Of a stretch of 64,000 nucleotides of DNA, positions 1 through 64,000 are shown one piece after another (position 1 is the first letter of the stretch; every line of letters begins with the position of its first letter). The translations under genes and the position numbers were made by a program. Source of the stretch: Bacteroidaceae bacterium (GTDB taxonomy: Bacteria > Bacteroidota > Bacteroidia > Bacteroidales > Bacteroidaceae); contig JAFSNB010000019.1 in assembly GCA_017447625.1 (NCBI GenBank), positions 1 through 64,000 of the forward strand, in the 5' to 3' direction. The notes below the pieces were generated by a model that searched no databases, was not told where the DNA came from, and saw nothing but the letters and a program-made list of their open reading frames with translations.

Positions 1-54
1 CTCCAACTCCAGACGCTCTGCGTCGGTGAGAGATAATTGTTTGATTTTTCCCAT
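1..54 (-). CDS. N-terminal fragment of an IS630-like transposase (runs off the window)
   Basis: An ATG at 54 on the minus strand opens a frame that stays open for 18 codons to the window edge and begins MGKIKQLSLTDAERLELE. This resembles the first residues of helix-turn-helix transposases of the IS630 type in Bacteroidota, which start with a similar lysine-rich segment followed by a T-x-A/E-E-R-x-x-LE helix. Only 18 residues are visible, so family assignment is tentative and intactness cannot be judged. The AT-rich sequence to its right (55-128) would contain the element's left or right end, but no terminal inverted repeat can be assigned without the other end. Confidence 0.45.
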   Translation of the reverse strand, partial: MGKIKQLSLTDAERLELE

Positions 55-128
55 TGTTTCTACTCCTATATATAATAGAACGTAGAAAATGGAATTTTAT
101 TTTGTGTAAATTAATTTTGAACACTTAC

Positions 129-164
129 TTATATATATAAGAACATCTAAACTTAAACCTAAAC
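129..164 (+). repeat. 36-bp direct repeat, copy 1 (flanks fucosidase)
   Basis: Identical over 36 bases to 2294-2329: it starts TTATATATATAAGAACATCT and ends CTTAAACCTAAAC. Both copies are followed by partly conserved sequence for about 110 further bases. Together they bracket the alpha-L-fucosidase gene. Confidence 0.8.
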
Positions 165-385
165 TTATAAGGAAGGAATCCATTCCTTTTCTTTTTATTG
201 AAGCAAGAATTAGCAGCTTTGATGTCCATTTTTCTTACTGACTTATTAAAAACAAACACATTCTGCAAGAAAAACGTGCAGAATGAACGTAAAGTCAGAA
301 GAAATCATTAACTTTGCAAACGAAGTTTGCAGAATGTGCTTTTGGGATTATCTCCCATCAAAAGTATGTGATGCGTCTAATTGTA

Positions 386-394
386 TACCTTTGC
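386..394 (+). promoter_or_regulatory. Bacteroidota -7 element, fucosidase promoter
   Basis: TACCTTTGC matches the Bacteroidota consensus TAnnTTTGC. It lies 25 bases before the ATG at 420, which argues that translation starts at 420 and not at the TTG at 381 that lies upstream of and overlaps the promoter. Confidence 0.7.
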
Positions 395-419
395 ACCGGA
401 ATTTGAAATATTGAAGAAA

Positions 420-2168
420 ATGAAATGGTTTTTGACTATGGTGCTGGCTTGTAGCGTTTGCGGCAGTCAGGCACAGACATTAAAGGATGGCGAGATGCCT
501 CAGATGCCGGCGTTTCCCGAGATTCCCGCACCACAACCTGTTGGGGCGGTGAAAATGGTCAATAGCGACAGCTTTGCTGATGTACAGCTCGACATCCCCA
601 TTACCGACGGCCCTTACAAAGCCAGCTGGGCATCAATAGAACACAACTATCCCGGCACTCCCCAATGGCTGCGCGATGCCAAGTTCGGCATCTGGGTACA
701 TTTCGGTCCGCAGGCCGCTGGAGAGAGTGGCGACTGGTATGCGCGTCATTTATATAAGGAGGAACACAAGGCCTATAAGAACCACCTGAAGCGTTACGGT
801 CATCCGTCAGAGGCAGGTTACAAAGAGGTGCTGCGCGACTGGAATCCCACGAAGCTCGATCCTGAGTATCTGACGAAACTCTACCAGAAGGCCGGCGCAC
901 GGTTTCTGATGATTCAGGGTGTCCATCACGACAATTATGACCTGTGGAATTCACAGTACCATCCATGGAACTCGGTGAACATCGGTCCGAAGCGCGACAT
1001 CCTACGTGAGTGGGTCGATGCCTGTCGTAAATACAACATGCGCTATGGAGTCACCTTCCACCACGAATATACATGGTGGTGGTGGCAGACGGCCTTCGGG
1101 TCTGACAAATCCGGCGAGAAGGCAGGTGTGCCATACGACGGCCACCTCACCTTGGCAGATGGTAAAGGCAAGTGGTGGGAAGGATATGACCCGCGTCTGC
1201 TTTATGGCATCGACTTGCGTGAATACGAGACGGTTGAAGAAAAGGCACATTCCCCTTGGTCCCCCCCCAAGGCTGGAATCTTCGGCCGTCATTTGGATTA
1301 CTGCAAGTGGTACGCCACGCAGTGGGCCCTCCGTATGATGGATGTGACAGCTCATTACGACCCCGACTTCATCTATACCGACGGCACCGTACAGGGGCCG
1401 TTTACAGGTGATGGTACAGGCACAGGCTACAAATGTAACGCTATGCCTACGGTGATGGCCGACTACTACAACCGCGTGCTGAAGAAGCGCGGCAAGGTGG
1501 ACGTCTTCAGCATCATCAAGTTCCGCAAGCCTACGAATGGTGCTGTGAACACAGCCGAGTTTGACTTCCCCGACACCATCAACGCCTCGCAGCCCTGGAT
1601 TCGTGAGGCCCCTGTAGGCGACTGGTTCTATGCCCCAGGGTTCACATACGATTCCGGTTCCATGATACGCTTCATCATCGAAGCCATCTGTCGCGACGGC
1701 AGTGCAGCCCTCAATATCCCCATGCTACCAGACGGCAGCATCGAGGACGCCTGCGTCACCATGCTCGAAGAGGTAGGCCGTTGGATGACAATCAATGGCG
1801 AAGCCGTATATGGCAGCAAGGCATGGCGCACCCTCGGCGAAGGCGAGATGGAGAATGGCAAGCTGAAGAAACTGCCCGGCGGTGGTCTCGGCAAGAGACA
1901 TGCCGAATTTAAGTTCACGCCACAGGACATACGATTCACCGTTGGCAAGGACGGCAACCTCTATGCCTTCACCATGGCTGTACCAGAGGCTGGCAGTCAG
2001 GTAATCATCCATAACCTAAAGAAAGGCCAGGAGAAGGTGAAGCGCGTATCACTGTTAGGCAGCGACAGCAAACTAAAATGGCGCCAGAACTCAGAAGGCC
2101 TCGTTATCAATTGCCCCGAAAAACTGGATTTAGCCACCTCGATAGTATTTAAAATTGCAATAAAATGA
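420..2168 (+). CDS. alpha-L-fucosidase, GH29, exported
   Basis: A 582-residue glycoside hydrolase predicted to remove terminal L-fucose from host or plant glycans by a retaining mechanism. The start MKWFLTMVLACSVCGSQAQ is a signal peptide; an in-frame TTG upstream is excluded because the promoter overlaps it. Family landmarks: FGIWVHFGPQAAGESGDWYAR near residue 93, the conserved His-rich strand GVTFHHEYTWWW, and FIYTDG, whose Asp corresponds to the GH29 nucleophile. The C-terminal part (GKDGNLYAFTMAVPEAG onward) fits the usual beta-sandwich. The gene stands alone, read from its own -7 element, and is bracketed by direct repeats next to a transposase fragment, which suggests acquisition or local rearrangement. 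Family assignment is firm; linkage specificity cannot be read from sequence. Confidence 0.9.
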   Translation: MKWFLTMVLACSVCGSQAQTLKDGEMPQMPAFPEIPAPQPVGAVKMVNSDSFADVQLDIPITDGPYKASWASIEHNYPGTPQWLRDAKFGIWVHFGPQAAGESGDWYARHLYKEEHKAYKNHLKRYGHPSEAGYKEVLRDWNPTKLDPEYLTKLYQKAGARFLMIQGVHHDNYDLWNSQYHPWNSVNIGPKRDILREWVDACRKYNMRYGVTFHHEYTWWWWQTAFGSDKSGEKAGVPYDGHLTLADGKGKWWEGYDPRLLYGIDLREYETVEEKAHSPWSPPKAGIFGRHLDYCKWYATQWALRMMDVTAHYDPDFIYTDGTVQGPFTGDGTGTGYKCNAMPTVMADYYNRVLKKRGKVDVFSIIKFRKPTNGAVNTAEFDFPDTINASQPWIREAPVGDWFYAPGFTYDSGSMIRFIIEAICRDGSAALNIPMLPDGSIEDACVTMLEEVGRWMTINGEAVYGSKAWRTLGEGEMENGKLKKLPGGGLGKRHAEFKFTPQDIRFTVGKDGNLYAFTMAVPEAGSQVIIHNLKKGQEKVKRVSLLGSDSKLKWRQNSEGLVINCPEKLDLATSIVFKIAIK

Positions 2169-2293
2169 CCAAAGGTTATCATGTGAAGGCAAATAAGAAA
2201 AGTTTAGGTTTACGTTTACCCATGTATAATACATGCCTCTCTAAGCTTAAACATTAAACCTTCAATCTTTTGATTTTGGTTTACGATACCTTA

Positions 2294-2329
2294 TTATATA
2301 TATAAGAACATCTAAACTTAAACCTAAAC
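2294..2329 (+). repeat. 36-bp direct repeat, copy 2
   Basis: Exact match to 129-164 in the same orientation, with partly conserved sequence continuing to about 2440. Confidence 0.8.
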
Positions 2330-2526
2330 CAGCAAAGATGGAATGCTACTGTTTTTCTTTTTATTGAAAGTATGAAATAGATATGCAGCTTTAGTCTTAT
2401 TTTTGTTAAAATCAAACTCGTTCTGCACGAAAAATGAGAAAAATTCCTGAAAGCCACTTCACTTTTTGCCGGAAAATATAACAAAAGCACTGTGTGTATT
2501 CGAATCACCAGGACGGAAAAGAGATT

Positions 2527-2564
2527 CGGGAGACCAGCGCAGGTGATTCAGCGGTGGTCTCCCG
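2527..2564. other. Strong hairpin between fucosidase and lipoprotein genes
   Basis: CGGGAGACCA (2527-2536) pairs perfectly with TGGTCTCCCG (2555-2564) across an 18-base loop. There is no clean T tract on either side, so it may be a processed 3' end or a structured RNA rather than a simple terminator. Confidence 0.5.
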
Positions 2565-2717
2565 AGGGTTTGTCAGAGGGAATCAAAAAACAATTTTGTA
2601 AGTCACTGATGGCCTATAGTGAGCGTTTTGTCTAACTTATCGATAGCACTAAAGAAGCAGCCTCGCAAGCCTGACCACCAGTGTTAGAGTAAACCTCAGT
2701 GACGAGCATGAAGATGT

Positions 2718-3107
2718 TTACTGCTTGGTATATTTATTACCGTTTAAAGTCAGCGTTTTTCCACTAATAGAATACGTCCAGACATCATCAATCGTGGTGG
2801 AAGAATCACTATAACGGATTTTTACCGCTATGTGTCCTCCTGATGCTACATAACTGAAAGTTGCAGTTTGATAGGCGTTTTTGTATGTTCCGGTTCCACC
2901 ATTACCAAAGGTGTAGGTCTCTTTGCTCTTTGTGCCGCTTCCTGTATTGTAATCACGGCTCCAAGTGCCAACCAATGTGCTCGTTGTACTGCCAACACCT
3001 CCGCCTTTGTCGGTGCCCTCGTCATCTTTGCTGCATGAGGCGAAGCCAACACTCACCATGACCATCATTAACATGGTCATCAATGTAAATAAACATTTTT
3101 TGTTCAT
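2718..3107 (-). CDS. Small surface lipoprotein, lipocalin-like fold suspected
   Basis: 129 residues starting MNKKCLFTLMTMLMMVMVSV, a lipoprotein signal with lipobox GFASC and the sequence CSKDDEG after it. Acidic residues directly after the lipid-anchored Cys act as surface-export signals in Bacteroidota, so the protein is probably displayed on the outer membrane surface. The mature part begins LVGTWSRDYNTG and alternates short beta strands (KETYTFGNGGTGTYK, FSYVASGGHIAVKIRYSD, KTLTLNGNKYTKQ), like small lipocalin-like proteins of this phylum. A longer frame extending upstream to 3188 is rejected because it would put 27 non-signal residues in front of the signal peptide. The specific ligand is unknown. 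Confidence 0.75.
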   Translation of the reverse strand: MNKKCLFTLMTMLMMVMVSVGFASCSKDDEGTDKGGGVGSTTSTLVGTWSRDYNTGSGTKSKETYTFGNGGTGTYKNAYQTATFSYVASGGHIAVKIRYSDSSTTIDDVWTYSISGKTLTLNGNKYTKQ

Positions 3108-3802
3108 TTTAGTTTTTAATCTATATTGCTCTCCAGCTGCCACAAGAGCATTTAATTGTTTAGTTAGGAAGCGTGGCACTGATGCCACTTCTTCAATCGG
3201 AGGTCGTGAGAATTACCTTGCAAGTAGAAATGTAGTCAGGCCACGCAATACACGCAGAACATCATACTGTCTTGCTTGCTTTGGAAGTTCCTCACATTTC
3301 CGATTCAAGTCGAGCATAACGCTTCGTTGTTTCAATAAGACATGTTCCGAAGAACGCTGCGAAATTACATGAAATTCTTCAATTACGAGCATAAAACTGC
3401 CAAAATCAGATAAAAAAAATGATGATTTTGTACGGATTTCTTACTAAAGCTGCTCCGATTAGGGAGATATTTTCTCTTTATCTTGCACAACTTTTTCTCG
3501 AATTATTGTACGCTTGCAACCTCCTTTTTGATGTATATTAAGGAAAGCGGGCCAAGATGCCCCGTTTCGTCATCTAAGGAGGAAGTCATTTAGCTTAGCT
3601 GAGATATGAAATAACAGGTTGTATTTTTTCGATTCTCAAGACAAATGGGAAAGTCAATATAGAGAAAAAATGGGGCTTTTCGGGGCTTTTCCGCCAGAGA
3701 AGCAGTGTTTGTTTTGTAAATTCATCGCCTTGGGCTGCGCGAAGCTCATTGAACATTGAACTTTGAACATTTTTCGCCTTCGCTCAACAACTCGTGAACA
3801 TT

Positions 3803-3830
3803 GGGGCCCCCTTCAATCCCCCCGGGGGGG
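3803..3830 (-). repeat. GC palindrome, A3 type, intergenic
   Basis: On the minus strand it reads CCCCGGGGGGATTGAAGGGGGCC in its core, matching copies at 31769-31793 (inside the M3 peptidase gene) and 42445-42470 (upstream of trpB2), which share CCGGGGGATTAYAGGGGGC. Confidence 0.65.
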
Positions 3831-4095
3831 AAGAATTGACATTTGGGGGGCGCTTCGCTTAAAATTATAGAAAAATTGATTTAGAAAATTTCAGTCGCTT
3901 CGCTCCCAAAATTGGGCTTAGGCTGGTATTTCGGCCGTAGGCCTTATAATTTTCCAGCTGATTTTTTATAATTTTGAGCGTAGCGACCTAAAACGCAATT
4001 AACAATGAAGAGTGGGGAGAAAAGAGAAAAGTGAGTTTTTCAGAGAAAAAATATAAATTATCAATTATCAATTGTCAATTGTCAATTAAATAACG

Positions 4096-4104
4096 TACCT
4101 TTGC
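4096..4104 (+). promoter_or_regulatory. Bacteroidota -7 element, SulP promoter
   Basis: TACCTTTGC, followed by a leader of about 75 bases that contains three imperfect copies of an AAATATCNATA motif (about 4129-4175) immediately before the ATG at 4185. Confidence 0.7.
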
Positions 4105-4184
4105 GGCCGGAATGGAGAGTAACAGCAAAATATCCATATCGTAGCACAAAATATCTATAGCGAGAGCATAATATCAATAGCATT

Positions 4185-5894
4185 ATGAAGCCATCAATTA
4201 TCTCATCCATCAAGGATTATAACCGCGAGACGTTTGTCAAGGATCTGCTGGCGGGTGTCATCGTGGGCATCGTAGCTCTGCCGCTGGCCATCGCCTTCGG
4301 TATCGCGTCGGGCGTGACACCTGAACAGGGCATAATCACCGCTATCGTGGCGGGTCTGATAATATCGCTCTTCGGCGGCTCGAAAGTGCAGATTGGCGGT
4401 CCCACGGGCGCGTTCATCGTTATCATTGCCGGCATAATCCAGCAATATGGGATGCAGGGCCTGATGATAGCGACTCTGCTGGCCGGAGCGTTCCTGATTA
4501 TGTTGGGTCTGTTCCGTCTGGGCACTATTATCAAGTATATCCCCTACCCCATCGTCGTGGGTTTCACCAGCGGAATCGCCCTGACTATCTTCACCACACA
4601 GATCAAGGATCTCTTTGGTCTGACCATTGCCGAGGGGGTGCCTGCTGACTTCATCTCGAAATGGGTCTGCTACGCAGAGAACGCCATGAGCATAGACATC
4701 TGGAGCACCATCGTGGGCTTGGGCAGCGTTGCCATAATCGCTCTGTGGCCATATATCGACCGTGTGCGCTATATCGGCGGTCACGCTTCGGCCCTGAACA
4801 AACTGCCGGGCTCTCTCGTAGCCATCATAGTGATGACGGTGGGAATAGCCATACTGAAGGCAAACGGACTGGCTGAGAGCGTGGACACCATAGGCGACAG
4901 GTTCCGCATCAACGCCTCGCTGCCCGCTCCCGCTGTTCCCGGACTGTCGTGGGAGGTGATAAGAAGCCTCTTCGCTCCGGCAGTCACCATAGCTATTCTG
5001 GGTGCCATTGAGTCGCTGCTGTCGGCTACGGTGGCCGACGGTGTGACGGGCGACCGCCACGACTCGAACCAAGAGCTGATAGCTCAGGGTCTGGCCAATC
5101 TGATTACCCCGATATTCGGCGGCATACCAGCCACAGGCGCCATAGCCCGCACGATGACGAACATCAACAACGGCGGACGCACACCAATAGCTGGTATCAT
5201 ACACGCTGTGGTGCTGCTGCTTATCTTCCTGATTCTGATGCCCTACGCGCAGTATATCCCGATGGCCTGTCTCGCCGGAGTATTGGTCATAGTGGCATAC
5301 AACATGAGCGGATGGCGCACGTTCAAACAGCTGCTGAAGAACCCGAAGTCGGACATCTCCGTACTGATAATCACCTTCCTGCTGACTGTTATCTTCGACC
5401 TCACGGTGGCCATCGAGGTGGGTCTGATGCTCGCCTGTCTGTTGTGCATGAGACGAATGGCTGAGACGACTCAGGTGAGTGTGCTGACCGACGAGATAAA
5501 TCCTGCGGACGAGGTGGATTTCGAATCAACCAATCTGGAGCACTTCAAGATTCCCGACGGATGTGAGATTTACGAGATCAACGGCCCGTTCTTCTTCGGC
5601 ATAGCCAACCGTTTCGAGGAAATCATGGGGCGTCTGGGTTCTCGTCCGCGTGTCCGCATAATACGTATGCGTAAGGTGCCGTTTGTTGACAGCACAGGTA
5701 TGCATAATCTGGAGAATCTGGTTCAGATGTCACGTCAGCAGGGGATTCAGATTATCCTCTCCGGTGTGAATCCGAAGGTTCACGAAGTGCTGATGCACAA
5801 CGATTTCGGACGTATCGTGGGCGAAGAGAATATTCTGCCGCACATCAACAAGGCCCTGCAGCGCGCCCAAGAGCTGTTGGACGCAGCGAAATAA
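4185..5894 (+). CDS. SulP-family inorganic anion transporter with STAS domain
   Basis: 569 residues. The SLC26/SulP permease domain fills residues 15-430 (about a dozen hydrophobic helices; hallmark segments LLAGVIVGIVALPLAIAFGIASG and GSKVQIGGPTGAFIVIIAGI), followed by a cytoplasmic STAS domain (about 455-560) with the characteristic PFVDSTGMHNLENL segment. Members carry sulfate, bicarbonate or dicarboxylates across the inner membrane; the substrate cannot be named here. It is a monocistronic gene on the plus strand, converging on the HypD activase gene 12 bases downstream. Confidence 0.92.
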   Translation: MKPSIISSIKDYNRETFVKDLLAGVIVGIVALPLAIAFGIASGVTPEQGIITAIVAGLIISLFGGSKVQIGGPTGAFIVIIAGIIQQYGMQGLMIATLLAGAFLIMLGLFRLGTIIKYIPYPIVVGFTSGIALTIFTTQIKDLFGLTIAEGVPADFISKWVCYAENAMSIDIWSTIVGLGSVAIIALWPYIDRVRYIGGHASALNKLPGSLVAIIVMTVGIAILKANGLAESVDTIGDRFRINASLPAPAVPGLSWEVIRSLFAPAVTIAILGAIESLLSATVADGVTGDRHDSNQELIAQGLANLITPIFGGIPATGAIARTMTNINNGGRTPIAGIIHAVVLLLIFLILMPYAQYIPMACLAGVLVIVAYNMSGWRTFKQLLKNPKSDISVLIITFLLTVIFDLTVAIEVGLMLACLLCMRRMAETTQVSVLTDEINPADEVDFESTNLEHFKIPDGCEIYEINGPFFFGIANRFEEIMGRLGSRPRVRIIRMRKVPFVDSTGMHNLENLVQMSRQQGIQIILSGVNPKVHEVLMHNDFGRIVGEENILPHINKALQRAQELLDAAK

Positions 5895-5906
5895 CGAGAA
5901 ATAGGT

Positions 5907-6836
5907 TTATCCGCCGACCTTAGCCGTAAGCCCGTGGGCGGCGAACTGCTGAATGCAACGCTCCAGAGTTTCCTCTGTGGGCGCTGTCATTTTTATGCCT
6001 TCTGGGTTGAAGTCTGTACCACGACGGCGATGCTTGTCCTTGCCCACATCGTGGTAAGGGAGGAGGGAGAGGCCCCCCTGCCACCCGGTGGGGGGTTGAG
6101 AGTTGACAGATGAGAGATTAGAGATGAAAGATGCGGTCGCCTCTATGTTCTGCTCGTCTGCATTGACGCCTTCGATGAGAGGGATGCGGAACCAACAGCG
6201 GTCGGAGATGGATTTACCCTCGCGCTCCCACTTATCTGCCAACAGGCGGATATTACTCAGAATCGGTTCGTTCGGCACACCAGTGAAGCGGCGATGCAGG
6301 TCGGAATCCATGTGTTTCAGGTCGATAAGGAAGAGGTCGGTCTCGGCGTCTATGGCCTGCACCACCTCGGGCGAGGCATAAAGCGAGGTGTCAACCGTAC
6401 GGTGGAAGCCTCTGCGCCCCAATTCCTGCAATATCTGGAGCGCTTCCCGCGGGTGCATCAGGGGTTCGCCGCCACACAGGGTTACACCGCCGCCGCTTCC
6501 AGTCATTATCTCCCGCTCTTTCTCCACCTCAGCCATCAGCTCTTCCAAGGAATACTCGCGTCCGCAGACTTCGAGGGCGATGGTGGGACAAAGCTCAGCC
6601 ACCTCAAGATTCGTGGACTGAGCTTTTGTCCGGATATACTCCAGCTGGTGCGGATGTATGCCGCAGCTGTTGCAGCCGATGCATTTGTTCTGCTTGAACA
6701 TCAGCTCCGGCTGTGACTCCCAAGACTCGGGGTTATGGCACCAGACACAACGCAGAGGGCACCCTTTCATGAAAAGTGTGGTGCGGATGCCCGGTCCGTC
6801 ATTGATGGCGTAGCGCTTTATATCAAAGATAATCAT
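5907..6836 (-). CDS. Glycyl-radical-enzyme activating protein (radical SAM), probable HypD activase
   Basis: 309 residues. It should use S-adenosylmethionine and a [4Fe-4S] cluster to place the glycyl radical on the partner enzyme. MIIFDIKRYAINDGPGIRTT is the classic start of this family; a longer frame to 6923 would overlap the upstream gene and is rejected. The cluster motif is CPLRCVWC (CxxxCxxC) near residue 27. A short Cys-containing insertion (KCIGCNSC ... CPTIALEVC) stands where related activases carry ferredoxin-like clusters, but is reduced. The GGEPL motif of radical SAM proteins is present. Its partner is almost certainly hypD, three genes upstream in the same orientation. Between ASFI and LLPYHDVG it carries an in-frame insertion NLSSVNSQPPTGWQGGLS made by a repeat element (6057-6130). 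Confidence 0.9.
   Translation of the reverse strand: MIIFDIKRYAINDGPGIRTTLFMKGCPLRCVWCHNPESWESQPELMFKQNKCIGCNSCGIHPHQLEYIRTKAQSTNLEVAELCPTIALEVCGREYSLEELMAEVEKEREIMTGSGGGVTLCGGEPLMHPREALQILQELGRRGFHRTVDTSLYASPEVVQAIDAETDLFLIDLKHMDSDLHRRFTGVPNEPILSNIRLLADKWEREGKSISDRCWFRIPLIEGVNADEQNIEATASFISNLSSVNSQPPTGWQGGLSLLPYHDVGKDKHRRRGTDFNPEGIKMTAPTEETLERCIQQFAAHGLTAKVGG
6057..6130. repeat. GC palindrome plus GAGA-rich repeat, in frame inside the activase gene
   Basis: Contains CCCCCCTGCCACCCGGTGGG and then TTGAGAGTTGACAGATGAGA-type repeats like those of intergenic regions. It is read in frame as SNLSSVNSQPPTGWQGGLS just before the conserved LLPYH motif. Confidence 0.7.
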
Positions 6837-6853
6837 ATCGACGTTTTTGGAGA

Positions 6854-7759
6854 TTAGTGTGACAAGTAGTTTTTCAAATCGTGAGCAAATTGCTGGGAGA
6901 AGAGCCTCGCGCCCTGCTCCCACAGGTGCGAGTTGTTGTAAAAGTATTCGGGATGGTCTATGTAGAGGTCGGGGGTGTCGTAGTCGAAAAGAGGCAGATG
7001 TTCCTCTTCGGCAATGGCACGAAGGACATCGTAATAGTGCGGGCTGATGTGGTAGTAGCTGGGTGAGATGGAGAGCACAAGCCGTATGTGATGCTGGCGA
7101 CAGAGACTGATAAAGCGGCGGAAAGTGGCTATCTTCTGCTCATCGCGTGGCCGGGACTCTTGCAAAGCGCCGTGATTATCAGGGTACGAGGGGGGCTGGT
7201 CTATGGGTGTGTAGCCGTTATCTTCGCGTTTGTTCTCGGGCATAAACAGTCGTGCGATGGCCATGTTCGACAGAGAGTGGTAGCGGTAGAGATGTGAGAA
7301 GCGGTTGCGGTTCAGCATCCCAGCCCACTGGAATATGGAGTCGGCGGCTGCACAACGGCCAATGTGCGGAGCGTAGTAATTCAGCATGGACAGATTGTAG
7401 TCGGTGGCTGCAAACTCCGACTCGCCCGTGTCCAGAACTACGACCTTGGGTGTATGATAACGCAGGACATGAGACAGCGTAGAATAGTGGAAAAAGATGC
7501 TTGCAGAGCACGAAATACCGGCGTTATAGACGCTCAGACCCGTAGAATCACGGATTATCGACGGCACATAGTGGTTCTCGCAGCGTGAGGTTCCCAACAG
7601 GAGAATGTCGGCATCCACGCTGCTCACGATCTTGCAAATCTTCTTGGTGAAGTGTTCATTCGTATGCCAGACCACCCACTGCATACCAGCACCTCCTATG
7701 CGGTCGATTCCGAACCACAGGACGAAGATGATAAACAGCGAGCAGAGGAATTTCTTCAT
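6854..7759 (-). CDS. SGNH-like accessory protein of an MBOAT O-acyltransferase
   Basis: 301 residues with an N-terminal membrane anchor (MKKFLCSLFIIFVLWFGIDRIGG) and a periplasmic domain. The block DILLLGTSRCENHYVP resembles the first SGNH block (GxS instead of GDS) and NNSHLWEQGARLF resembles the terminal His-bearing block. Proteins of this kind (AlgJ/AlgX-, PatB- or DltD-like) sit next to an MBOAT protein and transfer acyl groups to extracytoplasmic polymers. It starts 11 bases after the MBOAT gene ends, clearly an operon pair. The acceptor is unknown; the location between hypD and its activase is odd and no functional link is evident. Confidence 0.7.
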   Translation of the reverse strand: MKKFLCSLFIIFVLWFGIDRIGGAGMQWVVWHTNEHFTKKICKIVSSVDADILLLGTSRCENHYVPSIIRDSTGLSVYNAGISCSASIFFHYSTLSHVLRYHTPKVVVLDTGESEFAATDYNLSMLNYYAPHIGRCAAADSIFQWAGMLNRNRFSHLYRYHSLSNMAIARLFMPENKREDNGYTPIDQPPSYPDNHGALQESRPRDEQKIATFRRFISLCRQHHIRLVLSISPSYYHISPHYYDVLRAIAEEEHLPLFDYDTPDLYIDHPEYFYNNSHLWEQGARLFSQQFAHDLKNYLSH

Positions 7760-7770
7760 GGTGATGACTT

Positions 7771-9192
7771 TCAGAATTGGAAATAAATGAACTGGCTGCT
7801 GTCCAGAACGCCGAACAGAATAATAATAGCGATCATAAGGGCGATGGCGAAGAAGCTGAGGAAGGAACTGGTTCCGAGGCGGTTGCTCGGAAGCGTTTTC
7901 TGCGGAACAAGGTTTTCCTGACGGAGAGCGATGAGCAGCAGCAAACCAATGCTCAGAGCGATGATGCCGAAATCGCTTGCTTTAACAAAGGGCACTCCGA
8001 GCTTTGTGAAGATGCCCGTGAATATAGTGCAAGCATCAGAAAGGGTGTCGGCACGGAAGAATATCCAAGCCAGACAGACAAGAATGAACGTTACCGACCA
8101 ATGCAGAAAGCGGCTCAGACCGTGATACTCGCGGCGCCCGATGCCGAGAGCCTTCTCCACACAAAGCAAGGCTCCATGCAGCGCACCCCAACAGACAAAT
8201 GTCCAGTTGGCTCCGTGCCAAAGACCACTTACGACAAAGGTCACCATAAGGTTGAAATACTGGCGTAAGCGCCCTACCCTGTTACCGCCAAGAGGAATAT
8301 AGACATAGTCCTTGAACCATGTGGAAAGGGAGATATGCCAACGATGCCAGAACTCGCCCACGGAGCAGGAGAGATAGGGACGTCGGAAGTTGTCCATCAG
8401 CCGGAAGCCGAGGATACGTGCTGCGCCGATGGCGATGAGCGAATAGCCCGCAAAGTCGCCGTAGATCTGGAACGGGAAGAGCAACGAAGCTATGAGATAG
8501 CTGCCGCCATTATGTTTGTCAAGACTGCTGAAAACGGCATCTACGTATGTGCCGCAGCGGTCGGCAAGCACCAGTTTCAGGAAATAGCCCCAGACCATCA
8601 TGCGCACGCCCTGCATGGCGCTCTCGTAATCAAACGTCCGCTTCCCCCTGAATTGCGGCAAGAGGTTGTTGGAGCGCTCGATAGGGCCCGCCACCAACTG
8701 CGGGAAGAACGAGACAAAGAGGGCGTAAGTCAGGAAGTCACGCTCCACCCGGGTGGTGCCGCGATAGACATCGATGGAATAGCCCAATGCCTGAAAGGTG
8801 TAAAACGATATGCCTACGGGTAGGAGCAGTTTGGATACCGGCATCTCAAGCCTGAGGCCCATAAAAGTCAAGGCATCAACTATGTTTGAAGCAAGAAAAT
8901 TATAGTATTTGAACAGGAATAAGATGCTCAGGTTCAGTACGAGGCTTGCTACAAGACACACCTTCTGCTTTCGTCTATCCCGGTAATAGTCTATGCCTAA
9001 AGCCGCAAGATATGTAACCGCCGTGCTCGTCAGCAGCAGCAGCGAATAGACAGGCTGCCAGCTCATATAGAAATAGTAGCTGGCAACCAACAGAAAGATG
9101 TTACGCAGACGAACCCAATCCGCCGGAATGCAGTAATACAACCCACATATCGTTGGGAAAAACAACAGGAACGGGATTGAGTTGAAAAGCAT
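7771..9192 (-). CDS. MBOAT-family O-acyltransferase (AlgI/DltB-like)
   Basis: 473 residues, mostly transmembrane helices, starting MLFNSIPFLLFFPTICGLYY. The family core is present: PQLVAGPIERSNNLLPQF, GDFAGYSLIAIGAARILGF, RPYLSCSVGEFWHRWHISLS and SGLWHGANWTFVCWGALHG, whose His is the proposed catalytic residue. These inner-membrane proteins pass acyl groups from cytoplasmic donors to the periplasmic side, where the SGNH-like protein encoded next would finish transfer to a polysaccharide, peptidoglycan or lipid. The gene starts 19 bases after hypD and is probably co-transcribed with it. Confidence 0.9.
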   Translation of the reverse strand: MLFNSIPFLLFFPTICGLYYCIPADWVRLRNIFLLVASYYFYMSWQPVYSLLLLTSTAVTYLAALGIDYYRDRRKQKVCLVASLVLNLSILFLFKYYNFLASNIVDALTFMGLRLEMPVSKLLLPVGISFYTFQALGYSIDVYRGTTRVERDFLTYALFVSFFPQLVAGPIERSNNLLPQFRGKRTFDYESAMQGVRMMVWGYFLKLVLADRCGTYVDAVFSSLDKHNGGSYLIASLLFPFQIYGDFAGYSLIAIGAARILGFRLMDNFRRPYLSCSVGEFWHRWHISLSTWFKDYVYIPLGGNRVGRLRQYFNLMVTFVVSGLWHGANWTFVCWGALHGALLCVEKALGIGRREYHGLSRFLHWSVTFILVCLAWIFFRADTLSDACTIFTGIFTKLGVPFVKASDFGIIALSIGLLLLIALRQENLVPQKTLPSNRLGTSSFLSFFAIALMIAIIILFGVLDSSQFIYFQF

Positions 9193-9211
9193 TTAACAGC
9201 GGGGTTTGTGG

Positions 9212-11719
9212 CTATACCTCTTCGTTCTCCGTTCGCGCGATGATCTCGTTCTGCAACTGAGCCGTCATGTCGTTGAAGTAATCGCTGTAGCCGGCTACGC
9301 GCACAAGGAGGTCGCGATACTGGTCCGGGTGCTTCTGAGCATCAAGCAAGGTAGCTGTATCGACGATGTTAAACTGGATGTGGTGGCCTCCGAACTTGAA
9401 ATAAGTGCGAATGAGCTTACCGAGCTTCTCCATATCCTCTTCGCGTTTCAGCAGAGCGGGCACAAAACGGACATTGAGCAGAGTTCCGCCGCTCTTGGTC
9501 TGATCCAGTTTGCCGAGCGACTTGATTACAGCCGTAGGTCCGTGACTGTCGCTGCCGTGAGCGGGCGATGTACCGTCGGAGATGGCGAAGTGGGCGAAAC
9601 GACCGTTGGGCGTAGCTCCGCAGACGCTTCCGAAATAGTTGTGGCAGGTCGTTGAGAGCATATTCAGATGAGTCTTTCCCCCACGGGTGTTCGGACGGCC
9701 CTCGATGGCCTTCACCAAATCCTCATAGACACGTACTGCGATGTCGTCAGCATACGGGTCGTCGTTACCGAAGAACGGGGTGTGGTTGCGGATATACTGA
9801 CGCATAACGGTCCCTCTCCCTGCTCCCCCCGTGGGGGGGAGAGCTGCATTTCCTGTTGACATTTCTGAGGATACTGAATCCTCCCCCCCACGGGGGGAGT
9901 TAGAGAGAGGCTCTCCCCAGTTTTCCTTGCAGGCCTTCAGAATCTCATCCATCGTGTAGCGCTTGTCCTCAAAGACATGTTTCTTCAGGGTTGTGAAGCA
10001 GTCGGTTATGGTGCCGAGACCGGTACACTGGATGTAGGTGGTGTTATAGCGTGCGCCGCCGCTGTAGTAGTCCTTACCCTTCTCTATGCAGTCGTCTATA
10101 TACAGACTGAGGAATGTGGCCGGTGCGTAGAGCGAGAACATACGCTCTATGTAGTTGTTCACGCTGAGCTTCAGGTTCACGAAATAAACCATCTGCTTGT
10201 GCCAAGCCTCATAGAGTTCCTCGAAGGTCTTGAATGTGCGCGGGTCGCCGGTCTCCAGACCGAGTTGCTTCCCAGTCTCAGGGTCTAAGCCGTTGTTGAG
10301 GGTTATTTCCAGAATCTTCGGGGTGTTGAGGTAGCCGGTCAGAAGATAAGCCTCCTTACCGAAGGCTCCCACCTCGATACATCCGGAACATCCGCCCTCG
10401 CGTGCATCCTCAAGCGACTTTCCGGCGCGGGTCATCTCCTTCACATAGGTGTCGGGATTGAATACCGACGGGTAGCCGTGACCCTGACGAATCACACGGA
10501 TGCCCGCCATAAGGAAGTCATCGGGTGTGTTTTCTGCGATATGGATAGAGAGGCCCGGCTGCAGCTCATGCAGCTCCTCCTGAATCTCCAGAATCATAAA
10601 GGAGAGCTCGTTGGCGGCGCTGTTGCCGTTACGATCCACACCTCCGATGTTGATGTTCGTAAAGTCGTTGTATGTGCCGCTCTCCAAAGCCGTTACACCC
10701 ACCTTCGGAGGTGCGGGCTGATTGTTGAACTTTATCCAGAGACAAGAGATGAGTTCCTTGGCCTGATCGCGGGTCAGCGTGCCGTCCTCGATGCCTTTCT
10801 GATAGAAGGGGAAGAGATGCTGGTCGATATGTCCGGGGTTCATCGAATCCCATCCGTTCAGCTCGGTGACGGTTCCGAGATGCACAAACCAGTACATCTG
10901 GATAGCCTCCCACAAGTCGCGCGGAGCGTGGGCTGGCACCCAGCGGCAGACAGAAGCAATCTTGCGGAGTTCCTTGACCCTTTGTGCGGCCTCCCCTTTT
11001 CTCTCCAACTCAGCAGCCATCTTGTCTGCCAGCTCCGCATGCCGTTCGGCAAACAGGATAGCGGCATCGCAGGAGATAGCCATAGCTTCCAGTTCCTGCT
11101 GCTTGTCGGTGGCCTCGGGGTCGTAGATATAATCGAGCTCGCTTAAACGCTTCTCTATACGAGCCTTCACATCAAGCAGTCCCTCGTGGTACATCTTACC
11201 GTCCATTGCGGTGTGGCCTGCGGCGCGTTGTTCCATGAACTCTGTGAAGACTCCGGCGTGATAAGCCTCTTCCCACTCCTTCGACACGTGGTTGAAGATG
11301 CGCTCGCGCTGGGTCTTACCCTGCCAGTAGGGAATGACCTCACGCTCGTAGGTGTCAATGTCCTCCTGCGATATGGTGTAGCGCTGCAGCTCACGTGAGT
11401 TCAGCGTGTGCAGGTCCTCCACGCTGTGGCAAGTAAGCTCGGGGAAGGTCGGAACAGCCTTTGGCAACGGGCCGCGCTCGCCGACAATCAGCTCATCTTT
11501 GCCGATATAAATGGTCTTCTTCTTGCAAATCTCATAGAAGTTCTTGGCACGTAGCACGGGTGTCGGCATTGTGCCATAGTATTTCTTATAGAATTCGGTC
11601 TCTATAAGAGCGCGTTCTATGCTGAGCGTGGTCGGCGTATCGAAATTCTCCTGGCGGAGGCGCTTGATGCGCTCGTTCATACCGCCCTCATTTTCTGGAT
11701 GTTTGATGCTAAAGTTCAT
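9212..11719 (-). CDS. hypD: trans-4-hydroxy-L-proline dehydratase (glycyl radical enzyme)
   Basis: 835 residues. The glycyl-radical dehydratase removes water from trans-4-hydroxy-L-proline, giving 1-pyrroline-5-carboxylate (P5C). Evidence: GCSGCIEVGAFGKEAYLLTG near residue 447 holds the radical Cys with the C-x-E signature of dehydratases rather than the Cys-Cys pair of pyruvate formate-lyase, and RVAGYSDYFND at the C-terminus holds the radical Gly (about 810). Segments such as FTEFMEQRAAGHT, VKFNNQPAPPKVGVTAL and KYYGTMPTPVLRA closely follow known hydroxyproline dehydratases. Start at 11719 is chosen because the promoter covers 11743; an ATG at 11680 (MNERIKRLRQ) is an alternative nearer the family start. 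Two facing GC palindromes add about 30 residues near 600-636. Not related to the hydrogenase maturation factor of the same symbol. Confidence 0.88.
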   Translation of the reverse strand: MNFSIKHPENEGGMNERIKRLRQENFDTPTTLSIERALIETEFYKKYYGTMPTPVLRAKNFYEICKKKTIYIGKDELIVGERGPLPKAVPTFPELTCHSVEDLHTLNSRELQRYTISQEDIDTYEREVIPYWQGKTQRERIFNHVSKEWEEAYHAGVFTEFMEQRAAGHTAMDGKMYHEGLLDVKARIEKRLSELDYIYDPEATDKQQELEAMAISCDAAILFAERHAELADKMAAELERKGEAAQRVKELRKIASVCRWVPAHAPRDLWEAIQMYWFVHLGTVTELNGWDSMNPGHIDQHLFPFYQKGIEDGTLTRDQAKELISCLWIKFNNQPAPPKVGVTALESGTYNDFTNINIGGVDRNGNSAANELSFMILEIQEELHELQPGLSIHIAENTPDDFLMAGIRVIRQGHGYPSVFNPDTYVKEMTRAGKSLEDAREGGCSGCIEVGAFGKEAYLLTGYLNTPKILEITLNNGLDPETGKQLGLETGDPRTFKTFEELYEAWHKQMVYFVNLKLSVNNYIERMFSLYAPATFLSLYIDDCIEKGKDYYSGGARYNTTYIQCTGLGTITDCFTTLKKHVFEDKRYTMDEILKACKENWGEPLSNSPRGGEDSVSSEMSTGNAALPPTGGAGRGTVMRQYIRNHTPFFGNDDPYADDIAVRVYEDLVKAIEGRPNTRGGKTHLNMLSTTCHNYFGSVCGATPNGRFAHFAISDGTSPAHGSDSHGPTAVIKSLGKLDQTKSGGTLLNVRFVPALLKREEDMEKLGKLIRTYFKFGGHHIQFNIVDTATLLDAQKHPDQYRDLLVRVAGYSDYFNDMTAQLQNEIIARTENEEV
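9810..9917. repeat. Two facing A1 GC palindromes inside hypD
   Basis: Copies at about 9810-9843 (reverse) and 9880-9917 (forward) lie head to head, 36 bases apart, and are read in frame as a segment running from LSNSPRGGED to [10 protein letters not shown]. Related dehydratases have a short helix here and no such segment, so this is an inserted element. Confidence 0.8.
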
Positions 11720-11739
11720 ATATTCTTCGATTTTGCGCC

Positions 11740-11748
11740 GCAAAGGTA
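11740..11748 (-). promoter_or_regulatory. Bacteroidota -7 element, hypD promoter
   Basis: TACCTTTGC on the minus strand, about 20 bases before the ATG at 11719. It shows that hypD and the three genes after it can be transcribed apart from the upstream peptidase genes. Confidence 0.7.
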
Positions 11749-11795
11749 CATATATTTTATGATTTTACGATTTTACGATTTAAATTTATATTATT

Positions 11796-13211
11796 TTAGC
11801 CCTTTGCTGCATACACATCTTCTATGGTCATGGGCTTCTTTATCGTTCCGAGCAGCTTAACGGTACCATCGGGCAAGACGGCATAATTCAGCTCGTTGCG
11901 CAGACCCGTAAAGTCACGCCACGGACGGAGCTTGTCATAGCAGATGAAGTCCGTAAACTGCTTCTCTGCCTCCCATTTGTCCATAAGTTCCGGGATAAAA
12001 TAGATGCCGGGCTCAACGGTAAAGACGAAGCCGGGCTCAAGCGGACGGGCCAGACGCAAGCTCTTGAAACCGAACTGCTTGCTCTTCTCTTCCCCATCGA
12101 GATAACCCACATACTGCTCACCCAGATTCTCCATGTTATGCACGTCGAGACCAACCATGTGACCCAGTCCGCAAGGGAAGAAGAGGGCGTAGGCCCCGAT
12201 ACGGGCAGCTTCGGCCGGGTCGCCTTTCATCAGACCGAGCGACCGCATCCCCTCGCAAATCTTCGTGGCTGCTGCGATATGTGCCTCACGGAAGGGAACG
12301 CCTACGGCAAGAGTATCCACGGCGGCATAGAAACTCTGGAGGTGAATCTCGTAGATAGCCTTCTGCCGCTCAGTAAAACGGTCGCCCACAGGCATCGACG
12401 AAGAGAGATCGCCGGCATAGTGCGATTTGGTCTCAGCCCCCGCATCAAGCAGGAAGATGTCACCCTCGCGACATTCGTGGATAAAACCGTGATTGTGAAG
12501 CACCTGCCCCTGAACGGTAGCGATGGTCGGGAACGCAAGAGCGTTGCCGTGACGGCAAGCGACCTCTTCAACAGCGGCTGCCACCTCAGATTCGTGAACG
12601 CCCGGACGTACCGTACGATAGGCCGCAAGATGCATCTCGGTGCTCAGATCCACGCTCTCCTCAATCAGCCGGATCTCTTCCAGATCCTTGTGGTTGCGCT
12701 GCGCCACTATAGCCTTAATGAAAGCCACACTCGCACCCGACGGCTGAGCTGCCGGCTCAACACCAAGCAACTCCCACAGCCACACACGGTGGTCGCCGCG
12801 ATAAGGGGGCAGGAAATGCACGGGCTGCCCTTTCTTGCGCGCCTTGTCTATATAGGCCTTCAGCTCGCTCATAGGGCGCGTATCGCTGATACCGAAAGCG
12901 GTGGCACGCTCCTGCAGAGTCGGCATCGTGCCCGTCCACACGATATCATCAATGGTGAGTTCGTTGCCGAAGACTATCTCGCAGTCCTCATCAATATCGA
13001 TGACTGCAGCAAGGTCGGGGTCGTCCATCCCGAAGAAATACAGGAAGGTGCTGTCCTGACGGAACTTATAGGTGTTGTCAGCATAATTCATGCCGACCTC
13101 TGCATTGCCGAGGAAGAGCAGCAGGCCGCTGCCCACATCTTTCTTCAGTCGGGCACGTCGCTGCACGTATGTGTCTTTACTGATTTGCATAGTGTTATGG
13201 ATTTTGTTCAT
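11796..13211 (-). CDS. pepP: Xaa-Pro aminopeptidase (aminopeptidase P, M24B)
   Basis: 471 residues, cytoplasmic. Releases an N-terminal residue from peptides with proline (or hydroxyproline) in second position. The N-terminal creatinase-like domain (STFLYFFGMDDPDLAAVID) precedes the pita-bread domain, which has the dinuclear-metal ligands in DAGAETKSHYAGD, GLGHMVGLDVHNMEN and VFTVEPGIYF. The ATG at 13211 overlaps the stop of the upstream metallopeptidase gene as ATGA, supporting this start and translational coupling. Its place directly upstream of hypD suggests that the peptides degraded here feed proline and hydroxyproline catabolism. Confidence 0.93.
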   Translation of the reverse strand: MNKIHNTMQISKDTYVQRRARLKKDVGSGLLLFLGNAEVGMNYADNTYKFRQDSTFLYFFGMDDPDLAAVIDIDEDCEIVFGNELTIDDIVWTGTMPTLQERATAFGISDTRPMSELKAYIDKARKKGQPVHFLPPYRGDHRVWLWELLGVEPAAQPSGASVAFIKAIVAQRNHKDLEEIRLIEESVDLSTEMHLAAYRTVRPGVHESEVAAAVEEVACRHGNALAFPTIATVQGQVLHNHGFIHECREGDIFLLDAGAETKSHYAGDLSSSMPVGDRFTERQKAIYEIHLQSFYAAVDTLAVGVPFREAHIAAATKICEGMRSLGLMKGDPAEAARIGAYALFFPCGLGHMVGLDVHNMENLGEQYVGYLDGEEKSKQFGFKSLRLARPLEPGFVFTVEPGIYFIPELMDKWEAEKQFTDFICYDKLRPWRDFTGLRNELNYAVLPDGTVKLLGTIKKPMTIEDVYAAKG

Positions 13212-14050
13212 TTAGGCCGGTGGCACTCGTTTACTTTCTTGTGTTTACTGATTTGTTCGTCGGTCTCAGGGAAATATTCGGCCAGAAGGGCATAGAGGTC
13301 CGGATCGTAATCCTTCAGTTCCTCGCGGGTGTTGCACCAGTTGTGCTTGCCGTCGGCGTAAGGCATCTCGGCATTTACGTTGAACCAGTCCTGAACGGCC
13401 TCGGCGAAGTATTCCATGTGATCGGTTATGCGGTATGTGCCATCCAGTATGCCGCGAGCCTTCGCATTCTCGTATAATTGCTTGAGACGGCCGTCGAACT
13501 CCGGCTCTGCAATCATCAGACCGATGCAATGGATAGCGTGGGCAAACTCGTGAATGAGGATATCCTCAGCGTGATACTTGTCTATCTGATAAGCCAGCAC
13601 GTTCTCCTCAGCACATGAGGTCAGCGGCTCTTCAACAGTTCCGCCAAGACCGCGAGCACGGAGGTCCCAGTTGAGGGCTGTGTCGTTGACAAGATAATGG
13701 TGCTCGGGCAGGTCTGTGGTCCCTTCGTATCGGGCCATGATGGCAACACGTGCGTTAGCCTTTATCATCGCATCCAAGACCTCAGGCTTCAGCATACAGG
13801 TCATAACATACAGGGTGCGGTGGGCCGCCACGAACGCGGAATCAGGAACCCTCCAGGAAGAGACCAACGGTAGCCCGTTCACATCCACATACTTGACATA
13901 GAAAGAGTCAAGTCCGAGGGAATCGGGGACCGAGGTGACGATGCATTCCGGGAAAGAAGTCTCATCCCCACCCCCCTCCTTTGAGGGAGGGGTGTTGCAG
14001 GATGCGACCATAGTAAATATTCCGAGAATCGGTAAAAAATGTCTCTTCAT
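13208..14050 (-). CDS. Secreted HExxH metallopeptidase-like lipoprotein
   Basis: 280 residues with signal peptide MKRHFLPILGIFTMVASC, lipobox VASC. The mature domain carries DILIHEFAHAIHCIGL (HExxH zinc motif, about residue 167) and, about 50 residues on, MEYFAEAVQDWFNVN, where the Glu could be a third zinc ligand, as in gluzincin peptidases. A further conserved block, NTREELKDYDPDLYALL, is near the end. Substrate unknown; the context (upstream of aminopeptidase P, overlapping it by ATGA, and close to hypD and pruA) suggests action on proline-rich or collagen-derived peptides at the cell envelope. Right after the lipobox Cys lies NTPPSKEGGGDE, encoded by a GC palindrome (13967-13995). Confidence 0.72.
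   Translation of the reverse strand: MKRHFLPILGIFTMVASCNTPPSKEGGGDETSFPECIVTSVPDSLGLDSFYVKYVDVNGLPLVSSWRVPDSAFVAAHRTLYVMTCMLKPEVLDAMIKANARVAIMARYEGTTDLPEHHYLVNDTALNWDLRARGLGGTVEEPLTSCAEENVLAYQIDKYHAEDILIHEFAHAIHCIGLMIAEPEFDGRLKQLYENAKARGILDGTYRITDHMEYFAEAVQDWFNVNAEMPYADGKHNWCNTREELKDYDPDLYALLAEYFPETDEQISKHKKVNECHRPK
13967..13995. repeat. GC palindrome, A2 type, in the linker after a lipobox
   Basis: On the minus strand CACCCCTCCCTCAAAGGAGG followed by GGGGTGGGG; it resembles the intergenic copy at 29597-29631 (CTCCCTAAAGGGGAGGGGTC). It is read in frame as TPPSKEGGG. Confidence 0.65.
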
Positions 14051-14117
14051 AAATATATAGAACCCAGCGGTTTATAATCTAAGATTTAACATTAAACTTT
14101 AAACCTTAAACTTTAAA

Positions 14118-15743
14118 CTATTTCATATACGTATATCTGTAGTCTGTGGGACTAACCAGAGTCTCCTTGATGACACGCGGGATGATCCAGCGGATGAGAT
14201 TGAACTCACCACCGGCCTTATCGTTCGTACCGCTGGCACGTGCGCCGCCGAAGGGCTGCATACCGACAACAGCACCCGTGGGCTTGTCATTGATGTAGAA
14301 GTTACCTGCGGCGTAAGAGAGGCGTTCTGTGAGTTTCTCCACAGCCATACGGTCACGACCGAAGACGGCACCTGTGAGGCCGTAGGGTGAAGTCTCGTCA
14401 CAGAGAGCTGCGGTCTCCTCCACCTTGTCATCATCGTAGGGATAGACGGTGAGGATCGGGCCGAAGATCTCCTCTTCCATAGACTTGAAGCGCGGGTTAG
14501 AGGTCTCGATTACGGTAGGCTCTACGAACCATCCGACGCTCTTGTCGCACTTGCCGCCCATAACAATCTTAGCGTCGGCAGCGGCCTCAGCGAAGTCTAT
14601 GTAACTCTTGCACTTGTCAAACGAAGCTTCATCGATTACGGCGTTCACGAAGTTCATCGGGTCACGCACATCGCCCATCTTTATCTCAGCAGCCATGCGT
14701 TTGATATCCTCGAGCACGCCTGACCAGAGGCTCTTCGGGATATACATACGTGAGGCGGCAGAACACTTCTGTCCCTGAAACTCGAATGCGCCGCAGAAAG
14801 CAGCTGTGACTACGGCCTTCGGGTCAGCCGACGGATGAACGAAAATGAAGTCCTTGCCGCCGGTCTCGCCCACAAGACGCGGGTAGCTGACATAACGGTC
14901 GAGATTAGAGCAGGCCTGCCCCCAAAGACTCTTGAAGGTGGCTGTACTGCCTGTGAAATGGATGCCTGCGAAGTGCTTGCTCTCGGTACAAACCTTACCG
15001 ATGAGGGCGCCGCTGCCGGGAAGGAAGTTCACGACTCCGTCGGGCAGTCCGGCCTCTTTATACAGCTGCATCAGATAATAGTTGGAGAGCAAAGCTGTTG
15101 TTGAGGGCTTCCACACAGCCACGTTACCCATGAGCACCGGAGTCATGCAGAGATTCGAAGCGATACTGGTGAAGTTAAACGGAGTTACGGCCAGTACGAA
15201 ACCCTCCAACGGACGGTACTCAGTATGGTTGATGTTTCCCACGCCGTCCTTCGGCTGCATAGCATAAATCTTCGAGGCATAATGTACATTGTAGCGGAAG
15301 AAATCAATGGTCTCGCAGGCGGAGTCAATTTCAGCCTGATAGATGTTCTTGCTCTGGCCCAACATACAAGCGGCATTCATTATGGGGCGGTACTTCGTGG
15401 CGAGCAGTTCAGCCATCTTCATCACGATGGCGGCACGTGTAGTCCACGGCGTGCGGCTCCACTCCTGCCAAGCTTTCATTGCAGTCTCGATGGCGAGCTG
15501 CACTTCCTTCTCGCTCACTTTATGGTAGGTGGCGAGCACATGTTTGTGGTCGTGAGGGCAGGTCACAGTACCGGTGTTTCCGGTGCGGATTACCTTGCCA
15601 CCGATGATGACGGGAATATCGACCACGATGTTCGACTGACGTTCAAGTTCAGCTTCGAGGGCAACGCGCTCCGGCGAGCCTGCGAGATAAGCCTTTACCG
15701 GCTCATTGGCCGGAACAGGAAAAGAAAGAATTGAATTGTTCAT
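14118..15743 (-). CDS. pruA: 1-pyrroline-5-carboxylate (glutamate semialdehyde) dehydrogenase
   Basis: 541 residues, NAD-dependent aldehyde dehydrogenase fold. Oxidises P5C/glutamate-5-semialdehyde to glutamate, the last step of proline catabolism. Landmarks: GFVLAVTPFNFTSIASNL, the Glu of LVGETGGKDFIF, catalytic Cys in FEFQGQKCSAASRMYIP, and EEEIFGPILTVYPYDD. It matches the stand-alone long-form enzyme rather than the PutA fusion. Since HypD, encoded downstream, produces P5C, this enzyme would complete hydroxyproline to glutamate. No proline dehydrogenase or P5C reductase gene is visible in the window. The stop is 67 bases before the metallopeptidase start, across AT-rich ACTTTAAAC repeats. 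Confidence 0.95.
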   Translation of the reverse strand: MNNSILSFPVPANEPVKAYLAGSPERVALEAELERQSNIVVDIPVIIGGKVIRTGNTGTVTCPHDHKHVLATYHKVSEKEVQLAIETAMKAWQEWSRTPWTTRAAIVMKMAELLATKYRPIMNAACMLGQSKNIYQAEIDSACETIDFFRYNVHYASKIYAMQPKDGVGNINHTEYRPLEGFVLAVTPFNFTSIASNLCMTPVLMGNVAVWKPSTTALLSNYYLMQLYKEAGLPDGVVNFLPGSGALIGKVCTESKHFAGIHFTGSTATFKSLWGQACSNLDRYVSYPRLVGETGGKDFIFVHPSADPKAVVTAAFCGAFEFQGQKCSAASRMYIPKSLWSGVLEDIKRMAAEIKMGDVRDPMNFVNAVIDEASFDKCKSYIDFAEAAADAKIVMGGKCDKSVGWFVEPTVIETSNPRFKSMEEEIFGPILTVYPYDDDKVEETAALCDETSPYGLTGAVFGRDRMAVEKLTERLSYAAGNFYINDKPTGAVVGMQPFGGARASGTNDKAGGEFNLIRWIIPRVIKETLVSPTDYRYTYMK

Positions 15744-15774
15744 TGTGATAAAATTAACTTTTAATTTTTAATTA

Positions 15775-17244
15775 TTACTTTTTAATTTTTAATTTAAAGA
15801 ATGTCCCCACAGCTGCCAACGTCACCACAGCCGCGATGACGAGGGAGAGGGTGTAATCGAGATGCAGAGTGGTCGGCGAGACAAGGAAGAAATCCACCAC
15901 TACCATAGTCATGAAGACGGCCGGAAGGAGTGTCAGCCAGTAACACTTGCCCTCGCGCGACAGATAGATTGTGCAGATCCACAGCGTTACGGCCGCCATA
16001 GCCTGCGTCCCCCAAGCCACATATTGCCACACGGTGCTGAAACCAGACGGGTTACCAATCTGCCAAGCCAGCAGGGCGATTCCTACGGCGAACACGGGCA
16101 GACTGAGCATCAGTCGGCTGCGGGCAGATGTCTGTTTCAGACCAAAAGCCTCAGCAAGAATCAGACGGGCGGCGCGGAACGAACTGCCGCCTGTGGTTAT
16201 CGGGGCAGCCACGACTCCGAGCAGAGCGAGCACGCTGCCAACGATTCCAAGCCAGCTAGCGCAGATGATAGTCACCACAGTAGGAGCATCGAAATACTGT
16301 ATCAGCGAACGGGCTGTCTGTCCCTCGAAGGCTGCGATAATCTCAGGCGGGCACACCTCGCGCCATCCTCCGGAGAAGAAGAAATAATTGGAGAGAGTGG
16401 CCCAGACCAGAGCCACAACGCCTTCGGTTATCATCGCTCCGTAGAATATCGCACGGCCCTGACGCTCGCTTTTCATGCAACGGGCCATCATTGGCGACTG
16501 CGTAGCGTGAAAGCCGCTAACGGCTCCACAGGCAATCGTGACGAACAACGCCGGGAAGAGCGGCTGTTGCAGACCCAGACGTTCGGCGCCCCAGTTGCCA
16601 AGCCCATCCCACACCTCGGGCAGCGTGGGCTGTTTTATCACAAGCACGATACCCAAAGCCACAACCATAAAGAGCATGGACAGGGCAAAGGCAGGATATA
16701 TGCGGGCTATCAGTTTGTCTATCGGCATCATCGTGGTGGCTACATAATATAGGAATATGAGCACCACCCACATCATCTTGTCGCCCCAGATGCCAGAAAG
16801 GATTATTGCCGGGCAATAGACGAAGAAGGCACCCACCAGAACCATCATCATCATAGTGAACACCACCATCGCATGACGTGAGCGGCTGCCAAGATAAATA
16901 CCCGTAAGTTCTGCCTGACCGCACCCGTCGTGACGCAACGAGAGCATTCCACTAAGATAATCGTGGACAGCTCCGCCGAATATACATCCGAAAACAATCC
17001 AGAGATAGGCCGACGGGCCGAACCAGGCACCCATTATAGCGCCGAAAATCGGGCCTGTACCGGCGATATTCAGAAACTGAATCATGAATATGCGCCAGCC
17101 CGGTAGCACGATATAATCGATGCCGTCTGCCTTTGCGATGGCAGGTGTGACGCGGTCGTCGGGGCCGAACACTCGCTCTGCCACACGTCCCCACACCATA
17201 TAGCCCACAATCAGGGCCACAAGACTAATAAAGAATGAAACCAT
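15775..17244 (-). CDS. cstA: CstA-family peptide/pyruvate transporter (short form)
   Basis: 489 residues with about 13 hydrophobic segments. The family core is clear: LPGWRIFMIQFLNIAGTGPIFGAIMGAWFG, FGCIFGGAVHDYLSGMLSLRHDG, and ACGAVSGFHATQSPMMARCM. It is shorter than the E. coli protein (about 700 residues), as usual for Bacteroidota. Family members import peptides or pyruvate across the inner membrane, often under carbon limitation. Ending 31 bases before pruA, it is plausibly the entry point for peptides that the downstream peptidase and catabolic enzymes process; that link is inference. No -7 element is visible directly upstream. Confidence 0.88.
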   Translation of the reverse strand: MVSFFISLVALIVGYMVWGRVAERVFGPDDRVTPAIAKADGIDYIVLPGWRIFMIQFLNIAGTGPIFGAIMGAWFGPSAYLWIVFGCIFGGAVHDYLSGMLSLRHDGCGQAELTGIYLGSRSRHAMVVFTMMMMVLVGAFFVYCPAIILSGIWGDKMMWVVLIFLYYVATTMMPIDKLIARIYPAFALSMLFMVVALGIVLVIKQPTLPEVWDGLGNWGAERLGLQQPLFPALFVTIACGAVSGFHATQSPMMARCMKSERQGRAIFYGAMITEGVVALVWATLSNYFFFSGGWREVCPPEIIAAFEGQTARSLIQYFDAPTVVTIICASWLGIVGSVLALLGVVAAPITTGGSSFRAARLILAEAFGLKQTSARSRLMLSLPVFAVGIALLAWQIGNPSGFSTVWQYVAWGTQAMAAVTLWICTIYLSREGKCYWLTLLPAVFMTMVVVDFFLVSPTTLHLDYTLSLVIAAVVTLAAVGTFFKLKIKK

Positions 17245-17442
17245 GTTTTAAATAGGACCCCCTCCTCACTCCCCCTGTAGGGGGAGGGTGAAATGAGAAC
17301 AAGAGGTGTTTGTTTTAGTGTTATAAAATATAATCCGTTAAATTCGTGTAATCCGTTGTTGATAATAATATTTTCGTTTTATTCGTCAAATTACTGCGTT
17401 TATTGTTAGCAGTCTGCCCAATTATGAATTATGAATTATGCA
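17245..17442. other. Intergenic with GC palindrome and ATTCATAATT repeats
   Basis: Holds a GC palindrome of the CTCCCCCTGTAGGGGGAGGG type (17258-17290) and, at 17420-17450, a run of AATTATGAATTATGAATTAT type that recurs at 19338, 33830 and 39670. No gene is seen. Confidence 0.6.
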
Positions 17443-19308
17443 TTATGAATTGATTTCAAGCCACCGCATCTCCTTCTCGTCCAGTTCATCGGTGAGTTGT
17501 GGCAGACGGCGGCTCTTTTCCGTCAGTTCTTCCACAGAGAGCGTACCGCTGCAAAGAGCGGTTTCCAAGGCTTTCTTCTCGGCCTCTAATGCGGCAATCT
17601 CGGCCTCTAAAGCCTCCAGCTCCTTCCGCTCCTTGAAAGAGAGGCGGCGAGGAGAAGAAGAAGAAGACCCACTCCCCGCTCTCCCATCAGGGAGAGAGCC
17701 TCGCTCCGCTCGATTGCTGCGCGATGATTTCCCGTCGGCTGCATCTGCTCGGCTGCTGCGCGCAGCCTTCTCCCCTCCCTGACGGGCAGGGCCGGGGTTG
17801 GGTCTGCTGGTACTTTGTCTATACTGCGTATAATTCCCGGGGAAGTCCTTCACTACCCCATCGCCCTGAAACACCAGCAGGTGATCTACCACCTTGTCCA
17901 TGAAGTAGCGGTCGTGGCTCACCACAATAACGCACCCACGGAATGTCCTGAGATAATCCTCGAGGATATTAAGCGTCACGATGTCGAGGTCGTTGGTCGG
18001 CTCGTCGAGAATGAGGAAATTAGGATTCTGCATCAGAACGGTGCAGAGATAGAGCCGCCGGCGTTCTCCACCCGACAGCTTGTATATGTAATTCTGCTGT
18101 TGCAGAGGTGAAAACAGGAAATGCTGCAGAAACTGCATCGCCGACAGCTGACGTCCGCCGCCCAAATCCACATATTCGGCTACGCGGCGCACGGCATCGA
18201 TGACCTTCATCTGATCGTCGAACTGCATCCCGTCCTGAGAGAAATAGCCAAAACGCACGGTCTCGCCGATAACGAAGCGTCCGCTGTCTGGCTTCACTTC
18301 GCCCAGCAGCATCTTCACGAACGTGCTCTTGCCTGTGCCGTTGGCTCCCACTATACCCATCTTCTCATAGCGCGAGAAATTATAGTAGAAGTCCTTCAGA
18401 ATCACCTTTGGCTCGCCGCCATCTTCTCTTGGCGGGAAGGTCTTGGACACATATTCGGCCTCGAATATCTTCGAGCCTATATATGCGGCGTTCAGCTGCA
18501 GGCTCACCGTCTTCTCTTCTGTCTGCTGATGAGCCTTAGCCTCCAGTTCGTAAAACGCATCCTTGCGGTAGTTGGCTTTGTGGCCGCGTGCCTGGGGCAT
18601 TCGCCGCATCCACTCGAGTTCGTACCTATATAAATTATTCGCGCGCGCGATTTCAGCGTTAGTGGCATCAATGCGCTCCTGACGCTTTTCCAGATAATAC
18701 TCGTAGTTTCCGCGATAGGTGTATAGGCGCTCGCCGTCCAACTCAAGAATCACAGAGCAGACGCGGTCCAGAAAATAACGGTCGTGCGTCACCATCAACA
18801 GCGTCATACAAGAGCGGCCCAGATAGGTCTCAAGCCACTCTATCATCTGCAGGTCGAGATGGTTCGTGGGCTCGTCCAGGATGAGCATGTCCAGCTCGCG
18901 GCACAACACATTGGCCAGAGCTACCCTCTTCAACTGTCCGCCGCTCAGTTCGCGCACAGGCTGCCCGTGGTCGCGGATGTCCAGTTTTGTCAGATATTCC
19001 TGAATACGGCGCGGCTCCTCGTCACATTGCCAGAGACAAGCCTCCATAACCGACATCTCAGGCGGATATTCAGGAATCTGCTCCAGATAAGCCACCTTCA
19101 GGTCGCGCCGCCATGTGATAGTGCCTTCGTCAGCCGCCTGTCTCCCCGCGATGATATTGAGCAGAGAGGTCTTCCCTTCGCCGTTCTTCGCAATAAGCCC
19201 CACGCGCTGTCCCTCTGCGATTCCAAACGAGAGGTCGCGGAACAAGGTCTTGTCACCGACGTGGTATGTGAGGCCTTCCACCTGCAAAAAGGGATTGACT
19301 GCTGCCAT
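17443..19308 (-). CDS. ABC-F ATPase (Uup/EttA-like), ribosome-associated
   Basis: 621 residues with two ABC ATPase domains and no membrane segment. Domain 1: GLIAKNGEGKTSLLN (Walker A), LSGGQLKRVALANVL, DEPTNHLD. Domain 2: GIVGANGTGKSTFVK, LSGGERRRLYL, DEPTNDLD. An ABC-F linker of charged helices lies between them. The C-terminal helical domain (FKERKELEALEAEIAALEAEK) is of the Uup type. Such proteins bind the ribosomal E site and modulate translation or resolve stalled complexes. Between domain 2 and the C-terminal coiled coil is a low-complexity stretch of about 60 residues rich in Arg, Ser and Gly, written by GC palindromes (17668-17805). Divergent from rho, with its own promoter. Confidence 0.9.
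   Translation of the reverse strand: MAAVNPFLQVEGLTYHVGDKTLFRDLSFGIAEGQRVGLIAKNGEGKTSLLNIIAGRQAADEGTITWRRDLKVAYLEQIPEYPPEMSVMEACLWQCDEEPRRIQEYLTKLDIRDHGQPVRELSGGQLKRVALANVLCRELDMLILDEPTNHLDLQMIEWLETYLGRSCMTLLMVTHDRYFLDRVCSVILELDGERLYTYRGNYEYYLEKRQERIDATNAEIARANNLYRYELEWMRRMPQARGHKANYRKDAFYELEAKAHQQTEEKTVSLQLNAAYIGSKIFEAEYVSKTFPPREDGGEPKVILKDFYYNFSRYEKMGIVGANGTGKSTFVKMLLGEVKPDSGRFVIGETVRFGYFSQDGMQFDDQMKVIDAVRRVAEYVDLGGGRQLSAMQFLQHFLFSPLQQQNYIYKLSGGERRRLYLCTVLMQNPNFLILDEPTNDLDIVTLNILEDYLRTFRGCVIVVSHDRYFMDKVVDHLLVFQGDGVVKDFPGNYTQYRQSTSRPNPGPARQGGEKAARSSRADAADGKSSRSNRAERGSLPDGRAGSGSSSSSPRRLSFKERKELEALEAEIAALEAEKKALETALCSGTLSVEELTEKSRRLPQLTDELDEKEMRWLEINS
17668..17805. repeat. GC palindromes inside the ABC-F gene
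   Basis: Two A2-type copies: one at about 17668-17700 (CTCTCCCATCAGGGAGAG core) and one at about 17768-17805 (CTCCCCTCCCTGACGGG core, the same as in metH at 45915-45951). They encode SLPDGRAGSG and NPGPARQGGEK in the interdomain linker. Confidence 0.7.
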
Positions 19309-19327
19309 ATTTATGCTTTTTCGGGCA

Positions 19328-19335
19328 CAAAGATA
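19328..19335 (-). promoter_or_regulatory. -7 element, ABC-F gene promoter
   Basis: TATCTTTG on the minus strand (consensus TAnnTTTG), about 20 bases before the ATG at 19308. AATTCATAATT repeats lie immediately upstream. Confidence 0.6.
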
Positions 19336-19430
19336 CGATTAATTCATAATTCGTAATTCATAATTCTTAATTATTTCTCTTTTCTCATTAAAATTTTCCC
19401 AATAAATTTTTCCCTTTTAATAATTTGTCG

Positions 19431-19439
19431 TACCTTTGC
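19431..19439 (+). promoter_or_regulatory. -7 element, rho promoter
   Basis: TACCTTTGC, giving a leader of about 95 bases before the ATG at 19539. The leader contains GGCGGCTAAGCCCGC near 19516, a possible small hairpin; autogenous control of rho is common but not demonstrated by this sequence. Confidence 0.7.
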
Positions 19440-19538
19440 ACCCGAAACAGAGAAATATCTGTTCTTTGTTTCACTTTTATAGTTATTAATAATTCCCTTA
19501 TTTTAATATCCAACAGGCGGCTAAGCCCGCACATTTCT

Positions 19539-21437
19539 ATGCACACAAAGGACGAGTTGGAAAGCCTTTCCATTGAACAATTGCGTGAAATCGCAAAGGC
19601 ACTCCATGTATCAGTAAAGTCAAATGCTGAGAAAATTGACATAATTTACGCTATTATAGACGAAGAGAGTCTTCATCCTCTGCCCGAAGTAAAACCCGCT
19701 CCCAAAAAGCGCGGACGCAAGAGCAAGGCTGAGAAGGAGGCTATGCTGGCTGCTCAGGCTGCTGCCGAGGCCGAAGATGCCAAGAAGACTGAAGAGGTTC
19801 AAAAAGTTCAAAAAGTTCAAGAGGTTCAAGAGGTTCAAGAAACCTCTGAAACTCCAGCCGCACCCGCTCCCAAAAAGCGCGGACGCAAGAGCAAAGCCGA
19901 GAAAGAGGCCGAGAAGGCTGCCCAGGCCCTGCTTTTCGAGGGTACAGAGCCAACAAATGACAAAGAGGTTCAAGAAGCTCAAGAGGTTCAAGAAGTTCAA
20001 GAGAGTTCTGACACCACCCTACCCCCATCAGCATCTCTCCCCCCCACGGGGGGAGCCGGAGAGGGGCTTGAGGAGCCTGAGGGTTCTGAGTTGCTCGACG
20101 CTGATGTCGAAGCATTCTTCCGCGCCAACGAGCCTGACTTCATAGTCACGATTCCAATACCGGACATTGAGGAAGATGCCATCGACGGACTCAACGACCC
20201 CGCCTCACACCGCCGGGAAGAGACCCCGCAGTTTATCCAGAACCTCTCGGCCGCTCAGCCGCAGGCACCTGCCCCACAGGCCAAGGCCGAAGAGCGCCAC
20301 GCCGCCACCCGCTACGATTTCGGTGACCTCATCAAAGCCGAGGGAGTGTTGGAAGTGGCCAACGAGGGCTTCGGCTACCTGCGTTCATCCGACTACAATT
20401 ATCTTGCCAGCCCCGACGACGTTTATGTATCGCAGCAGCAGATAAAACAATACGGTCTGAAGACAGGCGACGTGGTTGAAGGTGCCATACGTCCGCCGCG
20501 CGAGGGCGAGAAATACTATCCCATGCTCTCCGTAGAGCATGTGAACGGCGTTGACCCAGCCCGCATCCGCGACCGTCAGGCATTCGAGCACCTCACTCCC
20601 CTCTTCCCCGACGAGAAGTTCCGCCTCTGTCAGGGCTACAACGACAGCACCAGCGTGCGCGTCGTGGACCTCTTCTCACCCATCGGCAAGGGACAGCGCG
20701 CCCTCATCGTGGCTCAGCCCAAGACCGGTAAGACCATCCTGATGAAGGACATCGCCAACGCCATCGCAGCCAACCACCCCGAAGCATATCTGATGATGCT
20801 GCTCATCGACGAGCGCCCCGAGGAGGTGACAGACATGGCCCGTACCGTCAACGCTGAGGTAATCGCCTCCACCTTCGACGAGCCCGCCGAACGCCACGTG
20901 AAGATTGCCGGTATCGTGCTTGAGAAGGCAAAGCGTATGGTCGAGTGCGGTCACGACGTAGTCATCTTCCTCGACAGCATCACCCGTCTGGCACGCGCTT
21001 ACAACACCGTTGCACCCGCCAGTGGCAAGATCCTCTCCGGAGGTGTAGATGCCCAGGCTCTGCACAAGCCCAAGCGTTTCTTCGGTGCCGCACGTAACAT
21101 CGAGGGCGGCGGCTCTCTCACCATTATCGCCACAGCCCTCATCGACACCGGTTCAAAGATGGACGAGGTCATCTTCGAGGAATTCAAGGGAACTGGTAAC
21201 ATGGAGCTGCAGCTCGACCGCACTCTGGCCAACAAGCGCATCTTCCCTGCCGTGAACATAATCGCCAGCAGCACCCGCCGCGACGACCTGCTTCACGACA
21301 AGACTACTTTGGACCGTATGTGGATTCTCCGCAAGTACCTCTCCGACATGACTCCCATCGAAGCCATGAACGAGCTGAAGAGCCGCCTCGAAGGCACAAA
21401 GGACAACGAGGAATTCCTCATCAGCATGAACTCGTAA
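19539..21437 (+). CDS. rho: Transcription termination factor Rho with extended disordered region
   Basis: 632 residues against about 420 in E. coli. Residues 1-45 form the Rho N-terminal helical domain ([20 protein letters not shown]). A disordered region of about 230 residues follows: two [13 protein letters not shown] basic blocks resembling AT-hooks, EVQ tandem repeats encoded by a 9-base GTTCAAGAG repeat, and an in-frame GC palindrome ([10 protein letters not shown]). Then come the RNA-binding domain ([21 protein letters not shown]) and the RecA-like ATPase with Walker [15 protein letters not shown], the [11 protein letters not shown] segment and [11 protein letters not shown]. An inserted disordered region in Rho of Bacteroides has been linked to phase separation; the same may hold here. 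The start at 19539 is chosen over an upstream TTG (19425) that lies before the promoter. Confidence 0.95.
19797..20020 (+). repeat. GTTCAAGAG tandem repeats in rho
   Basis: Two blocks (19797-19840 and 19965-20003) of the 9-base unit GTTCAAGAG/GTTCAAAAA, in frame, encoding VQE/VQK repeats. They flank a near-duplicate of the segment encoding [16 protein letters not shown], itself duplicated at 19685-19740 and 19860-19915, so the whole region has grown by duplication. Confidence 0.8.
20032..20074 (+). repeat. A1 GC palindrome inside rho
   Basis: Core CTCCCCCCCACGGGGGGAG at 20037-20055 followed by CCGGAGAGGGG; read in frame as [10 protein letters not shown] within the disordered region. Confidence 0.8.
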
Positions 21438-21505
21438 CATTCCCCGACGAGAAACCTCCCTTGACGAAAAACAACATACGTTCTCACTTATAGAACTTAA
21501 AACCA

Positions 21506-21550
21506 AATCCCCCGAACCAGACATCGTGCCGAGTTCGGGGGATTTTTTTT
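21506..21550 (+). terminator. Intrinsic terminator of rho
   Basis: AATCCCCCGAAC (21506-21517) pairs with GTTCGGGGGATT (21533-21544), followed by a run of T residues. A textbook terminator about 70 bases after the rho stop. Confidence 0.9.
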
Positions 21551-21589
21551 AATAATCGTATGCGTTTCCTCTGCAATAATTATGCCTTA

Positions 21590-22009
21590 TTAACCCAAAG
21601 ACATAAAATCGGCGCGGAATTGTTTTTCCCTCATCAACATGATGTCCTGGACGTTGGCGATGATGCTGGCGATGCCGAAACTCATCAACAGGGCGAGGGC
21701 GGCAGTCGTGATGAGTCGGGAATTCTCTGCTATCCACAACAGGAAGCTATTCTCTATGCTGAAGGTGAATAAGGGGACTTCGGCAGGCATTGAAAGCACA
21801 AAAGCTATGGTGAAGGCACCGCTAATAATGCCCACGACAAATGCGGCGACCGTAGCCATCTTGTAACGGCGGATGGTGGTTTCCTGATGCTTCTTGATGT
21901 ATTCCACAGAATCCAGACGTTTGGTGAGTTTGGCCATGAAGTCGGCGTTGTCGTTGAAATGCGGCGTCTGAGAGAGGAAGAGTTCCTCCAGAGCTTTATC
22001 TTTTGTCAT
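21590..22009 (-). CDS. Small membrane protein, possible anti-sigma partner
   Basis: 139 residues: a soluble N-terminal part of about 50 residues (FLSQTPHFNDNADFMAKLTKRLDSVEYIKKHQ), then two transmembrane helices (about 51-74 and 98-118) and a short tail. Its start overlaps the sigma-factor stop by 4 bases (ATGA), so the two are translationally coupled. Position and topology suggest a membrane-bound partner that binds the ECF sigma factor, but there is no zinc-finger anti-sigma motif, so this is inference. No homologous function recognised. Confidence 0.6.
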   Translation of the reverse strand: MTKDKALEELFLSQTPHFNDNADFMAKLTKRLDSVEYIKKHQETTIRRYKMATVAAFVVGIISGAFTIAFVLSMPAEVPLFTFSIENSFLLWIAENSRLITTAALALLMSFGIASIIANVQDIMLMREKQFRADFMSLG

Positions 22010-22482
22010 AACTGTAGTCTTTCTTTTAGTTTGTCGCGTCCACGTGATAGTTGCTTCTTGACAGCATCCTCAGAGGTTTCCGTAATGGTTGCAATTTCTT
22101 TGATACTATATCCGCTAAGGTAGAATAGCGTGATAGCAGAGCGTTCCTTGGGCGGAAGAGTACGAAGAGCGAGATATAGATTCTGATGCTCGAAAGAATC
22201 GTCAGCAGCCGTATTGCTGACAAGCGTTCGTGCCTCGTCGATGCTTTCCGTAGTGCGCATACTCGCCTTGTGATTGAGGAATGTGTTGTGGGCAATCTTG
22301 AAGAGCCACGAGCGGAAACGCCCCTTGTCCTGATAGCCCGCAGACGATAGATATGCCTTTACCAGCGTGTCCTGCGCCAAATCGTCGGCATCGCTCTTGT
22401 TACCACAGCAGAGGGCGAGCAGGAAACCTCTGAGGGCTTCCTGTTCGCGTTCCACATGCTTTATGAAAACTTCGCGGGTCAC
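22006..22482 (-). CDS. ECF-type RNA polymerase sigma factor
   Basis: 158 residues with sigma region 2 (LRGFLLALCCGNKSDADDLAQDTLVKAYLS, then KGRFRSWLFKIAHNTFLNH) and region 4 (LRTLPPKERSAITLFYLSGYSIKEIATITETSEDAVKKQLSRGRDKL, a helix-turn-helix). It directs RNA polymerase to a small regulon, probably including its own operon. The gene follows the upstream membrane-protein gene after 3 bases and overlaps the downstream one, forming a three-gene operon. Confidence 0.92.
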   Translation of the reverse strand: MTREVFIKHVEREQEALRGFLLALCCGNKSDADDLAQDTLVKAYLSSAGYQDKGRFRSWLFKIAHNTFLNHKASMRTTESIDEARTLVSNTAADDSFEHQNLYLALRTLPPKERSAITLFYLSGYSIKEIATITETSEDAVKKQLSRGRDKLKERLQL

Positions 22483-22485
22483 GAT

Positions 22486-22944
22486 CTATGCCTGAGTGGT
22501 CATTTTCTTTTCCTCTGCCTCAATCTCCTTGGCTAACAATTTCTTGCCGACAAAGTAGGTGACGAGGAAGGCGATTCCTATGCCTAGAAGAATTGCGCCA
22601 AAAAGACTGAATTGTTGAAGTGCTGCTGTAGGCATACCACCGATAAAACCTTGAATAATGCAATACCCTAAAATGGCAGCACCCAAGAATGCGATAATAC
22701 CACCCAAGAGCAGTTTACTCAACAGTTTTTCCTTCAGCAACTTCTTTTGCGGAGCCATCTTCTTGAGCAGATCCTCAACGTCCGTCTCTGCATTTTTCTC
22801 AATGGCCGCCAGCACTATCTGGGTGCGTTGGTTTGTTTCGTTAATTCTTCTGCGGTTATTCAGCCATACGATTAAGGTGGGGAGTGCAACTGCACCTAAG
22901 ATACAAAAGATCGTGATGATCATTTCTGTAACAAATAAATCCAT
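22486..22944 (-). CDS. Membrane protein of unknown function (DUF6249-like) in sigma-factor operon
   Basis: 152 residues. N-terminal helix (6-28), then a charged cytoplasmic segment (NRRRINETNQRTQIVLAAIEKNAETDVEDLLKKMAP), then two more helices (about 77-98 and 108-130) and a charged tail. First gene of the ECF operon. Similar small membrane proteins accompany ECF sigma factors in Bacteroidota; their role is not known. Upstream, an inverted repeat CTTGAAC (22979-22985) / GTTCAAG (23004-23010) lies about 40-60 bases before the start and could be an operator or part of the ECF promoter. Confidence 0.6.
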   Translation of the reverse strand: MDLFVTEMIITIFCILGAVALPTLIVWLNNRRRINETNQRTQIVLAAIEKNAETDVEDLLKKMAPQKKLLKEKLLSKLLLGGIIAFLGAAILGYCIIQGFIGGMPTAALQQFSLFGAILLGIGIAFLVTYFVGKKLLAKEIEAEEKKMTTQA

Positions 22945-22978
22945 AGTTTTATTATTTATTGGGTTTAACTTTTGTTAT

Positions 22979-23010
22979 CTTGAACCGATTCACTTATATA
23001 ACAGTTCAAG
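22979..23010. promoter_or_regulatory. Inverted repeat upstream of the ECF operon
   Basis: CTTGAAC and GTTCAAG separated by 18 bases, upstream of the first gene of the sigma operon. No TAnnTTTG element is present there, which fits an ECF-dependent promoter. Function inferred only. Confidence 0.35.
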
Positions 23011-23110
23011 AACGCAAAAGGTGACGTTGGGAAGAAAAAAACTCACGTTCAACCTATATGCAAGCATTTATGATGCAAGATTATTGCGGATAACAATATA
23101 TTTTGGGCTG

Positions 23111-24325
23111 TCATATAATATACTCCACATTGCTATTTAGGAAATCCTCCAGACTCACGCCACCAGTTCCTAGCACAAACGAACGCTTCGGGTGGAAGGC
23201 TTTCACAAACTCGGGCAACCCAGAATTCATCCCTCGCCTACCGCTCTTCACCTCAATGGCCGTCACTTCTCCATCGCGAACCACGACGAAATCCACCTCC
23301 TTATCCTTGTCCTTCTCATCCTTGTTCCTCGACGGCTCGCGCCAATAGTACACCTTATAGTCCAGCTCGTCTGCCATACTCATCAGGTGTGCACCCACGG
23401 CACTCTCCACCCAACGGCCCCACCCCTTTGTGTCAGTCCTGTCAGCCAGAAATCCACGCCCCTTGTAGGCCGTCAGCAAAGCGTTGTTATACACCTGAAA
23501 CTTCGGTATCGAGCCCCTCTTGCGTGCCTCATCGTTGGCATATTTCTGCAGGCCCGTCAACAAGGCGCATTGGTCCAGAATTTCCAGATAACTCGCCAGC
23601 GTTGTCACATTGCCAGCATCCTGCAACTGTCCCATTATCTTCGTGAGCGATAGTCTCTCAGCTGAATAGCTGCAGCCCAACTCGAACAGCTGCTTCATAA
23701 GAGCGGGTTTGTAGATGTTCGACGTCATGATCACGTCCTTCTCAATGGCCGGAGCCACCAGCGAGTCCTTGATGTATTTCCGCCACCTGCGCTCATCCTT
23801 TATCATGTGTGCAGGCCCGGGATAGCCGCCAAAATAGATATACTCGTCCAGCGACACCCCGAAAGCATCCCGCATTTCCTGCAGACTCCAATGGGGCATC
23901 CTGATCAGTTCAAACCTGCCCGCCAGCGATTCCGTCAGCCCCTTCTTCAGCAGCAGACGACTACTCCCCAACAGCACAACCTTCAGGTTCAGATGGTTTC
24001 GCGAGTCTGCGTCCCATTCCCGTTTCACTACCTCGCTCCAGTTCTCAATCTTCTGCACCTCGTCAATCACCAGCAGGTACTCGTCCAACTTCCTGAGCAT
24101 CATCGTGGTGCGGGCAGCCTCCCAAACGCGATGAATCCAGTCGCTGTCCTTCGGAATTACGGCATCCGCCACCTCTATAGTATTAGGGATGTTCACTTGT
24201 GCCAGCACCTGATCCACTAGAGTCGATTTACCAACCTGACGTGGACCGGCCAATACCTGCATGAATTTCCGAGGTTCCAGAATTCGTTCTTTCAACGTAT
24301 AGAACTGTTTACGAATATATTCCAT
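23111..24325 (-). CDS. AAA ATPase with DUF4143 (accessory-type)
   Basis: 404 residues. AAA_14 ATPase domain with Walker A LAGPRQVGKSTLVDQV and Walker B EYLLVIDEVQKIENW, then a DUF4143 region with a nuclease-like C-terminal segment (KDKEVDFVVVRDGEVTAIEVKSGRRGMN; the D ... ExK pattern recalls the PD-(D/E)xK fold). These proteins are common, patchily distributed and of unknown function in Bacteroidota, often multicopy. The upstream region consists of 22-bp tandem repeats (24344-24430). No neighbours in an operon. Patchy occurrence and flanking repeats suggest mobility. Confidence 0.85.
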   Translation of the reverse strand: MEYIRKQFYTLKERILEPRKFMQVLAGPRQVGKSTLVDQVLAQVNIPNTIEVADAVIPKDSDWIHRVWEAARTTMMLRKLDEYLLVIDEVQKIENWSEVVKREWDADSRNHLNLKVVLLGSSRLLLKKGLTESLAGRFELIRMPHWSLQEMRDAFGVSLDEYIYFGGYPGPAHMIKDERRWRKYIKDSLVAPAIEKDVIMTSNIYKPALMKQLFELGCSYSAERLSLTKIMGQLQDAGNVTTLASYLEILDQCALLTGLQKYANDEARKRGSIPKFQVYNNALLTAYKGRGFLADRTDTKGWGRWVESAVGAHLMSMADELDYKVYYWREPSRNKDEKDKDKEVDFVVVRDGEVTAIEVKSGRRGMNSGLPEFVKAFHPKRSFVLGTGGVSLEDFLNSNVEYII

Positions 24326-24343
24326 TACTCAAATCGATATATA

Positions 24344-24430
24344 AATTTACTCAATTCTCCTTACGATTTTACTCAATTCTCCTTACAATTTTACTCAATT
24401 TGCGCTGCAAATTTACTCAATTTACTTCAA
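24344..24430 (-). repeat. 22-bp tandem repeats upstream of the AAA ATPase gene
   Basis: Three exact-period 22-bp units sharing TTTTACTCAATT, plus a partial fourth, back to back with no spacers. A related tandem pair with the same 22-base period occurs in opposite orientation at 26154-26198. Confidence 0.8.
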
Positions 24431-25119
24431 TCGCGAGCAATAAACAAGAACAAAAATGTCTCTCTCTTCATATTTTTAACGTTCTTCCATGTTTTTGCTT
24501 GCAAATCGGAAAGGTATGAGGCTTCTGCATGATAGGCAAAAGTAGGGATTTATCCTTTAACGGCCAAATTTAAGGGTAAGATATCTCGTATTCTATTTGA
24601 TTTGTTGTGACAGTTACAGTTGTGACAGTTAAAAAACGAGGGTGTGACACCCCTATTAATACTATATAACTAATTAATATATAAATAGTTATATATAAAA
24701 ATAGAAAGTTGGATACCCTCGAAAAAATAACTGTCACAACTGTAACTGTCACAACTCATCAAAACCTAACATTCTATAGACTTGATTTTCAGGGATATAA
24801 GAAATTCGCAAGTGTTTGTGTCTGCGATTCTGGCCTTCTATTTGTGACAAAAAGAATGCTTTTTCTCATCTCAAAGGCCTAAAAACGATACTTGATGCCC
24901 ACTTTTCGATACTCTCTCATATATTTGGCACAATCTCAGCGGTTGTAAAAGTTCGCTATTACATTACAAATCGAAGGGGTATTGGCAGATTTCAGGCATT
25001 AATTATGCAGAATTAGGGCTTTCAAGAAGCAAAAAAGAAGGGTTAATACAAGGAATATGACTTGCATCAACTCTTCTTCGTGATATTTTTGCAAAATATT
25101 TGGAACAAGAATCAAAAAG
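24431..25119. other. Gene-free accessory tract with a large palindrome
   Basis: No reading frame here has a recognisable product. The main content is the nested palindrome at 24604-24755. The rest (24760-25119) is AT-rich without repeats or promoters that I can identify. Confidence 0.55.
24604..24755. repeat. 152-bp nested palindrome
   Basis: Outer arms of 28 bases (24604-24631 and 24728-24755; each contains TGACAGTTACAGTTGTGACA or its complement) are perfectly complementary. Inside them CGAGGGT (24637-24643) pairs with ACCCTCG (24715-24721), and TATATAACTA (24663-24672) pairs with TAGTTATATA (24686-24695). Each outer arm also contains two direct TGTGACAGTT copies. Transcribed, it would form a very long hairpin; as DNA it could be a cruciform or a protein-binding array. 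Confidence 0.85.
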
Positions 25120-25479
25120 TCAACGCTCCACCCAGTTCTCAATCTCAATGCCGGGAATGCGCTCGAAGTGGTCGAGGTTCTCAGTCACCATCACGTAGCC
25201 GTGGTGGACGGCTGACGACTGACGGCCGATGCGGATGGCCTCAAGAACCTCGTCGCCGACGGGATCGTCCTTCCATGCGCCAGCCACGCTGAAAAAAAGC
25301 TCATCCTTCTCCTTCTCGGTCAGTTTCCGCTTGGTCTTGGCTATTGGAGCGGCCTTTTCCTCGGCTCTCACTTCCTCATACAGATGGTCGGCAAGCCAGC
25401 GTTTGTTGCTCGTCGAGAGTGCCATCGAGTGCAGGAAGTTCAGCACCGTATTCATTGAGATTGTCAAGTTCATAAGCAT
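25120..25479 (-). pseudogene. Collapsed toxin-antitoxin gene: antitoxin fused to the end of a PIN toxin
   Basis: 119 residues. Residues 1-90 look like a Bacteroidota antitoxin (SMNTVLNFLHSMALSTSNKRWLADHLYEEV, then LTEKEKDELFFSVAGAWKDDPVGDEVLEAIRIGR), the type that precedes PIN-domain toxins. The last 27 residues, HGYVMVTENLDHFERIPGIEIENWVER, match the usual C-terminal end of VapC-type PIN toxins (V-T-x-N-x-x-x-F-x-R-I ... I-x-N-W). The toxin's catalytic N-terminal part is missing, so an internal deletion seems to have joined the two genes in frame. It still has a promoter (TATCTTTG at 25502-25509, minus). It may still bind operator DNA but should not be an active nuclease. Confidence 0.6.
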
Positions 25480-25501
25480 ATTGTTTTAATAATTACGGCG
25501 A

Positions 25502-25509
25502 CAAAGATA
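25502..25509 (-). promoter_or_regulatory. -7 element of the fused antitoxin gene
   Basis: TATCTTTG on the minus strand, about 23 bases before the ATG at 25479. Confidence 0.55.
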
Positions 25510-26222
25510 AGCATTCTCTTTCAATTGTTATCCCTTTTGTCAGTTAAATATACAAAAAGCGGGCAAAACAGATCTCTTTTTACTTTCTTATAACTACAAA
25601 TAGGACAATGTGCCCCTTTGAGATTCTTCTGTATGTCCGCACAATGACCCGCTTTCAAAATGGCGCGATTCTCAGAGGATGATTTTTAGCGTAACGACAT
25701 GTACCACAGCTTATTATCGTCAATATTTATGTACGTTTGAACTGACAATCTGGAGCGAGACGACATCACAAGACCCGCATTTTGTTGCAAAAAGGCTTAA
25801 AATCCTATATATCAAGGCTCACTTATAAATACATCAAGGTGTAATGGTGTTTTGATGCTGGTGTATTTGCACTTTGATGCTGGTGTAATGCTGGTTGGGC
25901 CTTGGACGATTTTTGCGTCCTGTTCCATAAAAACGCCTCTTTTCCTAAGTAAAATGCCCCTTTTCCGCTTCTATTTTGTCATTTTCTTGCAAATATATCG
26001 CCCGAAAACCGCCAACAACTGTTCGATTTGTACACAGAAGGCCGTAAAGTGACCTTTTGTGTTAATAATCCCTAAAAAGCCTTGCAATTTGATAGGTTGA
26101 AATGTAACAATCCCTAATTTTGTTGAGCAATCAAAGGCGGAAACCCGAATAAATCTGCAAAGAGATTTGAGTAAAATTGCAAAGAGATTTGAGTAAAAAA
26201 CAGAAGAAACAAACATTACAAA
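25510..26222. other. Gene-free accessory tract with short repeats
   Basis: No supported gene. Two copies of TTTGATGCTGGTGTA lie at 25851-25865 and 25873-25887. Near the right end, 26154-26198 holds two 22-bp units (TTTGAGTAAAATTGCAAAGA register) that match, in inverted orientation, the repeats upstream of the AAA ATPase gene at 24344. Confidence 0.55.
26154..26198 (+). repeat. 22-bp tandem repeats, second block
   Basis: Two units of period 22 sharing AGATTTGAGTAAAA; the reverse complement matches the 24344-24430 block. No gene follows in the orientation expected from the other block. Confidence 0.75.
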
Positions 26223-26265
26223 AAGAACGCTGCGAGTAACCTCATGTGCTACTCGCAGCGTTCTT
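26223..26265. terminator. Terminator of the ribH operon (bidirectional hairpin)
   Basis: AAGAACGCTGCGAGTA (26223-26238) pairs perfectly with TACTCGCAGCGTTCTT (26250-26265). On the minus strand it is followed by TTTTTGT, consistent with termination after ribH. Confidence 0.85.
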
Positions 26266-26288
26266 ATTATATCGAGATGTATTAATGA

Positions 26289-26780
26289 CTACTGAAATCG
26301 GGAGCCGTAGGCGACCATCTTTATGGCGGTTATAGCGCACTCATCACCTTTGTTTCCGAGGATGCCGCCGCAGCGGGCCTCTGCCTGATCGGTGTTGTTG
26401 CAGGTGAGGAGGCCGTAGATTACGGGAACGCGCCCGCGCAGATTCAGCTCGGCAAGGCCCTGAGTGGTGCCTTGGCAGATGTAGTCGAAATGCGGGGTCT
26501 CACCACGTATGACACAACCGATGGCGATGATGGCATCGTAGCGCCCGGATTCGAGCATACGCGTAGCGCCATAAATCAGCTCGAAACTGCCCGGCACGTG
26601 GCACACGTCGATATCCGTCTCAGCCGCTCCGTTGGTGATGAGTGTCTGGATTGCTCCGTCACGCATCGCGTAGGTAAAGCGGTCGTTCCAGTCGGCCACG
26701 ACTATGCCGAACTTCATTCCTTGAGCCGACGGCACGCTTTTCGCGTCGTAGTCAGACAGGTTGTGCAGGGCTGTAGCCAT
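26289..26780 (-). CDS. ribH: 6,7-dimethyl-8-ribityllumazine synthase
   Basis: 163 residues. Condenses 5-amino-6-ribitylaminouracil with 3,4-dihydroxybutanone phosphate in riboflavin synthesis, forming a cytoplasmic icosahedral or pentameric shell. Diagnostic motifs: [38 protein letters not shown] (catalytic His in the ETPHF turn) and [15 protein letters not shown]. It follows the TPR protein gene after only 5 bases and is followed by a strong terminator, so the two form an operon. Confidence 0.96.
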
Positions 26781-26785
26781 AGGAT

Positions 26786-27457
26786 TTATTTTACTCGTTC
26801 GATATACTTGTCAATCTCCTGACTTGCCATAGAGTTGACGTATTTCTCCTTGATCTGCTCGTAGAGCTTCAAAGCCTCTTCGGGCTTGCCCTGAGACTCG
26901 TAGAGCTGGCCAGCCTGGATGAGATAGGTGGGAGAAAGACTGTTGTTGTCAGCCTTCTTAGCAGCCTGGAGCAGAGTCTTGATGGCCTTGTCGGTCTGTC
27001 CGAGGTTAGCGTAGCAGTTGCCGAGCATACCGATGGCTGCGGGACTGATGATGGCATCGTCCTGAGTATCGTAGCTCTCCAGCATCTTCACAGCCTCTTC
27101 GTTCTTGCCAGTCTGAGCGTAGCAGATGCCAGCATAGAGTTTGGCGAGATTGCCGGCCTTGGTGCAGCTGTATTCCTCTGCAACTTTGAGGAAACCGATG
27201 CAGCCCTGGCCGTCACCGTTGAGGGCCTTGTCGTAGTTGTCGGCGGCGAAGTAGTTCTCGCACTTGAAGAGAGCCTCGCTGGCCTTCTGTGCGTTGGGCT
27301 TTGCCACAAACTGGATGTAGGAGATGATGGCAGCGGCAACGATGATGATGCCACAGATGCCATAGATGATGTGCTTCTTGTACTTGTCAATGAAAGCTTC
27401 TGTCATTGTCAGCGCCTCGTTCTCTGCGGGTGCGACGGTAGGTTGATTTTTTGCCAT
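26786..27457 (-). CDS. Membrane-anchored tetratricopeptide repeat protein
   Basis: 223 residues: cytoplasmic N-terminus, one transmembrane helix (about 31-54, [23 protein letters not shown]), then four or so TPR-like helical pairs ([101 protein letters not shown]). The topology resembles YfgM, an ancillary factor of the Sec translocon in E. coli, but orthology is not shown. Upstream of ribH in one operon; promoter at 27520-27528. Confidence 0.8.
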
Positions 27458-27519
27458 GTTATGTTAATGATTTTAGTATTTCCAAGTGTCATGCGTGCGC
27501 ATATCGCACGAAAAGCGGC

Positions 27520-27528
27520 GCAAATTTA
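27520..27528 (-). promoter_or_regulatory. -7 element, TPR-ribH operon
   Basis: TAAATTTGC on the minus strand, about 60 bases upstream of the TPR protein start and divergent from the recF promoter. Confidence 0.6.
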
Positions 27529-27590
27529 GATAAATTATATGGTTTGCTCAACTTTTTGGCTCTTTATTTCCGTTTTTGCCCCTCTTTTCT

Positions 27591-27599
27591 TACTTTTGC
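27591..27599 (+). promoter_or_regulatory. -7 element, recF promoter
   Basis: TACTTTTGC, 24 bases before the ATG at 27624, which rules out the longer frame beginning at 27576. Confidence 0.65.
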
Positions 27600-27623
27600 A
27601 CGCGAAAAACGCTTCAAGAACTG

Positions 27624-28727
27624 ATGATTTTACGCAAACTGTCCATATTAAACTACAAAAACATCGCTCAGGCCGACCTTGAGTTCTCTCCGAAGATCAA
27701 TTGTCTAATCGGGGACAACGGCGAGGGCAAGACGAATGTGATGGATGCGATTCATTTTCTTGCGCTCTGCAGGAGTATAACCACGAACATCGACTCGCTT
27801 TGCATCCGCCACGGCGAGGAGTTCGCTGTGTTGCAAGGCTATTTCGAGCATGAGGACGGGCGTGCCGAGGAGGAAATATATGCCGGAATACGCCGTGGGC
27901 AGAAGAAGCAGGTGAAGCGCAACAAGAAAGCCTACAAGCGTCTGGCTGAACATATAGGCATAGTACCGATCGTGATGGTTTCCCCGATGGACTCCGTCCT
28001 GATTGCCGGCGGCAGCGAGGAGCGGCGACGATTTATGGATGTGGTGATATCCCAATATGACCACAACTACCTGAATGCCCTGTTACAATACAACCACGCC
28101 CTGCAGCAACGTAACGCCCTGCTGAAGATGGAAGACCCCGCACCCGACCCCGACCTGCTTTCGCTATGGGAGGAGGAGATGGCACGTCAGGGCGTGACTA
28201 TCTACGAGGCACGTGCGGCTTACGTCAAAGAGCTTGTGCCTGTGTTCCAGCGCATCTACGAGAGCCTGAGCCGCGGCCGCGAGCAGGTAGGACTGGCATA
28301 CACCTCACACGCCCAACGCGGCGACCTGCTGGACATCATTCAGCGCGACAGAGCCAAAGACCTCGTCATGGGCTTCTCGCTCCACGGCGTACATAAGGAC
28401 GAGCTGGAGATGACTCTGGGCGGTTTCCCGATAAAGAGAGAGGGGTCGCAGGGTCAGAACAAGACCTATCTCATAGCCCTAAAGCTTGCGCAGTTTGATT
28501 TCCTGCGTCGAACAGGAAGCCGCACGACGCCGCTTCTGCTCTTAGATGACATCTTCGACAAGCTAGATGCCGAGCGTGTGGAACAGATTGTGCGTCTGGT
28601 GAGCAACGAGGGATTCGGACAGATATTCATAACCGACACAAACCGCGACCATCTGAACAGCATCCTGGCCCGTATGGACTCCGATTATAAACTGTTTCAC
28701 GTAAAAAGTGGGGAGGTGAGCCTATGA
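27624..28727 (+). CDS. recF: DNA replication and repair protein RecF
   Basis: 367 residues, SMC-like ATPase that helps load RecA at gaps. Starts MILRKLSILNYKNIAQADLEF; Walker A GDNGEGKTNVMDAIHFLA, the signature EGSQGQNKTYLIALKLAQF, and Walker B TTPLLLLDDIFDKLD with D-loop. Its stop overlaps the next start as ATGA, showing coupling to the DciA-like gene, a common pairing in Bacteroidota. Confidence 0.96.
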   Translation: MILRKLSILNYKNIAQADLEFSPKINCLIGDNGEGKTNVMDAIHFLALCRSITTNIDSLCIRHGEEFAVLQGYFEHEDGRAEEEIYAGIRRGQKKQVKRNKKAYKRLAEHIGIVPIVMVSPMDSVLIAGGSEERRRFMDVVISQYDHNYLNALLQYNHALQQRNALLKMEDPAPDPDLLSLWEEEMARQGVTIYEARAAYVKELVPVFQRIYESLSRGREQVGLAYTSHAQRGDLLDIIQRDRAKDLVMGFSLHGVHKDELEMTLGGFPIKREGSQGQNKTYLIALKLAQFDFLRRTGSRTTPLLLLDDIFDKLDAERVEQIVRLVSNEGFGQIFITDTNRDHLNSILARMDSDYKLFHVKSGEVSL

Positions 28728-29014
28728 GACGTCAGAAAGCGGTACAGATTGGCGAGCTCGTGAACCAATTTTTGCGTGAAGAAGGGCTGGAGACGCCCTA
28801 CAACGAGTTCCGCATGGAGAAAGCCTGGGGCGAAGTCATGGGTCAGGGAATCGTGCGCTATACGGGCCGCGTGTTTGTGAAGAGCCAGGCTCTTTACGTT
28901 GAACTGCGCTCGTCTGTAATCCGTCAGGAACTGATGTTGGGTCGCCAACAGCTTGTGGCACGCCTGAACAACTACGTCGGGGCGCAGGTGATTCAGAAGA
29001 TTGTGTTTATATAA
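28724..29014 (+). CDS. DUF721 (DciA-like) protein, probable replicative helicase loader
   Basis: 96 residues: MRRQKAVQIGELVNQFLREEGLETPYNEFRMEKAWGEVMGQGI, then a small KH-like part (VFVKSQALYVELRSSVIRQELML). DUF721 corresponds to DciA, which delivers the replicative helicase DnaB in bacteria without DnaC/DnaI. Translation is coupled to recF by a 4-base overlap. The 3' end overlaps the convergent 5-FCL gene by 8 bases. Confidence 0.85.
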   Translation: MRRQKAVQIGELVNQFLREEGLETPYNEFRMEKAWGEVMGQGIVRYTGRVFVKSQALYVELRSSVIRQELMLGRQQLVARLNNYVGAQVIQKIVFI

Positions 29015-29528
29015 CCTTATCCATACGGATGTCGTGTTCCTCGTGCGGTATAGCTTCAACAATCTGAAAAGGCCAGCAAACGCCAATCTTATAGGTTTTA
29101 GTCAGACGGCTTAGCAGGCGGTCATAATATCCTTTGCCGCGCCCGAGACGGTCGCCCTCGCGAGTGAACGCCACACCGGGAATTAGTGCGGTTTCAATCT
29201 CTTCGTAATTCGTAAACGCCTTGCCCTGAGGCTCAAGGATATGGAAGGCCCCTTCGCTCAACTTGTCCTCATCTTCATATAAGCGAAGTTCAAGGTCATC
29301 TCCAACAACCACCGGAAGCAGGATGCAACGGTCGGCCAGTTTCACTATCAGCGGACGCAGGTCGGCCTCATCGGGAAGCGGGTAATAGAGAAGGATGGTC
29401 CGGGCCTGAGCCACATGCGGTTCGTTCTCCAACATCCGACACAACTCGGCGGAGAGGGCTGCCCGCTCCTCTTTGCTGCAGGCCGCCTTCCGCTGGCGTA
29501 TTATTTGTCGAATGTCGGTTTTATGCAT
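29007..29528 (-). CDS. 5-formyltetrahydrofolate cyclo-ligase
   Basis: 173 residues. Converts 5-formyl-THF to 5,10-methenyl-THF using ATP, returning the storage folate to the active pool. Motifs: RQIIRQRKAACSKEERA at the start, ILLYYPLPDEADLRPLI, and LIPGVAFTREGDRLGRGKGYYDRLL, the family signature that binds ATP phosphates. It follows the CtpA gene after about 105 bases of repeat-rich spacer. Confidence 0.94.
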   Translation of the reverse strand: MHKTDIRQIIRQRKAACSKEERAALSAELCRMLENEPHVAQARTILLYYPLPDEADLRPLIVKLADRCILLPVVVGDDLELRLYEDEDKLSEGAFHILEPQGKAFTNYEEIETALIPGVAFTREGDRLGRGKGYYDRLLSRLTKTYKIGVCWPFQIVEAIPHEEHDIRMDKVI

Positions 29529-29535
29529 TTGTAAA

Positions 29536-29631
29536 GCCCCCTACCCCTAAAGGGGAGTTTAGTTTAAGGGTTTAAGAAGTTTAAGGGTTTAAGTCTCACC
29601 TCCCTAAAGGGGAGGGGTCGGGGGAGAGGCT
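29536..29631. repeat. Intergenic GC palindromes flanking GTTTAAG repeats
   Basis: A GC palindrome CCCCTAAAGGGG (about 29544-29555) and an A2-type copy CTCCCTAAAGGGGAGGGGTC (29600-29619) flank three GGTTTAAG-type units. The second is the closest intergenic relative of the element in the metallopeptidase lipoprotein gene. Confidence 0.7.
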
Positions 29632-29633
29632 GT

Positions 29634-31253
29634 TCAACGGTCTAAGGTTGGCACCGACGCCCCCTCTTTCAACAGCTCAACAGCTTTCAGCACAGCCGGG
29701 TCGTCCTTGCTCAGGAACTGAATCCTCATGTTCTGATCCCAAGCGTCATAGATTATGGTTGCAAACAGACTGCGCTCGAATAGAGGTGCACTTCGGCGCA
29801 ACATCAGGTTGCGGCGGCGCAGGCCGTGCTCGTTGGCGAAAGAGGCGAACTGCTCCAGGATGTTCTGCTTGCGCAACCAGCCCTCCATCGCGTCCAGAGT
29901 CTTCAGCGTGTTGAGTTTCTGGCGGTTGGCCTCGGTGAATGTGAGGGCAAACTGGCCGATAAGCATACTGTAGAGCGCTTCTTTATAATAAGATGTGTAG
30001 AGCGTGGTATCTTCCGGGATGAATATATCCGGCATTATGCCTCCGCCGCCATAAACGGTACGCCCGATGCGGGTCTCGTAGGCAGGGCCTGTCTGGCGGA
30101 CGCTGTCAGCAGAGAAGAACTCGCCACGCTCGTAGCGCATGATGAGATCATTCTCGTACTCCTCGCCCTTACCCTTTTCGTAAGGTTTCTGAATGCAGCG
30201 GCCAGAGGGCGTGTAATAACGTGCAACGGTGAGGCGCACGATACTGCCGTCCTTGAACTCAATGGGCTGTTGCACAAGACCTTTGCCGAAGGTGCGACGG
30301 CCAATGACTATGCCTCGGTCGTTGTCCTGGATAGCACCAGCAAAGATCTCGGATGCGGATGCGGAGCCCTCATCTACCAATACGATAATTGGCAGATGCT
30401 GGAACGAGCCGCGCCCGTCTGTCAGATAGTCCTCACGAGGCGATTTCCGGCCTTCGGTATATACCACAAGCTGGTTCGCCGGCAGGAACTCGTTGACCAT
30501 CTGAATAGCGGTTTGCATGTATCCGCCGCGATTGCCGCGCAAATCGACGATGAGGTTCTTCATGCCCTGGATATTCATCTCGGCAAGCGCCACAAGCATC
30601 TCGGCGTAGGTGTTCTCTCCGAACGACTGAATAGCGATATAACCCGTGTTCTGGTTAATCATGAAATAGGCATCGACGCTCTCCACAGGCACGTCGCCGC
30701 GCACTACGGTGAAGTTCATCGGTTTCTTCTGCCCATAGCGGATAATGGTCAGACGCACCTTCGAGTCCTTCGCGCCGCGCAGATGCTTCATTATCTCCTG
30801 ATTCTCCATTCCTATAAGGCTCTTGCCGTCGGCCGCGATAATACGGTCTCCAGCCAGCAGACCCACCTTCTCAGACGGGCCGCCCTTGATGATATTCATG
30901 ATATGAACGGTATCGTGCTGAACCGTAAAGCGGATGCCGATTCCGGAAAAACTACCTCGCAGCTCCTCCACACTCTCCTCGGCATCCTTGGCGCTGATAT
31001 AGCTCGAATGAGGATCCAGTTCGGAGAGGATTTGCGGCATTGCCTCCTCCACGATGTCGTTCATATCCACAGTATCAACGTAACTGTTGTCAATAATCTG
31101 CAACAGATAGTTCAGTTTGCTGCTCCCTGTGTTGATGATACTCAGGCGGTTACCGGAAAAATGATTTGCATAGAACGTGCCTATCAGAATGCCGACTATT
31201 ACGCTCAGAGCAAGCAGTATGGGAACAAAACGGTTCTTGTTCTGGTTATTCAT
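29634..31253 (-). CDS. C-terminal processing (S41/CtpA-type) protease
   Basis: 539 residues. Start MNNQNKNRFVPILLALSVIV is a membrane anchor or signal (a longer frame is rejected because it would place 31 residues before it). A PDZ domain (about 95-180, SGIGIRFTVQHDTVHIMNIIKGGPSEKVGLLAGDRI) precedes the S41 catalytic domain with LVDEGSASASEIFAGAIQDN (catalytic Ser) and GRRTFGKGLVQ (catalytic Lys). Acts in the periplasm on C-termini of envelope proteins. Its start overlaps the dCMP deaminase stop by 8 bases. Confidence 0.93.
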   Translation of the reverse strand: MNNQNKNRFVPILLALSVIVGILIGTFYANHFSGNRLSIINTGSSKLNYLLQIIDNSYVDTVDMNDIVEEAMPQILSELDPHSSYISAKDAEESVEELRGSFSGIGIRFTVQHDTVHIMNIIKGGPSEKVGLLAGDRIIAADGKSLIGMENQEIMKHLRGAKDSKVRLTIIRYGQKKPMNFTVVRGDVPVESVDAYFMINQNTGYIAIQSFGENTYAEMLVALAEMNIQGMKNLIVDLRGNRGGYMQTAIQMVNEFLPANQLVVYTEGRKSPREDYLTDGRGSFQHLPIIVLVDEGSASASEIFAGAIQDNDRGIVIGRRTFGKGLVQQPIEFKDGSIVRLTVARYYTPSGRCIQKPYEKGKGEEYENDLIMRYERGEFFSADSVRQTGPAYETRIGRTVYGGGGIMPDIFIPEDTTLYTSYYKEALYSMLIGQFALTFTEANRQKLNTLKTLDAMEGWLRKQNILEQFASFANEHGLRRRNLMLRRSAPLFERSLFATIIYDAWDQNMRIQFLSKDDPAVLKAVELLKEGASVPTLDR

Positions 31254-31686
31254 ATCCTTCAATAGGTAAACATTTAACTTCGATTCCGGCGCAACGCAAC
31301 AAATCCACGCCGTCGCTAAGACGATACTCGCGGGCATAAATGACACGGCGGATGCCAGCCTGAATGATGAGTTTGGAGCACTCTATACAAGGCGAGTCGG
31401 TGACATAGAGAGTTGCGCCCTCGGAGTTGTTGCCCGAGCGGGCTATCTTGGTGATGGCGTTGGCCTCGGCATGCAACACGTAAGGTTTGGTAACATCATT
31501 CTCGTCCTCGCAGATGTTCTCGAACCCGGACGGAGTGCCGTTGTATCCGTCGCTGATTATCATCTTGTCCTTCACCACGAGAGCACCTACCTGCCTGCGC
31601 GTGCAGTAGCTGTTCTCACTCCAGATGCGGGCCATCCGCAAATAACGGAGATCAAGTGCGGACCCATCTTTTCCTTTATTTCCCAT
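31246..31686 (-). CDS. dCMP deaminase (ComEB-like)
   Basis: 146 residues, zinc-dependent deaminase of the cytidine/deoxycytidylate family, converting dCMP to dUMP for dTTP synthesis. Zinc motif: HAEANAI, and PCIECSKLIIQAGI. N-terminal YLRMARIWSENSYCTRRQVGALVVKD is typical. Forms an operon with the M3 peptidase gene upstream (37-base gap) and CtpA downstream (8-base overlap). Confidence 0.93.
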   Translation of the reverse strand: MGNKGKDGSALDLRYLRMARIWSENSYCTRRQVGALVVKDKMIISDGYNGTPSGFENICEDENDVTKPYVLHAEANAITKIARSGNNSEGATLYVTDSPCIECSKLIIQAGIRRVIYAREYRLSDGVDLLRCAGIEVKCLPIEGYE

Positions 31687-31723
31687 TTTCTTTGCTTTTT
31701 CAGTATTTCGTTATAACGCCACT

Positions 31724-33829
31724 TTAACCTTTTCTCTTTTCTTTTTTCTCTTTTCTCTCCCCTTTTATCCCTCGCCGGGGGATTACAGGGGGCTTTATTC
31801 CGTTTCTCTCAAGCAGAGCATCTATGGTCGGCTCCTGGCCACGGAAGCGGCGGTAGAGGGTCATCGGGTGCTCTGTGCCGCCACGTGAGAGGATCTCATC
31901 GCGGAAGTGCTGGGCTGTGGCGCGGTCGAAAATGCCGTTCTGCTTGAACACGGAGAAGGCATCTGCATCCAGGACCTCAGCCCACTTATAACTGTAATAG
32001 CCGGCGGCATAACCGCCCGACATGATATGTCCGAACTGAACGCTCATGCATGTGCCTTCCACCTCGGAAAAGAGGCGTGCTCGACTCCACGCATCGCGCT
32101 CAAACTCTTGCACGTCGGCTGTAAACGGCTCGGTGATTGTGTAATAGGCCATATCCAGCAGGCAGAAGCTGACCTGACGGATGCAGGCGTATGCTACATT
32201 GTAGTTGCGGCTGGAGATAATGCGGTCGATGAGTTTCTGCGGGATGCGGCGCCCGTTCTTATAGTGTCGGGCAAAGGTGTTCAGGAACTCCGGCTCAATG
32301 GCATAGTTCTCCATTATCTGCGATGGCAGTTCCACGAAATCCCAATATACGCTCGTTCCGGAAAGGCCCGCAAAGCGCGTGTTTGCAAATATGCCGTGGA
32401 GCGCGTGCCCGAACTCGTGGAGGAAGGTCTCCACCTCGCCCAGAGTAAGCAGCGATGGCTTGGTCTCCGTGGGTTTCGTGAAGTTCATCGTCACGCTCAC
32501 GTGCGGCCGACTGTTGCCATCCTCCTCCGATATCCACTGGTCTTTGTAGCTTGTCATCCACGCTCCGCTCTGTTTGCCCTTGCGCGGGTGGAAGTCGGTG
32601 TAAAGGACAGCCAGGAAGGACCCGTCTCGGTCCAGAACGTCGTAGGCTGTCACATCGGGGTGATAGACCGGAATATCGGGATTCTCTTTGAAAGTGATGC
32701 CATAGAGTCGGGTTGCCAGACCGAACACACCCTCCTTCACTCGCGACAACTCCAGATAGGGGCGCAACATCTCGGCATCGATGTTGTAGCGTTCTTTCTT
32801 CAGCTTATGTGAATAATAGGCGAAGTCCCAAGGTTCCAGGACAAAGTCCTCGCCCTCGATGCTGCGCGCTTTCTGCTCTATCTCTGCCAGTTCCTGACGT
32901 GCAGGCTCAAGATAGGCATCGAGCAGGTCATTGATGAGTTTGTTCACATTATCGGCATTCTCAGCCATGCGATGAACGAGAACGTAGTCGGCGAAGTTCT
33001 TGTAGCCCAACATCTGAGCGCGTTCAAGCCGCAGATTGACCAGACGTCTGACAATATCAAAGTTGTTCTGCTCGTTGTCGTGCGTGCATATCGTGTTCTT
33101 CGCGATATACATCTGTTTGCGGAGGTCGCGGCGGTTAGAATAGGTGATAAACGGCCCGTAGGAAGGGGCGTGCAGAGTAAACAGCCACCCCTCTAACCCC
33201 GCTTCCTTGGCAGCCAGGGCGGCAGCCTCGCGTGCAGAGAGTGGCAAGCCGGTCAAGTCCGTTTTCTTTGTGAGATGCAGCTGAAAGGCGTTGGTCTCTT
33301 TCAGATTGTTCTGCGAGAATTGCAACGTGAGCAGAGTCATCTCGTTGTTTATCTCGCGCAGACGTGCCTGCTGCTCGTCGTTGAGTGCTGCGCCGCTGCG
33401 GATGAAACCGTCGTAGGCTTTCTGCAATAGCATCTGCTCTTCGGGCGTTAGTTCGCGGTCGGGGTTGTCGTGGACAGCCTTCACCCGCTCAAAGTAGCGA
33501 TGGTTGAATATTATGTTGTTGGCGTGTTCAGTCAGGATGGGCGACAGTTTCTGAGCCAAAGCGTCCATCTCGTCGTTGGTCTCGGCCGAGAGAAGATTGA
33601 AGAACACCTTGGTCACGCGTTCCAGCATATCGTCGGGAGCCGTAATACCTATTGTGTTGTCGAATGTAGGCGGCTCTGGGTTGTTTACGATGCTGTCAAT
33701 GAAGGCCTCGTCCTGACGGATACCCTCCATAACGGCTGGTTCGTAATGTTCCAGACGGATGGCATCAAACGGCGCGGTTTCGTGCGGCGTGGGGTAATGC
33801 TTTGTGAAGAAGGGATTTATTGAATTCAT
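31724..33829 (-). CDS. M3-family metallopeptidase (dipeptidyl carboxypeptidase/oligopeptidase)
   Basis: 701 residues, cytoplasmic M3 peptidase of the Dcp type. Zinc site FLHEFGHALHGIFAN (HExxH) near the middle-to-late part, followed by the Glu in WDFVELPSQIMENYA; substrate-binding tail region FGHIMSGGYAAGYYSYKWAEVLDADAF. Degrades short peptides to dipeptides. The family usually ends shortly after LLERNGI; here the frame runs on through PPVIPRRGIKG and a Lys/Glu tail, encoded by an A3 GC palindrome (31769-31793) and a TTTCTC-rich tract. So the native C-terminus has been replaced or extended by repeat DNA. Confidence 0.93.
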   Translation of the reverse strand: MNSINPFFTKHYPTPHETAPFDAIRLEHYEPAVMEGIRQDEAFIDSIVNNPEPPTFDNTIGITAPDDMLERVTKVFFNLLSAETNDEMDALAQKLSPILTEHANNIIFNHRYFERVKAVHDNPDRELTPEEQMLLQKAYDGFIRSGAALNDEQQARLREINNEMTLLTLQFSQNNLKETNAFQLHLTKKTDLTGLPLSAREAAALAAKEAGLEGWLFTLHAPSYGPFITYSNRRDLRKQMYIAKNTICTHDNEQNNFDIVRRLVNLRLERAQMLGYKNFADYVLVHRMAENADNVNKLINDLLDAYLEPARQELAEIEQKARSIEGEDFVLEPWDFAYYSHKLKKERYNIDAEMLRPYLELSRVKEGVFGLATRLYGITFKENPDIPVYHPDVTAYDVLDRDGSFLAVLYTDFHPRKGKQSGAWMTSYKDQWISEEDGNSRPHVSVTMNFTKPTETKPSLLTLGEVETFLHEFGHALHGIFANTRFAGLSGTSVYWDFVELPSQIMENYAIEPEFLNTFARHYKNGRRIPQKLIDRIISSRNYNVAYACIRQVSFCLLDMAYYTITEPFTADVQEFERDAWSRARLFSEVEGTCMSVQFGHIMSGGYAAGYYSYKWAEVLDADAFSVFKQNGIFDRATAQHFRDEILSRGGTEHPMTLYRRFRGQEPTIDALLERNGIKPPVIPRRGIKGERKEKKEKRKG
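31769..31793 (+). repeat. GC palindrome, A3 type, at the 3' end of the M3 peptidase gene
   Basis: CCCTCGCCGGGGGATTACAG then GGGGC; nearly identical to the intergenic copy at 42445-42470 (CCCCCACCGGGGGATTATAG). It encodes the C-terminal PPVIPRRG segment of the peptidase. Confidence 0.75.
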
Positions 33830-33838
33830 AATTCTTAA

Positions 33839-33893
33839 TTCATAATTATTCGACTTTGCTCATCAATACGTCATAATTAGGCTGCGCGAAGCA
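33839..33893 (+). repeat. 55-bp inverted repeat, left arm
   Basis: The reverse complement of 39624-39678 with a single mismatch. It begins TTCATAATTATTCGACTTTG and ends GGCTGCGCGAAGCA. It lies in the gap between the M3 peptidase and Crp genes. Confidence 0.9.
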
Positions 33894-33897
33894 GGCG

Positions 33898-34578
33898 TCA
33901 TAATGCGTAGTGCATAATTAGCTGCTCGAAGGCTGGAATCGTTATGGTGTTACGGCTCAGAGAGAGCAAGCCTTGATGTTCCAAGTTGTGAAGGGCGCGA
34001 GAAATATAGCGGTAATCCTCGCCCAGATATTTGCCCAAGAGACTCATGGTCAGACGAAACTGTTTCTGTCCGGCGGGGCGTGCCACGTGAGCACGAAACC
34101 ACGCCACAATGCGTCCTTCCAAAGTGTCCGGCGCAGGCAGCCACTGGGGTTGCTGAGCGCGTGAGAGAGAGGCTGACAGGTGATTGAGCAAGTTAATGCG
34201 GAACACCTCGAAGTAGGCGGTCAGAGCCGCAATAGTGCGCTTATCGACCCACAACAACCGGGTCTGCGAGCGGGTCTGGCAGGTGCTGGTGTATGTGCGT
34301 TTGCTTCCGTAGAGGCTCTCTATCCCGACGGCTGTAGGTGTGGGGAGCTCCTCTTCCACGAGCCACGAGCCGTCGGCTGCCACATTCTCGATGGCCACTT
34401 TCCCGTCCAGTACGAAGGTGACACCCTCGCAGAGGTCTCCTTCACGAACAATGACGCTGCCGCCGGCACGTTTCTCGAATTCCAGGTGGGTGGATTCGAG
34501 AATACGATTGAGGTCTGCGCGCCCAAGTCCTTGGAACAAAGGCAGGCTCAGCAGCGTATCGAACATGGTTTTTTCCAT
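33898..34578 (-). CDS. Crp/Fnr-family transcription regulator
   Basis: 226 residues from the ATG at 34578 (MEKTMFDTLL); 34566 is also possible. A cyclic-nucleotide-binding-like beta-roll (REGDLCEGVTFVLDGKVAIENVAADGSW) is followed by a dimer helix and a winged helix (FRLTMSLLGKYLGEDYRYISRALHNLEHQGLLSLSRNTITI). No Cys cluster as in Fnr and no clear cAMP phosphate-binding signature, so the effector is unknown. A longer start at 34602 is rejected because it lies inside the promoter. Divergent from the CotH gene, which it might regulate (inference). Confidence 0.85.
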   Translation of the reverse strand: MEKTMFDTLLSLPLFQGLGRADLNRILESTHLEFEKRAGGSVIVREGDLCEGVTFVLDGKVAIENVAADGSWLVEEELPTPTAVGIESLYGSKRTYTSTCQTRSQTRLLWVDKRTIAALTAYFEVFRINLLNHLSASLSRAQQPQWLPAPDTLEGRIVAWFRAHVARPAGQKQFRLTMSLLGKYLGEDYRYISRALHNLEHQGLLSLSRNTITIPAFEQLIMHYAL

Positions 34579-34598
34579 CTCCTTTTGGCAATTAGCTC

Positions 34599-34607
34599 GC
34601 AAAAATA
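34599..34607 (-). promoter_or_regulatory. -7 element, crp-like gene
   Basis: TATTTTTGC on the minus strand, 20 bases before the ATG at 34578. Confidence 0.6.
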
Positions 34608-34670
34608 CACCTTATCTATCTGAAAAGCAAACTTTTTACCTTCTTTTTATACTATTTAATGTAAAAACCG

Positions 34671-34679
34671 TACCTTTGC
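34671..34679 (+). promoter_or_regulatory. -7 element, CotH gene
   Basis: TACCTTTGC, 26 bases before the ATG at 34706. It sits well inside the longer open frame that begins at 34340, so that extension is not translated. Confidence 0.7.
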
Positions 34680-34705
34680 CGCGCAAAACCTTAATCAGAC
34701 ATCTT

Positions 34706-37282
34706 ATGAAACAACTAATACGCTTCTCTTTGCTGTTTTTTATGACATTCTCCTTTTGCCTTTCGGCGACGGCTAAAGAAGAGGATAATCCGAGTCCTAA
34801 GGACACTCTTTTCGTGACCCTAATAAACGGATGTGTGGATGCATTTCCGTCGGCGTTAGTTTCATCCGTAGAGACAAGTTCCAACGGTTTATTTATAACC
34901 ACAATCGACGGGCAGGCCTATGAATATCCGCTCGCCCACATAGAAAAACACAATCAAGAAAGGCCTAAAACCCCGGCATTTACATCATTCAAGTTCAACA
35001 ACAAGTTTAACGACGATGTCTATACGGATGTACAATGTGAAATCATTGGCGACAGCCTCATCACAGCCACCGTTCCGAGCATCGGTAAAAGGCTCACGCC
35101 CTCGTTTCAGCTGTCCGACTCCGTGGCTGTTGTCTATGTGAACGGAGTGCGTCAGCATAGCAAACGCAGCCGCCACCGCTTCGACAAGACAATAACATAT
35201 ATGGTTTGTCATCCCGGACATCGGGTTCTGACCATTGACCAGCCGGAAGAAGAGGATGAAGAGCCAGAGCCCGTAGAGCCAGAGCCTCAGTCCGATGAAA
35301 AATGTGAACCCGTAGCCCTCACGGCCGATATGCTCTCAACCAACGCCCCCAGCAATTACGAGGAAGATCCTGCGAACCTGCTCGACGGCAATCTCAGCAC
35401 CATCTTTCACAGCACTTGGGGCAGCGGACCTTACGAAAAGCTTCCGGCTGACAGTTGCCCGTATCTTGACGTCCATCTGCCCGAAGCTCTGCATCATATC
35501 CAGTTCAGCTACACAAACCGTTCCGACACCGACGGTCGCCACACCACAGCCCTGCGCCTTTATGCCGGAACTGACGGCACGACATGGCAGGCTATTCGCG
35601 ACTTCCACGTTGATGAGGACGGACTCCCCACCACTGCAGCCGGCACTTACAGCTCCCCTACTATCGACCTCGGCGACGATTACACCTATCTCCGATTTGA
35701 ACAGCTGTCAAACTATTACAGATCTAACTATATCCAATGGGCTGAGTTCGCCTTGTGGCGGGTGATTTTGTCCTCAGAGGAACCCGACGACCCAACAAAC
35801 CCATCTGATACATCAGATCCATCAGATCCGACCAACCCAATAGACCCCGACCTCACTCTGAAATGGGAACCTTTCGGTAACCGCTATTCCGTTGTGATTG
35901 ACTGGCCTACCGACCGGGCTGTCACCACACCGCGCATAGACATAAACATTGAAGGCGGGGCAATGGTAAGCAGCAAGTCTTATTACCTGAATGCCGCTAT
36001 CAGTATTGACGGCGCAGATGTCTTCCCCAGCATTCAAGACAGCGTGCAGATAAAAGGGCGCGGCAACAGCAGTTGGAACAGTTCTGACCCCTACGCCAAG
36101 AATCCCTATCGTCTGAAATTCAAGAGTAAGGTGAAGCCGTTCGGTCTGACCAAAGGCAAGAACTGGGTATTGCAGGCCAATGCCATCGGCGGTTCGATGA
36201 TGGCCAATGCCGTCGGGATGAAAGTGGCGCGGATGGCAGGAGCAGCAGGCGCGAACCACGTAATCCCCGTGGAGTTGTACATCAACGGCGGTTATCGCGG
36301 CAGCTATATCTTCACCGAGAAAGTCGGACTGGCCGGCAACAGCATCGATGTTGATGACGAGAGTGTCGCCGCCCTGTTAGAACTGGATTCCTACTACGAC
36401 GAGACATACAAATTCCGCGACTCCTATTACAGTCTGCCTGTGAACATCAAGGATCCGGACTTCAGCGACCCCACCAGCACCTTACTGACGCAAAACGAGA
36501 TTTCCAGCGACTTTAACCTGATGACCGCATTTGTAAAGAGCAAATCGGACGTTTCCAGCCTGATAGATGTGGATGCCTATGCCGCCTTCTATCTTACCAA
36601 CGAGCTGATAGACAACCTCGAGTTAATGCACCCGAAGAGCACGTTCCTCTACAAGGCGGACTACCGAGACTCGTCGAGCAAGTACATATTCGGCCCCGTG
36701 TGGGATCTGGATTGGGCGTTTGGCTACGAGGTTAATCGCAGTTATTTCCAAGGAGACATAGAGGCATCCTATACCGAGGTGCGGAGTATGGAAAAGAACC
36801 AGTTCTGGCGCGACCTGCGCCGTTGCGGCGAGCCTCTTGACAGAGCTTACTACAAAGCGTGGAAGCGATTCATGGAAAACAGTCTCGACGAGGTCGTCGA
36901 GTACTGCGGCGATTATTACAATTATGCTAAGCCCTCCTTGGAGAACAATGCAACGAAGTGGAGCGACGGACGCTATTATGACACTACAGCCGAGAACGCC
37001 AAACGGTGGCTGCGCCAGCGTGCCGAATACATCTTTGCCACGCTAACGCCATACGACATCTCCGACGAGGAGGAAGAAGACCCCGAATGGGTGCCTGAGG
37101 AATTGCCCGAAGTGCCTATTATTCCCGTCGGTATAGAGACAGCCCAAACCCGTCGTTCTTCCTTTACGGTCTTCGACCTGCGTGGTGTGATGCTCAAACG
37201 CGGTGCCACATACGACAACTGGCGAAGCGGCCTTGCCCCCGGTATCTACATCGTCAACGGCAAAAAAGTTCTCGTGCCGTAA
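34706..37282 (+). CDS. Exported CotH-kinase-domain protein with a discoidin-like domain
   Basis: 858 residues. Signal peptide MKQLIRFSLLFFMTFSFCLS; an unknown N-terminal region to about 200; a F5/8C (discoidin)-like carbohydrate-binding domain at about 215-355 (NLLDGNLSTIFHSTW ... YLRFEQLSN); a Pro/Asp/Ser linker (DPTNPSDTSDPSDPTNPIDP); and a CotH domain at about 405-780 (IKGRGNSSWN, YRLKFKSKVKPFGLTKGKNWVLQAN, PVELYINGGYRGSYIFTEKVG, FGPVWDLDWAFGY). CotH proteins are secretory-pathway kinases that phosphorylate spore-coat proteins in Bacillus; targets in Bacteroidota are unknown. The last 50 residues (FTVFDLRGVMLKRG ... GLAPGIYIVNGKKVLV) resemble a type IX secretion sorting tail. Confidence 0.88.
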   Translation: MKQLIRFSLLFFMTFSFCLSATAKEEDNPSPKDTLFVTLINGCVDAFPSALVSSVETSSNGLFITTIDGQAYEYPLAHIEKHNQERPKTPAFTSFKFNNKFNDDVYTDVQCEIIGDSLITATVPSIGKRLTPSFQLSDSVAVVYVNGVRQHSKRSRHRFDKTITYMVCHPGHRVLTIDQPEEEDEEPEPVEPEPQSDEKCEPVALTADMLSTNAPSNYEEDPANLLDGNLSTIFHSTWGSGPYEKLPADSCPYLDVHLPEALHHIQFSYTNRSDTDGRHTTALRLYAGTDGTTWQAIRDFHVDEDGLPTTAAGTYSSPTIDLGDDYTYLRFEQLSNYYRSNYIQWAEFALWRVILSSEEPDDPTNPSDTSDPSDPTNPIDPDLTLKWEPFGNRYSVVIDWPTDRAVTTPRIDINIEGGAMVSSKSYYLNAAISIDGADVFPSIQDSVQIKGRGNSSWNSSDPYAKNPYRLKFKSKVKPFGLTKGKNWVLQANAIGGSMMANAVGMKVARMAGAAGANHVIPVELYINGGYRGSYIFTEKVGLAGNSIDVDDESVAALLELDSYYDETYKFRDSYYSLPVNIKDPDFSDPTSTLLTQNEISSDFNLMTAFVKSKSDVSSLIDVDAYAAFYLTNELIDNLELMHPKSTFLYKADYRDSSSKYIFGPVWDLDWAFGYEVNRSYFQGDIEASYTEVRSMEKNQFWRDLRRCGEPLDRAYYKAWKRFMENSLDEVVEYCGDYYNYAKPSLENNATKWSDGRYYDTTAENAKRWLRQRAEYIFATLTPYDISDEEEEDPEWVPEELPEVPIIPVGIETAQTRRSSFTVFDLRGVMLKRGATYDNWRSGLAPGIYIVNGKKVLVP

Positions 37283-37347
37283 ACAAGACTTCCCGAAGTC
37301 CTTATTCCATAATAACAGAAATCCCCGCCTCGCAGCAGGGATTCGTA

Positions 37348-39570
37348 TTATCTGATGAAAAGGATCTCGCGATACTTAGGCAGAGGCCAGAGTTCGTCGT
37401 CAACGATAAGTTCCAGCTTATCAACATGATAGCGGATATCTTCCAGTAGAGGAGCCACCGTATCGTGGTATGCGATAGCCTTCTCGCGCTCGCTCTCGAT
37501 ACGGTTAGCCACGCGGCGTGCGTCGATAAGTTTGTTCACGTGAGTGGTTATGTATCTGGTGTGTTCAGATATCTGCTTTATGAGCGATATGTTGTCACAC
37601 GAAAGCGACTTCGCAGTATCGTCATCGAATATCTCATGCAACTTGTGGACATTGTCAATCAGAGTGCTCTGATAACGTGTGGCCACGGGAATTATATGGT
37701 TCAGGCAGAGGTCGCCGAAGATGCGGGCCTCAATCTGAATCTTCTTCGTATAAGTCTCCCATTTGATTTCATTGCGGGCTTCCAGTTCAGCGCGGTTGAA
37801 CACCTTTGTCAGAGCGAACATCTTCACGCTGGCATCGTCCAGATAACGGTCAATGACCAGAGGACACGAAGCCTCTACATCCAGTCCGCGGCGTGCAGCC
37901 TCCTGTTTCCACTCCTCGCTGTATCCATTGCCGTCGAAATGAATGGGCTTGCAGGTCTTGATATCCTCGCGAAGCACCTCGATGATGGCGTGATAGACGG
38001 CGCTGTGCCCGCCTTTAGTGAACTCAGCCTTGCCTGAGAGCTCTGCTATCTTCTTATCCACACGCTCCTTGAAGCTGATGAGAGCTTCTGCCACAGCAGC
38101 ATTCAGCGCAATCATAGCGCTGGCGCAGTTCGCTTCTGAACCCACGGCGCGGAACTCGAAGCGGTTACCGGTAAAGGCGAAGGGCGAAGTGCGGTTGCGG
38201 TCGGTGTTGTCCACTAAAATCTCTGGAATCTGCGGTATGCCGAGATGCATCTCCTGTTTGCCGGAAAGCAATATCTCGTTGTCGTCGGCCTGTTCGAGAT
38301 GTTCCAGTACATCACTCAGTTGCTTGCCCAGGAAACTGGATATGATGGCAGGCGGTGCTTCGTTGGCCCCAAGTCGATGAGCGTTTGTTGCACTTACTAT
38401 GCTGGCTTTCAGCAGACCGTTGTGCTTCCACACCGCCATCAGCGTCTCCACTATAAACGTGATGAAACGCAGGTTGTCCAGTTGTGTCTTGCCCGGCGCG
38501 TGAAGCAGAATACCGGTATCGGTGGTCAAACTCCAGTTGTTGTGCTTGCCAGATCCGTTGACGCCGGCAAAGGGCTTCTCATGGAGCAGACAGCGGAAGC
38601 CGTGCTTGCGTGCCACCTTCTTCATCAGCGACATCATCAGCATGTTGTGATCCACGGCGAGGTTCGTCTCCTCAAAAATAGGAGCCAGCTCGAACTGGTT
38701 AGGTGCCACCTCATTGTGGCGTGTCTTACAAGGTATTCCCAGCTCCAGCGCCTTTATCTCCAAGTCTCTCATGAACGCAACGACACGCTCGGGTATAGAA
38801 CCAAAGTAGTGGTCGTCCATCTGCTGGTTCTTGGCGGAGTCGTGACCCATAAGAGTTCGACCTGTCATAAGCAGGTCAGGACGGGCGGCGTATAGGTCTT
38901 CGTCAACAAGGAAATACTCCTGTTCCCACCCGAGATTCGAGCTTACCTTCCTCACATCGGGGTAGAAATAGCGAGCCACATCCGCCGCGGCCTTATCCAC
39001 GGCGTGCAAGGCCTTCTTCAGCGGAGCCTTGTAATCCAAAGCCTCACCGGTATAAGCAATGAAAACGGTCGGAATCATCAGAGTGTCTCCCATTACGAAC
39101 ACCGGCGACGCAGGATCCCAAGCCGAGTAGCCACGGGCCTCGAATGTAGAACGGATGCCTCCGCTGGGAAACGAACTGGCATCCGGCTCCTGCTGCACCA
39201 ATTGCTTGCCGGTGAACTCTTCCACCATTCCCCCCTTGCCGTCGTGCTCTACGAAACCGTCGTGTTTCTCGGCTGTACCTTCGGTAAGAGGCTGAAACCA
39301 ATGGGTTATATGTGTGACGCCGAGGCTCATAGCCCAGCGTTTCATGGCATCCGCCACGACGTCGGCTGTCTCCATGTCCAATGTCGCCTTATTATCCATT
39401 ACGTCAATCATCTTGTGATAGACATCAACGGGCAGATACTGCATCATTTTCTGGCGGTTGAACACATATTTAGCAAAGAACTCCGAAGGGCGCTCCTTGG
39501 GCGTTGGCACGTCGATGGGGTGTTTCTTGAACGCCTCCCCGACAACTTGAAATCTTAGGGTTGAAGACAC
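37348..39570 (-). CDS. glnN: Glutamine synthetase, class III
   Basis: 740 residues, cytoplasmic; makes glutamine from glutamate, ammonia and ATP. Class III features: unusually long, N-terminal RFQVVGEAFKKHPIDVPTPKERPSEFFAKYVF, the GSIII block THWFQPLTEGTAEKHDGF, ATP/metal segments SNLGWEQEYFLVDEDLY and KTRHNEVAPNQFELAPIFEE, and FAGVNGSGKHNNWSL. This is the main ammonia-assimilating form in Bacteroides-type organisms. Monocistronic; upstream are AAAATGT tandem repeats (39577-39625) and the right arm of the 55-bp inverted repeat. Confidence 0.96.
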   Translation of the reverse strand: MSSTLRFQVVGEAFKKHPIDVPTPKERPSEFFAKYVFNRQKMMQYLPVDVYHKMIDVMDNKATLDMETADVVADAMKRWAMSLGVTHITHWFQPLTEGTAEKHDGFVEHDGKGGMVEEFTGKQLVQQEPDASSFPSGGIRSTFEARGYSAWDPASPVFVMGDTLMIPTVFIAYTGEALDYKAPLKKALHAVDKAAADVARYFYPDVRKVSSNLGWEQEYFLVDEDLYAARPDLLMTGRTLMGHDSAKNQQMDDHYFGSIPERVVAFMRDLEIKALELGIPCKTRHNEVAPNQFELAPIFEETNLAVDHNMLMMSLMKKVARKHGFRCLLHEKPFAGVNGSGKHNNWSLTTDTGILLHAPGKTQLDNLRFITFIVETLMAVWKHNGLLKASIVSATNAHRLGANEAPPAIISSFLGKQLSDVLEHLEQADDNEILLSGKQEMHLGIPQIPEILVDNTDRNRTSPFAFTGNRFEFRAVGSEANCASAMIALNAAVAEALISFKERVDKKIAELSGKAEFTKGGHSAVYHAIIEVLREDIKTCKPIHFDGNGYSEEWKQEAARRGLDVEASCPLVIDRYLDDASVKMFALTKVFNRAELEARNEIKWETYTKKIQIEARIFGDLCLNHIIPVATRYQSTLIDNVHKLHEIFDDDTAKSLSCDNISLIKQISEHTRYITTHVNKLIDARRVANRIESEREKAIAYHDTVAPLLEDIRYHVDKLELIVDDELWPLPKYREILFIR

Positions 39571-39576
39571 GGTAGA

Positions 39577-39625
39577 AAAAATGTATAATGTATTATGTAG
39601 AATGTAAAATGTAAAATGTAAAATG
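39577..39625. repeat. AATGTAAA tandem repeats upstream of glnN
   Basis: Degenerate 7-base units (AATGTAT, AATGTAAA, AATGTAAA) in tandem directly upstream of glnN, abutting the 55-bp inverted repeat arm. Confidence 0.7.
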
Positions 39626-39678
39626 CTGCGCGCAGCCTAATTATGACGTATTGATGAGCAAAGTCGAATAATTATGAA
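39624..39678 (-). repeat. 55-bp inverted repeat, right arm
   Basis: Matches 33839-33893 in inverted orientation, 54 of 55 positions. It lies between glnN and mltG. Confidence 0.9.
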
Positions 39679-39692
39679 TTATGAATTACGAA

Positions 39693-40724
39693 TTATTTGA
39701 TTCCTCTTTCATTCAGCGCTTTCACGTAGCGGGCAGCGTTCTTTTGGTGCTCGGCATAGGTGGCAGCGAAGTTGTGAGTGCCGGAGAAATCCTCTTTGGC
39801 GCACATATAGATGTAGTCGTGGTTTACGTGGTTCAGCACGGCATCTATTCCAGCCACAGACGCGATACGGATGGGTCCGGGGGGTAGTCCTTTGTTGAGG
39901 TAAGTGTTATACGGGCTCTCCACTTTCAGATGACTGCCCCGGATGCGGCGCAAGGTCGGGTCGCCGACAGCGAACTTCACCGTCGGGTCGGCCTGAAGGA
40001 GCATCCCGATGCGAAGACGGTTCAGATACATGCCTGCAATCATTGGCTTCTCACCGTTGTTGGCTGTCTCTTCATCCACGATACTGGCAAGAGTCACCAC
40101 CTCTTCGTGCGACATCCCCATGCGTTGGGCTTTCGCGTTGCGGTCTTCGGCTTCCCAGAAGCGTTTGTTCTCTTTGGCCATACGTTCAGCCAACTGGTCG
40201 AGAGTCACGTCCCAGTAGAATTCGTATGTATTCGGGATAAACAAAGCGGGAATCGTGGCGGGTGTGTAGCCGTATCTGGAGGTAAAGAGCGAGTCTTGAA
40301 GCGAGGCGGCGACTTCTGCCGAATCGGGCATCAGAGTTCTCCCGATGAGCGAGGCCAGACGGTCCATGGAGCGCAGCGATGGCAGAACAAGCCGCACAGG
40401 TGTCTGCCGTCCGCGTTGCAGTTTACGATAGACATTCCACATCGACTCTCCCGGTAGAATCTCATATCGTCCTGTTCGTGGCGTGTAGTTGGTAACCATC
40501 CGAGCCACGCTCCATCCGCGCAGGTTCGAGGCGTGGGCATCCGTACGCAACATCTGTTTCACGCTGTCTTCCGTATCCTGCGGGCGTATGTATATATATG
40601 TTGGTTCCTCGATTTCAAAAGGGGACAAAAACAGGCTGCAAACCCACCACAACAGCACCAGATGCAGCAATGTCAAGATTATGGCTGCAGCGATTAAGAC
40701 CCTTTTGCGATTCATTTCTATCAT
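39693..40724 (-). CDS. mltG: Endolytic murein transglycosylase MltG
   Basis: 343 residues with one N-terminal transmembrane helix (VLIAAAIILTLLHLVLLWWVC) and a periplasmic YceG-like domain. It cleaves nascent glycan strands and is thought to set their length. Motifs: IYIRPQDTEDSVKQML, the catalytic segment TLASIVDEETANNGEKP, GMYLNRLRIGMLLQADPTVKFAVGD and YNTYLNKGLPPGPIRIASVAGIDAVLN. Promoter TACCTTTGC on the minus strand at 40758-40766. A start at 40715 (MNRKRV) is also possible. Confidence 0.95.
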   Translation of the reverse strand: MIEMNRKRVLIAAAIILTLLHLVLLWWVCSLFLSPFEIEEPTYIYIRPQDTEDSVKQMLRTDAHASNLRGWSVARMVTNYTPRTGRYEILPGESMWNVYRKLQRGRQTPVRLVLPSLRSMDRLASLIGRTLMPDSAEVAASLQDSLFTSRYGYTPATIPALFIPNTYEFYWDVTLDQLAERMAKENKRFWEAEDRNAKAQRMGMSHEEVVTLASIVDEETANNGEKPMIAGMYLNRLRIGMLLQADPTVKFAVGDPTLRRIRGSHLKVESPYNTYLNKGLPPGPIRIASVAGIDAVLNHVNHDYIYMCAKEDFSGTHNFAATYAEHQKNAARYVKALNERGIK

Positions 40725-40757
40725 GAAACTGACTTACCTATACGATTAAAACTGGCC

Positions 40758-40766
40758 GCAAAGGTA
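40758..40766 (-). promoter_or_regulatory. -7 element, mltG
   Basis: TACCTTTGC on the minus strand, about 34 bases before the ATG at 40724. Confidence 0.65.
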
Positions 40767-40860
40767 GGCAAAAAGCGATAAAAGAGAAAGAAGAAAGGAG
40801 AAAAAAGGGAACAAAATGAAAAAAACTATCCAATAAGTTGTGTAATTCGCAAAGTTGAAG

Positions 40861-40869
40861 TACCTTTGC
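40861..40869 (+). promoter_or_regulatory. -7 element, tRNA-Thr
   Basis: TACCTTTGC, 32 bases before the tRNA 5' end; a TTG near 40838 may be the -33 element. Confidence 0.65.
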
Positions 40870-40901
40870 GCCCGATTTCGCAGGGAACGTTTCCCGCAAT
40901 C

Positions 40902-40973
40902 GCCGCTATAGCTCAGTGGTAGAGCATTTCATTCGTAATGAAAGGGTCCACAGTTCAAGTCTGTGTAGCGGCT
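40902..40973 (+). tRNA. tRNA-Thr (anticodon CGT)
   Basis: Cloverleaf by eye: acceptor GCCGCTA/TAGCGGC, D arm GCTCAGTGGTAGAGC, anticodon stem TTTCA/TGAAA with loop TTCGTAA (anticodon CGT at 40934-40936), T arm CACAGTTCAAGTCTGTG, discriminator T. No CCA is encoded. It reads ACG threonine codons. Confidence 0.95.
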
Positions 40974-40983
40974 CACAGAAAGC

Positions 40984-41011
40984 AAGGGCGCAACTTTTTG
41001 GTTGCGCCCTT
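40984..41011. terminator. Bidirectional terminator between tRNA-Thr and trpB2
   Basis: AAGGGCGCAAC (40984-40994) pairs with GTTGCGCCCTT (41001-41011). It ends the tRNA transcript and lies 10 bases beyond the trpB2 stop on the other strand. Confidence 0.8.
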
Positions 41012-41020
41012 TACTATTCT

Positions 41021-42385
41021 TTATATAATCTGCTCCAGCTGGGAGAGGTTGCGAGCAACGTCCTCGTCAGTAACCTCGTAGTTCTGCAGGTTACCAGCCA
41101 GATACTGGTCGTAAGCGCTCATGTCAATGAGACCGTGACCAGAGAGGTTAAAGAGAATCACCTTCTCCTCGCCCGTCTCCTTGCACTTCTTAGCCTCGCG
41201 AATGGTAGCTGCGATGGCGTGACAGCTCTCGGGAGCGGGGATTATGCCCTCTGCACGGGCAAAGAGAACACCGGCGTCGAATGACTCCAGCTGCTTGATA
41301 TCTACAGCTTCCATCAGTCCGTCCTTCAGCAACTGGCTTACAATCACGCCTGCGCCATGGTAGCGGAGACCGCCTGCATGGATATTTGCGGGCATAAAGT
41401 TGTGGCCAAGAGTGAACATCGGCAGCAACGGAGTGTAACCGGCTTCGTCGCCGAAGTCATACTGGAACTGGCCGCGAGTCAGTTTCGGGCAGGACGAGGG
41501 CTCGGCGGCGATGAAGCGTGTCTTCTTCCCTTCCTTTATGTTGTGACGCATGAAGGGGAATGCGATACCGCCGAAATTGGAGCCGCCGCCGAAACAGGCA
41601 ATCACCATATCGGGATATTCGCCGGCCATAGCCATCTGCTTTTCAGCCTCAAGACCGATTATAGTCTGGTGAAGAGCCACGTGTGAGAGCACCGATCCCA
41701 GCGTGTATTTACAGTTGGGAGTCTGCATAGCCAGCTCGATGGCCTCAGAGATAGCGGTGCCGAGTGAGCCTTGGTTCATCGGGTCGCGGGTGATGATGTC
41801 TTTTCCGGCACGGGTGGACATCGAGGGCGAAGCCTCCACGGTGGCGCCGAACGTCTGCATAATTGAGCGGCGATAAGGCTTCTGGTTATACGAAATCTTA
41901 ACCTGATATACTGCGCACTCCAGGCCGAACACCTTGGCGGCGTACGAGAGGGCTGCACCCCATTGTCCTGCACCTGTCTCCGTGGTGATATTCGTTACTC
42001 CTTGCATCTTGTTGTAATAGGCCTGAGGCAGCGCGGAATTCAGCTTATGACTGCCCACGGGGCTTACGCTCTCGTTCTTGAAATAGATGTGTGCGGGTGT
42101 GCCGAGAGCCTCTTCCAAACCGTAGGCGCGAACCAGCGGCGTGGAGCGATAGTATTTATACATGTCTCGTACGGGTTCGGGGATATGGATCCACGGATCC
42201 ACCTGATTCACCTCCTGACGTGCCAGTTCTTCGGCAAAGATGGGAAACAGGTCTTCTGCGCTCAGCGGCTCCTTGGTGGCCGGGTTGAGGGGAGGAAGAG
42301 GTTTGTTTACCATATCAGCCTGGATGTTGTACCACTCGGTCGGGATTTCCTGCTCAGTCAGGAAGAATCGTTTCTGCTTGCTCAT
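41021..42385 (-). CDS. trpB: Tryptophan synthase beta chain, TrpB2 type
   Basis: 454 residues, PLP enzyme that joins indole and serine. It is the longer TrpB2 class: RSTPLVRAYGLEEALGTPAHIYFKNESVSPVGSHKLNSAL contains the PLP Lys in GSHKLN, and GPL-binding Gly-rich loop CFGGGSNFGG follows. Unlike TrpB1 it does not usually depend on TrpA. The gene stands alone here, but its leader codes for a peptide with three adjacent Trp codons and a terminator hairpin, so it is controlled by tryptophan supply, which strongly supports a role in tryptophan synthesis or indole salvage. Confidence 0.93.
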   Translation of the reverse strand: MSKQKRFFLTEQEIPTEWYNIQADMVNKPLPPLNPATKEPLSAEDLFPIFAEELARQEVNQVDPWIHIPEPVRDMYKYYRSTPLVRAYGLEEALGTPAHIYFKNESVSPVGSHKLNSALPQAYYNKMQGVTNITTETGAGQWGAALSYAAKVFGLECAVYQVKISYNQKPYRRSIMQTFGATVEASPSMSTRAGKDIITRDPMNQGSLGTAISEAIELAMQTPNCKYTLGSVLSHVALHQTIIGLEAEKQMAMAGEYPDMVIACFGGGSNFGGIAFPFMRHNIKEGKKTRFIAAEPSSCPKLTRGQFQYDFGDEAGYTPLLPMFTLGHNFMPANIHAGGLRYHGAGVIVSQLLKDGLMEAVDIKQLESFDAGVLFARAEGIIPAPESCHAIAATIREAKKCKETGEEKVILFNLSGHGLIDMSAYDQYLAGNLQNYEVTDEDVARNLSQLEQII

Positions 42386-42444
42386 AATTGTTCTTTAATT
42401 TTTAAATATGTGAATAATAATATTTTAACCTTTTAACTTTTTAA

Positions 42445-42470
42445 CCCCCACCGGGGGATTATAGGGGGCC
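42445..42470 (+). repeat. GC palindrome, A3 type, in the trpB2 leader
   Basis: CCCCCACCGGGGGATTATAG then GGGGCC; the close relative of the copy forming the end of the M3 peptidase gene. It lies between the attenuator terminator and trpB2. Confidence 0.7.
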
Positions 42471-42471
42471 T

Positions 42472-42506
42472 AAAGAAAGAGGCCGGTCGCGAGAACGACT
42501 GGCCTC
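42472..42506 (-). terminator. Transcription attenuator terminator of trpB2
   Basis: On the minus strand GAGGCCAGTCG (from 42506-42496) pairs with CGACCGGCCTC (42489-42479) with one mismatch across a six-base loop, followed by TTTCTTT (42478-42472). It lies between the Trp leader peptide and trpB2. A possible competing hairpin involves GTACCAATGGGTTAGTAC just upstream (42515-42532). Confidence 0.8.
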
Positions 42507-42557
42507 CTTTATCTCTGTACTAACCCATTGGTACGCGGCAATCTTCTCACGATATGT

Positions 42558-42602
42558 TTATCTTGAGCTTTGCCACCACCAATAATTAGCCTTTGTATTC
42601 AT
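42558..42602 (-). CDS. trp leader peptide (three consecutive Trp codons)
   Basis: A 14-codon open frame, MNTKANYWWWQSSR, ATG at 42602-42600, TAA at 42560-42558, with TGG TGG TGG at 42581-42573. It is followed after about 50 bases by an intrinsic terminator and then trpB2, the exact arrangement of ribosome-mediated attenuation: ribosome stalling at Trp codons when charged tRNA-Trp is scarce would favour an antiterminator. It matches the known Bacteroid-trp type of leader motif. Confidence 0.85.
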   Translation of the reverse strand: MNTKANYWWWQSSR

Positions 42603-42633
42603 TGTAAATATGTGTCTGTTGTTGTTTTCGAGT

Positions 42634-42642
42634 GCAAAGTAA
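42634..42642 (-). promoter_or_regulatory. Possible -7 element of the trp leader
   Basis: TTACTTTGC on the minus strand, a one-base deviation from TAnnTTTGC, about 32 bases before the leader peptide ATG. Confidence 0.4.
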
Positions 42643-42705
42643 AGCTGTTTTCGTCAAACTACCAAATAAAACAGCACATTTTTTTGTCATCTCGGAAAAA
42701 TATAG

Positions 42706-42714
42706 TACCTTCGC
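42706..42714 (+). promoter_or_regulatory. -7 element, membrane protein-smpB operon
   Basis: TACCTTCGC (one deviation from TAnnTTTGC), 24 bases before the ATG at 42738. Confidence 0.55.
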
Positions 42715-42737
42715 GCCCGATTTCAAGAAAGAAGTGC

Positions 42738-43349
42738 ATGGCGTACCACAATTTCAGAGCTATATCACTCCCCGAATGTCCGGCTTTAGCAGAAGGATCC
42801 GAAGTGCTTTTCAGGAAGTATTTCGGCATTGGTACGTTCCCACTCAAGAGCACAGACAAGCTCTATCACGACGAGATCATAGCTTCCATCAGCGAGTGCG
42901 AAATTCAGCCCATTCCTAAAGTTGAGGTCGAAAACGAAGGTGAAGAAGAAAACCCAGACGCTCCAACCGTGGCTTTGGTGTCTCAGCAAGGCACCTGCTG
43001 CTATATGTCCGAGGAACTCACTAAGGACGAGGTGATAGAGCAGATTCAGGCAGCGTGGGCCCAGGAACAGCAGCTCTTCGAAGTCATCGACGAGACTGTA
43101 GCCAAGGAAGAGGAGAAGAAGAAAATCCTCTCCAAGAAGCAGGAGAAGGATCTCCGTCCCACCGACAGGCACAGCGCCTACTATTACATCTTCGTACGCC
43201 CCGTGCAGATAATCCTTATCCTTCTTGCCATAGGTTATCTCCTTATGCTTGCTTACCGCCGTGAGCTTAAACAGCGTCAAATAGAGGAAGCGATAGAGTT
43301 GGAGCAGATGATGCGTGGCGAAGGCGGTTTCTTCGATGAGGAAGAGTAA
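42738..43349 (+). CDS. Single-pass membrane protein of unknown function
   Basis: 203 residues starting [20 protein letters not shown] (a longer frame from 42570 is rejected because it spans the promoter). About 150 hydrophilic residues, acidic in the middle ([14 protein letters not shown]) and coiled-coil-like ([18 protein letters not shown]), then one transmembrane helix ([18 protein letters not shown], about 158-176) and a charged tail ending FFDEEE. No family recognised. It precedes smpB by 59 bases in the same direction and may be co-transcribed with it and metH. Confidence 0.65.
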
Positions 43350-43408
43350 ATCCCGCGCGTACATTAATATTATTTATTGCAGCGACCTCGCACTTATATA
43401 AGATAAGT

Positions 43409-43876
43409 ATGGCAAAGGAAAAGGTCAAAACCATCAACATCAAGAACAGGAAGGCTGAGTTCGACTATCTCCTTCTCGACAAATTCACAGCTGGTCTGGT
43501 TCTAACGGGTACCGAGATAAAGAGTATCCGTCAGGGCAAGGCCAGTTTGGTTGACACCTATTGCATCATTATAGGCGGAGAGGTCTGGGTGAAGAACATG
43601 CACATCGCGCCCTATGACTACGGCTCCTACAACAACCACGTGGCTCGACGCGACCGCAAGCTGCTGCTCAACCGTCGCGAGATCCACAAACTGCAGCAGG
43701 CAGAGAAGGCTCCGGGTTTCACCATCGTCCCGACCCTGCTTTTTATAGATGAGAACGGACGCGCCAAACTGGACATTCACCTCGCACGCGGTAAGAAGAG
43801 TTTCGACAAACGCGAGACTCTCAAGGAGAAGGAAGACCGCCGCGAGATAGACCGCAAATTCAAGCACAATTTCTAA
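43409..43876 (+). CDS. smpB: SsrA-binding protein SmpB
   Basis: 155 residues; binds tmRNA and delivers it to stalled ribosomes for trans-translation. Motifs: [87 protein letters not shown] (C-terminal basic tail that inserts in the ribosome). The next gene starts 9 bases later. Confidence 0.97.
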
Positions 43877-43885
43877 TTCAAGCTA

Positions 43886-46768
43886 TTGGACCTTTCTGAA
43901 CTCATAAGGCAACGTGTTCTGCGTTTAGACGGTGCGCTCGGCACCATGATCCAGAGCTACGGCCTGCGCGAAGATGACTTCCGCGGCCAGCGTTTCCGCG
44001 ACTTGCCCGGCCAGATGGCAGGAAACAACGACCTGCTAAGTCTGACACGCCCCGATATCATCCGTGACATTCATCGCCGTTATCTGGAAGCCGGCGCAGA
44101 CATTATTGAGACAAACACTTTCTCAGCCCAGCGCATCTCAATGGCTGACTACCATTGTGAACCGTTCTGCCGCGAGATAAACCTTGCCGCTGCTGCCATC
44201 GCCAGAGAACTTGCCGACGAATATACAGAAAGGAATCCCGAGAAGCCCCGTTTCGTGGCCGGTTCGGTAGGACCCACCAACAAGGCTCTGTCCATGAGTC
44301 CGGACGTGAGTGACCCCGCTCTTCGCGCCATCACCTTCGACGACCTTGCCGATGCCTATACGGAGCAGATGACTGCACTTATCGAGGGCGGTGTGGATGC
44401 ACTTCTCATAGAGACCATATTCGACACGCTCAACGCCAAAGCCGCGCTCTATGCCGCCGAAGAGGCGATGCAAGTCGCTGGCCACCGCGTGCCAATAATG
44501 TTGTCCGTAACTGTGGCGGACAAGACCTACCGCACACTCTCCGGACAGACCTTACAGGCATTTCTGGCCTCAGTAAGCCACGCAAACATCTTGAGCGTTG
44601 GCCTGAACTGCTCGTTCGGAGCCGCTGAGATGCTCGCTCCCCTGCGACAGCTCGCCGCCGAAGCGCCCTATTTTATCAGCGTCTATCCCAATGCCGGTCT
44701 GCCAAACCAGCTGGGGTTATATGACGACACGCCCGAGACGATGCGCCGCGACATGCGGGCATTCACCCGCGAAGGGCTCGTGAATATCATAGGCGGTTGC
44801 TGCGGCACAACCGACGCTCACATAGCCGCCTTCGAACCACTCACACGCGAAGCGGCCCCTCATCAGCCCGCACAGCCCTCGTCAGACCTGTGGCTCAGCG
44901 GACTGGAAAGACTCGAGATCGGATCAACTACCCTCCCCCCCACGGGGGGAGTTGGAGAGGGGCCTTCTTTCCCCCCCACGGGGGGAGCCGAAGAGGGGCT
45001 TACTATAATTGGTGAACGCTGCAACGTGGCCGGTTCGCGCAAGTTCCTACGCCTCATCAAAGAGAAAAACTACGACGAAGCCCTCGCCATAGCACGCAAG
45101 CAAATCGACGATGGCGCTCGCATAATAGACATCAACATGGACGACGGCCTGCTCGATGCCCGCGAGGAAATGACGCATTTCCTCAACCTGCTGGCCTCCG
45201 AGCCGGAGATTGCCCGCGTGCCGGTTATGATTGACAGTTCCAATTGGGAGGTAATCCGAGCCGCGCTGCGTTGCATCCAGGGTAAGGGCATCGTGAACAG
45301 TATATCGCTGAAAGAGGGCGAAGAGGTATTCCTCAGCCACGCCCGCGAGATTCGCCGCCTCGGAGCCGCCGTTGTGGTTATGGCGTTTGACGAAGAAGGG
45401 CAGGCCACGACCTTCGAACGGCGCACAGCCATCTGCGCCCGCGCCTACAGTCTGCTGACGAAGGTTGTAGGTATGCCGCCGTCTGACATTATCTTCGACC
45501 CGAACATACTGGCCATCGCCACCGGCATAGAAGAGCACAACGCATACGCCGCCGATTTCATCCGCTCTACCGCTTGGATTCGCGAGAACCTGCCAGGCTC
45601 CCATGTAAGCGGCGGAGTCAGCAACCTGTCCTTCGCCTTCCGTGGCAACAACTGGCTGCGCGAAGCGATGCACGCCGTGTTCCTTTATCACGCGAACCGG
45701 GCCGGAATGGATATGGGTATCGTGAATCCCGCAAGCGCACTGGCTTACTCAGATATTCCCGCCGACAGCCTCAAAATCATAGAGGATGCCATCCTCAACC
45801 GCACTCCAGATGCAACTGAGCAGCTTATGCAGCTGACAGCGCCCACCCTCAACTCTCAACCCTCAAATCTCAACTCTTCTCTCCCCCCCACGGGGGGAGC
45901 CGGAGAGGGGCCAGCTCCCCTCCCTGACGGGAGGGGTTTGGGGGTGGGTCTCCTCCACGCTATCCGCACGGGCGACACAAGCACTCTCGAAGCCGACCTC
46001 GCAGAGGCGCTCACGCAGTATGCCAGTCCGCTCGAAATAATCGAGGGACCGTTGATGGACGGAATGCGGCAGGTTGGTACGCTCTTCGGCGAGGGAAAGA
46101 TGTTCCTGCCACAAGTGGTAAAGGCAGCCCGTACGATGAAACGCGCGGTGGAAATTCTTCAGCCACACATTAATAATATTAATAAGGAGAGAACTGTCTA
46201 CTCTAAACAGTCAACTGTCAACGTCCTCAAGCCCAAGGTTCTGCTCGCCACCGTAAAGGGCGATGTACACGACATCGGAAAGAATATCGTCAGCGTCATC
46301 ATGGCCTGCAACGGATACGAGGTCATAGATCTCGGCGTAATGGTTCCCGCAGAGACTATCGTGCAGAGAGCCATCGAGGAGCAGCCGGACGTAATCGGTC
46401 TTTCGGGTCTAATCACCCCCTCGCTCGAAGAGATGGTGCGAGTGGTGGCAGCCCTGCGTGAAGCCGACATCAGCGTTCCTGTCCTTATCGGCGGAGCCAC
46501 CACATCGCCGCTACACACGGCCTTGCGCATCGCTCCTGTCTATGGCGGCCCCGTAATCCATGTTCGCGACGCAAGTCAGAATGTGCCAGTTGCCGCTCGC
46601 TTCATTGACCCCTCCACATCCGACGAGGCCTTCACCTCTCTCAAGGCCGAGCAAGAGGCTATGCGCCATCAGGCAGACACCGCCTCCCCCGAAATAGTTC
46701 CAATCGAGGAGGCCAGACGCAGAAAGACTGAGTTTGCGGCCCAACGTAATAACGATATAACGGTATAA
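43886..46768 (+). CDS. metH: Cobalamin-dependent methionine synthase without reactivation domain
   Basis: 960 residues. Transfers methyl from 5-methyl-THF to homocysteine. Modules: homocysteine domain (1-325; zinc Cys in GLNCSFGAAEM and GGCCGTT), pterin domain (about 372-650; IGERCNVAGSRKFLRL), cobalamin cap and Rossmann domain (about 690-940; GDVHDIGKNIV carries the DxHxxG cobalt ligand). The C-terminal S-adenosylmethionine activation domain of E. coli MetH (1,227 residues) is absent; the frame ends RRRKTEFAAQRNNDITV in TAACG repeats. The start is a TTG at 43886, since the family begins right there (LIRQRVLRLDGALGTMIQ) and no ATG is available. Repeat insertions lie at all three domain junctions (about 345-370, 655-690, 762-777). 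Confidence 0.94.
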   Translation: MDLSELIRQRVLRLDGALGTMIQSYGLREDDFRGQRFRDLPGQMAGNNDLLSLTRPDIIRDIHRRYLEAGADIIETNTFSAQRISMADYHCEPFCREINLAAAAIARELADEYTERNPEKPRFVAGSVGPTNKALSMSPDVSDPALRAITFDDLADAYTEQMTALIEGGVDALLIETIFDTLNAKAALYAAEEAMQVAGHRVPIMLSVTVADKTYRTLSGQTLQAFLASVSHANILSVGLNCSFGAAEMLAPLRQLAAEAPYFISVYPNAGLPNQLGLYDDTPETMRRDMRAFTREGLVNIIGGCCGTTDAHIAAFEPLTREAAPHQPAQPSSDLWLSGLERLEIGSTTLPPTGGVGEGPSFPPTGGAEEGLTIIGERCNVAGSRKFLRLIKEKNYDEALAIARKQIDDGARIIDINMDDGLLDAREEMTHFLNLLASEPEIARVPVMIDSSNWEVIRAALRCIQGKGIVNSISLKEGEEVFLSHAREIRRLGAAVVVMAFDEEGQATTFERRTAICARAYSLLTKVVGMPPSDIIFDPNILAIATGIEEHNAYAADFIRSTAWIRENLPGSHVSGGVSNLSFAFRGNNWLREAMHAVFLYHANRAGMDMGIVNPASALAYSDIPADSLKIIEDAILNRTPDATEQLMQLTAPTLNSQPSNLNSSLPPTGGAGEGPAPLPDGRGLGVGLLHAIRTGDTSTLEADLAEALTQYASPLEIIEGPLMDGMRQVGTLFGEGKMFLPQVVKAARTMKRAVEILQPHINNINKERTVYSKQSTVNVLKPKVLLATVKGDVHDIGKNIVSVIMACNGYEVIDLGVMVPAETIVQRAIEEQPDVIGLSGLITPSLEEMVRVVAALREADISVPVLIGGATTSPLHTALRIAPVYGGPVIHVRDASQNVPVAARFIDPSTSDEAFTSLKAEQEAMRHQADTASPEIVPIEEARRRKTEFAAQRNNDITV
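44929..45000 (+). repeat. Two tandem A1 GC palindromes inside metH (first junction)
   Basis: Two copies about 38 bases apart, cores CCCCCCCACGGGGGGAG; they encode LPPTGGVGEG and FPPTGGAEEG between the homocysteine and pterin domains. Confidence 0.85.
45847..45951 (+). repeat. Composite repeat inside metH (second junction)
   Basis: AACTCTCAACCCTCAAATCT-type repeats (45847-45877), an A1 palindrome (45878-45913) and an A2 palindrome (CTCCCTGACGGGAGGGG, 45919-45935, then TTTGGGGGTGGG). Read as [13 protein letters not shown] and PLPDGRGLGVG between the pterin and cobalamin-cap domains. Confidence 0.8.
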
Positions 46769-46832
46769 CGTAATAACGACAAAGAACAGGCCGCTTTAAC
46801 CTTTTAACTTTTTAACCTTTTAACCTATCCTC

Positions 46833-47318
46833 ATGGATCCATTCATAACTTCCCGCCAAATACTTGACAGCATCGGGGGCACATTAGATGCACAGACGAT
46901 GCCGAGCCTAACGTCAGACCAGATTACTCTGCTCGCATACACAATGTTGCACGAGGAGGTTATGGACGGCGGTTTTATACAACTCATTCACAACGGGCTC
47001 GGCCCCTTTATCTTCCTCAACCCCTTTGCTAAAGCCATTCGTCTCTGGGGCAAAGGTACAGACGACGAAGAGGTCCTTCACGACCTCTCCAATCTGATTT
47101 ACAAAGGGCGCAAGCTCTTCGAGAAATATGGCGAAGAGCTGACCCGCGACTGCACCGATGACGAGTTCATGGCGCTCTTTGAGCAGTACCCCGAATTCGA
47201 CGACCTCGACGATGAGTTCGTGGAGAACGAGGAGGACTATTCCGCTGCTATAGAACGATACATCACTGCACACGAAGATTTATTTACCGTTAAGCCCTCA
47301 ACGCCCGCATCGCATTAA
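46833..47318 (+). CDS. DUF4375 (DMP19-like) protein
   Basis: 161 residues, no signal or membrane segment. The core TLLAYTMLHEEVMDGGFIQLIHNGLGPFIF and the acidic tail (EFDDLDDEFVENEEDYSAAIERYITAHEDLF) match the DUF4375/DMP19 family, whose viral founder mimics DNA charge and binds histone-like proteins; most bacterial members have no known role. The preceding spacer is TTTTAACC repeats. Its 3' end overlaps the convergent P-type ATPase gene by 29 bases. Confidence 0.75.
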   Translation: MDPFITSRQILDSIGGTLDAQTMPSLTSDQITLLAYTMLHEEVMDGGFIQLIHNGLGPFIFLNPFAKAIRLWGKGTDDEEVLHDLSNLIYKGRKLFEKYGEELTRDCTDDEFMALFEQYPEFDDLDDEFVENEEDYSAAIERYITAHEDLFTVKPSTPASH

Positions 47319-49350
47319 GCACGGCGAGAACTGTTACTCCAACATCTGCGAACACAGCCATCCACATCGTGGCCACTCCGAAGGCTGCGAGGATGAGTAC
47401 AGCCACCTTCACGCCGATGGCAAACACTACGTTCTGACGTGCAATGGCTATGGTGCGACGAGCGATGCTGATTGCTGTGGCTATTTTTGTCGGTTTGTCG
47501 TCCATCAGCACCACATCGGCGGCCTCGATTGCTGCGTCCGAGCCCAGCCCACCCATAGCGATTCCCACATCTGCACGCGCCAGCACGGGAGCGTCGTTTA
47601 TGCCGTCGCCGACGAAAGCCATAGAGGGACTCTCCCCCCGCCCTCCCTGTGAGGGAGGGAGCGAAATCTTGTCTAAGATTGCTACTTTGTCGGCAGGGAG
47701 GAGTTCTGCATGGAATTCGTCGATGCCTAGTTCTGCGGCCACTCGCTCTGCCACTTCCTGACGGTCACCCGTGAGCATAACCGTTTTCTTCACGCCTAAC
47801 GACTTCAGCGCGCGAACGGCCTCTGCGCTGTCCTCCTTCACCGTGTCGTTAATCACGATATGTCCGGCGTATTCGCCGTCGATGGCAACATGGATTACGG
47901 TGCCGTGATCTTCGTGTCCGCACTCCGTGAGCTGTGCCCCCACACTTTCCATCATCTTTCTGTTGCCCACGCAAACCACCACTTTTTTCTCTTCTTCTCT
48001 TTTCTCATTACTCTCTTTAATCCCCACCACCGCCTTGATACCATGACCCGCAATCTCCTCAATATCGGAGATTGAGCAACCGTCTGTGGCCTCGTCGGGA
48101 TAAGCGTTGCGCAGGGCAGCGCCTATTGGGTGCGTGGAGAAATGTTCTACATGAGCAGCCAGATGCAATAGATGATGAGCGTCGTAGCGGCTGGGGTGAA
48201 CGGCAGTCACGGCAAACTGTCCGTGGGTCAGCGTCCCGGTCTTGTCGAACACCACGGTGCCAATCTTCGCCAGCACATCCATATAATTGGCCCCCTTGAC
48301 CAGTATGCCTCTGCGCGAGGCTCCGCCTATGCCGCCGAAAAACGTCAACGGCACCGATATCACAAGCGCACACGGACACGAGACAACGAGGAATATCAAA
48401 GCGCGGTGAATCCAAATGGGCCATTGACCATTGAACATTGAACATTGACCATTGAACATTAACCACAACGGGGGCAGGATGGCAAGGGCGATGGCGGCAA
48501 ACACCACAATCGGAGTATAGACGCGGGCGAAGCGGGTGATGAACGTCTCGCTCTGCGACTTGTGTTCTGAGGCGTTTTCTACCAGACTGATTATCTTTGC
48601 CACAGTGCTTTCGCCGAACGCCTTAGTCGTTCGCACACGTAGCACACCGGACAGGTTCACGCAGCCGGAAATAACCTCGTCCTCAACGGCCACCTCGCGC
48701 GGCAGACTCTCACCCGTAAGCGCCATAGTGTTCAAGCTCGAGGCTCCCTCGATTACCACACCGTCCAACGGCACGCGCTCGCCCGGACGGATTACGATGG
48801 TCTCCCCCACCCCGACGCTCTCAGGACTAACGCTCTCTACGTTACCTCCGCGCTCCACATTGGCCACGTCGGGACGTATATTCATCAGATGGGCTATGCT
48901 GTCGCGGCTCTTCCCCTCGGCATAGCCCTCGAAGAGTTCTCCGATCTGGAAGAAAAGCATTACAAACACAGCCTCGGGGAACTCCGTTTCTGCCCCTGGC
49001 ATAAAGCCGATGGCTAGTGCGCCCAGCGTGGCCACCGACATCAGAAAATGTTCGTTGAAGGCATCTCCGCCGGCAATTCCCTCGGCCGCCTCTTTCAGAG
49101 TCTCGTGACCTATTAGGAGATAAGGCACCAAATACACCAGCAGCAGTTGCCATGTGGCCAGTTCATACTGATGTTCTATCCAGACAGCAACTGCAAGCAG
49201 CACAGCCGTAACTGCAATCAGCGCCACCTGCCCCTTCAGTCCCCCATGCTCGTGGTGGGGCTCGTGGTGGGGCTCGTGGTGATGCTCATGATGGTGCTCA
49301 TGTTTATGCTCTTTTGAGCAACATTCATGTTCGTGATGATGATGTGACAT
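47290..49350 (-). CDS. Metal-transporting P1B-type ATPase with His-rich N-terminus
   Basis: 686 residues, inner-membrane efflux ATPase of the Zn/Cd/Pb type. The N-terminus is a histidine-rich metal-binding tail (MSHHHHEHECCSKEHKHEHH and onward) in place of a CxxC HMA domain. Landmarks: LTGESLPREV, SCPCAL (CPC motif, about 325-327), FDKTGTLTHGQ (phosphorylated Asp about 369), STHPIGAAL and VGDGINDAPVLARADVGIAMG. Two repeat insertions: LWLMFNGQCSMFNGQWPI before the CPC helix (CATTGAAC repeats, 48418-48466), and SLPPSQGGRGESPS before GDGIND (GC palindrome, 47628-47671). A longer start (49578) is rejected because the promoter lies at 49376-49384. Confidence 0.92.
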   Translation of the reverse strand: MSHHHHEHECCSKEHKHEHHHEHHHEPHHEPHHEHGGLKGQVALIAVTAVLLAVAVWIEHQYELATWQLLLVYLVPYLLIGHETLKEAAEGIAGGDAFNEHFLMSVATLGALAIGFMPGAETEFPEAVFVMLFFQIGELFEGYAEGKSRDSIAHLMNIRPDVANVERGGNVESVSPESVGVGETIVIRPGERVPLDGVVIEGASSLNTMALTGESLPREVAVEDEVISGCVNLSGVLRVRTTKAFGESTVAKIISLVENASEHKSQSETFITRFARVYTPIVVFAAIALAILPPLWLMFNGQCSMFNGQWPIWIHRALIFLVVSCPCALVISVPLTFFGGIGGASRRGILVKGANYMDVLAKIGTVVFDKTGTLTHGQFAVTAVHPSRYDAHHLLHLAAHVEHFSTHPIGAALRNAYPDEATDGCSISDIEEIAGHGIKAVVGIKESNEKREEEKKVVVCVGNRKMMESVGAQLTECGHEDHGTVIHVAIDGEYAGHIVINDTVKEDSAEAVRALKSLGVKKTVMLTGDRQEVAERVAAELGIDEFHAELLPADKVAILDKISLPPSQGGRGESPSMAFVGDGINDAPVLARADVGIAMGGLGSDAAIEAADVVLMDDKPTKIATAISIARRTIAIARQNVVFAIGVKVAVLILAAFGVATMWMAVFADVGVTVLAVLNAMRALRA
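47628..47671. repeat. GC palindrome inside the P-type ATPase gene
   Basis: CTCCCCCCGCCCTCCCTGTG followed by AGGGAGGGAG; in frame as LPPSQGGRGES directly before the conserved VGDGIND motif. Confidence 0.7.
48418..48466. repeat. CATTGAAC repeats inside the P-type ATPase gene
   Basis: Five or so 8- to 9-base units CATTGAMC in tandem, in frame as FNGQCSMFNGQW just before the transmembrane helix that bears the CPC motif. The same repeats occur at 3749-3772 (intergenic) and 55879-55921 (giant gene). Confidence 0.8.
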
Positions 49351-49375
49351 AACGTGTTTGTTTTTGATTTCGGGG

Positions 49376-49384
49376 GCAAAGGTA
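49376..49384 (-). promoter_or_regulatory. -7 element, P-type ATPase
   Basis: TACCTTTGC on the minus strand, about 26 bases before the ATG at 49350. A TTTG at 49410-49413 could be the -33 element. Confidence 0.7.
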
Positions 49385-49396
49385 CGGCAATATGCG

Positions 49397-49411
49397 TGCA
49401 ACTCAGTTGCA
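49397..49411. promoter_or_regulatory. 15-bp perfect palindrome, putative metal-regulator operator
   Basis: TGCAACTCAGTTGCA, a perfect dyad around a central C, located just upstream of the -7 element of the P-type ATPase promoter. The symmetry and place suit a Fur/Zur-type or other dimeric metalloregulator. Identity of the regulator is inference. Confidence 0.6.
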
Positions 49412-49761
49412 AACAACAAATAGTAAGCTTTTATCTGAAAATCTTTTCTTTGAAATCTCTTTTTCTCTTTTATTTTCTTCTCTTTTCCTTTTTTCTTTGA
49501 AATAAAAGTTGTATCTTTGCACCGTGAAATGAGAGGTAAGAGAGGTTGATTCCAACTTATGAAGGAATATAAAACCAAGCCACGGATTTAATAATCCACG
49601 CCGAGGATTATTAAATTCAGGCCGAGAATCCAAGAAACCACGTCGGTAATTTATTTTCCCTTCAAGGTCTTTTGCATTTTACCCCAGTATCAAAAGCATT
49701 TTGCCCCAAGGCCCAACAACTTGTCAACCTTGGGCAAAGAGGTTGCCAGCCCATTTCACTC
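49412..49761. other. Intergenic tract with an orphan plus-strand promoter
   Basis: No gene. A plus-strand -7 element (49512-49520) reads into sequence that has only very short frames and a perfect 12-bp hairpin (49586-49616). The stretch around 49620-49740 has no recognisable features. Confidence 0.5.
49512..49616 (+). ncRNA. Candidate small RNA: promoter followed by a hairpin, no ORF
   Basis: TATCTTTGC at 49512-49520 is a full -7 consensus with no gene downstream on its strand. About 65 bases later ATTTAATAATCC (49586-49597) pairs with GGATTATTAAAT (49605-49616). The following GGCCGAGAATCC partly repeats the loop region. Only 6- and 10-codon frames are present. Start and end of the RNA are guesses. 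Confidence 0.3.
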
Positions 49762-50055
49762 TCATACTGATTCGGCCATTTCTAATTCTTCCTGTTCCTC
49801 ATCCAAATCGTGCCACATATCTTCATCATCAATAACTCTTCCTGCTGCGATGTCAGCCTCACCAGCGTCAATCAAAGCATCAAATTCCTCCATGGTGTAA
49901 CGCTTCATTGGAGGCACAGCCACCGTTGGTTTTACACTTTCTGCCAACATCATTATCAGTTCCAGTTTTTGACTGTCATCCATATCTTGCACTAGCCCCC
50001 AATAATAACTCATTGGGTGTTCGTTTTTGCGTCTTCTTACGGTTTTAGTTGCCAT
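49762..50055 (-). CDS. Orphan antitoxin-like protein
   Basis: 97 residues: basic N-terminus (MATKTVRRRKNEHPMSYYWG), a helix KLELIMMLAESVKP, and the block MKRYTMEEFDALIDAGEADIAAGRVIDDEDMW, which is typical of antitoxins paired with RelE- or PIN-type toxins in Bacteroidota (neutralising acidic C-terminus). No toxin gene lies directly on either side, so it is an orphan. Promoter TATTTTTG on the minus strand at 50083-50090, 28 bases before the ATG. Confidence 0.65.
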   Translation of the reverse strand: MATKTVRRRKNEHPMSYYWGLVQDMDDSQKLELIMMLAESVKPTVAVPPMKRYTMEEFDALIDAGEADIAAGRVIDDEDMWHDLDEEQEELEMAESV

Positions 50056-50082
50056 AATCGTCGTTTTCTATGATTCTGGGGA

Positions 50083-50090
50083 CAAAAATA
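50083..50090 (-). promoter_or_regulatory. -7 element of the orphan antitoxin gene
   Basis: TATTTTTG on the minus strand, matching TAnnTTTG. Confidence 0.5.
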
Positions 50091-50324
50091 CAGACTTTAA
50101 CCTAAACCACCAATTTTTTTCAGGAAAGTGGATAAAATGGGAATTATACAAGATACATGTGCTAAGAAACGCAAAGAGACTAAGCACTACACCCAGCCTC
50201 TTTGCTAAACTGTCTTAAGTCCTTAAACTCTTATACTGCTTAAACTGGCCTTTACTGTCAATTATTGCTCTCTCGGAGCAGCAAGGCAGAGGCAGAAGCC
50301 CTTTTACATCCTTTTTTTGCGGCG

Positions 50325-51245
50325 TTACTTTCGGCTGATACTTATCATTCTCTTTTCCCGTTGCAGGCTTTTGTCACGGCTGAGCAAACGTTGCTGCCAC
50401 TTTTGGAACTGCGCATATTCCAAATAGTCAGGAACCTCCACACTTTCCCCATGTACCCACACATTGCCGCCCTTGGTTAGCACAGGACGGGTTATGGGAT
50501 TCGGGGAGAAAAACACATAAACCTGATTGTAGTCCGTTTCATCTAAAGCCATTGTCAGAAGAGGATCTGTTGGCATAGCTCCATCTTGGTTGTTATGCTT
50601 ATCTGAAAAGAACACATAACGTTGTCCTCCGCGTACAGGATAGCTGCCTTTCGGGTCGCCTGCGTTCGGTACAAGGCTGTAAGCCATTCCCAACTCGTCG
50701 GTAAGGAATACAACGAGGTATCCGTCACTTGGCGCTTTAAAAGTCATAAACAGCTCGTCACCATTCTTGAATTCGCAGGCGGCTGAACGCTCCTCTACGT
50801 GGTTACGCATCAACTGCCATTGGAATTCAGGACGATTCCACGTCACCTCTCTTGCCAGTCCTTTTACGTTGCAAGTGATGAACCAGTTGCCGATTCCATC
50901 CTGTTGTGGTTCTGTGAAGGTTGGGGCTTGCAGGTCACTAATCCATTCGCCTTTGTATTCGCTAACACCTGTGGAATAGAATTTGCTGTATTCCTTCGTG
51001 CGTCGTGAGTTAGTGGCCTTACTCTCAATTATGGTGTTAGTTTGCGCCATAATTGTACCCGGAAAAGCATTCTTGATGGCTTCTTCTTTTGCTTTCTCTT
51101 CGGCTTCGTTCTGAGCCTGTTTCAGAGATATTGCAGAGGTATATACGTAGGTATATGTTCCCTCTATCTTCTTCTCTTTCTGGGCAGATACAGAAGCGGT
51201 AAAGAGTCCTCCCAATAATAAGCCAATGATGATTCCGCGTTTCAT
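50325..51245 (-). CDS. Exported DUF4384 protein, partner of a caspase
   Basis: 306 residues with a cleavable signal (MKRGIIIGLLLGGLFTASVSAQ). The N-terminal part (residues 25-140, helical LKQAQNEAEEKAKEEAIKNAFPGTI, then strands) is followed by DUF4384 at about 150-250 (FKNGDELFMTFKAPSDGYLVVFLTDELGMAYSLVPN), a beta-sandwich found next to, or fused to, caspases and kinases. It starts 8 bases after the caspase gene ends, in one operon, so the two probably act together in the envelope. The C-terminal 30 residues are basic. Confidence 0.8.
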   Translation of the reverse strand: MKRGIIIGLLLGGLFTASVSAQKEKKIEGTYTYVYTSAISLKQAQNEAEEKAKEEAIKNAFPGTIMAQTNTIIESKATNSRRTKEYSKFYSTGVSEYKGEWISDLQAPTFTEPQQDGIGNWFITCNVKGLAREVTWNRPEFQWQLMRNHVEERSAACEFKNGDELFMTFKAPSDGYLVVFLTDELGMAYSLVPNAGDPKGSYPVRGGQRYVFFSDKHNNQDGAMPTDPLLTMALDETDYNQVYVFFSPNPITRPVLTKGGNVWVHGESVEVPDYLEYAQFQKWQQRLLSRDKSLQREKRMISISRK

Positions 51246-51253
51246 ACCGGGGG

Positions 51254-52666
51254 CTAATTATTCAGTTTCCATGTCTTCCAAGCATCTCCCACAATTGGGC
51301 TGCTCTCGTATGTTGGCGTTTGTTTATGCATTTCCAATGCAGCTTCTCGTTTTACATTACGCTGCACTGCCTGCCACAGCTGTTCCAGCGATACGTCTCC
51401 TTGTGTCTCTTGCAATTGTTTCAAAAGATAGTATGTAAAGAGTCCGTGATTTTGAGCCCTCAGCGGCCAAGCAGATTGGTTGGCATCAGTAGATGAGAAC
51501 ACAACCATATTGCCTTTCGGACCAATCTTTGGCTTTTTGACCACGATTCGGCTACCGCTGTAGATACTTTGTCCGCTTCGGTCTGTACCAGTAAAGCAAG
51601 CATCCATAAATACTGTTATTTGGTTAGCTCCAGTTTGTTGGAGATCTGCAAACAATTCGCTTGTGCTGTAAAGCGAGGTGCTCTGAGCATTTTCGGCATC
51701 AGTAGGGATTATGAATGCATCGTCTCGTTTGTCTTTGTCCTCGCCTGGTGTGCCATGACCAGCATAGTAGAAGATAAGTTTGATTTCACCGTCGAAAGCA
51801 GAGGCAATATTGGGGAGGTTGTTTTTCATAAGATTTCTTATTGCTCCGTATGTGGCATTTGGCAGATAAAGTATCTGCCGATGGGGTATCCCAAGCGTTT
51901 TTTCGCAGTACTCTGCCACTTTTTTTGCATCTTGCATAGCATATTCAACGGTAGGCATGTGCTGGTACAGTTGATTACCTATTACAATAGCCACAGTATT
52001 ATCATTCTTTCCACCCTTTGTGACAGGAATGTTGTAATCCACGTCACTATTGAAAACGAGATGAACAGTATCTTCCCGTACCGGGTTGACGTTAATGAAT
52101 TCCTCAAATGGCCGTAGGCTGGCAATCCAGTTATTATAGTCTCCCACTTCACGTGAGTAATGGTTTTGATACATCGCCTCAAGGTCCGCATTTGCAGCCG
52201 AGTTGCCAAATTGTTGTGCTGTCCGCAGGTATCGCAGGCATGTGTGCGGTTCGTTACTATACAGGTCGGCAAGGCAATAGAGTGCCTCAGCACGCTGGAC
52301 TGTCCCAGCTTTCTTGTCATTAGCCAATGCTCTATATTTTTGAGTCGCTGCTTGCCTGTACTCCTCATAATGCATAGGGTCTATCTTGTACATCAGACGG
52401 CATGCATCTGCATGTCCTGCATCCGCAGCAGCCTTAATCAGTTTCTTTCCTGCGCCCACTTTCTGGCTTTGCAGATTCTTAATGCCATTCAAATAACAGT
52501 ATCCAAGTTCATACTGTGCCTGTAAATCGCCGTTTTTTGCATTGTTTTCTAATGCCTTAAGCGCGGCCTTGGTGGTCGGGACTTTAGGGGTGAGCTGGGC
52601 ATAGGCTGGAATAGTGGACGTAAGTAACGCCACTCCAATCAATATAATATAAAAGTTTCGTTTCAT
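51254..52666 (-). CDS. Exported caspase-family (C14) peptidase with Sel1 repeats
   Basis: 470 residues. Signal peptide MKRNFYIILIGVALLTSTIPAYAQ; Sel1-like helical repeats at about 35-190 (AKNGDLQAQYELGYCYLNGIKN, AADAGHADACRLMYKIDP, QRAEALYCLADLYSNEP); a caspase-fold domain at about 215-440 with the catalytic dyad His304 (IFYYAGHGTPG) and Cys357 (VFMDACFTGTD). Both catalytic residues are intact, so it should be an active Cys protease, likely cutting after a basic residue like other metacaspase-type enzymes (inference). Unlike cytoplasmic defence caspases it is exported. Operon with the DUF4384 gene. Confidence 0.9.
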   Translation of the reverse strand: MKRNFYIILIGVALLTSTIPAYAQLTPKVPTTKAALKALENNAKNGDLQAQYELGYCYLNGIKNLQSQKVGAGKKLIKAAADAGHADACRLMYKIDPMHYEEYRQAATQKYRALANDKKAGTVQRAEALYCLADLYSNEPHTCLRYLRTAQQFGNSAANADLEAMYQNHYSREVGDYNNWIASLRPFEEFINVNPVREDTVHLVFNSDVDYNIPVTKGGKNDNTVAIVIGNQLYQHMPTVEYAMQDAKKVAEYCEKTLGIPHRQILYLPNATYGAIRNLMKNNLPNIASAFDGEIKLIFYYAGHGTPGEDKDKRDDAFIIPTDAENAQSTSLYSTSELFADLQQTGANQITVFMDACFTGTDRSGQSIYSGSRIVVKKPKIGPKGNMVVFSSTDANQSAWPLRAQNHGLFTYYLLKQLQETQGDVSLEQLWQAVQRNVKREAALEMHKQTPTYESSPIVGDAWKTWKLNN

Positions 52667-52864
52667 AAGTAAGTGAATAAAAATATTTAACTATATTTGT
52701 AATGGTAGGTGACGTTATGCCTTTTCTGTCTCTTTGGCATATCTTTCCCTCCTTACCTCTGTCACGTAGCCCGCTACGCTCCTTCAGAAAGAAGTGAAAT
52801 CTGCATCCAAATAGAACATAAAATACATATAACTATTATTGTTCACCTACTTAACTGAAAAATA

Positions 52865-53536
52865 TTATTTGGTTTGTACGGGACGAACATAAAGATAAGT
52901 AGAAGAAGAAATTTCATAGCTGGATGTATACACACTACCTGATGAATAACTAATCCTAAAATAATAATATTTTTCACTATTATATTTATATTGATAATAA
53001 TCTCCTGTCCAATAATCGAAAACTGTTCTAGATAGATCATTGGGGTCCATAGGAAAGAAAATAGAATTCCCATTTGACCCGGTAACACGGAATCCAAAAT
53101 GTGAGCCAAGTGCTTCATATTTCCAAGTGCAATTTCCCAATTCATTCCATTGAGCGCGTGTCGGAAGTCGCATAGCGTTGTTAAGTGTATAGGCGGGATC
53201 GTATAACGTGCCCGAAATATCAACGTTCTGTGCTTTCACCCCATCTTTATTAACCAGATTATATTCATTTCCCAAGGAGTCTGTGTCCGCGGCTCCTAAA
53301 TTCTTATTGGCCCATTTGACGCTTAGTCCTAAATCAACGAACTCATAATCATCTACAACTGGTTCAGGTTCAGGTTCAGGCTCTGGTTCAGGTTCAGGCT
53401 CTGGTCCAGGTTCAGGCTCTGGTTCCTTTTTGTTATTGATTTCCACAATTCGTTTCAGTTCACTCAAGTCTTCACCGAAGCATCCGCTTATTACTATTGC
53501 ACCTATCAGCAGTAATATTATCTGTATTTTTTTCAT
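52865..53536 (-). CDS. Lipoprotein with EP-repeat stalk and FISUMP-like domain
   Basis: 223 residues. Lipoprotein signal MKKIQIILLLIGAIVISGC, then a stalk of Glu-Pro dipeptides (about residues 38-60, encoded by a GGTTCAGGTTCAGGCTCT-like tandem), then a domain YEFVDLGLSVKWANKNLGA ... MRLPTRAQWNELGNCTWKYE ... GFRVTGSNGNSIFFP that resembles the Fibrobacter major paralogous (FISUMP) domain common in Bacteroidota surface lipoproteins. The rigid stalk should hold the domain away from the membrane. 18 bases downstream of the beta-barrel protein gene. Confidence 0.78.
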   Translation of the reverse strand: MKKIQIILLLIGAIVISGCFGEDLSELKRIVEINNKKEPEPEPGPEPEPEPEPEPEPEPVVDDYEFVDLGLSVKWANKNLGAADTDSLGNEYNLVNKDGVKAQNVDISGTLYDPAYTLNNAMRLPTRAQWNELGNCTWKYEALGSHFGFRVTGSNGNSIFFPMDPNDLSRTVFDYWTGDYYQYKYNSEKYYYFRISYSSGSVYTSSYEISSSTYLYVRPVQTK

Positions 53537-53554
53537 AACGTTTGTATTTTATAG

Positions 53555-54379
53555 TTAGAACATATATCCAATTCCAAAGTGGATTGTGCCGAACGTCTCG
53601 TCATTCTTTCCATTACCAAACATTTCAAATCCTTGTAATATTGTCATTCCCAGATTTAGTGATATATATTTCAAGTTTACTATGCTGCCAATTTCGAAGG
53701 CCATACCACCAGAGCTTCTGTCATAGTTCATGTAATCGGTATTTCCGGATGTGAATGTTATTCTTCGTCCCATAAAGCCGCTGCCTAAATAGATATACCA
53801 AGGACCTACTGGACGGAACATCGCGCCAGTACTTGCCTGCCAAAAACCTGTCTTGTATTTTGTTGCAGCATAAATTGGATCCGGCTCAGTACTGGAATAA
53901 CTATAATTATCGTCTGATTTAAATGCTATATCGTAATTTGGCATTCCGCTAAATAAGCCCCTTACGTAGAATCCCCAACGGTCTTTTGTCATTCCAAACA
54001 TAAGTCCCAAGGGTATGTCTTTAGAGTCCTTGGAAATGAGGGCGCATTGTGCGGCCAAATAGTATCGCCATCCTGCTTTTGAGTTCCAATAACGCAAATC
54101 TTTAAGCTGTATGCGTGTGTCTCCTTTTTTGTTTATTCGCTTTATGGCTGGGGCCTTTCCGATAGCATTCACTTCAATCCGGCTAATCGGTTGAAGCGTT
54201 TCAAGGGAAAATGAGCCATCCATTGTTGATGTCGCTGTTTTTGTGGTACCGCGTCCTGTAATACGCGCTCCGGAGATTGGGTTGCCATAACGGTCAACCA
54301 CTTGGCCTCGTGTGACATGCTGAGCCATCATCATAGAGGGCACAGCCATGAGGAGCAGTAGAAATAGATGATGCTTCAT
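53555..54379 (-). CDS. Outer-membrane protein: carboxypeptidase-regulatory-like domain plus beta barrel
   Basis: 274 residues from MKHHLFLLLLMAVPSMMMAQ (signal peptide; the longer frame to 54466 is rejected). Residues 20-85 form a CarboxypepD_reg-like plug (TRGQVVDRYGNPISGARITGRGTTKTATSTMDGSF); the rest alternates amphipathic strands (GWRYYLAAQCAL, WGFYVRGLFSG, GPWYIYLGSGFMGRRITFT) and ends in FGIGYMF, an aromatic C-terminus typical of outer-membrane barrels. Probably an outer-membrane anchor for the caspase-associated lipoprotein cluster (inference). Confidence 0.75.
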   Translation of the reverse strand: MKHHLFLLLLMAVPSMMMAQHVTRGQVVDRYGNPISGARITGRGTTKTATSTMDGSFSLETLQPISRIEVNAIGKAPAIKRINKKGDTRIQLKDLRYWNSKAGWRYYLAAQCALISKDSKDIPLGLMFGMTKDRWGFYVRGLFSGMPNYDIAFKSDDNYSYSSTEPDPIYAATKYKTGFWQASTGAMFRPVGPWYIYLGSGFMGRRITFTSGNTDYMNYDRSSGGMAFEIGSIVNLKYISLNLGMTILQGFEMFGNGKNDETFGTIHFGIGYMF

Positions 54380-54918
54380 ATACTTTGCAATAATAGCGCC
54401 ACAACGTGCTCCCCGACGTTTGGCCAAACAGGTTAAATAACAGATTTCTCTTCCCCATATATACAAAAAGCGCGGGAGTCTAGTCCTGTTACTCGTCCCG
54501 CACTACACGGCCTTCGCATTGCCATCTTGCCTAGGGACAAGCAACAATGCAGAAGCCCACGCTGTATGTATATACACACCAACACCTCTCTATTGGCCTT
54601 ATATATTAATAATAAGGTATAGTGAGGGCTGCATATCACATACCCATGAACGTCTCCACGTTGCTTTGCTTTAAGGCAAGGATAGAGTTTGCGAAGTTCT
54701 GTAGTGCCAAAGAACAAAGCGCAGAAAACGCTTTCGTCGATATATGTGTCCCACCCATCCGCTTCTGCATGATTCAGGTATCGCTATACCCTCAAATGCA
54801 TCCGTTTCTTGAAAAGGACGCCGCAAAGTTAAGGTTTAGTTTGAAAATGGCAAAGAAAAAGGAAAGAAAAATGGCATAACGCCAATTAATATTGCTGACT
54901 TGAGACTATTTAATAGTT
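54380..54918. other. Structured non-coding segment in the caspase cluster
   Basis: No supported gene. On the minus strand the tract from about 54800 to 54466 contains a hairpin-rich sequence ending in a stem GCGGGA ... TCCCGC followed by a T run (54466-54503). One frame reads RRPCSAGRVTGLDSRAF; I have an impression, not checked, that such a segment recurs in Bacteroidales genomes, which would suggest a conserved RNA or repeat element rather than a protein. Confidence 0.4.
54466..54503 (-). terminator. Terminator-like hairpin
   Basis: On the minus strand GTGCGGGACGAGTAACAGGA continues to CTCCCGCGC and is followed by TTTTTG. It would end any transcript coming from the tract upstream and separates the 220-residue protein gene from the barrel gene. 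Confidence 0.5.
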
Positions 54919-55581
54919 TTAGAATCCTATTGCTTCTATTATATCAGGCAGTAATGGATAAATATATCTATCTTTTATAACACCCACTTCTTCAGAGTAA
55001 TTAGATTTATCTATTTCTTCATCTATAATCCTCTGTACAAAGTCGATAAACTGATGTTTAGGGTAGGCATAATAGGCCTTGCACTCAATCATATTATTAC
55101 TCAATTTACGATATATTCTCATCATACAAACAAAGCGCAATTGAGAAATAGAAGTTCGGGGCTGATGTCCTGATAACATCCATAATCTCTTTAAATCTTT
55201 ACATAAAGTAATAGCTTTCTCGTTGTTGCCATATGCTATCACATGATGATAAACGCTATCCAAAACAAAAACAAGATTATTAGAATATTTCCTTTTTGCA
55301 TCCTGTTCCGCCAACATAAATGCTATAGAGTCAGACTGAGCTGAGGCTTCTCCATCTTTTATAATCCATTTGCTAAAGCCATAATCATCTTTTTCAAACA
55401 AGGTAGATGACAAGTTTGATAATTGCTCTTTGAGCGTTCCTTCGTTTGGAAGTGTTCGCCACCCTTGCTTCTGCAATTGTCTAACATTAATCATCATGCG
55501 GCTATCAACCTTTGACAATGACGATTGAGCATATCCCAACGATACAGCAAATGCTAAAACAAAAGAGCAAATTATTCTCAT
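54919..55581 (-). CDS. Exported protein of unknown function, LQxxGW type
   Basis: 220 residues with a signal peptide (MRIICSFVLAFAVSLGYAQ). The block VRQLQKQGWRTLPNEGTLKEQL resembles small exported Bacteroidota proteins in which a Gln-x-x-Gly-Trp segment is followed by a helical domain (DSIAFMLAEQDAKRKYSNNLVFVLD). No catalytic motif seen. It lies upstream of the barrel, lipoprotein and caspase genes, all on the minus strand, but is separated by 540 bases and a hairpin, so co-regulation is uncertain. Confidence 0.6.
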   Translation of the reverse strand: MRIICSFVLAFAVSLGYAQSSLSKVDSRMMINVRQLQKQGWRTLPNEGTLKEQLSNLSSTLFEKDDYGFSKWIIKDGEASAQSDSIAFMLAEQDAKRKYSNNLVFVLDSVYHHVIAYGNNEKAITLCKDLKRLWMLSGHQPRTSISQLRFVCMMRIYRKLSNNMIECKAYYAYPKHQFIDFVQRIIDEEIDKSNYSEEVGVIKDRYIYPLLPDIIEAIGF

Positions 55582-55672
55582 AACACAAGTATAATAAAAA
55601 TATGTATCTTCATCGGGTATTCCGTTCGTGTCATACTAGGAGCCGAAGGAAATCGCCTCTAATGAATAAGAA

Positions 55673-55707
55673 CGGCGTGAGATTATAGCTCTCACGCCGC
55701 AAAAGTA
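55673..55707 (-). promoter_or_regulatory. Hairpin overlapping a -7 element
   Basis: CGGCGTGAGA (55673-55682) pairs with TCTCACGCCG (55690-55699). It can serve as the terminator of the giant gene (stop at 55755), yet TACTTTTGC on the minus strand at 55699-55707 is a good -7 element whose transcript would begin with this hairpin and lead to the 54919-55581 gene. Confidence 0.55.
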
Positions 55708-55754
55708 AAGCTTTATGGTTAATTGACAAAGGATTTATCCAGAAAAGTGCAAAA

Positions 55755-58700
55755 TTAGTTGTGGTCAACTGTCACCTTTCTGCTTCTTACCACGACCTTC
55801 TGGCCATTGAAGATATAGACGCCGGGGTGAGTGGGTCGGGCGGTGCCGAGGGAGATGCCCTGGAGGGTGTACCATTGGTCTTTGGTCATTGAACCTTGGC
55901 CATTGACCATTGAACCTTGTCCTCCGTCTATTGTCTTTATGCCGTTGGCAGCGGCGAGATCAATGACGAAGGGTTCCCACGGGGTGCCGATGTTGCCGTC
56001 GCTGCTGTAGGTGAGGGTGTCACATACGGTGACGGCTGCAGCGCCGCCGACAGAGACTCGGAGTTCCATAGGCTGACCACTACCCTCGCCTGCAATAAGC
56101 AGATAATAGAGGTCGTCGGTTACGGTGGCAGCTCCCCGGCATTCGTCTCCGACATAAGCCGCGATCTCGGCGTTCAGCACAGCCTCTCCGCCGTTCGTCA
56201 GCATTATCACCATAGACATATTGTCGGGATAGGTAGTGGGATCCACGGGCGAGAAGTACAAGGGCCCCTCTCCGACTCCCCCCGTGGGGAGGAGAGAGCC
56301 TGACCATTGACTGTCTTGACCCTTTTCTCCCTTGACCTCGCGGCCGGAGCCGGTGGTGAGAGTCGGATAGACGAACTCCTTGATCTTCTTCTCCAGACTG
56401 TGGTAGAGGTAGCCCTTGCCGTTCTCCAAGGCCTTGAGGTTGCCCTCCCAGCCGTAGGGACCGTAGTAAGCAAAGCCCTTCTGCGACTTCACCTGGTCAC
56501 CGATCTGCGGGTCGGCTCCCGCCAGAGCCTGGTCAAGAGTCATCGTCGTTGTGGGCAGATAGGCAATCCAGTTCCATCCGTCATGGAGGACAACAGGAGT
56601 CTCATAGAGTTTCACCTGCTCACCAGATACGGGCAGCTGTGCCGGCAGTTCCTTGCTCTCCGGGAGTCGGCTCAGAAGCATCTTGTACATGGTGTTAGAG
56701 TGTACGTTCTTGAGAACGCCGGCCCAATAGGTTCCGTTGCAGTAGGAGGAGCCTGTGTGCTGATCCTTCACGCGGACGTTCCACGAGGAGAGGTCCTTGA
56801 AGACGGCAGAGGTCTTCGTGTTAGCAGGCTCGACGGCCAGCGAGAGCCAGTTCCAGCCCGTCTTGACGGTAAGTCTCTGCTCTACATGGTTGCTCTTGGC
56901 GAAGATTACCGGGTGGTCGAAATCGCCGTAGCTCTCCACGGGGTCGAAGTACAGCTGCGAGCTGGGCAGAGAGAGCGGGGATTCGCCCTGAGTATTATTG
57001 AGGCTTACAATCACGTTGGTGTAAGCAACGCCGGTGGTGGCATCCCAGATGCGGAAGGTCAGGGGCTGGCCCTTGTCCAGATCGCGCATCACGCCGTTCA
57101 CCTCTTGCTGAGCGTTGCCATAGACGCTCATTGCCACGTATGCGGCGCCGCGAATCTGCTCCAGATGGGCTATACCGCGGCACTCGTCGCCAATGAAGGC
57201 AGCCAGGCAGCTCTCGCTGTTGCCCATCAGGATGCCGTTGACATAGACCTGGCCTACGATGCTCATCGTGTTCTCGTACTTGCTCGGGTCGAAAGCCCAG
57301 GTCGGAGCCTCGCCGCTCACCTTCATGACGATGCGCAGGGGTTCGAGAATCTCGTTGTTGCCCTGCAGACCGATGGTCACGTCGTAGTTGCCGACGGCCA
57401 CGAGCGGATTCACGCTGAAGCGCAGGGTCTTGGTCGTGAGCGGAGCTACGTCGTCCGAGCGCTCGCTATCTACGAGAGTCAGCCATTGCGGCATATTATA
57501 TAATGTATAGTACTCTGTGTTACCGCTGCGGTTCTCGATGTTCACGTCGAAGGTGTAGGCGTCGCCGTACTGTTTGATTACGTTCACGGAGTCCTTGGTC
57601 CATTTCAGGGTGTTCAACTGCACGTAGGAAGTCCAGCGTATCGGAGCCGACGGGTTGCCGTTCTTGTCGTAGATTTTATCCACGGTGATGTTGAGCGTTG
57701 TGCCCTCAATGTCGCGGGCTTCCACTCCACCGCCCTCTTCGATCCGGATTACCAGCTTGCGCTCAGAGGCCACGGGCTTGGCTATGATGCGGCTCTCCAC
57801 GGGGGCATTCTTCAGCGGGGCTTGTGTGGATATGAAAGTGTTCTCGCTGACAGCCCCTGCGAGCACATCGGCTGCACCCGTGCTGGCGGCGGTGCGCGGT
57901 GCCATATTCTCCAGCGTCGGAACCATGGTGGAAACGCCGTTGACTGTACCGGGCTTCTCAAACGGATAGTAGGCCACGAGTCCGCGTGAGTAGGCGTCTG
58001 CGGTGTCTATTGTGTTGTACATGTTCGACAGCAGACGGTCCTCGGAGAGCGTAGCCTTCCAGATGCGGATTTCATCGATGAAGCCGTCGAGGCCCTGTCC
58101 GATTAGCATCTTCGAACCTTCAAATGGCGGCACCTCACTCTCGGCGATAACAGCCGTGCGCTTCCCGTTGTAGTAGAAGCTGGCCGACTGGCCGCGCACC
58201 ACATTCAGGGCGAAGTGGTTCATTCCATAATGGTTAGCGAAGTCTTCGTAACTGGCCACCGTCTGACTCTGCTCGCCGTATTCAAGCACGATGTCCTTGT
58301 TTGCTTTGTAATACAAACGCAGGCGGTTCGAAGGTTTGCTGCCCGTCTCGAAGATGGTCTCTCCTCCCGTTATAGTCAGATTGGACATTGCCCACAGTTC
58401 TATGGCATAGCTGTCGCCGCGACTGGTGTTGATGCGTGAGATGTCGGCTTCTACGGTTTCGCCTTTGGTATGCAGGCAATAGTTCGTATTCTCCAGTTCC
58501 CACGAGTCTTCGAGTGTGATGTCGTGCGTGTGGCGTGTGTCTGCAACCAAGTCGCCGTGTCCCTCGTTCATAGGCCAGTAGTTCGTCAGACCATAGACAT
58601 AATTGTCCTTTGTCTCGTACTTCGCAGCAGCGGCATCCTTGACGTCGCGATAGACCTTGTAAAGGCTCAGGTCGTGGATGCGGGCTGAGATGGGTCCGAG

Positions 58701-61700
58701 GTAGAGGCGACTGTCATCTGAGTAGTAGATGGCGTTCGCGTTGTCAATGGGCACGGGCTCATTGTCAAAGAGCTTCACGTTTGTCTCGCCGTACTGAGCC
58801 AGCAGCGAGAGCGTGTGGTCTGCAGCCTTGTAGCTGAGAGCGAAGAATGTCCACTCGTTCTCCGGCACCGTCTCGCGGCTTACCATAGTTGTTCCGGCAA
58901 GATGGATTTCTGCGTGGCCGTTGTTGAAGCCGAGCGAGAAGACGTTGCTTCCCATTCCCAGCTGCAACACAGTGCCGTTGCCCTCGCGGTTTAGCCAGAA
59001 GTCGGTGGAGAAGTCGCCGTTCAGGAATATGGGATTCTCGGTGTGTGCACCTCCGCCCCTGCGACTCAGGTGAACGGACACCTCGTGCTCAACCGGCTGG
59101 TTGTTCAGTTTGGCTGTGACTATGACGTTCTTGTCGGAGACATAACCCGGAACGATGTCCTCGTTGAACTCAACAACCAGGTCGTCGCCGTAGCGCAGGA
59201 TGCCATTTGCGGGAGCGGGTGTGGTGAGGTTGCGCGGACGCACGTTGTCCTTAACCACCGTCACCTCGTCGGAATAGACGCTTACAGGCTGCTCGCCGTA
59301 CATCGTTGTGGTGAAGGCACGGAACTGGTATTTGCCCTGCGGGAACATGTTGTCGTTCTTCATGTCATAGAGGTGATTCACCTCGTTCTTCTGGGGCAGG
59401 AGGCTGAATTCAACGCTGGTGGAGTCCTTCTTATTGAGCACGTATGTGTGCAGGGTGTTCCACTGTGTGTTGCCCTCGTAGCGGTATTGCAGGCCGATGT
59501 ATTTCAGACCCTTGAACTGTCGGTTGAAGTTCTTCAGCTTCAGCTCCACGTTGCCCTTCTGGCGGTCCATGGTCTCGATGTTCAGCACAGGCTCCGTGAC
59601 GGCCAGTTCGACAGGCGACGACGACGGCGAGAAGTGTGCGTTTATGGTTACGTCGTCATAGATGTCCAGGGGCTGGTACTGTGAGCAGAAACGCAGCATT
59701 ACTCTCTCGTAGTCGAGAACGCTCTCGTCTGTCTGCCTTATGGTTATCTGCTTTTTGACGGTCTGGTTTTGTGCGAGCAGCAGCGAGCGTCCGTTGATGG
59801 GAACACCGTCCATGAGAATCTGAAGTCCCTTTTGATTGGTTGATTCCATCAATATGAGATCATAGGTAAAGTCCTTGCCCTGGTGAGCGTGAGCCATGTT
59901 CGTGCAGTGGAGCGTCAGATTCATTTCACCTCCGGCCGGAATGTCGGTTACGGTGATAGTCTTCGACGCGTTCTTCCCGTCCAGACTTATACTCATGGTG
60001 GGCTGCTCCATCTGCTCTGTACCGTTGCCGAGAGGTGTCCCCTTATTGTAATAGTGTGTGGAGTCAGGTCCTTCGTATGGGTTGTAGGTCTGTCCGCCAT
60101 AGAGGTAGAAGATGTCGCTTTTCTTTTGATCCTTGCTCTTGTAGATATTGAACGAGAGGTCTGTGTCGCGGTTGCCCTCATTTATGACATAGTCCCACTC
60201 GGTGTAGTTCTCTGTCTTCTTGCCGTCCGAGTTCTTTACTCCGCCGCCAGTCTCAGTATTCATGTTCACTATCATGCCGGCACTTACAAAATTCTTGGCG
60301 TGGAAACCGAAATGATCACCGAGCACCAATCCCATCTTCCACACGTATGCGGTGTCGTAGGCTTCGGTGATACTGTTCTTTTTCGAATAGGTGTAGCTGC
60401 TGCCACCGTCAATGGAGTGGTTGTCGAAATCCCCTTTGCTGATGGCATTCACCTTATCCTCTTCGTTAGCTTTTATTATTTTCTGCCAGCGGTCAATCTG
60501 CATGTTACACCACTCGACGCTGTCTCGCTCGCCTTCCGTCACTTTCTCTGGCAGCACGCGGCGGTAGGTGCCGTCATGACCGTAGTTCGCATCGCCCTTC
60601 TTGAGCCAGGTCAGATACACGGTTTTGCTGCCGGTGTTCTTGAAGGCATCGGCCGTGGCCTGATCCGCCACCTCCGTGAGGAAGCTCGCGCGTTGGTCTT
60701 CCCACTTCGGTATCATCACGGTCTCAATCTCATACTGAGAGTACTTGAAGGCAGTGGAGACCTCCTGATCCAGCGACATGGCCTCTTCCAGAGCAAACAC
60801 ATATTTCTGAGTCTCCGGGTCACGCTTGATCAGTAGCTGTCGGCAGGCCCCGATGAGGAAGTTGGTAGAGTAGCCCACATAGACATCTCCCTTGGCTCCC
60901 ACGTAGGGATAGGCTGCTCCGGTGGAAACAGACTCTATTTCTGTGGTAACGAAGGTGGAGTCGTGGGCCCACGCCTTGTCAAACGAGGTGTGTGGTCCCC
61001 AATCGAACTGGTTCTTTACCGTGTTGCTCGTTATGGCTATCAGACCCAGTCCGGCACCGAATTTCAGATCGGCGCCCGCAATGACGTTGTTCACAATCTT
61101 GTAGTCGCCGTAGGCCAGATCTGAACGCATTTTGGTTCTTGTGGTGACGACGCCCTTCTTCAGGGTTGTGTAGGATTTGGCACCGGGCGGGTCTCGCAGT
61201 ACGAACAGAGCCTTGTCCGGTCCTTTGGTTATGAAGTTGTTGCCAATGGGCAGCGACCCCAGCACCACGGCGTTGAGGTTCGCCACGACGTAGGTGCGGT
61301 TCTTGCGCTCCATAGACACAGTCAGGCTGCGGGTGAAGGGGCTCGTGATATTCGGCTTGCCCACAGTCCACACCAGCTCGCTCTCGCCGTTGACGTCCAG
61401 ATCCAGCAGGTTGTCCTTCAGTTCGTGAATGTCTCCGGGCTTGATGCCGGAAGTCTCGTCCTCGACAAGGAACACCACAGTCTGCTCCGAGCTCATCTCG
61501 TTGGTCAGTCTCAGGCTCTGCTTCTTCAGCGGGATTGAGTCGGTGACCACCTCCGCCCCGTCGTAATTGGAATAGGCCTCGTAGCCGAACAGCCGGTAGG
61601 TGACCTCGTCGTTCATGTTATAGAGGGGGTACTCCATCACATAAACGGGCTTGCCCTCGGCGTCCGTGCTCCAGAGATTGTCTATCGTGGTTGTCTGGTT

Positions 61701-64000
61701 CAGCTCGTCCTTGAAGCTGATTGTCTTTATTCCATAGACGCCCTTGGGGTGACCCTTCTCGGTGATGTCCAGCTGTGGTTTGGCATAGTGGGTGTACACC
61801 TTCTTGGCGTGGTACTTGTATTTCAGCTGCACGGTGTCCTTCTGCTCGTTCACCACCTTTATCGAGTCGGAGAGTTGTGTCTGAGCCTGCGTCAGGTCAA
61901 CAGTCGAGAGCGAGGTGAAATATATCTCGTCGCGGTTGTTTTCTATGGTGACGCTCTTGGTGGTGTATTTCAGCGGCGGCAACAGAGCCGAGAACTCACC
62001 CGTGACGGAGTCGGTGCGGATTTTTATGTATTTGGATTCGAGACCCGCTTCCGTCCACGCGTGGCTGTTGATGCTCGCGGTGTCGCTCTCCCAGTAGCGT
62101 GTCGAGGTGGCATCCGTGCTGTGGTCGTCCTGACAGTTGAAAGAGAATGACTCGTTGTTCAGCTTCAGCGTTATGGTAGCTATACCGATGTTGTTGTTCG
62201 ATGCTCCAAAGCCCACGCCCAGCGTGTCGTTGCGCTCGCCGCCTGCCACACGGCCCACGAAGTTCACCAGCGTGGAGTCTGCAAAGTCGCAGCTCACGGC
62301 GCGGTCGAAGTTGTATGTGCCTGTGAGCGGGAACCGTCCGCCGGCAACCATCTTGTGACCGTCCAGCTTGGCCTCAACAAAGTGCTTGCCTATAGGCACG
62401 CTGATCTCGTAGTAGCCGCTGGCATCCGTCTGGCAGAACTTGCCGTCCTTCGACTGCACGAGTCCATCTACATACATTGGAATGCCCTCGGCGGGAATAT
62501 TCGTTCCGGCATAGTAGATATGGCCTGTCATCGGGAAGGCACTGACATCCTCGTAGTCGATGTTGTTGGCCGTCAGCGATGTGGGGCTGATGAACATCGA
62601 GCGGCTGTTGGGGTTGAACTCGTGGATTCCCAGCATAGGCACTACCTTGTAGTTCGTGCCACCCTGCTGGAAGGGTATTCCGCGAATGATATAGTCGCCG
62701 GCGTCGTCGGTCACACCGTAGAGACCCAGCTCCTTGGGCACGATGGCCGACGGCAGGGCGTTCACGCCCACCTCCGGGTGGTTCAGCTGGAAGAGGCCGT
62801 CCTGACAGGATACGTCGAAGGCATATTTCTTCACGTTGATGCCCTCGTCCAGCGGCCAGTAAAGTATGAGTCCCTCTTCCGTTCCGCCGAGGATGCGCTT
62901 GTAGTTGGCCAGAATCTTCTCCTCCGAGAGGGCGCGGTTCCAGATGCGGATATCATCAACGAAGCCCTCGAACGGTTTCTTGTCTATAATGCCGGACTCG
63001 TTTGAGATGGTGTTGCTGCCGCCTACGCTGAATGTGGGCCGCCCGCTCATCACGTCGGGAATAGCCTTCCACGTCTGTTTCGCGCAACTGATGGTCTTGC
63101 TGTGCAGCAGAGTGTCACGTCCCTCGCCCGTGTACAGAGTCCAGTTGCCTTTCGCGTAGCTTGCGGCCACGTGGGTGAAATCGTTTTTGGCAAAGGTCAG
63201 CTCGGCGAAGCTAAGGTAAGTGTTGTCTGCCTTCGAACCGTCATAGACACAGAGGCTGTAGTCGCGCCCGTTTTCTGTCTGCACGCCTACCTCAAGTGCG
63301 CCGTCCAGCACGAACAGCGGGCGGTAGGACTTGCCCTCGGTCTCCTGCGGACGCACCCACATCTGGATGGTCATCTCCTGATTGCCGTTCAGCAGGCCGG
63401 CATACTTGGCTGAGTCGGCCGTCCACTGCAGGCCCTGGCCGGGTCCCTCGATAAATCGTGAGAGGAACTGAGGCTGGTCGGTGGCCTCGTCTGTGGTGGT
63501 CTTCACCAGATTCACCTGCACGTTCCTCACGGCCGTTCCGGAGCCGAAGGAGATGTGGCCGGTAATCGTGCCTCGTGCCTGCGAGAATCCGGGAGTGGTC
63601 TGCTCGTCGGTCTTCACCAGCTGCTCGTCGCACTTGGCGCCGTAGGCCTCCACTGTGTATTCGTAGTAGGAGCCGGCCATCACGCGGTCGTCTATATAGG
63701 TGTATTCTGAAGCCGTGCCGTGGACATCTTCGGTGATTACCGTCCACTCGTCGCTGCCTATGGGCCGGCGCAGCACACGGTAGTAGATCTCGTTGTTCAT
63801 GTCGGCTCGCGCCACCTTCCACTTCACTATCACGTTCTTCTCCTCCGTGCCTGTGGTGGCCTTCACCTCGCTTATGTAGCTGCCTGCGGGCAGATTTCCG
63901 GTGATGGTGTTCGAGTAGTGGTCACGGTTCATGTAGGTGGTCTTCACGCGGTAGTCCATCAGGTCGCACACGGTGCCTTCGGCGTCGTAGCTCACCTGAG
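55755..64000 (-). CDS. Giant exported multidomain protein (N-terminus outside the window)
   Basis: More than 2,740 residues visible, frame open to the window edge. Numbering from the first visible residue: fibronectin-III-like (about 30-130), a LamG-like jelly-roll domain (about 165-380, ending FVDDIRIWNRALSEEKI), two carboxypeptidase-regulatory-like repeats (about 430-570, DASGYYEISVPIGKHFVEAKLDG), a long beta-rich middle, two more LamG domains (about 1,670-1,990, FIDEIRIWKATLSEDRLL), and a C-terminal part with two copies of a NxMSxV...AAFIGDECRG module (also AAYVGDECRG). The tail WYTLQGISLGTARPTHPGVY then IFNGQKVVV is like a type IX sorting domain. Likely a cell-surface adhesin or glycan-binding protein. 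Repeat insertions at 56260-56298 and 55879-55921 lie beside the tail. Confidence 0.85.
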   Translation of the reverse strand, partial: QVSYDAEGTVCDLMDYRVKTTYMNRDHYSNTITGNLPAGSYISEVKATTGTEEKNVIVKWKVARADMNNEIYYRVLRRPIGSDEWTVITEDVHGTASEYTYIDDRVMAGSYYEYTVEAYGAKCDEQLVKTDEQTTPGFSQARGTITGHISFGSGTAVRNVQVNLVKTTTDEATDQPQFLSRFIEGPGQGLQWTADSAKYAGLLNGNQEMTIQMWVRPQETEGKSYRPLFVLDGALEVGVQTENGRDYSLCVYDGSKADNTYLSFAELTFAKNDFTHVAASYAKGNWTLYTGEGRDTLLHSKTISCAKQTWKAIPDVMSGRPTFSVGGSNTISNESGIIDKKPFEGFVDDIRIWNRALSEEKILANYKRILGGTEEGLILYWPLDEGINVKKYAFDVSCQDGLFQLNHPEVGVNALPSAIVPKELGLYGVTDDAGDYIIRGIPFQQGGTNYKVVPMLGIHEFNPNSRSMFISPTSLTANNIDYEDVSAFPMTGHIYYAGTNIPAEGIPMYVDGLVQSKDGKFCQTDASGYYEISVPIGKHFVEAKLDGHKMVAGGRFPLTGTYNFDRAVSCDFADSTLVNFVGRVAGGERNDTLGVGFGASNNNIGIATITLKLNNESFSFNCQDDHSTDATSTRYWESDTASINSHAWTEAGLESKYIKIRTDSVTGEFSALLPPLKYTTKSVTIENNRDEIYFTSLSTVDLTQAQTQLSDSIKVVNEQKDTVQLKYKYHAKKVYTHYAKPQLDITEKGHPKGVYGIKTISFKDELNQTTTIDNLWSTDAEGKPVYVMEYPLYNMNDEVTYRLFGYEAYSNYDGAEVVTDSIPLKKQSLRLTNEMSSEQTVVFLVEDETSGIKPGDIHELKDNLLDLDVNGESELVWTVGKPNITSPFTRSLTVSMERKNRTYVVANLNAVVLGSLPIGNNFITKGPDKALFVLRDPPGAKSYTTLKKGVVTTRTKMRSDLAYGDYKIVNNVIAGADLKFGAGLGLIAITSNTVKNQFDWGPHTSFDKAWAHDSTFVTTEIESVSTGAAYPYVGAKGDVYVGYSTNFLIGACRQLLIKRDPETQKYVFALEEAMSLDQEVSTAFKYSQYEIETVMIPKWEDQRASFLTEVADQATADAFKNTGSKTVYLTWLKKGDANYGHDGTYRRVLPEKVTEGERDSVEWCNMQIDRWQKIIKANEEDKVNAISKGDFDNHSIDGGSSYTYSKKNSITEAYDTAYVWKMGLVLGDHFGFHAKNFVSAGMIVNMNTETGGGVKNSDGKKTENYTEWDYVINEGNRDTDLSFNIYKSKDQKKSDIFYLYGGQTYNPYEGPDSTHYYNKGTPLGNGTEQMEQPTMSISLDGKNASKTITVTDIPAGGEMNLTLHCTNMAHAHQGKDFTYDLILMESTNQKGLQILMDGVPINGRSLLLAQNQTVKKQITIRQTDESVLDYERVMLRFCSQYQPLDIYDDVTINAHFSPSSSPVELAVTEPVLNIETMDRQKGNVELKLKNFNRQFKGLKYIGLQYRYEGNTQWNTLHTYVLNKKDSTSVEFSLLPQKNEVNHLYDMKNDNMFPQGKYQFRAFTTTMYGEQPVSVYSDEVTVVKDNVRPRNLTTPAPANGILRYGDDLVVEFNEDIVPGYVSDKNVIVTAKLNNQPVEHEVSVHLSRRGGGAHTENPIFLNGDFSTDFWLNREGNGTVLQLGMGSNVFSLGFNNGHAEIHLAGTTMVSRETVPENEWTFFALSYKAADHTLSLLAQYGETNVKLFDNEPVPIDNANAIYYSDDSRLYLGPISARIHDLSLYKVYRDVKDAAAAKYETKDNYVYGLTNYWPMNEGHGDLVADTRHTHDITLEDSWELENTNYCLHTKGETVEADISRINTSRGDSYAIELWAMSNLTITGGETIFETGSKPSNRLRLYYKANKDIVLEYGEQSQTVASYEDFANHYGMNHFALNVVRGQSASFYYNGKRTAVIAESEVPPFEGSKMLIGQGLDGFIDEIRIWKATLSEDRLLSNMYNTIDTADAYSRGLVAYYPFEKPGTVNGVSTMVPTLENMAPRTAASTGAADVLAGAVSENTFISTQAPLKNAPVESRIIAKPVASERKLVIRIEEGGGVEARDIEGTTLNITVDKIYDKNGNPSAPIRWTSYVQLNTLKWTKDSVNVIKQYGDAYTFDVNIENRSGNTEYYTLYNMPQWLTLVDSERSDDVAPLTTKTLRFSVNPLVAVGNYDVTIGLQGNNEILEPLRIVMKVSGEAPTWAFDPSKYENTMSIVGQVYVNGILMGNSESCLAAFIGDECRGIAHLEQIRGAAYVAMSVYGNAQQEVNGVMRDLDKGQPLTFRIWDATTGVAYTNVIVSLNNTQGESPLSLPSSQLYFDPVESYGDFDHPVIFAKSNHVEQRLTVKTGWNWLSLAVEPANTKTSAVFKDLSSWNVRVKDQHTGSSYCNGTYWAGVLKNVHSNTMYKMLLSRLPESKELPAQLPVSGEQVKLYETPVVLHDGWNWIAYLPTTTMTLDQALAGADPQIGDQVKSQKGFAYYGPYGWEGNLKALENGKGYLYHSLEKKIKEFVYPTLTTGSGREVKGEKGQDSQWSGSLLPTGGVGEGPLYFSPVDPTTYPDNMSMVIMLTNGGEAVLNAEIAAYVGDECRGAATVTDDLYYLLIAGEGSGQPMELRVSVGGAAAVTVCDTLTYSSDGNIGTPWEPFVIDLAAANGIKTIDGGQGSMVNGQGSMTKDQWYTLQGISLGTARPTHPGVYIFNGQKVVVRSRKVTVDHN
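55879..55921. repeat. CATTGAAC repeats in the giant gene, next to the sorting tail
   Basis: TGGTCATTGAACCTTGGCCA and on to CATTGACCATTGAACCTTG; in frame as GGQGSMVNGQGSMTKDQW immediately before the C-terminal sorting-like domain. Confidence 0.75.
56260..56298 (-). repeat. A1 GC palindrome in the giant gene
   Basis: CTCTCCGACTCCCCCCGTGG continuing to GGAGGAGAG, reverse orientation; in frame as LLPTGGVGEGP in a linker between the two GDECRG modules. Confidence 0.75.

Follow-up and report, generated by a model that had tools for sequence, protein, structure and literature searches.

GC-rich palindromes inserted in frame in Bacteroidaceae genes share their inverted ends with DUF559 genes

Palindromic repeats of the Rickettsia palindromic element (RPE) type, found inside genes, were described in 2000 (as cited in PMC2229807). 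In the accounts given in passages of PMC2229807 and PMC3767692, RPEs are repeated palindromes of 105-146 bp that lie in frame in genes for conserved proteins as well as between genes, and the R. conorii RPE ends in CGTC (PMC3733652). The passages on RPEs consulted in PMC2229807, PMC3767692 and PMC3733652 name no enzyme for them; CGTC repeats are said in PMC3733652 to be without a dedicated transposase, and a 2007 review treats the movement of such small repeats as a question for future work (PMC2229807). REPtrons, as outlined in PMC3733652, comprise hairpin repeats, single or in inverted pairs, and a genome has several families, each accompanied by a dedicated enzyme gene that matching repeats flank. 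REPs are mostly found between genes; REPs within genes are also known (both PMC3733652).

Here we analyse a 64,000-nucleotide stretch of a Bacteroidaceae genome (the window) and its source assembly (G000, 2.56 Mb, 73% complete). An earlier note, made from the window alone, had marked 19 places as GC palindromes behaving like RPEs; each was checked, and all are palindromes as described (Table 1). The likeness to RPEs also holds, in that the elements are dispersed, have moved and lie in frame in genes, as judged from frame tests and from empty sites in hypD and metH. The element in hypD, about 105 nt long, in frame and with an empty site in relatives, is of RPE size (~100-150 bp, in frame), and many of the other copies consist of one end alone, about 35 nt long. 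The ends seen here lack CGTC and, in contrast to the RPE as described, they enclose a nuclease gene that matches them in family. Single and inverted-pair hairpins, in several families each with an enzyme gene between matching repeats, also recall the REP/REPIN-RAYT system; however, the predicted enzyme is an EDxHD/Vsr-like endonuclease and not a Y1 transposase, the GTAG tag is missing, and 32 of 51 A1 cores lie in long coding frames.

Table 1. Palindrome copies in the window.
Feature	Position	Strand	Basis or remark
Full short (non-autonomous) A1 element inside hypD	9809..9917	hypD gene on -	Cores 9823-9840 (-) and 9882-9899 (+), 41 nt between cores, read in frame
A1 end in rho, N-terminal variable region	20035..20068	+	Pfam Rho_RNA_bind starts only at residue 306
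Two tandem A1 ends in metH, directly before pterin-binding domain (TTLPPTGGVGEGPSFPPTGGAEEGL)	44930..45000	+	Missing from aligned relatives
A1 end then inverted A2 end, metH linker before B12-binding domain	45878..45951	+	7-bp array 45848-45877 precedes
A2b end in P-type ATPase (gene on -), within HAD P-domain right before FVGDGIND	47628..47665	+	Pattern and domain match
A1 end in 2746-aa ORF (LLPTGGVGEGPL)	56262..56297	-	Core match, frame test
A2 end in ABC-F gene, ahead of C-terminal domain (starts residue 554)	17767..17805	-	Family pattern
GC palindrome in ABC-F gene, outside searched family patterns	17668..17700	.	Sequence
GC palindrome and 7-bp array (6097-6133) in HypD activase gene near C-terminus	6057..6133	.	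Sequence
GC palindrome outside searched families, immediately after N-terminal Cys of putative lipoprotein gene	13967..13995	.	Sequence; no Pfam match in the protein
A3b end, extreme C-terminus of M3 peptidase gene	31769..31793	-	Beyond Peptidase_M3 match, which ends at residue 676
Intergenic A2c end	29597..29631	-	Family pattern; ends nearly identical to this one border the DUF559 loci L208, L221 and L265 (in G015, G041 and G003)
Intergenic A3b end	42445..42470	-	Family pattern
Intergenic GC palindrome outside searched families	3803..3850	.	Sequence
Intergenic GC palindrome outside searched families	17258..17290	.	Sequence
Intergenic GC palindrome outside searched families	29536..29559	.	Sequence

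The A1 core, TCCCCCCCACGGGGGGAG, matched the window 12 times at up to three mismatches; 100 dinucleotide shuffles gave 0.04 matches on average, and none reached 12. As five of the 12 match rows are the same palindromes on the opposite strand, the window holds seven distinct A1 cores. G000 contains 50 exact copies and a further 36 with one or two mismatches; a reversed, non-complemented control core gave no match in this assembly. A1 copies are present in 23 of 101 same-genus assemblies, and are therefore not an artefact of a single assembly. For the A2b pattern, G000 yields 45 copies, and 36 of the 101 genus genomes contain it. Of the three types first proposed (A1, A2 and A3), A2 and A3 each mix several families (A2, A2b, A2c, A3b), and the copies at 6057, 13967, 17668, 3803, 17258 and 29536 fit none of the six end families searched. 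Two further readings changed on inspection: the segments 9810-9843 and 9880-9917, taken for two hypD copies, are the inverted ends of one element, and 6057-6130, taken for a palindrome alone, also includes part of a 7-bp array. The end sequences run GCCCCTCTC.., GACYCWCCCCC.. and GCCTCWCCCC... Inverted pairs of A1 hairpins mostly have 41-53 nt between cores, a count from which one self-pairing A1 match in L188 was excluded. Tandem half-units occur beside A1 copies, single ends among them. When folded as single-stranded DNA, the complete hypD element is the one exceptional case (z = -6); of eight single ends most form hairpins, but their z-scores are unremarkable (-2.1 to +0.4), as shuffled strings of equal GC richness fold too.

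Comparison with relatives separates inserted from empty sites. For hypD, 20 genomes were searched, 17 had a match and 12 real orthologues were aligned: 96 additional nucleotides are present in G000 and G042, a 21-nt remnant remains in G059, and the site is empty in 10 relatives, including some at ~90% identity. The closest metH found (80% identity) lacks both metH inserts, and the insert at 44930..45000 is missing in all eight relatives of one alignment and in 11 relatives among the rows listed of another. Distant relatives sharing the segments at the same places, the finding that would have spoken for ancestral linkers, were not encountered, and that origin is rejected on these empty sites; spread through the genome, as first proposed, is upheld. 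Neither the hypD alignment nor the flanks of six units shows a target-site duplication, the sites being strongly diverged, and no target consensus was seen. A phage collection held no near match for the hypD DNA, and a search of viral contigs for close relatives of one DUF559 query found none.

Translations of eight host genes pass through the window copies without a stop, in agreement with the claim that coding copies are always in frame. For a broader codon-usage test, all 51 A1 core matches in 277 kb picked around copies were taken, and neighbours were merged into 42 clusters with none dropped. The best coding frame was equal on both sides in 29 of the 42. In 20 clusters both flanks are clearly coding, and 19 of these keep strand and frame, the 20th lying between opposite-strand genes; where both flanks are clearly coding on one strand, the frame is thus kept at 19 of 19 sites. 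In 32 of the core matches the frame stays open for 80 codons or more to either side; 22 of these are read in the LPPTGG(A/V)GEG frame and five in the SPRGGE frame, in line with the peptides PPTGGAGEG and SPRGGE named in the earlier note. Its placement of all copies in linkers or disordered regions is right for several, but others lie inside conserved domains (the HAD P-domain of the ATPase, the catalytic domain of a ValS and the PFL-like domain of HypD). Selection "only for frame and linker location" is therefore an overstatement, given such inserts and the dominance of one frame.

The earlier note missed that the palindromes are also the inverted ends of small gene-bearing units. G000 has exactly three DUF559 genes, each enclosed by inverted palindromes of a different family that is also found elsewhere in the genome (A1 ends at C21, A2 at C23 and A3-like at C27), one unit for each main family. 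Across the genus, 94 of 95 DUF559 loci have inverted ends that score at the 99th percentile of 1000 random controls or higher; this set comprises 92 loci, mostly the best-scoring among the DUF559 matches listed, and three (L117, L170 and L183) fetched because of A1, without which the count is 91 of 92. The sole miss, L301, is near a contig end, which falls 58 bases after the match. Clear inverted ends are lacking in eight of 29 phylum-wide loci and, at the control's 95th percentile, in six of 12 plasmid loci, fetched from 35 plasmid records with a match.

End type tracks protein type (Mantel r = 0.485 over 96 elements, 0 of 5000 permutations), with species phylogeny addressed by the flank test alone. 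In that test, 53 of 99 pairs of close DUF559 proteins lie in non-homologous flanks and still share ends (mean similarity 0.66, against 0.23 over all pairs); the other 46 share flanks, and so look vertically inherited. The clearest moved pair, L273 and L313 in G093, is 89% identical from inverted end to inverted end and unrelated outside. In nine moved pairs checked, homology never runs more than 2 bases beyond an end, and in seven of them the detectable homology fails to extend to both ends. DUF559 is under purifying selection (median dN/dS 0.062 over 24 pairs).

Copy number also follows the cognate gene. Genomes with a cognate-ended DUF559 have a median of 39.5 A2b copies (8 genomes) against 0 without (93 genomes), and of 17 A1 copies (4 genomes) against 0 without (97 genomes; Mann-Whitney p ~1e-5 in both cases). 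Exceptions occur in both directions. Many A2b copies are found with no cognate DUF559 among the loci examined (75 in G039, 45 in G000; at least 10 in nine of 93 genomes), as are many A1 copies (27 in G087, 26 in G042; four of 97 genomes), and G097 has a locus scored as A2b-ended yet zero A2b copies at one mismatch.

Profile comparison with the PDB matched DUF559 to 3HRL (6.5e-30) and to 3R3P, a "mobile intron protein" (4.6e-8; E = 0.0038 with one DUF559 sequence). We take 3R3P to be I-Bth0305I, and on these profile matches DUF559 is homologous to the catalytic domain of that EDxHD homing endonuclease. Each of the columns D75, E86, D88 and H92 is conserved in 120 or more of 124 aligned sequences; a 23-row protein alignment excludes L220, which has an internal stop. 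A DUF559 gene had already been placed in the EDxHD family in a passage of PMC9403480 on Thermosynechococcus inteins. The units described here share with I-Bth0305I the homologous nuclease domain and its conserved acidic and His residues, but differ in having inverted GC hairpins, many gene-less short copies and many insertion sites. No intron or intein was noticed: Rfam matched a tRNA alone in the window, and an ispG-DUF559 frame contained no intein domain.

We think it probable that mobile elements of about 0.5 kb, encoding DUF559 and tolerated in frame, are the source of the palindromes, which would be their ends and, for the most part, short non-autonomous copies derived from them. A complete element would consist of a DUF559 gene (for an EDxHD/Vsr-like endonuclease of ~120 aa) between two inverted ends, each with a GC-rich tail and then a GC-rich hairpin, and nuclease lineages would differ in their end family (A1, A2, A2b, A2c, A3-like and others). 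DUF559 is the putative mobility enzyme. Most likely, the nuclease would cut DNA in trans, and cellular repair would fill the break with a copy of the element, or of any short derivative bearing cognate ends; the hairpins at the ends would be the part recognised, the part that anneals, or both. As most reading frames through the ends are open and specify short Gly/Pro-rich stretches, we propose that copies in frame in protein loops would be tolerated, translated and inherited, the insert presumably being retained in the mature protein; out-of-frame copies would persist only between genes.

An unlikely alternative takes the DUF559 unit for an ordinary nuclease gene, selfish or defensive, with hairpins that act as its terminators or as hot-spots, and has the palindromes spread by slippage and recombination instead of by the nuclease. 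The tandem half-units beside A1 copies point to slippage as a further source of copies, but the hypD element, with two ends and a spacer set against an empty site, is not a slippage product. The close DUF559 pairs with shared flanks, and palindrome copies lacking a cognate nuclease among the loci examined, would fit this alternative; the ends, however, are inverted, two-sided and matched in family to the DUF559 protein, in the clearest pair they are the homology limits of the moved unit, and frame-keeping inside genes is not expected of terminators.

We judge it very unlikely that a RAYT (Y1 tyrosine transposase) mobilises these palindromes as REP/REPIN-type repeats and that DUF559 is a passenger, even though the spacing of the inverted hairpin pairs is REPIN-like in architecture and in-gene REPs have precedent. 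A search of G000 and eight A1-bearing relatives found no Y1_Tnp in the former and no Y1 in four of the latter, including G096 (94% complete) and G015 (92% complete). For the two strong Y1 genes found, in G087 and G093, the surrounding loci as fetched contain neither A1 nor A2b, and one of these genes has its own, clear inverted ends; the other matches were three weak, partial ones. Both GTAG and CGTC are missing from the ends seen. DUF559 is located inside such ends at all but one of the 95 genus loci examined. A reading in which the inserts within genes serve as linkers under selection for their peptide, or are taken out as introns or inteins or bypassed, is highly improbable despite the dominant peptide frame and the linker position of several copies, since close hypD and metH relatives do without them, Rfam at gathering scores found a tRNA alone in the window, group I and II introns and inteins are far longer than the ~12-35 codon inserts here, and removal from RNA would need neither the frame nor the stop-free sequence that is kept.

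The short copies resemble MITEs, being gene-less with inverted ends that match a larger gene-bearing unit, but the units contain no transposase and no target-site duplication was seen. In a literature search that left preprints and most subscription journals outside its coverage, no description of the DUF559-palindrome pairing was found. On balance, we lean towards a distinct class of transposase-free mobile element, present at least in Bacteroidota and likely in Deinococcota, Cyanobacteriota and Alphaproteobacteria as well, in which a DUF559/EDxHD endonuclease between inverted GC hairpins would spread itself and short copies. It would enter genes in frame and leave housekeeping proteins with a Gly/Pro-rich loop or, as for LeuS, MetH and HsdR-like proteins of other Bacteroidota, with a whole nuclease domain.

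What is new is a repeat of the RPE kind whose ends also enclose a gene of matching family, one for a relative of homing endonucleases rather than for a transposase. The question of how such repeats move therefore becomes testable with one small protein, one pair of ends and one empty target. If our explanation is true, it would account for the "linker" peptides that recur, and the DUF559 domains that are fused, in annotated proteins, would offer a route by which essential proteins gain new loops and domains, and may, by analogy, provide a candidate enzyme type for RPE-like in-gene palindromes generally.

All 19 GC palindromes that an earlier note had reported in these 64 kb were recovered. The best family, A1, has the core TCCCCCCCACGGGGGGAG plus a tail, for example CCGGAGAGGGGC. 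In the window this core gave 12 matches at up to three mismatches, representing seven distinct cores, compared with 0.04 in shuffled sequence. The whole source assembly (G000, 73% complete) contains 50 copies that match exactly and 36 near ones; the reversed A1 sequence gave no match there. At one mismatch or fewer, A1 is found in 23 of the 101 assemblies from the genus (1 to 77 copies each), and thus is no artefact of a single assembly. Another family, A2b, has 45 copies in G000 and is present in 36 of the 101 genomes. A1 cores at five loci (L124, L125, L126, L127 and L131) show tandem left halves, (TCTCCCCCCCACGGGT)n, and/or right halves, (CCGGAGAGGGGC)n, which suggests slippage or template switching at the hairpin.

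Copies in coding DNA had been claimed to lie always in frame. We applied a codon-usage model to 277 kb of the organism's own DNA, chosen around copies, with all 51 A1 core matches merged into 42 clusters. The best coding frame was identical on either side in 29 clusters. Both flanks were clearly coding in 20, with strand and frame agreeing in 19; the other is intergenic, its neighbouring genes being on opposite strands. The claim holds at 19 of 19 sites with same-strand coding flanks (chance under random frame, ~1e-9). For 32 of the 51 core matches the surrounding frame stays open for 80 codons or more in both directions; the reading is LPPTGG(A/V)GEG in 22, SPRGGE in 5 and others in 5, and all five SPRGGE cores are partners in inverted pairs. 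By Pfam, palindrome hosts in the window include HypD, MetH, Rho, ABC-F, M3 peptidase and P-type ATPase. Others are phenylalanyl-tRNA synthetase beta chain, valyl-tRNA synthetase, a Clp-type AAA protein, chorismate synthase, shikimate dehydrogenase, asparagine synthase and a pyridine-nucleotide-disulphide oxidoreductase.

The window also carries other repeats (see table). The numerous short period-7 arrays, with units CATTGAA, AATTATG, TGAGAGA and others, are mostly intergenic, but those in the P-type ATPase, metH and HypD activase genes are in frame. Some are adjacent to GC palindromes, and the arrays appear to be another type of insertion that the genome tolerates.

Sought in 20 genus members, hypD yielded 12 real orthologues (~90% identity), which were aligned with G000. 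Ten share one short site with 429 nt between anchors; in G042 the distance is 525 nt (+96), owing to the element that G000 also carries. The hypD of G059 is 21 nt longer and retains GGAAATG as in the element spacer, on this alignment a likely remnant of the element. The insert maps between chain residues 608 and 616 of the solved relative 6VXC. Of the metH inserts, the first is missing from all eight relatives in one alignment and from the 11 relatives among the rows listed for another. The second is missing from the closest relative (G059, 80%), and may have replaced an older linker, since the G059 linker is of similar length. The metH matches of three same-genus genomes, G036 (L150), G024 (L152) and G001, contain one, two and one in-frame TGA codons, reflecting either sequencing error or real disruption.

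A1 copies often form inverted pairs with tails outwards, mostly 41–53 nt between cores, and the core-to-core distance is 2 modulo 3 in 24 of 28 pairs from G000 and relatives. In G076 and G096 the paired copies lie 416 and 424 nt apart, enclosing a small ORF that encodes DUF559 (PF04480). In the G000 assembly exactly three genes encode DUF559, and each lies between inverted palindromes. One is fused in frame to ispG (540 aa; GcpE 13–384, DUF559 434–539), and the flanks of the A1-ended units in G076, G096 and G015 share homology with one another or with G000, at the ispG–cysS junction. In both valS of G000 and a G015 locus two A1 ends surround a similar segment that looks like host coding sequence, so that certain pairs may have arisen by two insertions on either side of host DNA rather than as one element.

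For DUF559 units, protein and end similarity were correlated across 96 elements (Mantel r = 0.485, 0/5000 permutations). Flanks of 99 close protein pairs were homologous in 46 and non-homologous in 53; the latter had an end similarity of 0.663, versus 0.226 over all 6555 pairs, and none of 10000 random draws was as high. G093 contains two units ~4.6 kb apart, 89% identical over 489 nt, with the limits of identity lying no more than one base from the inverted ends. Judged from these comparisons, the unit between inverted ends is one that has moved. In eight other checked pairs homology never extends more than 2 bases past the ends, and most fall short of reaching both. The dN/dS values (median 0.062, maximum 0.44; 24 pairs) indicate that DUF559 is under purifying selection.

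Median A2b copy number was 39.5 in the eight genomes with a found cognate-ended DUF559 versus 0 in the 93 others, and for A1 17 in four versus 0 in 97 (Mann-Whitney p ~1e-5 for each). Against this, at least 10 copies occur without a found cognate DUF559 in 9/93 (A2b, G000 included) and 4/97 (A1) genomes, and G097, scored with an A2b-ended DUF559, has no A2b copies at one mismatch. Parent loss, incomplete assemblies or DUF559 genes beyond the examined loci are possible explanations.

DUF559 is present in 68 of 101 genus genomes. Inverted ends reach at least the control's 99th percentile at 94 of 95 loci examined, the exception lying near a contig end, and 61 surpass all 1000 controls, some of which were drawn from G000 DNA that itself bears elements. 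Phylum-wide, 21 of 29 loci pass, three above the control maximum. On plasmids, five of 12 exceed that maximum (Sphingomonas, two Deinococcus, Pseudanabaena, Azospirillum lipoferum) and Picosynechococcus the 95th percentile; ends fell below the latter in Sinorhizobium, Methylobacterium, Azospirillum brasilense, Photobacterium, Shinella and Synechocystis. Among loci with ends, reading frames stay open for 60 codons or more in both directions at 9/21 in the phylum versus 3/94 in the genus. In other Bacteroidota, whole DUF559 domains that lie within housekeeping proteins or those of restriction-modification systems mostly have palindrome-encoded linkers; inverted ends were sought and not detected around one inside leuS (L226).

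Repeats and DUF559 units by location (host genes in other Bacteroidota identified by reading translations)
Feature	Location	Detail
DUF559 unit, G000	contig C21	A1 ends; ispG fusion
DUF559 unit, G000	contig C23	A2 ends
DUF559 unit, G000	contig C27	A3-like family ends
Two A1 ends around similar segment	L126:4678-4820; L184	valS, G000; G015
Whole DUF559 unit in frame, other Bacteroidota	L248	leuS
Whole DUF559 units in frame, other Bacteroidota	L237, L242	metH
Whole DUF559 units in frame, other Bacteroidota	L234, L227, L229	hsdM- and hsdR-like
Whole DUF559 units in frame, other Bacteroidota	L222, L223, L225	DNA methylase-like
Period-7 array	3747-3771	
Period-7 array	4052-4088	
Period-7 array	6097-6133	HypD activase gene
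Period-7 array	14088-14119	
Period-7 array	17420-17451	
Period-7 array	19340-19372	
Period-7 array	39578-39625	
Period-7 array	45848-45877	metH
Period-7 array	48421-48465	P-type ATPase gene, in frame; reads MFNGQCSMFNGQ
71-nt inverted repeat	33823-33893 / 39624-39694	96% complementary, 5.7 kb apart; contains 7-bp units
22-bp tandem arrays	24325-24422, 26147-26207	TTTACTCAATTCTCCTTACAAT and reverse-complement relative, flanking ~1.7 kb

Among solved structures, a DUF559 profile is clearly related to 3HRL, an endonuclease-like protein (6.5e-30), and to 3R3P, titled 'mobile intron protein' (4.6e-8) and presumably I-Bth0305I; two PvuRts1I chains follow at 0.012. PMC3943268 presents I-Bth0305I as representative of the EDxHD homing endonucleases and describes their active sites as similar to those found in type II restriction enzymes, and PMC9403480, under the heading of inteins, assigns a DUF559 gene to the EDxHD family. 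In Caulobacter without a cytosine methylase, the SOS response depends on the DUF559 protein VsrA (PMC12907096), suggesting that DNA damage by a DUF559 protein is possible in vivo.

Given the enzyme family, the nuclease most likely makes a break into which repair would copy either the full element or any short version with cognate ends; because ends and proteins match, the hairpin ends would be the recognised or annealing parts. Host selection would suffice to preserve frame, helped by ends open in most frames. Cleavage and action in trans are predictions of this model. No target duplication was visible in the hypD alignment or the flanks of six units, at sites that are considerably diverged, and no target consensus was seen.

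The palindromes behave like Rickettsia palindromic elements, the architecture is that of REPtrons (REP/REPIN repeats with a RAYT enzyme gene) and the enzyme is of the homing-endonuclease type; we did not find the full definition of any of the three in the DUF559-palindrome element. Literature searches, with thin coverage of subscription journals and without bioRxiv, returned nothing on DUF559 with palindromic ends. The element can be placed among the known short palindromic mobile repeats that have a cognate enzyme, where the pairing with DUF559 appears new as far as the literature found goes. The bolder reading, towards which we lean slightly, is that it represents a distinct class of mobile element.
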